Assembly: GCA_029945855.1 (NCBI GenBank)
Contig: JAQSDJ010000083.1
Coordinates: 1 to 44,031 of the forward strand
Source of the DNA: Lacunisphaera sp.
GTDB taxonomy: Bacteria > Verrucomicrobiota > Verrucomicrobiia > Opitutales > Opitutaceae
Direction of reading: 5' to 3'
Length of the DNA: 44,031 nt
Part shown: piece after piece, positions 1-44,031 of the stretch
How the letters are laid out: the number at the start of each line of letters is the position of its first letter
Position numbering within the stretch: position 1 is the first letter of the stretch
The notes under the pieces: generated by a model
Told to the model about the DNA's origin: nothing
Databases searched by the model: none
What the model saw: the letters and a program-made list of their open reading frames with translations, nothing else
Program-made: the position numbers and the translations under genes

Positions 1-128
1 CCCTCAGGATAGTAGCCAGCAACGGTCATCGCTTTATCGTCAAAGAGGTTGCTTACGTTCAGCGACAGGTCGAGGCGCATGCCGTTTTTGAACTTCTGGA
101 TGCTTCGCTTCGCGCTAGAAACTGCCCT
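1..128 (-). pseudogene. C-terminal fragment of a second TonB-dependent receptor (runs off the window)
   Basis: Read on the minus strand, this stretch encodes residues such as MRLDLSLNVSNLFDD, which look like one of the last outer-membrane beta-strands of a TonB-dependent receptor. It aligns by eye with the KKLALYLNWDDVFAKD segment of the complete receptor that ends at 115. The frame is offset by one from that receptor, and an in-frame TGA lies at 131-129, so the fragment has no proper start of its own. The only ATG is internal to the homologous region. The stop codon lies outside the window. It is best explained as a remnant of a tandem receptor copy lost by deletion, or as an assembly junction. 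The homology is judged from pattern only. Confidence 0.5.
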
Positions 129-3100
129 TCACGCCTATCACGATGTATGAAGGGGTGACGTAGCGTTGGTAGATTTGGGCAAAGGCCGGGGTATCCGGCG
201 CTCGGCGATACACCAGGCGATCCTTGGCGAACACGTCGTCCCAGTTCAGGTAGAGGGCGAGCTTCTTGCTCAGCGCGTATTCCGCGCTGATCCCGTAGCG
301 AGTGTAGGCCGCTTGATATTCATAGGTGGACTGCGGGATGAACCCCTCGACCGAGGTGCCGGGAACGACCACCACCTCCGCCCGCTTCGTTTCAGCCTGA
401 TAAGCGCAAGTCAGACGGACGGAGAAGCGCGGCCGGATGTAGTTCAAGCCCGCCGTCAAGGAATCGGGGCTGAAACCCACGAAATCCTCTGCGTTGGCGC
501 CGCCCACTTTCAGGTGCGTGTAATTCACCCAAACCTGCGTCAACTGCAGCCACGACGGCAAGAACAGCAAATCCTGCCGGTAACTCAGCTCGGCCCCGTT
601 CAGCGTGGCGTCGCCGACATTTTCCCAACGACGCAGGACGTAGTTGTCGGCCAGCATATAATCGATGTCTCCCTCCGGAATGCCGTAGGCCTCGAGCGTT
701 GCCGCCGTGGTCGGCTGGCCGCGTTGCGCGAAGAAGTTGCTCACCTTTTTGTGATAGACCCCGACGGAGCCGAAGCCGCCCTTCAGATGATAGGAATCGA
801 GGGACAGATGGAAACTATCCGCGGTCCAGGGCTCCAGGCCGGGATTGCCGACCACGATGGTGCGGGCCGTGGTCGGATTGGAGTCGGTGGGGACCGGCAC
901 CGTGATCCCGGCCACGACGTATTGCACATCCGGACGACCGATCGTCTTCGCGTAGGCGGCTCGCACCACCAGGTTTTCGTTAAACGCGTAATTGGCGTTC
1001 AGGCTGGGATAGAACCCATCGTAGCTTTGGCTCTCGAACTGGGCGCGCTCCTGATTGATGAGCCTGAGCCGCTCCTCGGCGTTGTTGGTGATGGGAATCA
1101 ACGCGCCGGCGCTGGTGCGCAGCAAGTTGCCCGCCGCATCGCGCTGGTAGATGGCGAAGTTGTCGCGCTTCATGCTCCAGCCCTTGAGATCGGTTTTCTC
1201 GTAGCGGACACCGCCGGTGAAGTTCAGCCGGTTGGAGAGCAAGCGCAGATCAAACCGGAAATAGCCGGCCGTGATGTCCTCAAGCATTCGCTTGGAATTT
1301 TGCGCCCGGTTCTGGATGTGGGTCGTGTTCAGCGTGAAATACTCCGGGTGTTCCACGAAGAGGTCATAGACCTTCACCGGGCTGATCCAGCGCACCGGGT
1401 TGCCGTTCATCTTCACGTCGATGGATTCATCCACGATGTCATACAGCGAGACGGCGGTCTGCCCGGCGGCCTGGCCGACAAAGGTGTAGTTCTTGACCGG
1501 GCGGGTATCGTCCTTGTCGAGACGGTTGTAAGCGCCGCCGATCTTGAGCGTGAGGTTCCGGCCGATCGCGCGGCTGACGTTCAGGCGTCCGGCCGTCAGG
1601 TCCGTTTGGTAAAGGGCATACTCCTCATTGGCCGTGGACAAGGTGTAGTTGTCGGCGTTGTAGGGATCCAGCACCGTGCCGTTGGTGCGGGTGATCGTAT
1701 AGGTTTCCGGCCCGATGCTCGAACTCTTCCCAATCCCGTCTCCGCGGATATTGACGTTGAGGGCATTGGCCAAGACCCCGTTGAAGTAGCCCTTGCCCAG
1801 GCTGCTGCGCTCGCGGTCGGCGGCCGAGTAGGAGGCCGACCCGTCGATGATCCACAACGGGCCACGATGCTGATACCGTAGTGAAAGCATGCTGGTGTCG
1901 GTGGTCGCATCATAGTTCGACGGATTGAGCGTGCCCATTTCGAAACGCCCGGTGGTGCCGCGGCTTTCGGTATAATCCGCGTTACCGATCGCGTCGTAAT
2001 TGAGGTTAACGCGCGAGGTGAAGAAGCTCATGGCCTTTTTATCGAGCACAGCCCGTTGCTGAACCTGCAGGCTGAGCGTGTCATTCTGGGAGATTTTCCA
2101 ATCGACGCCCAGTTGGAGATTTTCGGTCCGGGAAATCGAGGCCTCCTGGCGCCATTGCGTGATCGCAAGCGCGTAGTCCTTGGGCGCTCCGGTCGTAATG
2201 TAGGTGTTCCTTAAATTCCAGAAAGCGACTTCCGAGGGCGTGTCGTCCGTCGGCCGCTGGCGCCAGGAGCGGGACACCCCGAGATTGACTGACAGGCTCT
2301 TCCCCACCGGGAAGGCGTAGCTCAGGCTGAACGAGGGTTCCTTGTGGCCCGGCGACGCCCGGTCGTGGGGCTGCCGCGAACCGCCGTTGAGATTCAATCC
2401 GTCCACGTTGTTGAAATTCATATAAACCTGGTAGCGGCCGACCGGGTGCTTGAGGCCCGCTCCGGTCTTCGCGATCAGGTTCATGGAACCGCCCAAGCCG
2501 GAAGCCGGCTGGTCGGGCGTAGGCACCTTCGAAACCTCGACGCGGTCGATATTCAAGATCGGCACGTCCTGCAGCGCCGCAGCGCGGCTGCTGGTCGGAC
2601 CAATGCCCGTGGCCGCCACGTCCATACCGTCAATCTGGATATTGGACATTTCCGCCGGAAATCCGCCTAAGGAGATCCGGCCGGGATTCTCTCCATCGTC
2701 CAGAATGGTAACACCGGGGAGGAAGCGCACATAATCACCGATGTTTTCCTGGCCGCGGTCGCCGAGCTCATCAAACGAGACCACGTTCTTGATATTCGCC
2801 GCATGGCGTTGCTCGTTCATCGCGACCGCCTGACCGCTCATCGTCTGTTCTGCAACCACCTGAAACGTATCCAGCACAAGCGTCGGGCCTTCCTGATCGC
2901 GACGGTCGGTTCTTTCACGACTGAGCTGGAAATCCTGCGCAGCCAGACCGCCTTGCGGCACCGTCACCCGCAGCGTTTGGGACACAAAGCCCAGGTAGGA
3001 AACTTCCAACTCGATGTCCTTGGCCGGAGCTCTCCGAAGATAAAACCTGCCGTCGTCATCGGTCAGAGCCTCCTGGGCGGTGCCCCGGATGGTAATTTTT

Positions 3101-3288
3101 GCCCGGCCGAGCGGAGCGCCGCTCACCGCATTGGACACCGTGCCCTGGACCGCGCCCAAGGGCTCGGCCGGGGATTGAGCATGACTGCCGAGGGCAAGAG
3201 CGAAGGTCGCGAATAGCGCCAGGCCCATGCGCAGGACGGTAAACCGCTTTCCATTTATCAAAGCGGGAATGAGGGATTGTGGGGTCAT
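115..3288 (-). CDS. TonB-dependent outer-membrane receptor with carboxypeptidase-regulatory-like domain
   Basis: This 1057-residue protein should import an oligosaccharide across the outer membrane using TonB energy. Residues 1-37 form a signal peptide ending near SHAQ. Residues about 45-115 are a carboxypeptidase-regulatory-like beta-sandwich (GAVQGTVSNAVSGAPL, DDDGRFYLR). A TonB-box-like DTFQVVAE precedes the plug at about 150-270, and the rest is a beta-barrel ending in aromatic Phe (GVKGSF), as expected for BAM insertion. No SusD-like partner is nearby, so this is not a Bacteroidetes SusCD pair. The style, with NIGDYVRFLPGV in the plug, resembles receptors that are abundant in Opitutaceae. 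It is divergent from the glycosidase operon starting at 3734, which suggests co-regulation. No Shine-Dalgarno sequence precedes the ATG. The substrate is inferred from the neighbours only. Confidence 0.93.
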   Translation of the reverse strand: MTPQSLIPALINGKRFTVLRMGLALFATFALALGSHAQSPAEPLGAVQGTVSNAVSGAPLGRAKITIRGTAQEALTDDDGRFYLRRAPAKDIELEVSYLGFVSQTLRVTVPQGGLAAQDFQLSRERTDRRDQEGPTLVLDTFQVVAEQTMSGQAVAMNEQRHAANIKNVVSFDELGDRGQENIGDYVRFLPGVTILDDGENPGRISLGGFPAEMSNIQIDGMDVAATGIGPTSSRAAALQDVPILNIDRVEVSKVPTPDQPASGLGGSMNLIAKTGAGLKHPVGRYQVYMNFNNVDGLNLNGGSRQPHDRASPGHKEPSFSLSYAFPVGKSLSVNLGVSRSWRQRPTDDTPSEVAFWNLRNTYITTGAPKDYALAITQWRQEASISRTENLQLGVDWKISQNDTLSLQVQQRAVLDKKAMSFFTSRVNLNYDAIGNADYTESRGTTGRFEMGTLNPSNYDATTDTSMLSLRYQHRGPLWIIDGSASYSAADRERSSLGKGYFNGVLANALNVNIRGDGIGKSSSIGPETYTITRTNGTVLDPYNADNYTLSTANEEYALYQTDLTAGRLNVSRAIGRNLTLKIGGAYNRLDKDDTRPVKNYTFVGQAAGQTAVSLYDIVDESIDVKMNGNPVRWISPVKVYDLFVEHPEYFTLNTTHIQNRAQNSKRMLEDITAGYFRFDLRLLSNRLNFTGGVRYEKTDLKGWSMKRDNFAIYQRDAAGNLLRTSAGALIPITNNAEERLRLINQERAQFESQSYDGFYPSLNANYAFNENLVVRAAYAKTIGRPDVQYVVAGITVPVPTDSNPTTARTIVVGNPGLEPWTADSFHLSLDSYHLKGGFGSVGVYHKKVSNFFAQRGQPTTAATLEAYGIPEGDIDYMLADNYVLRRWENVGDATLNGAELSYRQDLLFLPSWLQLTQVWVNYTHLKVGGANAEDFVGFSPDSLTAGLNYIRPRFSVRLTCAYQAETKRAEVVVVPGTSVEGFIPQSTYEYQAAYTRYGISAEYALSKKLALYLNWDDVFAKDRLVYRRAPDTPAFAQIYQRYVTPSYIVIGVKGSF

Positions 3289-3351
3289 TTGGTGTTTGGG
3301 TTATGAAGATCTATGGTGAGCAGGACTTCACGACGAGACCGTGTCGAAACC

Positions 3352-3370
3352 GGTCGCCTCGATGGCGACC
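3352..3370. repeat. Perfect 7-bp inverted repeat in the receptor 5' leader
   Basis: GGTCGCC and GGCGACC flank the 5-nt loop TCGAT, about 64 bp upstream of the receptor start codon. No T-tract follows on either strand, so it does not look like an intrinsic terminator. It may be a leader stem-loop or a protein-binding palindrome. Confidence 0.45.
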
Positions 3371-3568
3371 TCGTGCCGTTTCTCAATTGGCGCCGGCGCG
3401 GCTTGGTTTGAGCCTGCGCGAGTCGGCGGAAGGGGATGCGGCAGTTCGTCCGATGATCTGGCCATGACAATAAGCACGGTGACAGTGGGGGGTGGGGAGG
3501 GAAAAGGGGTTCCTTTCCCGGGTGAAAAGATTAGAGCATTTGGCTGATAACACCGCAAGCGGCGCTCC

Positions 3569-3581
3569 GGTATACCGTTGA
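3569..3581. promoter_or_regulatory. Candidate operator GGTATACCGTTGA
   Basis: This 13-mer matches GGTCAACCGTTGA at 36794-36806 in 11 of 13 positions. Like that site and the one at 35798-35810, it lies in an upstream intergenic region. The left half departs from the TCAA-N3-TTGA dyad seen in the other two, so it is the weakest of the set. Confidence 0.22.
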
Positions 3582-3733
3582 CTGGGGCCGCGAGGCGCCA
3601 GGCCGCACATCATCGCCCGCCGGGCGAGCAGGCGCGATTGCGCCGCGAAAGCTCAACTGTCGACTGCCTCCGGCTTTGTCAGTAACAGGGCGCGCAGCCA
3701 TTTGTTGCCGACCCCCTCACCCCTTCCTGCCCC

Positions 3734-6643
3734 ATGTCGTTTTATCTTCGTCTGTTCAATGTCCTCCTTCTGGCCGTCATCACCACGATCGGCGCTACCC
3801 TCTCGTCCGAACTGCGCGGCGCACCCGGCAACGCCGGTCATCACCTGACGCTCCGGCTGAACGGCGAGGTCGAGGTCACCGGTCCCGACGGCGCCCGCGC
3901 AGTGTTTGCACCGGTTTTCAACGTTCTCCTGACCGGGAATAATCCAAACCTGGAAACACGCTGGGGGCGTTACAAGGACGGCGGCCTGAAAAGCGGAGAC
4001 ACCGGTTCGACCTACCATGTGCTCACCTGGGGAAAACCGGCCGACGCGGTCGTCACCAACGAACATGTGGCCGATGGTTACGACCCCGACTCGGATCGTT
4101 TCTACGGCGCGGATCGCTCACCCAATCTCTTTGCCGCCGGGAAACTTCTAACCCTGCGCGCCACCGGCGCACGGGAGGAGTCGGGCCGCATCATCTGGAC
4201 CTTTCCCCCGACCGACGGCGTGACGCTGAAGGCCGAACTCGTGGTGCCGGATGACGGCAGCCAGCCGCGCCTGAACCTGCAGGCCGAGGTCGCCAGGCCC
4301 GGCTGGTATTCATTCGGCTATGTCGGTGCTCCCGCCTGCGACCCGGCCGCGATCGACGAACTCTGGCAGCCACTGGTCTACACCGAGCGCCGCTTCCCCG
4401 AAGATTCCTTTCTCGAAGCAGCCGCGCGCTGCCCTCTTCCCACCACGCTGGTCAGGCATGGCGGCACGACTGTCGGCGTGATGGCCGACCCGGCGGAGCT
4501 TCCCTTCCAGCCCATGCCCACCTTCGCCGCCTCCCGCTTCGGGGTCGCTCTGCGCAATCGCGCAGGCCAGGCGCAGCCCATGCTATTCGCGCCCATCCTC
4601 GGCGGCGCGGGCTCCAAACTGAAAGCCGGCGACCGCTTTGAGTTTTCCCACCGCCTTGTCGTCGTCCGCAAGAACATCGACCAGACGCAGGAGCTGCTCG
4701 CGCGCACGCTCTTCGGCTTCGCCGATGTGCGCCACAACATCCTCGGCTCGCTCAACGCCACTTTTGACCGCATGCTCGAATTCGGCCTAAGCGACCACGC
4801 GAAATTCAACACCGACCTCCGCGGCTTCGCCTACGATACGGATGTCCCGGGCTCCGTTAAAAATGTCTCCGCGCTGCATCCGCTCTCGCTCGCAATGGTC
4901 ACCGACAACCGCGAAATCTTCAACCGGCTCGCCCTGCCACTCGCGGAGTTTTTTGTCTCCCGCGAACGTTTCCTTTTCACCACTGACCCGACGGTCAAGG
5001 GCCAGTCCGCCTCCGCCCGGCTCGGCGGTCTCGGCGCTCCGCTCTCGGAGTTCAGCACGCTTTACCAGATGTCGGGCAATCGCACGCCGTTCTTCCTCTC
5101 GTCTGCGGAGTCCCTTTTCGGCAAAACCCGCGTGCTCAATCTCGTGGCCCCGTTGCGGGGCGATTTCTGGGCCAACTCGCTCGCTCTGTATCGTGCGACC
5201 GGTGACCGGAAGTGGCTCGAGCGCGCGAAACGCGATGCCGACGACTATCTGAAGCAGCGGATCGACACAGTTCAGACGAATTTCGAAGATCCTGATTCAC
5301 GCGGCTTGTTTTTCTGGACGTCCTTCAGCCCGCAGTGGAAGGAGCTCTTCGAACTTTACGAGGAAACCGGCGAGCGCCGCTACCTCGAAGCCGCCCGCAA
5401 AGGGGCCCGCAACTACACGCGTTACGTGTGGTTTTCTCCTCGCATTCCCCAGGGTGACGTCACGGTCAACACGGGCGGTTTCGCTCCCAATTATCGCAGC
5501 GGCCCGAAGTTCCCCAAAGTCCCGCTCGCCGAGGAATCCGTGCCCGCCTGGCAGGTTTCCGAGATCGGTCTGACGCCGGAATCCTCCGGCACGAGCCGCG
5601 GCCATCGTGGCATCCTCCTCGCCTGCTACGCGCCCTGGATGCTGCGCATCGCCGCGCTGACGAACGACACGTTCCTCCACGATGTCGCCCGCTCCGCGGT
5701 GATCGGTCGCTACACCAGCTTCCCCGGCTACCACCTGAACACCGCCCGCACGACCGCTTACCAGAAGCCCGATTTCGCCGAGCGGCCCAAGGACGAACTC
5801 AACGCGATGACGTCGATTCACTACAATCACATCTGGCCGGCGATCGCCTTGGTTTTCGACTACCTCGTCTCCGACGTGGTTGCGAAGTCCCAGGGCAAGG
5901 TCAGCTTTCCCAGCCACTACGCCGAGGGCTACGGCTATCTTCAGCAGAAGATCTACGGTGATCGTCCGGGCCGGGTCTACGACACCAATGATCTCTATCT
6001 GTGGATGCCCCCGGGCGTCGTCACGGTCGAGTCTCCGGAACTCAATTACGTCGTCGCCCGCGGAGAAAACAGGCTGGCGATCGCGTTCACCAATCAGTCG
6101 CAGGCCGCGGTCAGGAGCCGCGTGCGCATCAATCCGGAACTGGTCGGCCTGCCAGCTATCGGAGAAACCGCGAAAGTCACGCTCTGGATCGACGGTAAAA
6201 AGCAGCGGGCTCGCACGCTCGACGCCGATGGCTCCATGGAGATTGAAGCAACTCCCGCCGGGATCACCGCCATCGTGGTGCAAGGCGTCTCGCCGCAGGT
6301 CCGCTTCCAAGCCCAGGTGCTCTCAAAGGACGCCCGGCCCCTGCCCGCCGGCAGCGTATGCGAGCTGGGTTTCCGCGGCGCACGCGCAGTAGCCATGCGT
6401 TTCGGATCAGGCGATCTCACCAGCGTCTACGCCTACCTACCCGACTTCGAACGTGAGATCGTGCGCTCGACGCTGTTCCACCGTCAGGGCAATGGCGCTT
6501 TCGCGACGCTCGAAGACACCGCCTACCCCTACGACTACACCGTCCCGGTCAACTCCACCGCTCCGGTGGAATTCTACGTTGAAGTTCAACTCAAGGACGG
6601 CCGCACGGAGAAGTCTCCCGTCGGCAAGGTCATGCTCGAATAG
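3734..6643 (+). CDS. Large secreted protein of unknown family, paralogue A (probable carbohydrate-active enzyme)
   Basis: The 969-residue product has an N-terminal signal peptide (about 1-30). A beta-rich region of some 300 residues follows, then a helix-rich middle (about 330-720) starting near the FADVRHNILGSLN segment. A beta-rich C-terminal part carries the block YGDRPGRVYDTNDLYLWMP at about residue 742. The same order and blocks (VGYVGAPA-like, QPMLFAPILGG, VPAWQVS-x-GL, HRG, SDxxA) recur in the proteins at 8328-11201 and 26989-30234. The beta-sandwich, helical toroid, beta layout resembles many glycosidases and lyases. I do not recognise a characterised family; DUF5695 is a guess from memory, not checked. 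As first gene of the operon and linked to rhamnosidases, a glycan-cleaving role is inferred. No Shine-Dalgarno precedes the ATG. Confidence 0.85.
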   Translation: MSFYLRLFNVLLLAVITTIGATLSSELRGAPGNAGHHLTLRLNGEVEVTGPDGARAVFAPVFNVLLTGNNPNLETRWGRYKDGGLKSGDTGSTYHVLTWGKPADAVVTNEHVADGYDPDSDRFYGADRSPNLFAAGKLLTLRATGAREESGRIIWTFPPTDGVTLKAELVVPDDGSQPRLNLQAEVARPGWYSFGYVGAPACDPAAIDELWQPLVYTERRFPEDSFLEAAARCPLPTTLVRHGGTTVGVMADPAELPFQPMPTFAASRFGVALRNRAGQAQPMLFAPILGGAGSKLKAGDRFEFSHRLVVVRKNIDQTQELLARTLFGFADVRHNILGSLNATFDRMLEFGLSDHAKFNTDLRGFAYDTDVPGSVKNVSALHPLSLAMVTDNREIFNRLALPLAEFFVSRERFLFTTDPTVKGQSASARLGGLGAPLSEFSTLYQMSGNRTPFFLSSAESLFGKTRVLNLVAPLRGDFWANSLALYRATGDRKWLERAKRDADDYLKQRIDTVQTNFEDPDSRGLFFWTSFSPQWKELFELYEETGERRYLEAARKGARNYTRYVWFSPRIPQGDVTVNTGGFAPNYRSGPKFPKVPLAEESVPAWQVSEIGLTPESSGTSRGHRGILLACYAPWMLRIAALTNDTFLHDVARSAVIGRYTSFPGYHLNTARTTAYQKPDFAERPKDELNAMTSIHYNHIWPAIALVFDYLVSDVVAKSQGKVSFPSHYAEGYGYLQQKIYGDRPGRVYDTNDLYLWMPPGVVTVESPELNYVVARGENRLAIAFTNQSQAAVRSRVRINPELVGLPAIGETAKVTLWIDGKKQRARTLDADGSMEIEATPAGITAIVVQGVSPQVRFQAQVLSKDARPLPAGSVCELGFRGARAVAMRFGSGDLTSVYAYLPDFEREIVRSTLFHRQGNGAFATLEDTAYPYDYTVPVNSTAPVEFYVEVQLKDGRTEKSPVGKVMLE

Positions 6644-6790
6644 GTCTCCGCTCGCTCACCGTTCCGCCGGCCGCCAGGCCAGCGGCGAACGGCTTCCACT
6701 CTCCCCGGCCGCGCCCACCCGCGCGGCCCGTGCATCTCGCATCGCCGGCCGAAACACCGCCGGCCGTGCCCGCTCCCTCTTGCTTTTCTT

Positions 6791-8338
6791 ATGAAACCGT
6801 CCACCCGCCCCCGCTTCACGCTCGGTCTGATTCTGATCACTTATCTCGCTGCCCTCGGCCAGCCAGCCGCCGCCGCACCACTGTCGCCCGCACAAGCCGG
6901 CCCGCTCGCCAAAACGTTCATCAATCCTCTGCCCCTGCCCGATTATCCGTTGGGAAACTGGACGCAAAAGCCGTCACCCACGATGGATCGCTGGTTGAAG
7001 GGTTTTCGTCAGGACTTCCGCGAACTGGCGGACCCTTCCGTCATCTATCACGAGGGCAAATGGATCATGTATCCATCCGTCGCGATGGCTTACGTGACCG
7101 AGGATTTCACCACGTGGACGCATCATCCCATCCAGCCCTCGAAGATCGGTGACGGCTACGCACCCAGCGTGGCCGAGCACGACGGCAAGTTCTACCTCGT
7201 CGGTTGCTTTTCGGAACTCTACGTCGCGGATCATCCGCTCGGGCCGTTCAAGTCCCTCGGCCCGATCACCACCCCGGACGGCGGCGAAACGATCGACAGC
7301 GTGATCTTCGATCCGATGCTTTTTTCCGACGAAGGGAAACTTTACCTCTACTATCACGTCACCGGCGGATTGGTCGGCACACGGCTGGACTCCAAAAATC
7401 CGACGCGCATGGAGGTGCTTCCCAAGCAACTCGCCGGCGCCCGCACGGATCAGGAGTGGGAACGTTACGGTGAATACAATGAGGATCCCCGCCGCTCCTT
7501 CATGGAAGGCGTGTGGATGTTCAAGGACAAGGGCACCTACTACCTCACCTTCACCGGCCCCGGCACCGCGCTCGGCACCTACGCGCTCGGCACCTACAAA
7601 GGATCCTCACCGCTGGGCGACTTCGTATATCAGAATAAAAATCCCGTGCTGCGGAAACCGTTCGGCGTCGTGCCCGGCTCGGGTCACGGCTCGATTGTGC
7701 GCGGACCTAACGACACCCTCTGGGCGTTCGTGACGAGCGTGGTCGGGAACTACCACGTCTTCGAGCGGCGGGTCGGCCTGTTCCCGGTCGGCATCGACAG
7801 CGAGGGCGATCTTGTGGGCCTCGCCGTGCGCGACGTTCCCCAGCACGCTCCCGGCACCCTCGCTCATCCGGAAAAAGGCAACGAGGCCGGCTGGCTTCCC
7901 GTGAGCGTTCGCACGATTGCGACTGCATCAAGCGTCGCGCCGGGCCGCACCGCCGACTACGCGATGGACGACAGCGCCCGCACATGGTGGCAGCCGGCGG
8001 ACAACGACGAGTCGCCCGCGCTCACCCTGGATTTGAAATCCACCTACGAGGTCGCCGCCGTGCGCGTCCTCTGGTCGGAGCCGGGGCTCGATCATGAGAA
8101 GGGCGTGCTGCCCGGTCCGGTCCGTTACCGCGTGCTCGCGCAGGCTTCACGCAATGCCGAATGGCGGACCGTGGTCGATTGCAGCGAAAACACCACCGAT
8201 CTGCTCATCGACTACCGCACGTTCGAAACGGCGCAGGCGCGCCGCATGAAGCTGGAGATCGTTGGCGCTCCGGCCGGCGTCGGCATCGGCGTGCTCGAGT
8301 TCACCGTCTTCGGTCGTCCCCCCGCTCATGCGAAATAG
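6791..8338 (+). CDS. GH43-type beta-propeller glycosidase with C-terminal F5/8 (CBM32-like) domain
   Basis: The 515-residue exported protein has a signal peptide ending near AAAA (about residue 28) and a five-bladed propeller domain to about residue 360. Three GH43 landmarks are visible: ADPSV near residue 82 (general base Asp), FDPMLFSDEGKLYLYYH near 174 (pKa-modulating Asp) and SFMEGVWMF near 239 (general acid Glu). PGSGHGS near 300 fits the metal or active-site His. The last 130 residues, with the WWQPADNDESPALTLDL stretch, look like an F5/8-type galactose-binding domain. GH43 members are mostly arabinofuranosidases, xylosidases or galactanases; specificity cannot be read here. It is 147 bp after paralogue A and overlaps paralogue B by 11 bp, so the three are probably co-expressed. 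Confidence 0.88.
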   Translation: MKPSTRPRFTLGLILITYLAALGQPAAAAPLSPAQAGPLAKTFINPLPLPDYPLGNWTQKPSPTMDRWLKGFRQDFRELADPSVIYHEGKWIMYPSVAMAYVTEDFTTWTHHPIQPSKIGDGYAPSVAEHDGKFYLVGCFSELYVADHPLGPFKSLGPITTPDGGETIDSVIFDPMLFSDEGKLYLYYHVTGGLVGTRLDSKNPTRMEVLPKQLAGARTDQEWERYGEYNEDPRRSFMEGVWMFKDKGTYYLTFTGPGTALGTYALGTYKGSSPLGDFVYQNKNPVLRKPFGVVPGSGHGSIVRGPNDTLWAFVTSVVGNYHVFERRVGLFPVGIDSEGDLVGLAVRDVPQHAPGTLAHPEKGNEAGWLPVSVRTIATASSVAPGRTADYAMDDSARTWWQPADNDESPALTLDLKSTYEVAAVRVLWSEPGLDHEKGVLPGPVRYRVLAQASRNAEWRTVVDCSENTTDLLIDYRTFETAQARRMKLEIVGAPAGVGIGVLEFTVFGRPPAHAK

Positions 8339-11201
8339 CCGCCCGCGCCTGCTCGCGTTGACGCTGTTTATCACGCCGCTGCTCTGCGCCGCGACGCTGG
8401 AAAACGACCGCTACCGGCTGGAGATTGGGGCGGACCACGCGGTGACGCTTTCCGCGAAAGGCGTCCCGACCCAGGTGCTCCAGCCGGAATTCACGGTCCT
8501 CTTCAGCGAGCGGGATCCCGGCTATCACGTTAACCACCAGAACTACCCGCTGGCCCCGCGCACCGCGGTGCGCTGGTCCGGTTACGAAGAGGAACTGTCC
8601 GCACTCAACCCGCGGCTGGCTTCACCCGCGCTGCGTGAGTTGCTGCATAGCCAGGTTTCGGTGACGGCCGACGCCCGCGGCGCCCGCACCTGGACCTACC
8701 GCGATACGGCCGGCAAAATCACACTGCGGGTCAGTGGCGCCTACGCCCGGGGCACGACCGATCCTTTCCTCGCCGGAAAGCGCACCGTGCTGCGCGCGCA
8801 GAACGCCGTCCTCGCCGGCCGCACGCTGAGCTGGACGTTTGCCGCGCAGGCCGGCTTCACTATTTCCGCCGAGCTTTCGCTGCCCGAAGGCGACGGCGAT
8901 CCCCGGATCTCCCACCGTCTGGAAGCCCGGCGCGCCGGCCACTACTCGGTGGCGTTCAGCGGAGCGCCATCGGTGAAGAAAGACGAGGTCCTCACGATCC
9001 CGCAGGAGACCGCCGGCCGGGGACTGCGGCAGTTCAATCATCTGGTCAACGAAGCCTACCTCCGCCTGCCGCGCGCCCAGCTCGCGACGGCGGATTGGAG
9101 CGCGGCGCTGGTCGTCGATTCGGGCGAGATGCCGTTTCGCATTCCCACCCGGCAGAATGCCCGCTTCGGCCTGATGATGCAGCTCGCGGACGATCGATTT
9201 AAACCCATCGCGTTTGCGCCGATCATCGGTGGAGCGGAGTCGCACCTGAAGCCGGGCGAGGCCCGCACGTTTGCCGTGCATTACGTCCTGCGCCCCGGCG
9301 ATTGGAAAGACACCTACGTCTATATCGCGCGCGCTCTTTATGCGTTCCGGGATCAACGTGACCACACCGGTCCCGGCTCGATCAACGCCGCGCTGGAAGC
9401 CACGATGGATTTTCTCGCCGATCGCCACGGCGGAAACCGAGCGCTCTGGCACGACGAGCAAAAATACTACGACTACTGGACGGATAACTCCGGCATATTC
9501 AAACCGTTCTCCCCGCTCTTCGGCCTGTCGGCCGCCGTCGTGACCGATGACGAGGAGTTCTACCTTCGCCGCGCGCTTCCCCAGGTCGAGTTCGCGCTCT
9601 CGCGCGCCGACAACACGTTCGCTCCTTACGAGGTCGCGCAAAACGGCCAGGTTAAAGCGCGCAACCGCGAGTTGGGCCGCTCTTACCTCAGCACGGCGCA
9701 ACTCGTGACGCTGTCCTCATTTTTCCAGCACCGCACGCCCGCCATTATGCTCGCCGCGCGCACCCAGGGCTTCTCTGAAAGCAACTTCACCGACCTGCTC
9801 GCGCGTCACGTTCTCTCGGGAAATGCCGCCGACCTCGCGGCCGCGCGTCGCGTCGCGGATTCCGAACTGAAAAAAGGCCTGCCCGTGAGTCAGGGCGAGG
9901 GCTACATGGACTGGCTCGAACTCTACGAAGTCACCCGCGAACCCCGCTACCTCGATGCCGCGGTCGCCGGAGCTTACGGTCTGACGACGACCATCAATCT
10001 CTCGCCTGCGATTCCCGCCGGAGCGGTCGTAGTTGAAGCTCACGACCGCGTGCCCGTCCACGAGCACTCGGTCGGACGCCACCGACTGTGGGGATTTCAA
10101 CCGCCGCAGCCCGTCGTCTTGGCGACGAAAACCGTGCCCGCGTGGCGCGTGGCGTTCACCGGTCTGCAATCTCCCGCATATCGCGGTGAATTGTGGATGA
10201 ACAACCACGGCCAGTTGATGCGCCTCGCCGCGCATGCCAACGACGATTTCCTCCGTGACATTGCACGCTGGGGCATGGTCGGCCGCTTCGGCAATTATTC
10301 GGGGGACAATCGTTCGAACTACTCCCTCATCACCGAACGTTCAGACTCCGTTGAGCGGTCGCCCTGGGACTGGAATTTCGCGACCGTCAATCCGGGGCAC
10401 GCCTGGGAATTCGCCGGTGAGCTCATTGATTTCCTGGTGAGCGATGCGTTTCACCGCTCACGTGGCGCGATCGATTTTCCCGGCCAGCCGATGCCGGGCG
10501 CATCGTTTCGCGTGCGCGTTTACGGCGATCGTCCCGGGCGTTTCCATGGCGACGAAAACGTGCGCCTGTGGCTGCCGCGCCAGTTGATCACGAGCGACAA
10601 TCGTCAGATCGATTACCTCGCCGGATACGGCAATGGAAAAGTCTATCTCGCCTTCTGGAATCAATCGTTCGTCGAAGAAGCTGTGAACATCGTCATCGAC
10701 CGGCAGCGCGTCGATCTCAGCCAGGCGACCTCCGCGCTTCTCTCCGTGCAGAACGGCCCGGCCCGGTCCACCCCGCTTGCGGGTCAGACGCTCTCATTCC
10801 ATCTTCCGCCCAAAGGAATCGCCGCCTACACGATCTCGGGCGCGCAGGTGCATCCAGCGCTTCAGGCGAAGATGCTGGCCACGGACGTCCCCGCCCTCGG
10901 CCCCGACAGCCGCGCGCGTGCCGCCGCTCCGTTTGGTCAGGTCTACGCGACCCTCATTTCACTCGGTCGCGGTCTTACGAGCGCGCACGTTTACACCGAC
11001 GCCCTGCCGGAAGAAATCATCGCGGCAACCCTTCGCTACCGGCAGGGCGGCGGAGACTGGCGCGAACTCACCGATGGGATATTCCCTTACGAGTTTTCTC
11101 CTCCTTACGTCGAAAAGGCCGGAGCGCTCGAACTCGTTTTCAGGGTGGAAACCTCCACGCAAAAAATCGAGCAAGCCCCCCTGATCACGTTGCGACCCTG
11201 A
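8328..11201 (+). CDS. Large secreted protein of unknown family, paralogue B
   Basis: Starting at the ATG at 8328 gives 957 residues with a clean signal peptide (MRNSRPRLLALTLFITPLL). The frame is open further upstream, but that part lies inside the GH43 gene. The layout matches paralogue A: a beta-rich N-terminal region containing IAFAPIIGGAESHLKPGE, a helical middle from about residue 340, then the block YGDRPGRFHGDENVRLWLP near residue 730 followed by YGNGKVYLAFWNQS. It is the most diverged of the three. The HRG element of A and C is replaced by WMNNHG, and the early N-terminal segment differs. This may mean a different substrate. Its start overlaps the end of the GH43 gene by 11 bp and only 5 bp separate its stop from the next ATG. 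Function is unassigned. Confidence 0.85.
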   Translation: MRNSRPRLLALTLFITPLLCAATLENDRYRLEIGADHAVTLSAKGVPTQVLQPEFTVLFSERDPGYHVNHQNYPLAPRTAVRWSGYEEELSALNPRLASPALRELLHSQVSVTADARGARTWTYRDTAGKITLRVSGAYARGTTDPFLAGKRTVLRAQNAVLAGRTLSWTFAAQAGFTISAELSLPEGDGDPRISHRLEARRAGHYSVAFSGAPSVKKDEVLTIPQETAGRGLRQFNHLVNEAYLRLPRAQLATADWSAALVVDSGEMPFRIPTRQNARFGLMMQLADDRFKPIAFAPIIGGAESHLKPGEARTFAVHYVLRPGDWKDTYVYIARALYAFRDQRDHTGPGSINAALEATMDFLADRHGGNRALWHDEQKYYDYWTDNSGIFKPFSPLFGLSAAVVTDDEEFYLRRALPQVEFALSRADNTFAPYEVAQNGQVKARNRELGRSYLSTAQLVTLSSFFQHRTPAIMLAARTQGFSESNFTDLLARHVLSGNAADLAAARRVADSELKKGLPVSQGEGYMDWLELYEVTREPRYLDAAVAGAYGLTTTINLSPAIPAGAVVVEAHDRVPVHEHSVGRHRLWGFQPPQPVVLATKTVPAWRVAFTGLQSPAYRGELWMNNHGQLMRLAAHANDDFLRDIARWGMVGRFGNYSGDNRSNYSLITERSDSVERSPWDWNFATVNPGHAWEFAGELIDFLVSDAFHRSRGAIDFPGQPMPGASFRVRVYGDRPGRFHGDENVRLWLPRQLITSDNRQIDYLAGYGNGKVYLAFWNQSFVEEAVNIVIDRQRVDLSQATSALLSVQNGPARSTPLAGQTLSFHLPPKGIAAYTISGAQVHPALQAKMLATDVPALGPDSRARAAAPFGQVYATLISLGRGLTSAHVYTDALPEEIIAATLRYRQGGGDWRELTDGIFPYEFSPPYVEKAGALELVFRVETSTQKIEQAPLITLRP

Positions 11202-11206
11202 TCCTC

Positions 11207-11785
11207 ATGAATTTGAAACGCCTGTTCATCCTTCTGCTTTTGGTGGCCGGCGGCTCGCCGCTTTCAGCCACGGATTTCGAGATTTCCGGCGAATTTCTCG
11301 CCTACATGAAAGCCGTGACCAATCCCCACGACTTCGGACGGAAAGACGGCCGCTACCATCCCTATTCCACGCGTTACGGCCGGCGCATCGGCTACGCGCG
11401 GGCCGTCACCGACAAATCCCTTTACACACGGGGTGAAACCCGGGCCGAAGCCGAACAGCACCTGCGTCACGCTCTTTCCACGACGGCGCTGGCCTTGGAG
11501 GCCTGGCTGGCGCGAAAGCACCCGGACTCGCCGCTTGATTCGCTCGATCCTCGCGCGCGGGAAATCCTCGTCGATCGCGCGTTCACCGATGGCGTTGAAA
11601 ACCTGCCGCCGGCTTTCTGCGCGGCTGTGCTGCGCGCCGACTGGGCGACGCTTCTCGACGAACACCTTTACGTGCGTGCCCCCGAAGGCTGGCCTGACAC
11701 CACTCAAAATCACGCCTTTGGCCTGCGCTGGATTTACGGCGAAACCGGCACCCCTCTCCGTCCGCTGAAAAAAACCACCCGATGA
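11207..11785 (+). CDS. Small exported protein with lysozyme-fold (GH24-like) features
   Basis: The 192-residue product has a signal peptide ending near PLSA. Its body reads like a phage-type lysozyme. YSTRYGRRIGYARAV resembles the GH24 Y-x-D-x-G-x-x-T-I-GYG segment, RGETRAEAEQHLRHAL resembles the GIT-x-x-x-A-x-x-LL-x-x-D-L helix, and REILVDRAFTDGVENLP resembles the L-x-x-x-AFN-x-G segment. The catalytic Asp and Thr expected between Tyr and GYG are not obvious, so it may be inactive or act differently. It lies 5 bp after paralogue B and its stop overlaps the GH78 start by 4 bp. The fold assignment is by eye and tentative; an unrelated accessory protein is possible. Confidence 0.75.
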   Translation: MNLKRLFILLLLVAGGSPLSATDFEISGEFLAYMKAVTNPHDFGRKDGRYHPYSTRYGRRIGYARAVTDKSLYTRGETRAEAEQHLRHALSTTALALEAWLARKHPDSPLDSLDPRAREILVDRAFTDGVENLPPAFCAAVLRADWATLLDEHLYVRAPEGWPDTTQNHAFGLRWIYGETGTPLRPLKKTTR

Positions 11786-14700
11786 CTCCCTGCCCGCCTC
11801 CTCGCTTCGCGCCGGCCGACGGCGACCGCACCCGACTAGCGCTCATGCAAGCCGCCCGAAACTGGCGTTCGTGGTTCGCTCTGTTTGCGGTGACGATCGC
11901 GCTTTCAGCGACCTTTTTGCCGCGAGGGCAGGCGGCGGAAATCGAACAGCTGCAGGTCGAATACCGGGAAAACCCCATCGGCCTGGACACCCCGCAACCG
12001 CGTTTCAGCTGGCGGATGCGTGCCACGAACGGAGCGCGCGGAGAATTTCAAACCGCCTATCAGGTGCGGGTGACCGACCCGCGTGGAACCCCCGTCTGGG
12101 ATTCCGGCAAAGTCAGCGATGCCCGCTCCCATGAAATCCTCTACGGCGGCCCACCGCTTCAGGCGATGGCACGCTACCGCGTCGATGTCACTCTCTGGGA
12201 CCAGAACTCGCAGGTGACCACGACCCAGGCGGCGTTCGAGACGGGACTGATGGATCCGTCGCTAGCCGCGTGGGAAGGCGCGACATGGATCGGCGGCGGT
12301 GCCGATGAACTCGGGCTCTACGCCCATTACCTTCCTGTATTTAAAATTAGATACGGCGTCGCGATCGCGCCGGGCAGCCACCGCGCCAGCTTCGTGTTCG
12401 GGGCCAATGATCCCCGCCTCAGAGATCGGTATAAAAACATCTTCCAACTCGAATCCGGCCACAACCAGAGCCATGTGCGCCTGGAACTCGATCTTTCCGG
12501 CCTGGACCAACCGGCGGACGGACGGGCCCGACTTAAAGTTTACCGTTCCGGGTATGCGCCGGCTGACGATCCCGACCAGCCCGATCAAACGTATGTGATC
12601 GATCCGGCAATCATTCACGCGGGCAACCGGCACGAGACGCATACCGTGACAGTCCGCGCCGAATTCGGACAGATCGGGATCATGATCGGGGACCACGAAC
12701 TTGCGCCCCTGCACGCCCCTGCCTTTGCCACCAGTTCACGACCGTGGGCGACTACTTCGATCAATCCCCTCGGCGGCAGCCAGAACCTGATTCCGTTCGG
12801 CATGCTGGGTGACATCGGCTTTTCCCTTCCACCCGGCCAGCAGGCGGCCTTCTCCGCAATCGAGATCGCCAATGTGCGCAGCCCCGGCAGCCGGCTCTTT
12901 CTTGCTGACTTCTCGAGCCCTCAGGCGGGCATCTTTCGTTCGGCTGCGAATGACGCCTCATCGGGGATGGTGATTCGCGGCGGTCGCTGCATCGTCTCCG
13001 GCGGCGAACGGGGTGCCTTCATCACGGCCGATCCCAGCCGGAATTCCGCGCCCTTGTTGCGCACCGAGTTTACGACGCGCACCCCTTTGATCACCAGCGC
13101 CCGGCTCTACATCACCGCGCGCGGAGTCTACGAAGTTTCCCTCAACGGCCAACGCATCAGCCGCGATTTCTACAACCCCGGGCTCACGCAATACAACAAG
13201 ACCCACCTCTATCAAACTTACGATGTCACCGCGCTCATGGCTACCGGCACCAACGTGCTCGGCGCCATGCTCGGCGAAGGCTGGTGGAGCGGGCAGCTCG
13301 CACATGGCGGCGTCTGGAATCACTTCGGCGACCGCCCGTCGTTGCTGGCCAAACTCGTCATTATCTACGCCGATGGTTCGCGCCAGGTTGCCACGACCAA
13401 CCCGCGCGACTGGAAGATCTTCACCGAAGGCCCGCTCCGCTACGGGAGCATGACCATGGGAGAAGTCTACGACGCCAGACGCGAGGCGGACGTTCAGGGT
13501 TGGAACATTTCCGGCTTCGACGCCCGCCATGGGAAAAGCGCCGTCGAGGTGCCGCTGGCGGGCACCACCTATGAACACAAGAATCTCGATTTCTCGTCCG
13601 TGGCGTTGACGGGCCAGATCGACGACACAGTCGGAACCTTCAAAATCGTCGGCGCCCAATCCGTGCGCGAGCCGCGCCCGGGAGTGTTCATCTACGATTT
13701 CGGCCAGAACGTCGTTGGCGTGCCACGATTGACCTTCATGCAAGGCCAACACGGCCGGACCGTCACCCTCCGCTATGCCGAAATGCTCTATCCCGACCTG
13801 CCAGCCTCGGGCCCCAACGCCGGCCTGATCATGACTGAAAATCTGCGCGGTGCGCTGGCGCAGGACATCTATATCCAACGCGACGGACGACAGGTCTGCG
13901 AACCGCGCTTCACGTCGCATGGTTTTCAATACCTCGAAATCACCGGGATTTCCGAGCCGGTGCCCGTCAACGATGTGCAGGTCGTGGTCACCAGCTCCAT
14001 CCGCACGCTCACCGCCGAATTCGAATCGTCGAACCCTCGCGTCAATCGCCTTTGGTCCAATCTCGTCTGGTCAAATGTCGGCAACTTCCTGTCGATTCCC
14101 ACCGATTGCCCGCAACGCAACGAGCGCATGGGCTGGTCCGGCGATCTCAATGTCTTTGCCCGCACCGCGACCTACGTCTCCGACGTCCGGCAATTCCTTC
14201 GACGCCACCTGCTCGCGATGCGCGACACGCAGACGCCTGCGGGTCGCTTCACCGACATCGCACCGATCGGCGGCGGCACCGGCGGACTACTCTGGGGCAG
14301 TGCCGGCATCACCGTGCCTTGGGAGTGTTACCTGCACTACGGAGACACCGCGATCCTGCGTGAACATTATCCGGCGATGAAGGCCTACATGCGTTATCTC
14401 GTGCAGACGATTCATCCCAAAACAGGGCTCAGCACCGACTCCCATCTGGGCGACTGGCTGGGACCGCAGAACAACCAGCTCAGTCCCGCGTTCCTCGCCA
14501 CGGCCTATCACGTTTTTACTTTGGAGATAATGACCCGCGCCGCCGAGGCGCTCAACGAGCCTGCGGATGCCGCCGGGTTTCGCCAGGCCCACGCGGAACG
14601 AAAAGCGTTTTTTAACACCACCTTTGTCGACCCCGGGAAGAAAGTCATCAGCCCGCCCGGCGGCCGCGGACATGGCAATGGCGCACCCTTCCGCGCCAGC

Positions 14701-15462
14701 GACACTCAAACCGCCTACGCGGTCGGGCTCGCGCTGCACGCCTTCGACGAGGAGTTGCGCCCCGCCATGGCCGCTCACCTCGCCGCCACGCTCGAACGCG
14801 AAACCCGCGACGATGCCGGCGAACTGCGTCCGCGCTACTCGCTCATGACCGGTTTTATCGGCACCGCGTGGATCAGCGAAGCGCTGTCCGCCGCGGGACG
14901 CTCCGATCTTGCCTACCGCCAGTTGCAGAATCGCACGTATCCCTCCTGGCTTTACCCCGTCGATCAGGGCGCGACGACGATTTGGGAACGGCTCGACGGT
15001 TACAGGCCCGAAACCGGTTTTTTTGACGGAAAGGCACAGATGAACTCCTTCAACCACTATAGTTTTGGTGCGGTTGGGCAGTGGCTGATGAGCCGTTGCG
15101 TCGGCATCGCCCGGGACGAGCCCGGCTTCCATCGCTTTGTGCTTCGCCCCGAACCCGATCCCACCGGCGAAATGCAGTGGGCGCGGGGCCGCTACGATTC
15201 TCCCTACGGCCCGATCTCGAGCAGCTGGAAAATTGCCGGTGGCGTGCTCACCTACATCGCGGATATTCCCGCAAACACCACCGCCACGCTGTATCTGCCT
15301 TCCGCCGCTCCAGCAGAGGTGCGCGAGAGCGGCCGCTCGCCTGCCGGCGCTCCGGGCGTCCGCGTCCTTTCCCACGATTCGGGCCACGCCTTTTTCGAAC
15401 TGAAATCGGGCCGTTACGAATTCACGTGCGCGCCACCTCCGCCTTTCCCGCAGCAGCCTTGA
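11782..15462 (+). CDS. GH78 alpha-L-rhamnosidase with an inserted beta-sandwich-like domain
   Basis: This 1226-residue exported protein should release alpha-linked L-rhamnose. It opens with a GH78 N-terminal Ig-like domain (ENPIGLDTPQPRFSWRM). The TDCPQRNERMGWSGD signature near residues 773-788 carries the acidic residues of the active site, and GATTIWERLDGY near 1064-1075 carries the second catalytic Glu. Between about residues 170 and 395 lies an extra beta-rich segment absent from minimal GH78 proteins. It may be a lectin-like module. The start at 11782 overlaps the preceding stop as ATGA. A second ATG at 11845 gives a tidier signal peptide (MQAARNWRSWFALF) and cannot be excluded. A GH106 gene follows after 56 bp. 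Confidence 0.93.
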   Translation: MTPCPPPRFAPADGDRTRLALMQAARNWRSWFALFAVTIALSATFLPRGQAAEIEQLQVEYRENPIGLDTPQPRFSWRMRATNGARGEFQTAYQVRVTDPRGTPVWDSGKVSDARSHEILYGGPPLQAMARYRVDVTLWDQNSQVTTTQAAFETGLMDPSLAAWEGATWIGGGADELGLYAHYLPVFKIRYGVAIAPGSHRASFVFGANDPRLRDRYKNIFQLESGHNQSHVRLELDLSGLDQPADGRARLKVYRSGYAPADDPDQPDQTYVIDPAIIHAGNRHETHTVTVRAEFGQIGIMIGDHELAPLHAPAFATSSRPWATTSINPLGGSQNLIPFGMLGDIGFSLPPGQQAAFSAIEIANVRSPGSRLFLADFSSPQAGIFRSAANDASSGMVIRGGRCIVSGGERGAFITADPSRNSAPLLRTEFTTRTPLITSARLYITARGVYEVSLNGQRISRDFYNPGLTQYNKTHLYQTYDVTALMATGTNVLGAMLGEGWWSGQLAHGGVWNHFGDRPSLLAKLVIIYADGSRQVATTNPRDWKIFTEGPLRYGSMTMGEVYDARREADVQGWNISGFDARHGKSAVEVPLAGTTYEHKNLDFSSVALTGQIDDTVGTFKIVGAQSVREPRPGVFIYDFGQNVVGVPRLTFMQGQHGRTVTLRYAEMLYPDLPASGPNAGLIMTENLRGALAQDIYIQRDGRQVCEPRFTSHGFQYLEITGISEPVPVNDVQVVVTSSIRTLTAEFESSNPRVNRLWSNLVWSNVGNFLSIPTDCPQRNERMGWSGDLNVFARTATYVSDVRQFLRRHLLAMRDTQTPAGRFTDIAPIGGGTGGLLWGSAGITVPWECYLHYGDTAILREHYPAMKAYMRYLVQTIHPKTGLSTDSHLGDWLGPQNNQLSPAFLATAYHVFTLEIMTRAAEALNEPADAAGFRQAHAERKAFFNTTFVDPGKKVISPPGGRGHGNGAPFRASDTQTAYAVGLALHAFDEELRPAMAAHLAATLERETRDDAGELRPRYSLMTGFIGTAWISEALSAAGRSDLAYRQLQNRTYPSWLYPVDQGATTIWERLDGYRPETGFFDGKAQMNSFNHYSFGAVGQWLMSRCVGIARDEPGFHRFVLRPEPDPTGEMQWARGRYDSPYGPISSSWKIAGGVLTYIADIPANTTATLYLPSAAPAEVRESGRSPAGAPGVRVLSHDSGHAFFELKSGRYEFTCAPPPPFPQQP

Positions 15463-15518
15463 TCATCACTCCACATTGCGACGCCACGGACGCCTGCCCG
15501 TCGTCTCTCAACTCACTT

Positions 15519-18500
15519 ATGATTCGTTCCCGTTCCCGCCTCTTCGTAGCTGCCATTCTTCTGTGTCTTGCGACCGTCGCGGCGCCATCGCTGGCCGCCC
15601 GCGATCTCGTCCAGGATTTCCGCTCCCCGCCGCGTTCGGCCGGCCCGTGGGTTTACTGGATCTGGGTGAACGGCAACACCACGAAGGCAGGCATTCGCGC
15701 CGATCTGGAGGACATGAAACGTGTCGGGATCCGCGGAGCCATGCTGTTCGAGGGCAGCCTCTCTCTGCCCGCCGGCCCCGTGCGCTACGGCTCGAACGCG
15801 TGGCACGAACACGTGCAATACGCCATCGCGACCGCCGCCGAACTCGGCCTCGAAATCGTGATGATGAACTGTGCCGGCTGGGCCACCAGCGGCGGCCCGT
15901 GGAACGATGTGGATCACTCCATGAAGATGGTCGTCTGGAGTGAGCAGGCTGTCACCGGCGGCACCACCTGGCGCGGCCCCCTGCCGCAGCCGCCCACCCA
16001 ACTCGACTACTACCGCGACGTCTCATTGCTCGCCGTGCCGTCGCGCTTCGAAGCGCCGGCGAAACTCGCCAGCGACGATCGCCGCCAGAAGGTCGCCGCG
16101 CTGAACGATCGCAATGCGGCGACGATCGTGGAGTTCACGAGCACCACAAGCATCACGTTCGACTTCGGCACGCCCACCCCGCGACGCTGGCTGGAAATCG
16201 ATCTGGCCCGGGGTGCGCACCAGGAATCAGCCGAGGGCCTGGGACACGACGACGATTTCATTCCCGGTGGAAAAATCGAAGTGTCCGCTGACGGCGTGGC
16301 GTTTCGCACCGTCGAGACATTCGCCGACAGCCGGCTGGAGTTTTCCAGCCGCGTGGAAATCGGTTTTGAACCCGTCACCGCCCGCTACTTTCGCGTCACG
16401 TTCACGCCGGCGGGAGGAATCTTTCGCGCCCCGTGGCGCGTGACGGAACTGCACCTCTCGCATTTCCGCAAGGTCGCCCATCTCGCAGGCAAAACCGGGT
16501 TGAAATCCGTGCCCTCGCCATCGGTTCCCGCCGAGTGGAGCGCCACCGCCACCGGTGAATTTTCCGCCGATCAGATCATCGATCTCACCGGCCGCCTCGC
16601 CGCCGACGGTTCGCTCACCTGGGATGCGCCTCCGGGCGAATGGACGTTGTTACGTTTTGGTTACACAACGAGCGCCCGCCAGAATCACCCGGCCCCGCCG
16701 GAAGGCCAGGGATTGGAGGTCGACAAATTCGATGCCGCCGCGCTCGCCATTCATTTTGAAAACGCGCTCGGCCGGATCATCCGCGAAGCCGGTCCGCACG
16801 CCGGGAAGGCGTTGAGCGGAGTGTTGAGCGACAGCTGGGAGGCGGGGCCGCAAACCTGGACTGCCGCGCTGCCCACCGAGTTCGCGCGACGCCGCGGTTA
16901 TCCGCTGCACCGGTTTCTCCCCGCGCTCACCGGGCGCATGGTCGGCAACGCCGCCGACACCGAGGCCTTCCTCGCCGACTACCGTCGCACGCTCGGTGAA
17001 CTCTACGCGCAAAATTACTATGGCGCGCTTCAGGCCCTCGCTCATCGCCATGGAATGAAACTCTTCGCCGAAGCCTATGGCGGCGTGCTCGACGAGAGTC
17101 GCGCGCTTGAGCGAGTCGACATGCCGATGGTGGAATTCTGGAATCACAAGCTCTTCAAAGGCTTCGATTTCGCTCTGTCGGCCGCGCCGCTCAGCGGCAA
17201 TCCCGTGGTGCTGGCCGAGGCGTTCACGTCGCGCCCCCCCGAGTGGTCCGGCTGGCGCGAGCATCCCGCCGCGCTCAAGGCGCTCGGCGATGCCGCCTAC
17301 GCGGCCGGCGTTACGGGCTTTGTGCTGCATTCCTATGTTCATCAGCCGCGGACTGACCTCGCCCCGGGCTTCACGCACGGCCGTTATGGCACGCAAATCG
17401 GCCGACTCAACTCGTGGTGGCCGCTCGCCACCGGCTGGACCGACTATCTCCGCCGCTGCCAGCTCCTCCTCCAGCAGGGCCGGGCGGTCGCCGATGTGCT
17501 GCAGTTGCGCGAGGAACGCCTGCAGACCGAATACCGCGTGCTGCCGTCCACCGGCGTGTCCGGCTATCAGGCGCACCTGCTGTCCGTCGCCCAGCTTGAC
17601 CGCGTGAGCCTGCGCGACGGCCTGCTGCGAACCTCCGCCGGTGCCACCTACCGAGTGCTCGAACTGCCGTCGGCTTGGACTGCCACCACCGCCACGCTGC
17701 AGCGCCTGCTTGCCCTGCGCGACGCGGGCGCCATGCTCGCCGGACCGCGACCGCTCGCGCCTGCCACCCTGCCCGACACGCAGGCGGGCCGCCCCGCTTG
17801 GGAGGCCGCCGTCGCTGCGCTCTGGAGTGGACCGACCGCCCCAGCCGTCGATGCCACCGCCGCGCTCACCCAGCTGGGCGTGGCCCCGGATCTCCACATC
17901 ACTGGCGACGATCCCGCCCCCGACGTGCGCTTCACCCACCGCACGGCGGGGACGGACGATTTCTATTTCGTTACCAACCAATCCGGCCGTGACCTCGTTG
18001 TGGCCGCCGACTTTCGCAGCGGCGCCCGCCTGCCCGAACTCTGGGACCCGCTGACTGGCCGAATCGTGCCTGCGCCTGTTTTCACCCACGCTGACGGCCG
18101 GACCACGCTGACCCTGAGCCTCGCCACGGCCGGATCGGTCTTCGTCGCCTTCCGCCGTCCGCTGCCGCCCGTGTGGGCGGTTGCGGTCGAGCACAACGGC
18201 GCCAGGCTGCCGATCCCCGAGGTCGCCTCGCTTCCGGCAGACGGAACCTGGCCCGCCGCGACGGCGGGCGCTTTCCGCCTCCGCTTCTCGGACGGCCGGA
18301 CCAGCGATCTCGCCCCCGCCGCGCCCGCCCTGATTGAATTGCCGGCCCCCTGGCGGATCTCTTTCGCCGGCCCGGCCCGGAACCCCGCAGCCATCGAGGC
18401 ACTGGCGCTCGGCAGCCTCTCCGCCGACCCGCGACCCGATGTCCGTCACTTCTCCGGCATCGCCACCTACGAAACCCGTTTCACGCTGCCCGCCGACGCC

Positions 18501-18992
18501 ACCGCAGCGGACCGGCAGGTGCTGCTCGACCTCGGCGTCGTGCACGACATCGCGGAGATAAGCGTCAACGGGCGCATGGTCGCCACGGTGTGGCAGCCGC
18601 CCTGCCTCGCCGATATCACGGCCTTCGTCCGCGCCGGCGAGAACGTTCTGACTGTGCGTGTCGGCAATCGCTGGATCAACCGCCTGGTCGGCGACGAGGC
18701 GCTGCCGCCGGACGCACGCTATACCGTCGCCGGCAGCGCGGCTGGCGCGCTTGAGATCCTGCCCGCGTGGTGGGAGGACCCGCAGGCCGCCGTGAGCCGC
18801 GAGCGCAGCACGTTCTCGACTTGGAAATACTACACCGCCGCCTCGCCGCTGGTTCCGTCCGGCCTCGCCGGCCCGGTGCGGCTCCATGTGCGGCCGCGCC
18901 TCGATTGGCGCCCTGAGCACCACCCCGCGCCCTCAGGCGCGCCAGACGCTGTCACCGTAGTCCCAGCCGCGGCGCGCCGGTTCACGCACTAG
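15519..18992 (+). CDS. GH106 alpha-L-rhamnosidase (first copy)
   Basis: From the ATG at 15519 the product has 1157 residues and a signal peptide ending near SLAA. The frame is open back to 15081, but that stretch lies within GH78 and lacks a signal. The N-terminus has the GH106 hallmark WVNGNTTKAGIRADLEDMKR near residues 46-65. MNCAGWATSGGPW follows and matches [13 protein letters not shown] of the second GH106 in this window. The C-terminal 200 residues form a galactose-binding-like sandwich (VHDIAEISVNG, VRVGNRWINRL). GH106 enzymes cleave alpha-L-rhamnose from pectic side chains. The last 20 or so residues run past the end of the homologous second copy, into the convergent oxidoreductase gene, giving a 60-bp antisense overlap. 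Confidence 0.92.
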   Translation: MIRSRSRLFVAAILLCLATVAAPSLAARDLVQDFRSPPRSAGPWVYWIWVNGNTTKAGIRADLEDMKRVGIRGAMLFEGSLSLPAGPVRYGSNAWHEHVQYAIATAAELGLEIVMMNCAGWATSGGPWNDVDHSMKMVVWSEQAVTGGTTWRGPLPQPPTQLDYYRDVSLLAVPSRFEAPAKLASDDRRQKVAALNDRNAATIVEFTSTTSITFDFGTPTPRRWLEIDLARGAHQESAEGLGHDDDFIPGGKIEVSADGVAFRTVETFADSRLEFSSRVEIGFEPVTARYFRVTFTPAGGIFRAPWRVTELHLSHFRKVAHLAGKTGLKSVPSPSVPAEWSATATGEFSADQIIDLTGRLAADGSLTWDAPPGEWTLLRFGYTTSARQNHPAPPEGQGLEVDKFDAAALAIHFENALGRIIREAGPHAGKALSGVLSDSWEAGPQTWTAALPTEFARRRGYPLHRFLPALTGRMVGNAADTEAFLADYRRTLGELYAQNYYGALQALAHRHGMKLFAEAYGGVLDESRALERVDMPMVEFWNHKLFKGFDFALSAAPLSGNPVVLAEAFTSRPPEWSGWREHPAALKALGDAAYAAGVTGFVLHSYVHQPRTDLAPGFTHGRYGTQIGRLNSWWPLATGWTDYLRRCQLLLQQGRAVADVLQLREERLQTEYRVLPSTGVSGYQAHLLSVAQLDRVSLRDGLLRTSAGATYRVLELPSAWTATTATLQRLLALRDAGAMLAGPRPLAPATLPDTQAGRPAWEAAVAALWSGPTAPAVDATAALTQLGVAPDLHITGDDPAPDVRFTHRTAGTDDFYFVTNQSGRDLVVAADFRSGARLPELWDPLTGRIVPAPVFTHADGRTTLTLSLATAGSVFVAFRRPLPPVWAVAVEHNGARLPIPEVASLPADGTWPAATAGAFRLRFSDGRTSDLAPAAPALIELPAPWRISFAGPARNPAAIEALALGSLSADPRPDVRHFSGIATYETRFTLPADATAADRQVLLDLGVVHDIAEISVNGRMVATVWQPPCLADITAFVRAGENVLTVRVGNRWINRLVGDEALPPDARYTVAGSAAGALEILPAWWEDPQAAVSRERSTFSTWKYYTAASPLVPSGLAGPVRLHVRPRLDWRPEHHPAPSGAPDAVTVVPAAARRFTH

Positions 18993-20306
18993 GTGGCCGA
19001 GGTCGCGGTGGTTGGTCACGCGCATCGCCGCGTCGTCCCACTCGATGTCGCGGTTGGTGCGTTGGGCGATGACGCCGAGCAGCGACACCTCCGTCAGGCG
19101 GGCCGAGTAATCGAAGGCCGAACCCGGGGCCGGCCCCTCGCCCTTGATGGCGCGCAGCCACTCCTGGAAGGGCCCGCCTTTGACCCGCGGGATGACCTTG
19201 GCCGGCGCGTTGCGTCGGAACTCCTCCCACGCCGCCGCCGGCAGCAGCAGGCTCGGGCTGTCAGGTCGCCCACCCGTCATGAGCGTGCGCTTGCTGCCGA
19301 CCATCATCATGCCGGCACCGGGCCAGGGCTTGCTGCGATCCCAGTCGAGCGGCACTGGCGGCTTCTGGCCGCCGTCATACCAGTGCAGGGTCACGGGCGG
19401 CTGCCCGCCGCGCGCGGGGAACTCGAACTTAAGGTGCGAGGTGCGGTGGCTGAACCCCGGGGCGATCGGCTCGAGATTCACGACCGACACTCGGGTCGGC
19501 ATGCCCAGCCCGAGTGCCCAGAACGGCGCATCGAGCGTGTGGCAAGCCCAGTCTCCGAGAATGCTGGTGCCGAAGTCCCACCAGCTGCGCCAGAACAACG
19601 GCGCGTATTCCGCGGTGAACGGGCGCTGGCGGGCCGGCCCGAGCCAGAGGTCCCAGTCGAGCGTGGCGGGCACGGGAATCTTCGGGGGCGGAAACTGCGG
19701 CGGCAGGCGGAAATATCTGGCGTCGGCGAAACCGGGGCCACCCAGCCAGGCATGCACCTCGCGCACCTCGCCCAGCGCGCCGGCTTCATACCATTCTTTC
19801 GCCAGTCGGATGCCCTCCGTGGCGTGGCCCTGGTTGCCCATCTGCGTGATCACTTTAAAACGATGCGCGGCACGCTGCAGCGTGCGGGCCTGCCAGATAT
19901 CGTGGGTCAGCGGCTTTTGCACATAGACGTGCTTGCCCATCTCCATGGCGACGTAGGCCGCGGCAAAGTGCGTGTGGTCGGGCGTAGAGACGACGACGGC
20001 GTCGATCTGCTTGCCCATCTTCGCGAGCATCACGCGGAAGTCGCGGAACCGGGGCACGTCGGGGAATTTCACGTAGTTGTCGGCGGCGCGCGCGTCGTCC
20101 ACGTCGCAGAACGCGACGTAGTTCTCACCCGCGCAGCCCGCGAGAGCCGAGCCACCGATGCCGCCGATGCCGATGAAGGCGAGGTTGACGCGCCGGCTGG
20201 GCGGCGGGCCGGCCTGACCGACGGCCACGCGGGGCAGGCTGTAGAAAGCGGCGGCGGCGAGGCCGGACTTGAGGAAGGTGCGACGATCGAGGAACGGGGT
20301 GTGCAT
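18933..20306 (-). CDS. Tat-exported Gfo/Idh/MocA-family oxidoreductase
   Basis: The ATG at 20306 gives 457 residues with a twin-arginine signal (LDRRTFLKSGLAAAAFY). A longer upstream start would overlap the previous gene and push the Tat motif inward. The Rossmann motif GIGGIGGSALAGC lies near residues 44-56, and QKPLTH near 128 stands where the family has its E-K-P catalytic Lys motif. GNQGHATEG is characteristic of secreted members found in Planctomycetes and Verrucomicrobia. It probably oxidises a sugar or glycoside hydroxyl with a tightly bound NAD(P), since Tat export of a folded holoenzyme is known for Zymomonas glucose-fructose oxidoreductase. It is the last gene of the minus operon, 10 bp after an exported isomerase-like protein, and its 3' end overlaps GH106. 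Confidence 0.9.
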   Translation of the reverse strand: MHTPFLDRRTFLKSGLAAAAFYSLPRVAVGQAGPPPSRRVNLAFIGIGGIGGSALAGCAGENYVAFCDVDDARAADNYVKFPDVPRFRDFRVMLAKMGKQIDAVVVSTPDHTHFAAAYVAMEMGKHVYVQKPLTHDIWQARTLQRAAHRFKVITQMGNQGHATEGIRLAKEWYEAGALGEVREVHAWLGGPGFADARYFRLPPQFPPPKIPVPATLDWDLWLGPARQRPFTAEYAPLFWRSWWDFGTSILGDWACHTLDAPFWALGLGMPTRVSVVNLEPIAPGFSHRTSHLKFEFPARGGQPPVTLHWYDGGQKPPVPLDWDRSKPWPGAGMMMVGSKRTLMTGGRPDSPSLLLPAAAWEEFRRNAPAKVIPRVKGGPFQEWLRAIKGEGPAPGSAFDYSARLTEVSLLGVIAQRTNRDIEWDDAAMRVTNHRDLGHLVREPARRGWDYGDSVWRA

Positions 20307-20316
20307 AACGGGCGGC

Positions 20317-21147
20317 TCAGGGTTGGGGCAAGGCGAGCTGGGCACGGACAAAGTCAGCGCACCGTTTCACCTCGTCGAGGTTGTTTTCGGGATTGGATTC
20401 GTATTCGATGACCAGCCAGCCGACGAAGCCCTGCCGACCTAGCTCTTTCAAGATGCCGGCGAGATCGAGCACGCCGGTGCCGTAAACCTGGTCGGGCGTG
20501 CGCCGGCCGATGGCGGCGCGTTCCTTCAGGTGCACGGACTTGATGCGCCCGGCGAGCAGCCGGACCGCATCGAGGGGCACGACGTTGGAGGTCGCATAAT
20601 GACCAGTGTCGGCGCAGACGCCGATGCGCTCATGCCGGCCCTTGAGCAGGGCGCTCATGAAGTGCGGGTCGGAATTGCGATACTCCGGCTTCTGCGGGTT
20701 CGTCGGGTGGTTGTGGAACGCCACGGTGAGATCGTAATCGCCGATGATCTTCTCGATTGTGTCCACCGATTCGACGGAGTCCGTCCCGAGGTTGCGGGCC
20801 CCGAGCCGCACGGCCGTCGCGAAAAAGGCGCGGGCCCTGGCCTCGTCCTTCGGCACGGCGCCCATGCAGCTCGCAATCTCGACTCCGTGCTTTTTCAGGT
20901 GCGCGCGCAGGCGCTCCAGCTGGACGTCGGACAGTTCGTAGATCCGGGTCGGATCATCCGGGCTCAGCGGGAGATTGGTGAAGGTCTCGATGTAGCGCAC
21001 CCCGCATTGTGCGGCCTTTTCGATCGCGCCGAACAGCGTGTCCTTGCGGAAGGTATAGGCCGCGCACGCCAGTTCGGGCCTGGCCGGCTCCGCCGTGCAG
21101 GCGGTCCCGGCCAGCAGGCAGGAAAGGAAGATCAGTCGGATATTCAT
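20317..21147 (-). CDS. Exported TIM-barrel sugar isomerase/epimerase-like protein
   Basis: The 276-residue product belongs by pattern to the xylose-isomerase-like TIM-barrel (AP endonuclease 2) superfamily. VAFHNHPTN, VCADTGHY, KSVHLKE and WLVIEYES supply the His, Asp, His and Glu typical of its divalent-metal site. Unlike the usual cytoplasmic enzymes it begins with an export signal (MNIRLIFLSCLLAGTACTA). A lipobox is imperfect, so soluble export is as likely as a lipoprotein. It starts inside the SGNH stop (ATGA, 4-bp overlap) and is followed 10 bp later by the Tat-exported Gfo/Idh enzyme. The pair resembles the oxidoreductase plus isomerase-like pairs of 3-keto-glycoside and C-glycoside degradation. 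That role is inference. Confidence 0.88.
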   Translation of the reverse strand: MNIRLIFLSCLLAGTACTAEPARPELACAAYTFRKDTLFGAIEKAAQCGVRYIETFTNLPLSPDDPTRIYELSDVQLERLRAHLKKHGVEIASCMGAVPKDEARARAFFATAVRLGARNLGTDSVESVDTIEKIIGDYDLTVAFHNHPTNPQKPEYRNSDPHFMSALLKGRHERIGVCADTGHYATSNVVPLDAVRLLAGRIKSVHLKERAAIGRRTPDQVYGTGVLDLAGILKELGRQGFVGWLVIEYESNPENNLDEVKRCADFVRAQLALPQP

Positions 21148-22793
21148 GGGATCAACACCTCCAGGATGCGCTGTGCATAGATGCGGTGCAGGAAGTCGTT
21201 CGGGTGGTTCGCCCCGTTGCCGGAGAGGTCGAGGTAGTCCTTGCGCTCGAGCATCGACAGCTCGGTCGAGGTCACGTCGACAAATGCCACGCCGGGCCGG
21301 GCGACGCGGAGACCCTCGTCGCGAATGAACTTCACCGGATCGAGCCCGGTCGCCTGCTTCGGGTTGTTCAGCATCGGAGTGATGAGCACGAACTCGGTCT
21401 CGGGCGAGCGCGCACGCACGGCGTCGATGATCTTCTCGAGGTTCTCCCGGTAACCGACGCGACGCGCCGCGCTGCGGTCGTTCATGCCATAGGCCAGCAG
21501 CACGAGGTCCGGCTTGAACCAGGCGACTTGCGAATCGACCTGCGTAAGCGCGTGGCTCGAGGTGCCGCCGCCGCGCGCGTGATTCATGAAAGTGATCGGC
21601 GCACCATAGGTCTGCTTGAGCTGCCAGATCACCAGATCGCCAAAGGGGGGTTGATAGGGCCAGACCGCGTTGATGCGCGACGAATCATAGCCGGCCGAAA
21701 TGCTATCGCCGAACAGCACGACTTTCAGCGGCGCCTTGGCCTGCAGGAGCTTCTTCGTCCGGGGGAGCTGGTCCAGTGACGAGTGCGCCGCCGGCCAGTT
21801 CCAGTCGCGTGTCGCCGGTTCGTAAGTGACCTCCATCTGCCGCTCGTGATACCAGGCGCCGGATGTGAGCTTGATGGCGTTGCGCACCATGGTGACGGAG
21901 CCGTCTTTCTCCTTGCGCGGCGCCAGGAAGAACTCGGCGGCGAGTTGGACCGGCGCACGCGAGCCCGGCGGCAGCACCACGCGGCCGCCCCGCAGCACCC
22001 AGTCGCGCCCTTCCTGAAGCCGCTCGCCCGTGCCGAGCGCGATGACCTCGGTGACTGTCTTCGCCGGATAGAGGAGCTTCAACTCGACCTCCTTGCTCCG
22101 ATCCTCGATCACCGCAATGCAGGACTCGCGGTAAACCTCTGTTCCGCGGACAATGGAGGTGATGCGCCGGTCCCAGTCGTCCGGCCAGTCCTGGGGCGAA
22201 GCGATCTCCAGTGGCGGCACGGTCGTCGGCAGCGCATAAACTTCATAGGCGGCCGGCTTGCCCGTGAGGCGGATCGCGAAGCGGACCTTCCGTTCGCCCG
22301 CCGGCCGGGCGAGCACCCGGTTCACGGCGTCGGTCACGTCGACCGGATAGCTGGCCACCGTCCCGCCGGGCTTCAAGTGAATGCTGCCCGCGAGGGTTTC
22401 GCTGCCATCTGCCGCCACCGTGAACAGGTGGATCGCGCCGCGCTCCACTCCCGTGCTCTGGCCCGGGCGTTTTACCGGCAGTTTCTCGAGATCGAGTGTG
22501 ATGCGCGCCGACGGCGTCATTTTTGCCGCCACCTTGCCAAGGTCGAAATCGAGCCTGGCGCCGGCCGCACCAGCGGGCTCGTTCGACAAGAGGAGACGCC
22601 CCGGCGCCTCGGCCCCGGGCACGAGCGTGCCGATCGCGGCCGCCCGGGTGACGGGGATGGACTGCAGCGAGGACATGGCGATCGCCGAGGCGAAACTCGC
22701 CAGCGCGCACAGAATGACTCCGGCCAGCCGGAGTCGCGGGGTGATCTGACCGCCTGACGCAGGCATCGGGGTGGAACGATTGATCGGGTTCAT
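21144..22793 (-). CDS. Exported SGNH/GDSL esterase, probable carbohydrate deacetylase
   Basis: The 549-residue protein starts at 22793 (MNPINRSTPMPASGG), 10 bp after the GH2 stop. Its signal-peptide-like hydrophobic stretch lies at about residues 22-42. Residues 50-330 are beta-rich and include a DNRLRE-like jelly-roll segment with LDFDLGKVAAKM and ITLDLEKLP. The catalytic domain follows: LFGDSISAGYD near 359 (nucleophile Ser), GGGTSSH (oxyanion Gly), YGMND near 436 (oxyanion Asn), and NHPNDFLHRIYA near 530 (Asp and His). This two-domain form is seen in glycan acetylesterases, so removal of O-acetyl groups from the imported or surface glycan is likely. The stop overlaps the next start by 4 bp. 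Confidence 0.9.
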   Translation of the reverse strand: MNPINRSTPMPASGGQITPRLRLAGVILCALASFASAIAMSSLQSIPVTRAAAIGTLVPGAEAPGRLLLSNEPAGAAGARLDFDLGKVAAKMTPSARITLDLEKLPVKRPGQSTGVERGAIHLFTVAADGSETLAGSIHLKPGGTVASYPVDVTDAVNRVLARPAGERKVRFAIRLTGKPAAYEVYALPTTVPPLEIASPQDWPDDWDRRITSIVRGTEVYRESCIAVIEDRSKEVELKLLYPAKTVTEVIALGTGERLQEGRDWVLRGGRVVLPPGSRAPVQLAAEFFLAPRKEKDGSVTMVRNAIKLTSGAWYHERQMEVTYEPATRDWNWPAAHSSLDQLPRTKKLLQAKAPLKVVLFGDSISAGYDSSRINAVWPYQPPFGDLVIWQLKQTYGAPITFMNHARGGGTSSHALTQVDSQVAWFKPDLVLLAYGMNDRSAARRVGYRENLEKIIDAVRARSPETEFVLITPMLNNPKQATGLDPVKFIRDEGLRVARPGVAFVDVTSTELSMLERKDYLDLSGNGANHPNDFLHRIYAQRILEVLIP

Positions 22794-22803
22794 GAGGGTA
22801 AAT

Positions 22804-25644
22804 TCAGGCGTGGATTCCGGGGACGACTGCGGACTCGAAATCCGGCGCAATTTTAGCGGGCGGCCGGAACAGATGCAGAATCTGCGGGGCCGTCACCTCC
22901 TCCTTCGGCTGGAAGGCGTCGCTCTCCATGTAGCGCAGAATGCTGAACAGCAGCTGCCGCACCTCGGGCTTGTCGCGGTGCTGGAGGAAATCAATCGAGG
23001 CAAACATCAGCCGGCCACGACCCAACCGGGCCTCGAACAGCAGACCGAGTTTCCGGCTGGTTTCGAAATTGTCGATTACCTGCACCAGCGGCTGCAGCGT
23101 GCGCGGCAAACCGTCGAGGATGATGGGGCGGCCGTAACGGGCCATCGGCCACCACTGCCAGTTCGAATGGAATTCGGTGGGGAAATGCCGGAACACCGGA
23201 TGCGCGGGATCCAGCAACAGGCCGAGTGTGCCCGGCCCCTCGTAATTCTTGAAAAAGGCCACCGTCCAGAAATTCGCGATAAACTGTCCCTCGATCGTGG
23301 CGCCGAGGTTGGGCAGCCGCGGCAGCACCAGCACGGTGCCGCCGGCCTCCACCCGCTTGAGCAAGGCCTCGTCCACGACGTCGGCGATCTCCATGCCCTT
23401 GGGGATGTCGTAGCGCACCGCCGCGGGATAAACCCACAGGTCATATTCGTTGCGCCAGGGCGTGCCCTCCACGCTCACCTCGCAGCACAGCTGCGCCGGC
23501 GCCGCCAGGCCCGCCAGCGGGAATTCCACCGTGGCGACATCCGCCCCGCCCCCCGCTGGACGGTCGCGCGCCGGCCGCCGGCGCTCGGCGAGCACCCGGC
23601 CGCCGGTATCGCGCAAGCGCACGCATACTTCCGCCGCCGGCAGGTTGGCGCGGTGGTATTGCGCCACCTCCACTCGCGCGCTGAAAGTCTCGGCCGCCGT
23701 CCACGTGCGCTTGGCAAAGCGCAGCAAGGGCACGACCGGCGCACAGAACTGCCGGAACCAGGCCGGATCGACGAAGGACTTCGGCTCCATGAAGGCGTTG
23801 CACATGCCCACCCACGCGCTGCCCTGCCCCGGATAATCCTGCAGATCGAGCAGGCTGTAGCCGGCCATACCGCGCGTGCGCAGCACGGATTCCATGTCCT
23901 CTTTGTAACAGAGCGCGGCGAGGCGGCCCGAGGCTTGGAAGAAGGCGCCGGCCTGGTGTCCCATGCCGCTCTTATCCAGGCGCTCCTTGAAGACTTCCAT
24001 CGGATAGGGCCGGAGCACGCCGGTGTATTTTGGCAGCTCATTGAAATCGGGGAATACCAGATACTGGCCCGTCTCATGGCTGAGCAATGGCACGGGGCTG
24101 CGCGCCGACGACGACGCATAGTCGACGAGGGTCGAGGCCGGATAGGCGTTGTTCAGGTGGCCGAGGTAGCCGTGCAGCATGGAGCCGCGGGTCAGCTCGA
24201 TATCCAGCACCACCCGGCCGCCTTCGCGTCGCGTGGCCGACACCGTCCAGTAATCGTCCACGTCGAGCGGCTCGGGCACAACGAAGTGGTTGTTCGACCC
24301 CTGCGCATACAGGCGGCTGGGATCAAGCTGCCGCAGGTGGGCGACGAGCGCGCGCCGGCCCGCGAGATCGCCGCCGAGTTCGTTGCCCATCGCCAGCATC
24401 ACGAACGAGGGATGGTTGCCATAGGCGCGAAGGACGGCCTCGCCCTCCGCGTGCAGATAATCCGCCAGCCCCGGCCGGTCGAACGGCCCCCAGGCGGGCA
24501 GCTCCGGCTGCAGGTAGACTCCGGCGCGATCCGCCGCACGGAACGCCGCCTCGGGCGGGCACCAGCTGTGGAACCGGAAGAAATTGATGCCAAACGACGC
24601 CGCGACGCGAAACACCTTTTCCCACCCCGCCTCGTCCATCGCCGCGTAGCCGGTCAGCGGGAACACGCCGGCGTCATGCTTGCCGCGCAGGAAAGTGACG
24701 GCGCCGTTGATCGTGAATTTTTTTCCGTCCCGCCGGAAATCGCGCAGGCCAAATTCAACCTCGCGTTCGTCGGCGCACGTCCGGCCATCGGCCAGCCGCC
24801 CGGCCAGTCCGATCTTCAGCTTCTGCAGTGCGGGGGAAAACTCATCCCACAGCGCGGCGTCCGACGGGATTTTCCGGATGAAAACCTGCCGGGTCTGTCC
24901 CGCCGGCAATCGCACGCACTCGATCACTCCGCCATCGCCGGCGGCCAGGGTCACATCAAATTCGCCGTCAGCTGCGGCCGCGCGACCGATCACGACTTCG
25001 ACCCGGGCCTCGCGAAGTGCCGCGTCGGGCCGCACCTGCACCTCCTCGATCCAAGCGGAATCCGTGGCCTGGAGTTCGATCCGGCCGACGATGCCGTTCC
25101 AGTTCGTCTGGATGCGATCAGCCCAGACATGGCTCAGGTGCATCGGATAGAGCCGGCGGTCGTTGTTCACGCGGACGCTCAGGCGGTGCCGGCCTGGAAC
25201 GGCCGACTTGGTCAGCACAAAGCGGTGCGGCGTGCTCAGGCTCGCCCCCTCCCCGACGGCACGCGATCCGAACCAGGCCTTGGTGAAACGCGTCCGCTCC
25301 AGCCGCAGCTCAACGCGCTTGCCGGCCCACTCCGCGGGGATCTCGATGTCGTGCTGATACCAGGCCGCGCCGTCGTAAGCAAAGCGGCGGTTCAATTCCG
25401 TCGTGGTCCGCAGCGGTGGCGTGCCGCGCCCGTTCTCGTCCAGCGTGCCGGGCAGCCGCACCGTGTCGCGCAGGTCGCGGGCAAACCAGTTTTCCCGCTC
25501 ACCGACATTTTCCGGGTCAAGCTCCAGGCGCCATGAACCGGCCAGTGACTTGATCTCTCTGGCGGGAGCCAGCCCCCCCAGGAGCAACGCCAGCAAAACC
25601 GACCCAAGGCGGGCTGAACGAAGGAGACTGGCACCTGTCGTCAT
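22804..25644 (-). CDS. Exported GH2-family glycosidase
   Basis: The 946-residue protein has a signal peptide (about 1-29). A jelly-roll sugar-binding domain begins at IKSLAGSWRLELDP and includes VRLPGTLDENG. An Ig-like domain and a TIM barrel follow. NHPSFVMLAMGNELGG near residues 409-424 provides the acid/base Glu, and PLLSHETGQY near 517-527 holds the likely nucleophile Glu. The H-E-x-G-Q form is common in uncharacterised GH2 proteins of plant-glycan loci. GH2 contains galactosidases, glucuronidases, mannosidases and arabinosidases; the substrate cannot be read from sequence. It overlaps the upstream esterase by 4 bp and precedes the SGNH gene by 10 bp. The last 250 residues include a segment (VLVLPRLPNLGATIEGQF) that looks like a glutamine-amidotransferase-like or flavodoxin-like fold. 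Confidence 0.9.
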   Translation of the reverse strand: MTTGASLLRSARLGSVLLALLLGGLAPAREIKSLAGSWRLELDPENVGERENWFARDLRDTVRLPGTLDENGRGTPPLRTTTELNRRFAYDGAAWYQHDIEIPAEWAGKRVELRLERTRFTKAWFGSRAVGEGASLSTPHRFVLTKSAVPGRHRLSVRVNNDRRLYPMHLSHVWADRIQTNWNGIVGRIELQATDSAWIEEVQVRPDAALREARVEVVIGRAAAADGEFDVTLAAGDGGVIECVRLPAGQTRQVFIRKIPSDAALWDEFSPALQKLKIGLAGRLADGRTCADEREVEFGLRDFRRDGKKFTINGAVTFLRGKHDAGVFPLTGYAAMDEAGWEKVFRVAASFGINFFRFHSWCPPEAAFRAADRAGVYLQPELPAWGPFDRPGLADYLHAEGEAVLRAYGNHPSFVMLAMGNELGGDLAGRRALVAHLRQLDPSRLYAQGSNNHFVVPEPLDVDDYWTVSATRREGGRVVLDIELTRGSMLHGYLGHLNNAYPASTLVDYASSSARSPVPLLSHETGQYLVFPDFNELPKYTGVLRPYPMEVFKERLDKSGMGHQAGAFFQASGRLAALCYKEDMESVLRTRGMAGYSLLDLQDYPGQGSAWVGMCNAFMEPKSFVDPAWFRQFCAPVVPLLRFAKRTWTAAETFSARVEVAQYHRANLPAAEVCVRLRDTGGRVLAERRRPARDRPAGGGADVATVEFPLAGLAAPAQLCCEVSVEGTPWRNEYDLWVYPAAVRYDIPKGMEIADVVDEALLKRVEAGGTVLVLPRLPNLGATIEGQFIANFWTVAFFKNYEGPGTLGLLLDPAHPVFRHFPTEFHSNWQWWPMARYGRPIILDGLPRTLQPLVQVIDNFETSRKLGLLFEARLGRGRLMFASIDFLQHRDKPEVRQLLFSILRYMESDAFQPKEEVTAPQILHLFRPPAKIAPDFESAVVPGIHA

Positions 25645-26978
25645 GGTGACTTTGCCGCCGCGGAGGCAATGTGCCGGAGAATCTCCGCACGGATCCGCGC
25701 GTCGTATTCAAGACGGGACACGTGGCCGGTATCCACGTGGTTCCAGATCTGTTTTGGCCCGGTGAGCTGGTTGTAGGTGGCATATACCCCGGTCGGCGGG
25801 CAGATGGCATCGATGAACCCAACCGTAAAAAATGCCGCCGCTTTCGTGCGCGTCGCGAAATTCATCGCGTCGTAATACCGCGTCACCTCCAGCCGGGCCG
25901 GATCGGGTTTGCCCGGGACGTCCGGCAATAGGTGCGGCCAGCCGTTGATCCGCCCGATCACGACGCCCGTGAGGTCGCAAAAGGCGGGAATCTCTGCAGC
26001 AATGAAGGTGACGCGCGGATCAAGCCCGGCAGCCACAATGGCTTGGCCGCCACCCTGGCTGCGGCCGCTGACGACCAGCTGCCGTCCATCCCATTCCGGC
26101 TGGGCGGTTACGGTCTCAAGCGCCCGCATCAGGCGCAAGAAGATGCCGCGCAGATACATTTCCTCCCGGTGGTCGCGACCCTTCAGGTAGTATTCCTTGA
26201 GCCGGCCGGAGCGCAGCTCGGCGTAAAACTCGGGCGGCTGGTCGTTCGGCAGGCCGTTGGCATTGAAATCGAGGGCAACAAAGCCGTCACGCGCACATTC
26301 CGCCGCGCGGCTCAGGCGGGATTTTACGACGCCGGCTCCATGCGTCAGAACGATGGCCGGCAAGGTCCGCGCCTGGGCTCCGACCGGCCGGGCGAGGTAA
26401 GCCGATAGCGGCGCCCAGCCGGGAATGTCCGCCTGCAGGTCGAAACACTCCACGCCGGGCAACGGCGACTTGACCGGCGTGAGCCGCACGTTGGCCGGCG
26501 TGCCCGCGAGCAGCTCCATCTGGCCCGCCCAGAACCCGTCGAAATCTGCCGGTGGCGGCAGGCTCGCGGCAATCGCCAGCGGGGCGTAGGCCGCCCCGGC
26601 ATGAGCCACCAGCTTCGTCTCACCGGCGGGCACAAAGTCCGCGGTGCAGCGCAGAAACCCCGGCTCATCCAACCGGGCCCGGACCGTGGCCTTTCCGTCC
26701 TGCAGCTTGGCGACGCCTTCGCGGCCGAGCGGCACACCGTCCTTGGTCACGACCCAGCGAACCTCCGCGTCCGGCGGCAGCGCCTGCCCCTCTCTCCCCA
26801 AAGTCAGGGTGAAGACCGCCTCGTCACCGCGCGCGTAGAGCGCTTCGGGGCGATCAGCGGCAACCTTGAGGGCGTAGCTTCCAACGGTAATTGGGGTGGC
26901 GGCCTGCAGCGTCAGCCCCGCGAGCAGCCCGATACACCACAACCGGCGGCAGATTTTCGAAACGATAGTCAGGTTCAT
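25641..26978 (-). CDS. Exported AXE1/CE7-like acetyl esterase
   Basis: From the ATG at 26978 the product has 445 residues and a signal peptide (MNLTIVSKICRRLWCIGLLAG). A start at 26999 is possible but would overlap the upstream stop. Residues about 20-140 form an Ig-like domain. The alpha/beta-hydrolase domain follows with VLTHGAG, nucleophile motif SGRSQGGG near 306-313, Asp in GFIDAICPP near 388 and His in DTGHV near 417, matching the Ser-Asp-His layout of CE7 acetylxylan and cephalosporin-C deacetylases. It probably removes acetyl groups from the target glycan or its oligomers. It sits 10 bp after paralogue C and overlaps GH2 by 4 bp. Confidence 0.88.
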   Translation of the reverse strand: MNLTIVSKICRRLWCIGLLAGLTLQAATPITVGSYALKVAADRPEALYARGDEAVFTLTLGREGQALPPDAEVRWVVTKDGVPLGREGVAKLQDGKATVRARLDEPGFLRCTADFVPAGETKLVAHAGAAYAPLAIAASLPPPADFDGFWAGQMELLAGTPANVRLTPVKSPLPGVECFDLQADIPGWAPLSAYLARPVGAQARTLPAIVLTHGAGVVKSRLSRAAECARDGFVALDFNANGLPNDQPPEFYAELRSGRLKEYYLKGRDHREEMYLRGIFLRLMRALETVTAQPEWDGRQLVVSGRSQGGGQAIVAAGLDPRVTFIAAEIPAFCDLTGVVIGRINGWPHLLPDVPGKPDPARLEVTRYYDAMNFATRTKAAAFFTVGFIDAICPPTGVYATYNQLTGPKQIWNHVDTGHVSRLEYDARIRAEILRHIASAAAKSP

Positions 26979-26988
26979 GTTATCAAAA

Positions 26989-29900
26989 TTACGATCCACC
27001 GGACTTCAGCCGCACCAAGCCCTCGGCTGAAGTCGCAGCGCCGGCGGGCGTCTCCGCCTCCACCGTGAATCGGAAATCCGCCGCACTGTCGTCGACCGGC
27101 ACCGTGAACTCAAACGGATAGCGGTCGCAGACCGCCTCGATCGCCCGACCGCCCGCTGTGCCGCGCACCGTCGCCGACCGCACGTCGCCCGGTCCGGCTT
27201 TCAGCCAGACATGCACGCTCGTGAGGCCGCGCCCAAAGCGCAGCGCCGAGGCGGTGACCGGACCGAAGGACGCCTTCACCGTCACGGAGCTTCCCTCCGG
27301 CAAAGCCGGGCTGGCTGGATCAAGTGCGGCGTCCTGGAGTTCGGTGACAGTTTCAACCTCCGGGATGATCAGCGCGACAAGTCCCTTGGACGTGACGGTC
27401 ACGGTCGCACGACCGTCACGCACCTCGACGGTGCCAGCGGCACGGCCGTCCTGCCAGAGGGCGGCGTGGCGCACGCCGGTCATGCTCGCCCGGCGGGTGT
27501 CCAGGCTAAAGGTCGCCGTGACCGGCCGCGCAGACTGGTTCGCGAAGGCCAGATAAAGCTTCCCGTTGCCGCGGGCCGTCAGGTAGTTGAGTTGCGGCGA
27601 ATCGACCGCGAGCAGCCCCTTCGGCAGCCAGAGATAAACCCCCTCGTCGCCCAAGAAGCGGCCGGCTTGTGCGCCGTAGAGCCGGTTGCGAAAAAACGCC
27701 CCGGTGTCGGTGAAGTCGGCCTCGAAATCGATCCGTCCGCCGGAGCGGGCCGCAAAATCTGATACGAGGTAATCGACGAGGAACGCGGTCATCGGCAGCG
27801 GATGATTGTAGTGCGCGGAGGTGAACTTCTTGATTTCCTCGAAGGAACGCAGCGGGTAGTCCGCCTTCTGGTGCACGGTGGTGTAGCCGTTGCGGTAGGC
27901 GTAGCTCGGATAATTCGCGTAGCGGCCGACGACGGCATTGCGCGCGATGTCCGTGAAAAGCGGCTCCGCTGCCTCGGCGCCAATCCGTGCCATGTAGCCC
28001 GCATAGCTCGTCATGAACACCCCTCGATGGCTGTGCGCCGTGCCAGCGCACTCGGCCGCCAGGCCGTTGGCTGAAACCTGCCACGCGGGCACGATCTCCT
28101 CGGGAACCGGCTGGCCGTTGTAGGTGCCGCCGGGATTCGCGGTAAAGTTGCCGGCCGGGGTCACCGGCACGAGATAGGTGTAACCCGAGAATGTGCGCAG
28201 CGCATCCGCCGCCGCCGTGAGAAACCGCCGCTCGCCGCTCGCACGGTAAAGTTCGTAGAGCAGATCGTAACCCGGAGCCAGTTCGGTCCAGAACGACGAC
28301 CGCACATCGCTGAAGTCCGCCGCCGGCTTCGCCACGCGCGCCGCCACGTAGCGATCACCCGCCGCCACCGCCCGTTCGAGGAACGCGCGGTCCTTGGTCA
28401 CCCGATACCAGGCGAGGTTCAGTTCCATGCCGTCGCGCTCGGTCAGGATCGGCGTGGCGGCGGAAATGGGACGGCGGATCGCCGGTTCGAGTTTCTCGCG
28501 CAGCACCGTGGTGCGGCCGCCGGTGAGCCGGAACGACGCGGCCATGTCCACCGGGTAATTCGTGAACCCGCCCATGAAATCCGCCGCGGCGAACTTCGTG
28601 GTGTTGCTCCTCCGCGAGAGGGAATACTCGAGTGTTGGCCGCGCGCGCCGCTCGAGCACGTCCGCGCGGTCGAGGACCAGCGCCAGCGAGATCGCGTCCG
28701 CCGCCGACTGCTGGCGGCCGGTGCCGGGGCCGCCATCGTTCTGGTAGCCCCACGTCTTGTATTGCGGATACCAGTAGGCGAATTCGTCGCGCAGGAAATA
28801 GTCCGTCAGGTTCTCGATCGTGGTATTGAGCGAGACCTCCAGGTTCTCGCGGACGTCGCCGAACTGGTAAAGCGTCCGCCCCAGATGCGCGTAGGCGTCG
28901 AACCATGAACCCTTGCGCACGAGCAGGCGCACCCGGAACGAGTAGGTCTCCCCCGCCGCGCGGCGTGACTCCGGTCCGCCGAGGATCGGCGCATACAGCA
29001 TCGGCTGCACCTGCCCGGCGGCGTCGCGCACCAGCACGCCAAAACGCGAATCCGAGATCGTCGGCATGCGGTAGGGCATTTCCGTGGCGTCGGCGCCGAC
29101 GCCCACGGCCGCGCCGTTGAGTCCGGCCATCACGAACGGGATCGGACACTGAAACTCCTTGGTCAGATAGGACCGGTTGGGAAACCGCCGGTCGTGCCAG
29201 ACCAGCGGTTGCCAGATCCAGTCCGCCTCCGCCATGGCCCGGGCCGGCGCACCCACGTAGCCCACGGAGAACTGACCGGCCGCGCGGGGGGTCAGCTCAA
29301 ACCGCAGCGACGGTTCCGAGCCGTCCCCGGGCAGGACAAACTCGGCCCGCAACGTGTAGCCCGGTTGCGCCGGGAATTCCCAGTGCAACCGGCCACCCGC
29401 CGCTTTCACGCTTTCCGCCCGCAGGCGCGTGCGCGGTCGCGCCGCCACGAGATAGTCGGTCTCCTTTTCCCACGAGGGCACGACGTAGTTCGTGTTTCCG
29501 ACCTCACCGATGTCGAGATACTTGCCACCCTTGGCATCCATCTTCGTCTCCTGTCCAGAAGGCTGGAACACCACCGCGAACTCCGGCGCAAAGACCGCCT
29601 GCGCCCCGCTGCGCTTCTCGGTCACGATGAGCGCACCGTCCGGACGCGATTCCGCGCGATAAGCGGCGTTCTCCAGCATGGCCACGGCGCCGATCACGGC
29701 ACCCGGCGCCGGACCGGCGGTGGCCTCGGCCACCACCTCCACCGTCTCCGCCGGCAACGGCGCGGGATCGCTCCATTCCACGGCGAAACGCGTGCTGGCT
29801 TCGAATCCAACGCCTTCCACCACTACCTCGTAAGGCCGCCCCTGCTTCAGCGGCACTTGCGCCGTCGCCGTGCCGGAGGGACCGACCGGCGCGGCTACCA

Positions 29901-30234
29901 CCCGACCGTCGATGCGCAGGGTCAGTGGACCGGTCAGCCGGACCGGGAAAACGCCGCTCACCGCCGGGGTCAGCGTCCCCGTCCAGAGGGCGGAAAACGG
30001 CGCTGCCGTGACCGCAACGGGCAGGTCGGACTCCGCGCCCACGTAGGCTTCGAGGCGGATGACCGCGGTCGCACCGGCGAGCCCGGGGTTGGCGAAGTAG
30101 CGGGCATTGAACGCCCGGTCGCCATCGCGCGCGTTGATCTCACCCCACGGCGCGGTGCCGAACGGGATGGAGGTGGCGGCGGCGAACACCGGCGCCAGCA
30201 GCAACGGCAGGAGAAAGCGAAGCAGTTTAATCAT
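26989..30234 (-). CDS. Large secreted protein of unknown family, paralogue C, with N-terminal PA14-like domain
   Basis: The ATG at 30234 ([20 protein letters not shown]) begins a signal peptide and gives 1081 residues. The same frame is artificially open into the GH95 gene upstream because of a frameshift there. Residues about 35-160 look like a PA14 sugar-binding domain ([37 protein letters not shown]). The remainder matches paralogues A and [53 protein letters not shown], and [20 protein letters not shown] near 851, then [14 protein letters not shown]. It is closer to A than to B. It lies 8 bp after GH95. An enzymatic or binding role on the rhamnose-rich glycan is inferred only from context. 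Confidence 0.88.
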
Positions 30235-30242
30235 GGGGAAGG

Positions 30243-32634
30243 TCAGTTGACGGGCCGGACTTCGTAATCGACGCCGGGCTCCGCCGCGAAGCGGACGCGG
30301 TGCGAGCCCTGGTCGGGCTGAGAGCGCGCGACCGCACGGCCGGCCGCACGCACGACAAAGGCCACCGGGGCGCGCACCGCCGCCGGGGCGGCGCGTTCGG
30401 CGCGGAGCGTGGCCCCGCCGAGTTTGCCGCTCGCCCAGTGCGCCCCCACCGCGAAGCCGCCGCAGGCCGGCGAAAGATCCCTCGGGCCACGCCGCCGGCA
30501 GCGCGGGGAACAATTCGATTTCCCCTCCATGACTCTGCACGAGCATCTCGACCAGCGCCGCGGCGCCGCCGAAGTTGCCGTCGATCTGGAAGACGTTCTC
30601 CCGGCCCTTGCGGGGATGGCCGTCCATCAGGTTCGGGAACACGCAGCGTGCGAGCAGCGAGTGAAAGGCGTCGTGCGCCTGCTCCGGCTTCGCGAGCCGC
30701 GCCCACAGGCCGGCGTTCCAGGCAAGGCTCCAGCCGGTGTTGCTGGCATCGCTCAGGTTGACCGCCTTGGTCGTGCCTCCGCCCGAAACGCGATAAGCGA
30801 GGGAGTTGACCGCCCCCTCCGCCAGCTCCGGCGTGCCCCGCGGCGTGATCTGCCCGCCGGGATACACCGCATAGAGATGCGACATGTGCCGGTGGCCGGG
30901 CTCCCGCTCGGGCAGATCCTGCGACCACTCCAGCAGACGGCCGTGCTGACCTATCTGCGACCCCGCCAGCCGCGACAGTGCCCGGGTCACCTCGTCCACG
31001 AATGCATCGCGGATTCCGAGCTCCGCGGCCGCCGCGAGACAGTTGTCGAACAGCTCGGCGATAATCTGCTGGTCCATGGCCGGCCCCATGTCGAGGCCGC
31101 CGATTTTCCCGTCCGCCACGCGGAAAGAATTTTCCGGCGAGATCGACGGGCCGCTGACCAGCAGGCCGGTGCGCGGATCCGTCACCAGCCAGTCGAGGAA
31201 GAACTCGGCGGCCTCCTTCATCGCGGGATAGCCGCGCTCCCGCAGAAAAGCGCGTTCGCCGGTGAAGCGGTAGTGCTCCCACAAGTGCTGGCACATCCAG
31301 GCGGCGCCGACCGGCCAGACCGTCAGGCCCTTCACCGGGCTCGTGAAGGCCCAGAGATTGGTGCGGTGGGCGGCGACAAAGCCGCGCGCGCCGTAAACCT
31401 CGCGCGCCGTGCGGCGGCCGTTGCTGCGCAAACGATCAATCAGGTCGAAGAAGGGCGCGTGCAAGTCGCCGAGCGCACCGGTCTCCGCGAGCCAGTAGTT
31501 CATCTGCGCGTTGATGTCGAAATGCCACCCGCAGAACCACGGCGGATTGGGATCGTCGTTCCACAGGCCTTGTAAATTTGCAGGCAGTCCGCCCGGCCGC
31601 GAAGAAGCGATGAGCAGGTAACGCCCGTAATGAAAAAACAACGCCGCGAGTCCGGGATCGTCACCGTCCGCCCGCACGCGCGCGATACGCTCGTCAGTGG
31701 GAATATCCGCATCGTTCGCTGGGCCCAGCGCGAGCGCCACACGCTCGAAGTAACGCGCGTGGTCTTCGTGATGACGTTGCGCCAGCGCGGCGTAATCGAA
31801 ACGCGACGCCTTCTCCAGTTGCTGCGCGCACGCCGCCGCCGGGTCGCGTTCGTTGAAATTCGTGGCCGCCGCGAAACGCAGCGTGACGGCATCCGCGTTA
31901 TTCACCTGCCATGCGCCTGCCGCCGCGGTGACCTCGCCGCCGCTCACCTCGGCCTGCACCCGCGCGGCGAAGCGCACGCCTGCGGTCGGCAGTCCCGCGT
32001 CGGCCTGTCCGTCGAGCGTGAGTTTTGTCGCGGTCGCGCCGGCCGTGGCCCCGCCGGCGTCGCGCGTCAATCGCGCGCGAAAGGAAAGACGGCGCGGTCG
32101 ATCAGCCGTGAGCCGGATGACGATCACCTGATCAGGCGCGCTCGCAAACACTTCGCGCACATAAGTCACGCCGCCCGCGCGAAACGTCGTGCGCACCACG
32201 CCGCGCGCAAGGTCGAGTTCCCTCATGTAATCGGTGACCGGCGCAGGCACGTCAAAATCCAGTTGGAGATCGCCGAGCGGTTGATAAGCGCCCAGAGGAC
32301 GCTCGCCGAGGAACTCGCGGTTGACCAGCGCCTCGGCCTCCGTCACCTGCCCCGAAAAAAGCAACCGGCGCACCTCCGGCAGATGACGGTGCGCGCCCGC
32401 GCGGTCGTAATCGCCCGGCTGGCCGGACCAGAGACTGCTCTCGTTGAGTTGCAGCCGTTCGCGCGCGGGATCGCCGAAAACCATCGCGCCGAGCCGGCCG
32501 TTGCCGACGGGCAAGGCCTCGCTCCATTTCGCGGCGGGCTGGCGATACCACAGCCGGTTTTCCGCGCCGCACGCCGCGCCGCAAAGTCCGGCGGAAACGA
32601 AACACGCAGCGAGAATCCCTTTAACCCGAAACAT
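30243..32634 (-). CDS. GH95 alpha-L-fucosidase/galactosidase, frameshifted near its 3' end
   Basis: The exported protein starts [20 protein letters not shown] and shows GH95 landmarks. These are [19 protein letters not shown] (N-terminal beta domain), [12 protein letters not shown] near residue 373, [11 protein letters not shown] near 500 with the catalytic Glu, and [14 protein letters not shown] near 686 with the catalytic Asp. After FAGL the frame loses homology at about 30462. The expected C-terminal strand ([16 protein letters not shown] to YEVRPVN, stop at 30243) continues in the neighbouring frame, one base offset. So about 72 C-terminal codons are out of frame, either by a real indel or a sequence error. 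The catalytic module is intact. It removes alpha-L-fucose or alpha-L-galactose. The GH106 stop lies 7 bp upstream and paralogue C starts 8 bp downstream. Confidence 0.88.
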
Positions 32635-32641
32635 GACCGGT

Positions 32642-35600
32642 TCAGTTTGAAGTGACGGCTGCGGTGTCGAGGCGATTGAGCCACTTGACCTGCACCGGCC
32701 CGAGCAAACCGGCAGGCACGAGCGGCGAATCGGCGTCGTAATGTTTCCACACGCTAAAACTGTGGCGCGGATTCTCCCCGCGTTTCGCGGGTTCGTAGAG
32801 CCAGTCCGGCAATTTCAGCAGACGCCCGTCGGTGAATTTGCTCACGCCCTGCCGCTGGTAGTCATACGGCACGGGAGTGGCCTCGTCACCGATCAGCCGG
32901 TTGATCCAACGGTTGGCCACGCGGATCTCGAGCGTGTTGTTTCCCGCCCGCAACAGCCGCGTGATCTCCACGTGAAACGGCGCGCGCCACGCCACGCCCG
33001 CTTCCTGACCGTTGACGAAGACGCGCGCGATATCCGCGACCACGCCGAGATCGAGCAAGGCGACCTGCTCCGCGGCCGGCGCGACCGGCAATTCGAAACT
33101 GTTTCGATAAACCGCCGTGCCCGAATAATAACGGATGCCCGCCTCGACGCGCTCGGGCCACGACTGCAGTTGCGGAAATGTCGCGCGGGGCGGCGCACCG
33201 CGACCGTCGGTAAATTCCACGTCCCACGGACCGCCGATCGCGACGGTTTTCGGCAACGCCGGAAAGTCCACGCGACGGCGCGCGCCTTCCGCATCCGTGA
33301 ATTCGAGCGTCTTTTTCAAAGTGAGCAACGCGCCCGGGCGAATCTCCTCGATCCCCTCACCCACCGTGGAGATCCAGCGTGCGGGCAATGGCTCGCGAAA
33401 TATCACAAAGGTCGAACCCCACGGTTCCAGCGTAAGCGGGAGCGAGATCCCCGCAGGAGTGCGCTGGTAGACTGGCGCGGTCCCGCGCACACCCGTCGCC
33501 GGGTCCCAGAGTTCGGGCCTCCGTCCAGGCTGACGAAATTCGAGCTGCAACGTCCGCGCCTGCTCCGAGTAGTTGAACACAAAATAAATTTCCGCGCCCG
33601 CTACCGTGCGGTGGATGAATTTCACATCGCCGCCCGCGGTATCGCCACCGACATCCGGTGCGATGCGCTCAAGCGCGAGGATTTCGCGCGGCTTCAGTCC
33701 CGCGTAAACCTTGCCCCGGCCGAGCGTTTTCGCTTTCACCGCCTTTCCATCAAGTCCGCCCCAAATTTCCGCCACAAGACGGTCGAACTCGGCGCGCCCC
33801 TCGAGATCCTTGAGCCCGGCCGGTGCCACCGGTGCCTCGCCCGACAGCCGCGCGCCCTCTGCGACAAGTTGATGAAGTTTTCGCACCGTCGTGAGCTGCG
33901 CCACCCAGGTCTTCGCCGTGGATTTCTCCGGCGTCACGAGCAGCCGAAAGCGCCCGCCCGCCGCATGCTCGATCACGCCGTCACGCACTTTCATCGCGGC
34001 GAGATACTCGGGATAACCGACTTCGTAATCGTAGCCCGGCAGCGCCTCCGCCGTCGCCGCCGGCAAACCATAGCCGAGGTCCTCGTCAACCAACAGACAC
34101 ACATCCGCCACCGTGCGGCCTTGCTGTAACAAAAACTGACTGCGCCCGATGTAGCCGAGCCATGCATCCGCGTAAGGCCACCACGTGTTCAACCGGCCAA
34201 AGTGCACGCCGTAGCGTCCGAGCGAAAACCCTGGCGCAGCGTCCGTCACCGGCTGGTGCGTGAGCGTGTGCACCGCAAAACGATTCAGCCCCAGCGTAAA
34301 CGCATAGTCGCCCGAACGCTTGAGCGTGCCGGGCGAATTTTTATACCGGCCGTTTTCTGGCGTGGCCGTAAAGGCCTCCGCCGCCACGACATTGCGGCCG
34401 AAGAAACTCGCCGACGATGTGGACATCTTGATGCGCGACGCGCGACCGGCGGCATCGGGCACCCAGAATTCATTCATCGGCACATCGACATGCCGGTTAC
34501 CCGACATCGGCGTGATCGGCCCGCCCTGCGTCTCCGAATAAATCGGGATGCCATGGCGCGCCGCGAGCCGGTGCATCGTGCCGTAGTAGTTTTCGGCGAT
34601 GAGTTCTTCGATCACCTGCCGGAAATCCCACAACATCGCCTCGGTGCGGTCACGCGAACCGACGATGCGCCCGGTCAACACCGGCAGCCACGGAATGAGA
34701 TCGTAGCCCTTTTGCGCGCGAAATTGTTCGGGCATGGTCGCCGTCCAATTTTGGAAGCCGCCCTCGAAACTGTCGAAGAGCAGCCCGTTAAACGTGCGGC
34801 CCGCGAGCGGGCCCGCGTCGCGGATGATGCGGCCCAGCGATTGCTCGAACTGAAACTCGACCGCCTTGACGTCGAACTTGTCGATTTCCAAACCGTGGCC
34901 CTCGGGCACTGCGGGATGATTCGTCTTGCCCGTCGTCGTGAAACCGAAACGCAACACCGCCCACTCGCCCGGCGGCAACGTGGCGGTTACGCGGCCCGCC
35001 GCGTCCAACTTTCCCGTCAAGTCGATGACTTGATCGGCCGCGATGCCGGGCCGGTCCGCGCCGGTGGTGCGCGTCACGGGTTTGGTGGCCCAACCGATTT
35101 TCGTTTCGAAATCGTCAATCCGCTCGGTCGTCGCCGGCACGGCCAGCACGGCGATGTCGCGGTAAAATTGTTCCTTCGGCACCCCGCGTCCGCCGTAGTA
35201 AGGCTTGAGGTCGGGTCTCGGCAAAGTCAGCTCGGTCGGCGCGCCGCCTTTCGCAGGCGTCTCGGTCCAGACGAGGCGTTTCATGGACAACTCCGGCGTC
35301 ACCCACGGACCGCCGCTCGCCGACCAGCCGGGCGTGTTCATCACATGAAACTCGAGCCCCAACTCCGCCGCCTTGCGCATGGCGAATTGCACATGGTCGT
35401 GCCAGTTTTTCGTGCCGTAGCGCACCGGCCCCGGTGGCATGTAGATCTCGACATCAAACAGCTGCACGCCGCCCAAACCCTGGCGCTTGAAACTCTCGAG
35501 ATCGGCGACGATGCCTTCCTTGGTGACGTTGCCATTGATCCAGTGCCACCAGCCCAGCGGACGCGCGCTTACGGGCGGATTGGAAAAGCCGGCGACGAGC

Positions 35601-35680
35601 GGATCTTCGGCTGAAGTGGTGGCGAAGCCGGAACAGCCTGCGGCAAGGCATGCGAACAAGATGCGAAGTCTTGATTTCAT
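32642..35680 (-). CDS. GH106 alpha-L-rhamnosidase (second copy)
   Basis: Starting at 35680 ([18 protein letters not shown]) gives 1012 residues with a signal peptide. [20 protein letters not shown] near residues 44-63 and [13 protein letters not shown] near 118-130 are GH106 family features shared with the copy at 15519-18992. The C-terminal galactose-binding-like domain has [17 protein letters not shown] and [16 protein letters not shown]. This is the first gene of the eight-gene minus operon and its stop is only 7 bp from the GH95 start. The two GH106 proteins differ in length (1012 against 1157) and in many loops, so they probably cut different rhamnose linkages. The upstream 195 bp carry a candidate operator at 35798-35810. 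Confidence 0.92.
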
Positions 35681-35797
35681 ACAGGACAACAATGGGGTTA
35701 GAGAACAGTGCTCGTCGGATCGCAGTTGAACGCAACCGAAACGAGCGGGGTATAAGGTTTGATAGCAACTGGCCGTCCGGGATACAAAGACTCGCTA

Positions 35798-35810
35798 GGT
35801 CAATCGTTGA
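35798..35810. promoter_or_regulatory. Candidate operator GGTCAATCGTTGA
   Basis: This site contains a TCAA-N3-TTGA dyad and lies 118 bp upstream of the start of the minus-strand GH106 operon. It differs by one base from GGTCAACCGTTGA at 36794-36806 upstream of the next gene. A central CG within a short dyad is typical of LacI-type operators. No regulator gene is in the window, so the binding protein is unknown. Confidence 0.35.
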
Positions 35811-35875
35811 ACACAAAGCCCGTGGCCGTGACTAAGAAAAGATCCCAGCGAGTCTAAGCTGAGCGTGGTTGCAGG

Positions 35876-36676
35876 TCAGGGTGCTTTGACTCCGGCCTGT
35901 TTCAGCACGAACTCGATTAGATCTTTATCTGCAAAGAACGACGGGGTCGCCTGGTGGCCTTCGCCTTGGATAATTTTGACGGTGATCGAACCACCACCCG
36001 CTTCATAACGCTCTTTCAGCAGCAGCGCGTTTTCTTTAGCCGGCACGGCCTTGTCGATGTCGCCCTGCACAATGAACATCGGCACCTTGTGCCCGAGCAG
36101 GCCCTGCAGATTATCCAGAGGGTTGAACTCGGGCACCCGCGCCCGGAGTTCGGCCTCGGTCATTTTATAATCGGCGAGCGTGACCGGCATGTTTTTCAAG
36201 GGCCAGATCGCGAAATTGCACACGGGATATATCCCCACGAAGGCCTGCGTCTTGGCGGGATGCCGCATGGCCCACGCCAGCATCATCAATCCGCCCCGGC
36301 TCTGGCCGAGAAGAATCGGCTTGGACGACCAACCGCGCTTAAGCAGTTCATCGTAGAACTCCGTGAACTGCGCGGTGCTGGCGGGTGAACCGCGCACCTC
36401 GCCCAAGTCATACCCGGCAATGCTTACCCCGGCGTTGAGGAAGCCCTCGAAGTAGGCCTTGCGCGTGGAAAGCGAAAGGCCCTTCAGCGACGGCGCAAAC
36501 CACACCCACGGTTTACCCGCGGCGGGTTTCGGCGCAGCATAGAGGTAGGCCGTGTGGCCATTAATTTGAACCTTCTCGGCGGCCTTGGGCAAAGCAGTGT
36601 CCGCAAACGCCACCGGGGGCAAGAGCGACAGGGTCAGGAGGCTGGTGATGACGCGTGTAATGCTCAGCTTGTTCAT
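35876..36676 (-). CDS. Exported alpha/beta hydrolase, probable esterase
   Basis: The 266-residue protein has a signal peptide ending at AFA-DTAL. A compact alpha/beta-hydrolase fold follows with nucleophile motif LLGQSRGGLMML near residues 142-153, Asp in QGDIDKAVP near 210 and His in GEGHQATP near 240. It lacks a lid large enough for a lipase. Members of this general type include small esterases and peptidases; the glycan context favours an acyl or acetyl esterase. It is separated by 195 bp from the GH106 operon downstream and by a 669-bp mobile-element scar upstream, so it is probably transcribed from its own promoter. Codon use is somewhat less GC-rich than in the main operons. Confidence 0.85.
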   Translation of the reverse strand: MNKLSITRVITSLLTLSLLPPVAFADTALPKAAEKVQINGHTAYLYAAPKPAAGKPWVWFAPSLKGLSLSTRKAYFEGFLNAGVSIAGYDLGEVRGSPASTAQFTEFYDELLKRGWSSKPILLGQSRGGLMMLAWAMRHPAKTQAFVGIYPVCNFAIWPLKNMPVTLADYKMTEAELRARVPEFNPLDNLQGLLGHKVPMFIVQGDIDKAVPAKENALLLKERYEAGGGSITVKIIQGEGHQATPSFFADKDLIEFVLKQAGVKAP

Positions 36677-36793
36677 GGAGGTATGGGGGGAGGATCACAG
36701 GCTTGCCGAACGGCGAAAGCGCCATCGGCGAACGGTGAGAAGCAGCTAACACAACCATTAAAACGCCCTGCCGAGACAAGGAAGACCTCATTT

Positions 36794-36806
36794 GGTCAAC
36801 CGTTGA
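36794..36806. promoter_or_regulatory. Candidate operator GGTCAACCGTTGA
   Basis: The core TCAACCGTTGA is a palindrome apart from its central base. It lies 118 bp upstream of the alpha/beta-hydrolase start at 36676, the same distance as the sister site from the GH106 start at 35680. The equal spacing strengthens the case that both are regulatory elements. Confidence 0.4.
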
Positions 36807-36861
36807 TATAGAGTTCGCGTATGGGCGTGGCACTAACACGCGGTTACGCAGCTGAGACCCA

Positions 36862-36969
36862 TTAAAGGCTGGGACAGCGCCGAGAGTCGCCGATTCGCTT
36901 GAAGGTGTAGACGGTGTTGAAGTGGGCTAGGAACTTGCGGTAGGAGACATACTCCACCGAGAGCAGCAT
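36862..36969 (-). pseudogene. Coding-like 3' tail of an unidentified reading frame
   Basis: On the minus strand the last 35 codons before the TAA at 36862 use mostly G/C-ending codons and read sensibly (VEYVSYRKFLAHFNTVYTFK). They connect upstream only to poor-quality sequence and the transposase scar. I do not recognise the protein. It may be the truncated end of a gene interrupted by the insertion element, or chance. Confidence 0.25.
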
Positions 36970-37088
36970 TCTTTCTTCGATTGAGTTAAGCGAGCGTCGT
37001 CCAGCCATGCCCCAAGCTGGCTCCCCCGCCCCCGAGTGTGACATTTGCCCTCTAGGGCCACAGTCGCCGAGGCCTAGGACTGAATTAC

Positions 37089-37125
37089 GCAACCTTACGG
37101 GAAGAAGGTTGCGGCGAAAGGTTGC
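37089..37125. repeat. Inverted plus direct repeat of AAGGTTGC
   Basis: GCAACCTT at 37089-37096 pairs with AAGGTTGC at 37105-37112 around an 8-nt loop, and a second direct AAGGTTGC occurs at 37118-37125. It lies just beyond the end of the transposase-like remnant, so it may mark a former element end or a decayed terminator. Confidence 0.4.
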
Positions 37126-37140
37126 ATCAACGCGTCGGGG

Positions 37141-37248
37141 ATAGCCGAGGGTGAGATCAGTGAGCCGTGAGAGGCCGAACCACATGACGATGTTCCCGGG
37201 CGCGGGATCATGGGTGCGGGCAAGATAGCCGCCGAGTCGGGCGATGCG
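37141..37248 (-). mobile_element. IS4-family transposase remnant (C-terminal end only)
   Basis: On the minus strand this segment encodes RIARLGGYLARTHDPAPGN followed by IVMWFGLSRLTDLTLGY. The pattern (I-A-x-LGG(F/Y)L-x-R, then D-x-x-PG, then W-x-G-x-x-RL-x-D) is the usual C-terminus of IS4-family transposases. The catalytic DDE domain is absent: immediately upstream lies the 3' end of the CE1-like esterase gene. It is therefore a dead scar. The match is from memory of the family, without a search. Confidence 0.6.
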
Positions 37249-37345
37249 GACGCCATAAGGCCTTTGATTTGAATTCCCGGCGCGATCAAGGGCCGAGGGG
37301 CGCGCGACGGCGTGAACGGGTCGTCGATCGCGCCCCGTGCAAGCG

Positions 37346-38584
37346 TCATTCCACCTGGAACAACTGCGGAGCAAACTCCGCAAGGTAATCGCGCCAGTTG
37401 ATCCAGGTATGGGCGCCTGACGTTTCCTTGTAGAACGGCCTGAAGCCGTGTTTCTCGAGCAAGGCCACCGTGCCGCGAGAGGTGCGCAGGAGGAAGTCGT
37501 CCTTGCCGGTGGCGAACCACAGCAGTTTGAGACCTTTCTTGACCTTGGCATCGTCGAGTTGGGCGGCATGTTGTTTCTCCCATTCCTCGCCCGCGGGCGT
37601 GAGCTTGGGCATCGCCGCAGCGTCCACCGGTTCCGTGCGAGCAGCACCAGGGCGCGCCATCGGAAACGCCGAGATCAAACCTGAACTAAACACCCCAACG
37701 TAGGCAAAACGCTCCAGATGCGAAACGGCGATGGCGAGCGTTTGCCCGCCTCCCATCGACAACCCGGCGATCGCCCGGTGCGGCCGGTCGGTCAGCACCC
37801 GGTAGTGCGTCTCCGCATAGGGCATGATGTCGGTCTCGAACTCCCGCACGAATTCATCCATCGGGGGCAACCCGCCGGAGCCCGTGTTGAACGGGCCGGT
37901 ATGCCCGGCCGGCATCACGATCACCATCGGCTTGGCCTTCTTCGCCGCGATGAGATTGTCCAAGATGAAGCCGGCGCGGCCGACGGAGGTCCATGAATCG
38001 TCGCTGTCGCCCACACCGTGGAGCAAATAGAGGATCGGGTAATTCCCTTTCCCCAATTCGTATCCAGGAGGCGTGTATACATGCATCCGCCGGATCTTGC
38101 CGAGCGTTTTGGAGTAATAGGTGACGGAAGCCACCGCGCCGTGCGGCACGTCCTTGGTGTCCATGAAGTCTGAACCCGGCACGCAAAACACGCTCGACAC
38201 GTTGCCAACGGATTCGCTGACGTCGGGATTGCGCGGGTCGACCACGGGCACGCCCTCAACGGTGAAATTGTAGCGGTAGGCACCCGGAGCGATCGGGCCG
38301 ATCGTGACTTCCCACACCCCGTCGGCGCCCTTTATCGGGGCGGAAACAGGGCTCGTGCCCAAAAGATCGCCACAGCTCAGCCTCACGGACTCGGCCTTCG
38401 GTGCGAGGAGCCGGAAGGTAACGTGCCCGTCGGGCTTCACTTCAGGGGACACGATCTGCGGTCGCCGCGCCGGCGGCGCGGAAGGAGGTGGGGTGGCGGC
38501 AGCCGGTTGTTGGGCGAGCAAGCCGGCGGCCAGGCTGAGCGCCAACCACCCGCTTGCGATGATGCGATAGCGAATATGATTCAT
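37346..38584 (-). CDS. CE1-like carbohydrate esterase with N-terminal CBM48/Ig-like domain
   Basis: The 412-residue exported protein has a signal peptide ending near LLAQ and a Pro/Ala linker. A CBM48-type domain covers residues about 45-125 (VTFRLLAPKAESVRLS, GAYRYNFTVEGV), and an esterase-D/CE1 domain follows. The domain shows YLLHGVGDSDDSW, nucleophile motif IAGLSMGGGQTL near 273-284, GKDDFLL (acid region) near 362 and SGAHTW near 389 (His). Family members are feruloyl or acetylxylan esterases that remove side-chain esters from plant polysaccharides. The stop at 37346 lies next to the transposase scar. A C-rich, SD-less leader (CTCCCCCAAAAAAACACC) precedes the ATG. Confidence 0.9.
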   Translation of the reverse strand: MNHIRYRIIASGWLALSLAAGLLAQQPAAATPPPSAPPARRPQIVSPEVKPDGHVTFRLLAPKAESVRLSCGDLLGTSPVSAPIKGADGVWEVTIGPIAPGAYRYNFTVEGVPVVDPRNPDVSESVGNVSSVFCVPGSDFMDTKDVPHGAVASVTYYSKTLGKIRRMHVYTPPGYELGKGNYPILYLLHGVGDSDDSWTSVGRAGFILDNLIAAKKAKPMVIVMPAGHTGPFNTGSGGLPPMDEFVREFETDIMPYAETHYRVLTDRPHRAIAGLSMGGGQTLAIAVSHLERFAYVGVFSSGLISAFPMARPGAARTEPVDAAAMPKLTPAGEEWEKQHAAQLDDAKVKKGLKLLWFATGKDDFLLRTSRGTVALLEKHGFRPFYKETSGAHTWINWRDYLAEFAPQLFQVE

Positions 38585-38782
38585 GGTGTTTTTTTGGGGG
38601 AGTTTTTTGTCTCTTCGAGAATTCGAGGGATTGTCGGAAAAACAGAGCGCCCGGGGCCAAGCCGATCAGGAAACTTGGACTGACGGGGTTCGGTTTATTC
38701 ATGATGGCGCTTCCCGTGTTATGAGTGGCGATCTCCACCGACTTGGCCGATGTTGAGCGGTAATTTCATAAACTGGCGGAGT

Positions 38783-38798
38783 CTTTGGTGGGCCAAAG
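38783..38798. repeat. Small hairpin downstream of the carboxylesterase gene
   Basis: CTTTGG and CCAAAG flank the loop TGGG, 39 bp past the end of the gene that stops at 38837. No T-run follows on the minus strand, so it is at best a weak terminator. It lies in the 252-bp gap before the CE1-like gene, in which no gene is seen. Confidence 0.3.
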
Positions 38799-38836
38799 AA
38801 TAACCAGCACCTGGCCAAGAGATATTCATTTACCTG

Positions 38837-40423
38837 TTACGGCGGTGGTAACCCCGTCAGTATTTCCCTGACATCTTTAAGCGGGTCGATTTGCACCTGA
38901 CATTCCAGATTGAAGACCATGGTTGCCCGGTCTTTCAGGTCATAGGTGGGCCAATGAATCAAACCGGTATGGTTCGGATTACCATGATGGGCAAAGGTCA
39001 TCCACGCCATGGACATGTTCCGGGCCAGACTGATGACTTCATCGTTCACCACCGCCCCTCGTATAAACTGGGGCATGATTGAAGTGTGATTGAATACAAA
39101 GGGCAGCTCCATGGAATGGGCGGACCGGGGATTCGCGCCGCCCGGGGGAACGACTCCATAATCAAACCGATACATGTATACCGGTGCCGGTTGCGCGACT
39201 TTCCGTTCAGCCGCTCTGATTGCGGCCATGTGGAACACCGTATCGGCCACAAACACACTATAAATGTCGGGGAGCGAATAGTCCGGATAATATTTCTTAT
39301 AGGCCGCGATCAGCTGATCCGTCTTGTCTCCCGCCCGCTTCCGGATGGCATCCAGTATCAGTTTTTCATCGGTCATGGCCCGGCCCATCTCGTCCTTGTT
39401 GGAACCTATGATCAGCGGAATATTGGCCGACATTGCCGGCGCCACGGGATCATAAGGATCATTCGGCAAGGCTAAACCGTCCACCACCGGTAAAAACCCA
39501 ATCCCACTTCGCCCCGAAGAGGGACCATCCGCAGAAAACGGAACCGAGCTTTTCTCAATCAACGTCATCGGCGCCACCTTGAGCAATGCCGCGATATCCC
39601 CCGGCTTGATCCCCAGATTCCGGAAAATATCATCGGTTGATTTACCGGCCTCTTCACTGGGCGCGGCAAAGAATGCCCCGCTTTGCGAGATGGCCTTATG
39701 AAACAAGCCAGTGGCGGAGGGCATGCCCAGCAAGGTCGTGACTTTACCGCCTCCGCCCGACTGTCCGAATAGTGTGACGTTGCCAGGATCGCCCCCGAAT
39801 CCGGCTATATTCTCCCTGACCCATTGCAGTGCCGCCACTATATCCAACATGCCGGCATTCCCGGATTGCGCATATTTCTTGTCGAGATGCCCCAGATACA
39901 GAAAACCGAGAGCCCCGAGACGATGGGTAACGGTGACGAGAACGACCTCCCCGTTCTTGACCATATCGCGACCGTTGAAAAAAGGATCGGAACCGGCGCC
40001 ACTCGTAAAACCACCCCCGTGACACCAGAACATCACCGGCAACTTTCTGCTGCTTTTGATTGTCGGGGCCCAGATATCGACGAACTGACAATTCTCGCTC
40101 ATGCCGACACCGGTTTTCGGAACAGACTGATAGCTCTTCGGGCCATACACGATGGCCTCCCTTATGCCCGCCCAGGGGGCAAGCGGAGTAGGCGGAAGGA
40201 ATCGGTTGTCGCCGTCGGAAGGACCCGCGTAGGGCACCCCTTTGAATACAGCACATCCTCGGTTCATTCTTCCCTTCAGCTTTCCATATTTGGTATCAAC
40301 GATCACCGCCTCGTCATCGGCGGCATCGCTTCCGAATACTTTGACGGCGGAACTTAACCCTATGCCGGCTCCAATGCAGCCGGCGCCCACGGTTTTAATA
40401 AAATCTCTGCGATGAATTGTCAT
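38837..40423 (-). CDS. Tat-exported type-B carboxylesterase (first of a tandem pair)
   Basis: The 528-residue protein begins with a twin-arginine signal (HRRDFIKTVGAGCIGAG). Type-B carboxylesterase landmarks follow. FKGVPYAGP is near residues 59-67, ENCQFVDIW is the family's E-D-C-L-x-L-N segment, WCHGGGF is the oxyanion hole, and VTLFGQSGGGGKV near 216-228 has the nucleophile Ser but with Gln-Ser in place of the usual Glu-Ser. Likely acid and His residues are in SNKDEMGRA and ARSAHSMELPF. It is probably an acyl or aryl esterase acting on glycan-linked esters. Its base composition is visibly less GC-rich than in the flanking genes, which suggests a separate origin. It lies 95 bp downstream of its paralogue. 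Confidence 0.9.
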   Translation of the reverse strand: MTIHRRDFIKTVGAGCIGAGIGLSSAVKVFGSDAADDEAVIVDTKYGKLKGRMNRGCAVFKGVPYAGPSDGDNRFLPPTPLAPWAGIREAIVYGPKSYQSVPKTGVGMSENCQFVDIWAPTIKSSRKLPVMFWCHGGGFTSGAGSDPFFNGRDMVKNGEVVLVTVTHRLGALGFLYLGHLDKKYAQSGNAGMLDIVAALQWVRENIAGFGGDPGNVTLFGQSGGGGKVTTLLGMPSATGLFHKAISQSGAFFAAPSEEAGKSTDDIFRNLGIKPGDIAALLKVAPMTLIEKSSVPFSADGPSSGRSGIGFLPVVDGLALPNDPYDPVAPAMSANIPLIIGSNKDEMGRAMTDEKLILDAIRKRAGDKTDQLIAAYKKYYPDYSLPDIYSVFVADTVFHMAAIRAAERKVAQPAPVYMYRFDYGVVPPGGANPRSAHSMELPFVFNHTSIMPQFIRGAVVNDEVISLARNMSMAWMTFAHHGNPNHTGLIHWPTYDLKDRATMVFNLECQVQIDPLKDVREILTGLPPP

Positions 40424-40518
40424 GATTTTTGCTGGGGGTGATCAGTTGAACCAGGATAAAGCAGGAGAGATAATGGCCGGGAATATGTGGCTCGGTGGCT
40501 ATACACCGGCTCCGGCCA

Positions 40519-42147
40519 TTAGAGCAGGGCGTGCGACGGCATGTCCTTCAGCATGAGACGCTCGTCCTGATCGGGATCGTTCACGGCTTGGCTCTGGGGG
40601 ACATCGAACACCATGGTTGCACGTTCGGTCGTCGTAAACGCCGGCCAGGCCAGCCCGTTTTGGCTCGGATCGCCGGTTCGGGCAAAAGCCGCCCAGGCGC
40701 CGCTGAGCGCCCGGGAAAGCTGCTCAGATTCCGGATAAAGCACCGAGCGCATGATGAGCGGCAGGTCCGCGGTGTGAAAGGCTCTGAGCTTTCCGTTGAA
40801 CAGGGGCGTGTTCCATTGGAAGTAATACTTGAAAACTTTCGCCCGGCCTTGCGTCACTTTTAGTTCCGCCTGCTTGGTTGCATTATAACGCGCACCGCGA
40901 TCCGTCGAGATGCGGAAATACAGATTGCTCGGAGTTTCCTTGGGGAATTTCTGCCGGTAGAGGGTTAGCAGGGCGTCAACCTGGTCCTCGGGGATGCCAG
41001 CCTTGAGCTCGGTCGCTCGCAGTCCGGCCCAATCGAGTGTAAAGAGTTCACCCTTCCCCAGGGACATGGACGTGCTTTCATCCTTGTCGTTCCCGACCAG
41101 CAGGGGCACCTCCGCGGAGGCTTCAGGAGCGTCAGGATCCCACGGATGCCGCAGCAGCGAATGGCCGTCGATCACCATACCGACCCCCGCCGCACCACCC
41201 AGCCCCTGACCTGCGCTTAATTTGACCAGCTCTGCCGCAGGAATTCGCTGCAGATCTTCCACCGTGCTCAGGCCAAACTTGGTTAGGATGGCTTGCGCTC
41301 CTTTCGTGGCGCTGCCGGGATCGCCCGCCCGCAACATGCTTCCACTTTGAATGCACGCCTTGTGAAACAGGCCTTTGGCAGCGGGCATGGCCATCAAGGT
41401 GCTCACCTTGGCACCGCCGCCGGATTCGCCGAAAATGGTGACGTTCGAGGGATCGCCGCCGAAACTGGCGATATTGTCGCGCACCCACTCCAGGGCCGCG
41501 ACGAGATCCAGCTGTCCCACGTTGCCCACGGCGTATTTTTCGCTGAGGCCACCCCAGTAGCTATAGCCAAAAACTCCCAGCCGGTGATTAATTCCCACCA
41601 GCACGACATCCTGTTCGCGCACGTGTTTTTCGGCGAAAAGGACGAGCGAACCCGATTGGGTGGTGAGCCCGCCGCCATGGATATAGACCATGACCGGCCG
41701 TTTGCCACGCAGACTCGGAGTCAAGAGGTTCAAAACGAGGCAGTTTTCGCTCTCAGTTTGCCGGATGACTTCTTCGGTCGACCGGCCTCCACCAAAATAC
41801 TGCCCTACCATTCCTTTATTCAACACGCCGGCCCCGCCCCCGGCACACCGGGGACCGGACACCAACGCGTCGCGAACTCCGGCCCAGCTCGCCGCTTTTG
41901 TCGGCGGCAAAAACCGCCCGGCGCCTTCCGTCGGCCCGCCATAGGGCACGCCCCGAAAGAAAAGCACGCCTTCGCTGTTAACGCCGCGAATCTTGCCATA
42001 GATAGTCTCCGCGTCGACCGGCCCGCCAGAGGGGACGGCGGGCAGCGGAGTTGATCCGCTCTCTGCTGCAGCGGGCAACCGCGAGAGCAGAAGAGCCGAG
42101 CCGCCGACGAGTGAATGGAGGAGAAACGATCTGCGATCAATATTCAT
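40519..42147 (-). CDS. Tat-exported type-B carboxylesterase (second of a tandem pair)
   Basis: The 542-residue protein starts MNIDRRSFLLHSLVGGSALL, a twin-arginine signal. It shows FFRGVPYGGP, SENCLVLNLLTP, YIHGGGL (oxyanion hole) and VTIFGESGGGAKV (nucleophile Ser in the canonical G-E-S-x-G form). NDKDEST near residue 353 is the likely acid region and AFHTADLPLIMR near 460 the His. It shares its overall design and many blocks with the gene at 38837-40423 (for example EKYAVGNVGQLDLVAALEW against KKYAQSGNAGMLDIVAALQW), so the pair arose by old duplication or parallel capture. Divergence and different GC content argue against a recent tandem copy. The GH43-like gene ends 108 bp upstream. Confidence 0.9.
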   Translation of the reverse strand: MNIDRRSFLLHSLVGGSALLLSRLPAAAESGSTPLPAVPSGGPVDAETIYGKIRGVNSEGVLFFRGVPYGGPTEGAGRFLPPTKAASWAGVRDALVSGPRCAGGGAGVLNKGMVGQYFGGGRSTEEVIRQTESENCLVLNLLTPSLRGKRPVMVYIHGGGLTTQSGSLVLFAEKHVREQDVVLVGINHRLGVFGYSYWGGLSEKYAVGNVGQLDLVAALEWVRDNIASFGGDPSNVTIFGESGGGAKVSTLMAMPAAKGLFHKACIQSGSMLRAGDPGSATKGAQAILTKFGLSTVEDLQRIPAAELVKLSAGQGLGGAAGVGMVIDGHSLLRHPWDPDAPEASAEVPLLVGNDKDESTSMSLGKGELFTLDWAGLRATELKAGIPEDQVDALLTLYRQKFPKETPSNLYFRISTDRGARYNATKQAELKVTQGRAKVFKYYFQWNTPLFNGKLRAFHTADLPLIMRSVLYPESEQLSRALSGAWAAFARTGDPSQNGLAWPAFTTTERATMVFDVPQSQAVNDPDQDERLMLKDMPSHALL

Positions 42148-42254
42148 GATGATGTTAAGAGAGACTGCGCCACCTGATTATATGGCCAGGAGGGGAATCA
42201 CTGGTCCGGGCAGGATAGCCGGGCGAAGCCACGGCAGATAATTCGGGCAGCGCA

Positions 42255-43274
42255 TTACTCCACAATCCTGGCCTCGCCAGTTTCCATATCGAGCGTCCAA
42301 GGCCTCGGCTCGGGCAGCCACAATTTGCCCCCGCCGATTTCGAGCGGCATCCAGAGGTAGCGGCTGTCCCACTGGGTCTTCGGCTTCCAGATATCGGCCA
42401 TGAAAATCACCGTGGTCGCCTTCGCCCCCGCCACTTTGATCATCATTGTCGATTGCGAGCCATACGTCTTGGTCTCAGGCGGGGCGATGTCCTGGAACTC
42501 AGTCCACGGGCCCGAAAGTGACGGCGCAGTGGCATATTTATTGGCGTTGGGCGCCCAACCGGTCAGCCTCGAGCCGATCGCATAATAAAGACCGTCGTAA
42601 TGCACAATCGCTCCCCCCTCGAGCGGCGAGCGGATGAAACAGACCTCCTTCTCAACATCCAGATAGTCGTCGGACAGACGCGCAATATAGAAACCCCTTT
42701 TTGGCCGGCTCTCGAACACGAGGTAAGCGGAGCCATCGTCATCAATAAACTGCCCGATGTCGCGGCTCTCCAAGCCGAGCGGACGGAAGCTTTTGAGATA
42801 TTGATAATCGCCATCGACCGTGTCGCAGGTGGCAATGCCGACGCGAGCCAATGCATAGCCGTTTCTGGGATCGGAGGTCGGCGACGGCCCGTCGATGTGC
42901 ATATACATCACGAACTTTTTGGTCTTCTCGTTGTAAAATACCTTGGGGCGCTCCAGCACCCACTTGGGCCCAAAGTTTTCCGGGTCGGACAGCTTGATGA
43001 CCTGATTGCGAAACGTCCAATGCGCCAGATCCTTCGAGGAATAACAGGCGACATAGCGTTTGCCTGGATCGTTGTCTTCCGACCGATCTTCGCCGAACCA
43101 GAAATACGTGTCGCCGAGCTTGATGATACCGCCACCGTGCGCCTGCACGTGCCGGCCGCGGTCGTCGGGCCACGTCTCGCCGGGCTTGATCGTCTGGGGC
43201 GCGGCGCCACCGGGCGCGGCGAGAAGAATACTGCCAAGCATAAGGGCGGGCGGAAAAAAGCGGAGGAGGTTCAT
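42255..43274 (-). CDS. GH43 subfamily-24-like exo-beta-1,3-galactanase candidate
   Basis: The ATG at 43274 gives 339 residues with a signal peptide (MNLLRFFPPALMLGSILLAA). The propeller opens with VQAHGGGIIKLGDTYFWFGED near residues 40-60, a signature of GH43_24 and related exo-beta-1,3-galactanases in which the usual base Asp is missing. RDIGQFIDDDG near 170 carries the pKa-modulating Asp, PLEGGAIVHYDG near 217 the general acid Glu, and YGSQSTMMI near 275 the Gln that stands in for the base in characterised members. Such enzymes shorten the beta-1,3-galactan core of arabinogalactans. No additional CBM is present. It lies between a carboxylesterase and a GH2 gene. The subfamily call is by eye; GH43_34 is an alternative. 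Confidence 0.85.
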   Translation of the reverse strand: MNLLRFFPPALMLGSILLAAPGGAAPQTIKPGETWPDDRGRHVQAHGGGIIKLGDTYFWFGEDRSEDNDPGKRYVACYSSKDLAHWTFRNQVIKLSDPENFGPKWVLERPKVFYNEKTKKFVMYMHIDGPSPTSDPRNGYALARVGIATCDTVDGDYQYLKSFRPLGLESRDIGQFIDDDGSAYLVFESRPKRGFYIARLSDDYLDVEKEVCFIRSPLEGGAIVHYDGLYYAIGSRLTGWAPNANKYATAPSLSGPWTEFQDIAPPETKTYGSQSTMMIKVAGAKATTVIFMADIWKPKTQWDSRYLWMPLEIGGGKLWLPEPRPWTLDMETGEARIVE

Positions 43275-43370
43275 GGCATTACTGGTTTCACGGATAAGGG
43301 AGTGATGGGCGGGAGACAAAACAAGCCGCCAAGTGAGCCCAAGGGCGGCGTTTCAGGTCGGTGGCGGGAG

Positions 43371-44031
43371 TTAGGGCTTCCGGGTTTCCAGATCAGCGGC
43401 GGTCATGATCTGAACCACGGCAGCTTCGATTCCCTCGCTTTCAGCCTTCAGGGTTATCGTGCCTGCTTTGGTCGAAGCCCGGAGAATGACGAGTGCCTTG
43501 CCCCGGAACGTGAGACACTCAGTCTTTTGAAAGCTGACCGGCTGGTCCGGACGGGCATTCCCCGCGGCGGCGAGTTCTCCCTCGCCGCTTATGGTGAAGT
43601 TCACCGGCAGGGCCGCGTTCGGGATGAGCCGGCCTTTTTCATCGGCGATTTCCACGGTAACAAAGGAGAGATCACCCCGGTTGGCCCGGATCGTCGCACG
43701 ATCCGGCGTGAGAATGATCTGCTTTGGCTTTCCCGCCGACACGAGCACCTTTGAGACCACTTCCTTTCCCTCCAGATAACCGATGGCCTTCAATTCTCCC
43801 GCCTCGTAGGGCACCTCAAATTGCGCCGTCAATTCAGTGGCCTGAACGATGGGCGTCATGGTCATTGCGAACCTCGGAATGCGCAGAGGTTTCGGCACAA
43901 TATCCTGCTCGCCGATTATCTGGCCGTTCAATTCCAGCCGAACGCGGCTGCACCGGGTGTAGACATTCACCTGCAGTTTCAGTCCCGTCCCACAGGGAGC
44001 GGGCATGACGGTGCAACTGCTTGCATCAGAG
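43371..44031 (-). CDS. GH2-family glycosidase, C-terminal part only (gene continues past the window)
   Basis: The frame is open to the window edge, so the 5' end is missing. The visible 219 or so residues match the C-terminal module of large GH2 enzymes. NVYTRCSRVRLELNGQ is the VYSN-x-D-x-VELFLNG strand of the DUF4982-like domain. VPYEAGELKAIGYLEGKE comes next, then an Ig-like domain with LTPDRATIRANRGDLSFVTV and ISGEGELAAAGN. No catalytic residue can be seen. In complete members the TIM barrel precedes this part, and they act as beta-galactosidases or related enzymes. Its stop lies 96 bp before the GH43_24-like start, so the two are probably in one transcript. Confidence 0.85.
   Translation of the reverse strand, partial: SDASSCTVMPAPCGTGLKLQVNVYTRCSRVRLELNGQIIGEQDIVPKPLRIPRFAMTMTPIVQATELTAQFEVPYEAGELKAIGYLEGKEVVSKVLVSAGKPKQIILTPDRATIRANRGDLSFVTVEIADEKGRLIPNAALPVNFTISGEGELAAAGNARPDQPVSFQKTECLTFRGKALVILRASTKAGTITLKAESEGIEAAVVQIMTAADLETRKP

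Follow-up and report, generated by a model that had tools for sequence, protein, structure and literature searches.

The window, that is, the whole stretch of 44,031 nucleotides that was analysed (positions 1-44031 of contig C83), belongs to a source genome of 5.0 Mb in 330 contigs. Three large genes of one family were located in it where the sequence-only reading had placed them: protein A (969 aa, 3734..6643) and protein B (957 aa, 8328..11201) on the plus strand, and protein C (1081 aa, 26989..30234) on the minus strand, a detail that the reading had not given. A lies between a TonB-dependent receptor (115..3288, minus strand) and a GH43 gene (6791..8338, plus strand), which is flanked by A and B; B lies between the same GH43 and a GH78 alpha-L-rhamnosidase (11782..15462, plus strand), and C between an AXE1-type esterase (25641..26999, minus strand) and a GH95 gene (30235..32634, minus strand), all named by Pfam. 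The claim that every copy adjoins a rhamnosidase or a GH43/GH95 gene is confirmed, A by GH43, B by GH43 and GH78 and C by GH95. Since the final part of GH95 is read in a different frame, GH95 and C share a joint open frame of 1881 aa; a GH95-C fusion was rejected, as that other frame stops just before the ATG of C.

The window further encodes a GH106 alpha-L-rhamnosidase (15081..18992, plus strand; the extent is that of the open frame and the true start may be later) and a second GH106 (32642..35692, minus strand), both named by Pfam. The nearest NCBIfam model of a Gfo/Idh gene (18933-20351) was the BT_2158 glycoside 3-dehydrogenase, at 360.7 bits and below the cut-off of 750, and that of a full GH2 gene (22804..25644, minus strand) was the exo-beta-1,4-galactosidase BT4151, at 752.5 bits and below the cut-off of 1500. 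Pfam also named a sugar-isomerase-like TIM barrel, an alpha/beta hydrolase, an Esterase-family protein, two carboxylesterases, a second GH43 and the end of a GH2. This gene content suggests that the locus targets a glycan containing rhamnose, galactose and arabinose, for example rhamnogalacturonan I or arabinogalactan.

In BLASTP comparisons, A and B shared 30% identity over 861 columns (E 9e-90), A and C 35% over 936 columns (E 4e-165) and B and C 30% over 959 columns (E 1e-93), values far beyond chance, and the three proteins are homologous, as had been claimed. The shared sequence blocks were recovered with some corrections. VPAW[QR]V-xxx-GL was found in all three; FAPI(L/I)GG holds for A (FAPILGG) and B (FAPIIGG), but C has YAPILGG. 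The C-terminal (V/L)YG-xxx-GR is present throughout when widened to [IVL]YG-xxx-GR, since A reads IYG, and the (L/W)LP block occurs as LWLP in B and C but as LWMP in A, with NQS in all three. The PA14-like domain described for C, which is N-terminal, gave a weak match in C (E 0.024 at 14.9 bits, cut-off 24), although it was clear in the C-clade relatives L023 (8.1e-14) and L024 (3.9e-10). A hydrophobic stretch stands at the start of A, B and C; read as signal peptides, these starts suggest that all three proteins are secreted.

No Pfam model matched A, B or the C region proper over its cut-off, and the NCBIfam search of A, B and C returned no match. B had no Pfam match even below threshold, and the C region gave DUF7363 alone, at E 0.76. 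A had three sub-threshold matches, the best of which was GH127 (PF07944; 17.9 bits, cut-off 24.9, 75 residues), a model that matched neither B nor C. The AGE/cellobiose 2-epimerase model PF07221 reached 11.4 bits in A (cut-off 23.4) and was not found in B or C, and GH88/GH105 (PF07470) was found in none of the three, the F-type members described below scoring 16.3 and 14.2 bits (cut-off 26.6). Likewise, none of the catalytic-domain models of GH78, GH95, GH97 and GH106 passed its cut-off in A, B or the C region; these models are present in the Pfam library, because neighbouring genes are named by them. PDB sequences were searched by phmmer with A and an F-type member and by hmmsearch with two family profiles, at E up to 10. 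These searches returned chance or short helix-repeat matches only (best E 8.1e-6, GH76), and the PL27 structures 5NO8/5NOK were matched in none of them. Searched against plasmids, neither A nor an F-type member had a match. The statement that the proteins cannot be tied to a characterised family therefore stands: by sequence comparison the family is unclaimed by Pfam, NCBIfam and PDB sequence matches.

The AlphaFold2 model of A, built from a 39-row alignment, had a mean pLDDT of 86.3 and a pTM of 0.89. Its domains run from a beta-supersandwich (residues ~35-311; 3836..4666, plus strand) through a linker helix to an (alpha/alpha)6 barrel (residues ~340-719; 4751..5890, plus strand), which is the presumed catalytic domain, then a beta-sandwich (residues ~725-850; 5906..6283, plus strand) and an FNIII-like domain (residues ~880-969; 6371..6640, plus strand) whose VIA matches were FNIII domains (Z 9.2-9.8). 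The six helix pairs of the barrel were read off the helix list of the model. This order agrees with the beta-rich N-terminal half and helical middle predicted from the sequence. With the whole model, the best E values among the 50 Foldseek matches listed were 2.4e-7 to 2e-4 (EngBF, GH97 and the cellobiose phosphorylases/GH94), at a TMq of just 0.12-0.21. In the whole-model VIA comparison the 50 listed matches were taken up by the N-terminal and FNIII domains; PL27 is absent from them, which excludes nothing. Modelled alone (pLDDT 78.9, pTM 0.83), the barrel gave VIA Z scores of 16.6 with cellobiose 2-epimerase, 15.8 with GH76, 15.3 with PL27 and 14.8 with unsaturated glucuronyl hydrolase. No single family stands out among these matches to the modelled barrel, and the scaffold is very common. 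The structure prediction and fold comparison that had been proposed thus led, for A, to a known carbohydrate-active (alpha/alpha)6 scaffold and stopped short of a family placement.

Conservation was examined in a 56-row set of members that cover profile positions 200-760 or more, from which fragments and rows with a common 100-residue stretch were left out and in which the near-identical pairs L008/L009 and L030/L031 remain. In A numbering, Arg659 (codon 5708..5710, plus strand), His699 (5828..5830, plus strand), Asp709 and Ser719 were invariant (56/56 rows), Arg638 was kept in 55/56 and Tyr367 in 53/56, and position 331 was Asp in 53 rows and Glu in 3. Five further residues, Asp370, Glu405, Arg333, Arg410 and Trp757, were invariant only among the 42 core rows (42/42), the core, deep and F groups having been assigned from the tree; the codons from Tyr367 to Asp370 of A lie at 4832..4843 on the plus strand. 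The 8 deep rows always had an acidic residue at position 370 (7 Glu, 1 Asp) and kept Glu405 in 6, with Ala in 2, while in the 6 F-type rows position 370 was Gly and position 405 was Asn in 5 and Ser in 1. The acid pair is therefore not family-wide, and of the invariant acidic residues that were to be sought by alignment, Asp709 was found in every row but Asp370 and Glu405 in core rows only. Judged by the order of helices in the model, the barrel would carry its long loops on one face, with Tyr367, Arg659 and His699 pointing there. Among the 50 non-F rows, loops 353-380, 601-632 and 657-696 averaged 2.34-2.52 bits and the other four long-loop stretches 1.40-2.00, though all long loops together were less conserved than the helices (2.09 vs 2.37 and 2.56 bits).

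The nearest named relatives of A came from Candidatus Didemnitutus MAGs (Opitutaceae, Verrucomicrobiota), at 74% identity, and a search for related loci returned 26, of which 25 were from Verrucomicrobiota and one from Chitinophaga. The family was found in 18 of 387 sampled genomes of the phylum (E <= 1e-10), in 10 of 273 of the order (E <= 1e-20) and in 4 of 395 of a Bacteroidota sample (E <= 1e-8), the starting genome being included in each; two or three top candidates were scored in each genome, so that copy numbers are lower bounds. Among 20 genomes of the same genus there was no full-length match, and two had weak partial matches. Besides A, B and C, the source genome itself has a D-type and a distant F-type copy, both on contig C248, which makes five members. 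In a tree of the 56 rows, made by a quick method and with some long branches, A, B and C fell into three separate clades, each with relatives from other genomes, the D copy into a fourth and the F copy into a fifth. Recent triplication was rejected on this ground, and A, B and C are, by their placement in the tree, old subfamilies brought together in one locus. Similar gatherings were seen elsewhere: L008/L009 partly repeat the gene order of the window locus (family gene, GH43, family gene, GH106), G881 has three members inside 20 kb, and Chitinophaga E66 has pieces of the family at three neighbouring places, with broken frames. The suggestion that the three share a core activity on one substrate finds partial support: the three clades, with relatives elsewhere, indicate that A, B and C probably act on different linkages. 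B lacks Glu616, His624, His696, Tyr697 and Asn698, all five of which are kept in A and C; this difference fits the split specificities that the sequence-only reading had proposed.

Beside relatives we found GH43-, GH106-, GH95- and GH97-like genes and TonB or SusC/SusD genes. Neighbours were counted within 6 kb in 37 loci, each at least 10 kb long and containing a member, three duplicates having been removed; L087/L088 are adjacent pieces of one contig, L101/L102 are two places on another, and C of the window was counted as GH95, which leaves its neighbours out of the tally. A FAD_oxidored relative lay near a member in 17 of the 37 (one, L105, weak at 53 bits). Transporters lay near a member in 14, as an MFS in 7 loci and a sodium symporter in another 7. 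These counts are no independent statistic because the loci are kin to each other. Other neighbours were GH43b-like (6), Gfo/Idh (6), GH106b-like (4), GH95 (3), sulfatase (3) and GH97 genes (5, plus a sixth from a second GH97 query). In the source genome, PF12831 had 11 matches, ten of which span at most 130 of 416 positions; the sole full-length match is flanked on C248 by the D and F copies. In Bacteroidota, locus G666 combines members with FAD_oxidored, GH97 and a sodium symporter. This cassette is absent near A, B and C of the window. The FAD_oxidored proteins of L022 and L089 have starts that look cytoplasmic and another in L090 (4231-6030) is secreted-like, and therefore the order of cleavage, import and oxidation is a guess. 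We also considered a beta-glucuronidase link through the GH2 of the Bacteroidota cassette, whose best PDB match was a beta-glucuronidase and for which the NCBIfam models of GalA beta-galactosidase and of beta-glucuronidase scored about alike, all below cut-off. An Asn-x-Lys motif is a mark of beta-glucuronidases; none was seen after the TIM barrel in L089/L090, and nothing was drawn from this GH2.

From the homology, predicted fold, conservation and gene context we tentatively propose, with somewhat less than even confidence, that A, B and C represent a family without a name whose members are large secreted enzymes, cleave glycans in an exo fashion and differ in linkage specificity, with inverting hydrolysis mildly favoured as the chemistry. 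As judged from helix order, loops 353-380, 601-632 and 657-696 of A would form a pocket on the (alpha/alpha)6 barrel that follows the beta-supersandwich, and this pocket may hold the end of a pectin-like glycan containing rhamnose, galactose and arabinose. Its lining would include His699, Arg659 and Tyr367, and the role of acid/base pair would, in the core clades, likely fall to Asp370 and Glu405. Where relatives have D- and F-type operons, a FAD-dependent enzyme would probably oxidise the product after its import.

It is also conceivable, though we consider it rather unlikely, that the proteins are exo-lyases like PL27, in which a His/Tyr/Arg set would remove the proton at C5 of a uronic acid and the sugar that caps it, such as rhamnose, would be lost through beta-elimination. 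PL27 (5NO8) had the highest TM among the 50 Foldseek matches listed for the whole model (0.28/0.37) and a barrel Z of 15.3, although other barrels score about as high. PL27 too is described as an N-terminal beta-sandwich followed by an (alpha/alpha)6 barrel (PMC8377490), the order predicted for A. His and Arg are invariant in the family and Tyr nearly so, which is comparable to the His/Tyr/Arg triad described for the lyase sites of PL25 and GH145 (PMC8406133); furthermore, three MFS neighbours scored closest to the D-galactonate transporter model without reaching its cut-off. However, the rmsd to 5NO8 was 13.3 over the whole model, PL27 gave no sequence match in the PDB searches, and Asp370 and Glu405 are retained by the core clades. 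GH88/GH105 relatives were absent among the loci of a screen (E <= 1e-3) that rests on five GH88 queries because the sixth (L078) matched itself alone, probably in the wrong frame, and none lay near members in the 37 loci; the seven GH88/GH105 matches of the source genome all lie on other contigs. Hydrolysis would be mildly favoured over PL27-like elimination because no unsaturated-uronyl hydrolase was found near members, and the core acid pair and the exo-glycosidase surroundings point the same way.

Unlikely as well, in our view, is that the family already has a number in CAZy, without a model in Pfam or NCBIfam, and that the genome alone is new. Pfam and NCBIfam do not cover every CAZy family. 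However, there was no sequence relative with a solved structure, and just 4 of 395 Bacteroidota genomes were positive; this sample, though uneven, is of the glycan degraders studied best. In the literature listings searched, on the family, on RG-II families and on a FAD/3-keto link, no such family was named.

A bolder proposal, which we regard as doubtful, would be a new class of enzyme: a secreted, His/Arg/Tyr-dependent (alpha/alpha)6 lyase without a carboxylate acid/base pair, acting perhaps on oxidised (keto) glycosides in a two-phylum cassette with the FAD oxidoreductase and importer, the window copies being its branch for pectin-like glycans. The cassette in question is that of C248 in the source genome and of G666, G662 and G603. 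The window copies lie beside a gene related to glycoside 3-dehydrogenases. Finally, non-catalytic glycan-binding or scaffold proteins on an enzyme fold are very improbable: some members do carry extra PA14, FNIII-like, Ig and CBM96-type domains, but polar residues are invariant across 56 divergent rows and the (alpha/alpha)6 fold class is mostly enzymatic.

If active, as the glycan-cleaving reading proposes, these proteins would be a new enzyme family, with several clades, by which Verrucomicrobiota and some Bacteroidota degrade complex glycans of the pectic or arabinogalactan kind. Useful results are the division of the family into clades, the few residues singled out as candidates, and the cassette of FAD_oxidored and transporter genes that goes with the D and F types. 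The association of FAD_oxidored with a sugar importer, seen in two phyla, also points to a catabolic route for the released product that is so far uncharacterised.

Among known systems, PL27, the L-rhamnose-alpha-1,4-D-glucuronate lyase BACCELL_00875 (PDB 5NO8/5NOK), resembles the model of A in its N-terminal beta domain followed by an (alpha/alpha)6 barrel, the Z of 15.3 extending over 298 residues including the linker helix. It differs in that A has extra C-terminal beta domains, in the large whole-model rmsd and missing sequence match, and in that no GH88/GH105 gene neighbours family members in the screened loci. AGE/cellobiose 2-epimerase, GH76 and GH88/GH105 share the barrel (VIA Z 14.8-16.6) and short sub-threshold or repeat-level sequence matches; unlike A, they are mostly single-barrel proteins, and none had a Pfam match over cut-off. 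The multidomain glycosidases of the GH94, GH97 and EngBF types gave the best listed Foldseek E values and matches to the beta-supersandwich, but with low TMq and no Pfam match to their catalytic domains. The likeness to GH127 beta-L-arabinofuranosidase is confined to the sub-threshold match over 75 residues of A, with none in B or the C core. As far as Pfam, NCBIfam and PDB reach, the three proteins belong to a new family on a known scaffold, and not to a new kind of system.

In the GH95 gene (window 30235-32634, reverse strand), the 3' part lies in a different reading frame from the catalytic domain; either the contig is misassembled at this point or the gene itself is damaged. Because of this frame shift, the 1881-aa open frame spanning GH95 and protein C, one of three homologues in the window, is misleading.

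Further members of this family of large, putative glycan-cleaving enzymes were found on contig C248 of the same genome (L007, 1-11387), where the gene order was D-type member, MFS, FAD_oxidored, F-type member and GH97; this FAD_oxidored was the sole full-length one in the genome. In Didemnitutus, two members of 1760-2037 aa each stand in tandem (L030, 2-11225; L031, 2564-14432), and both tandem members scanned (n = 2) carried Ig and CBM96/DNRLRE-type domains. All members of Chitinophaga sp. E66, at three neighbouring places (L032, 523-10657), have broken frames, perhaps through sequencing error.

Judged from its sequence, the secreted-looking product of window 21144-22850 (reverse strand) reads like a putative SGNH/GDSL esterase in its C-terminal half. 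On the same strand, a sugar-isomerase-like TIM barrel gene and a Gfo/Idh gene overlap (window 18933-21147), and the pair may represent a keto-glycoside pathway; the closest model to the Gfo/Idh gene, with a score under the cut-off, was the glycoside 3-dehydrogenase BT_2158.
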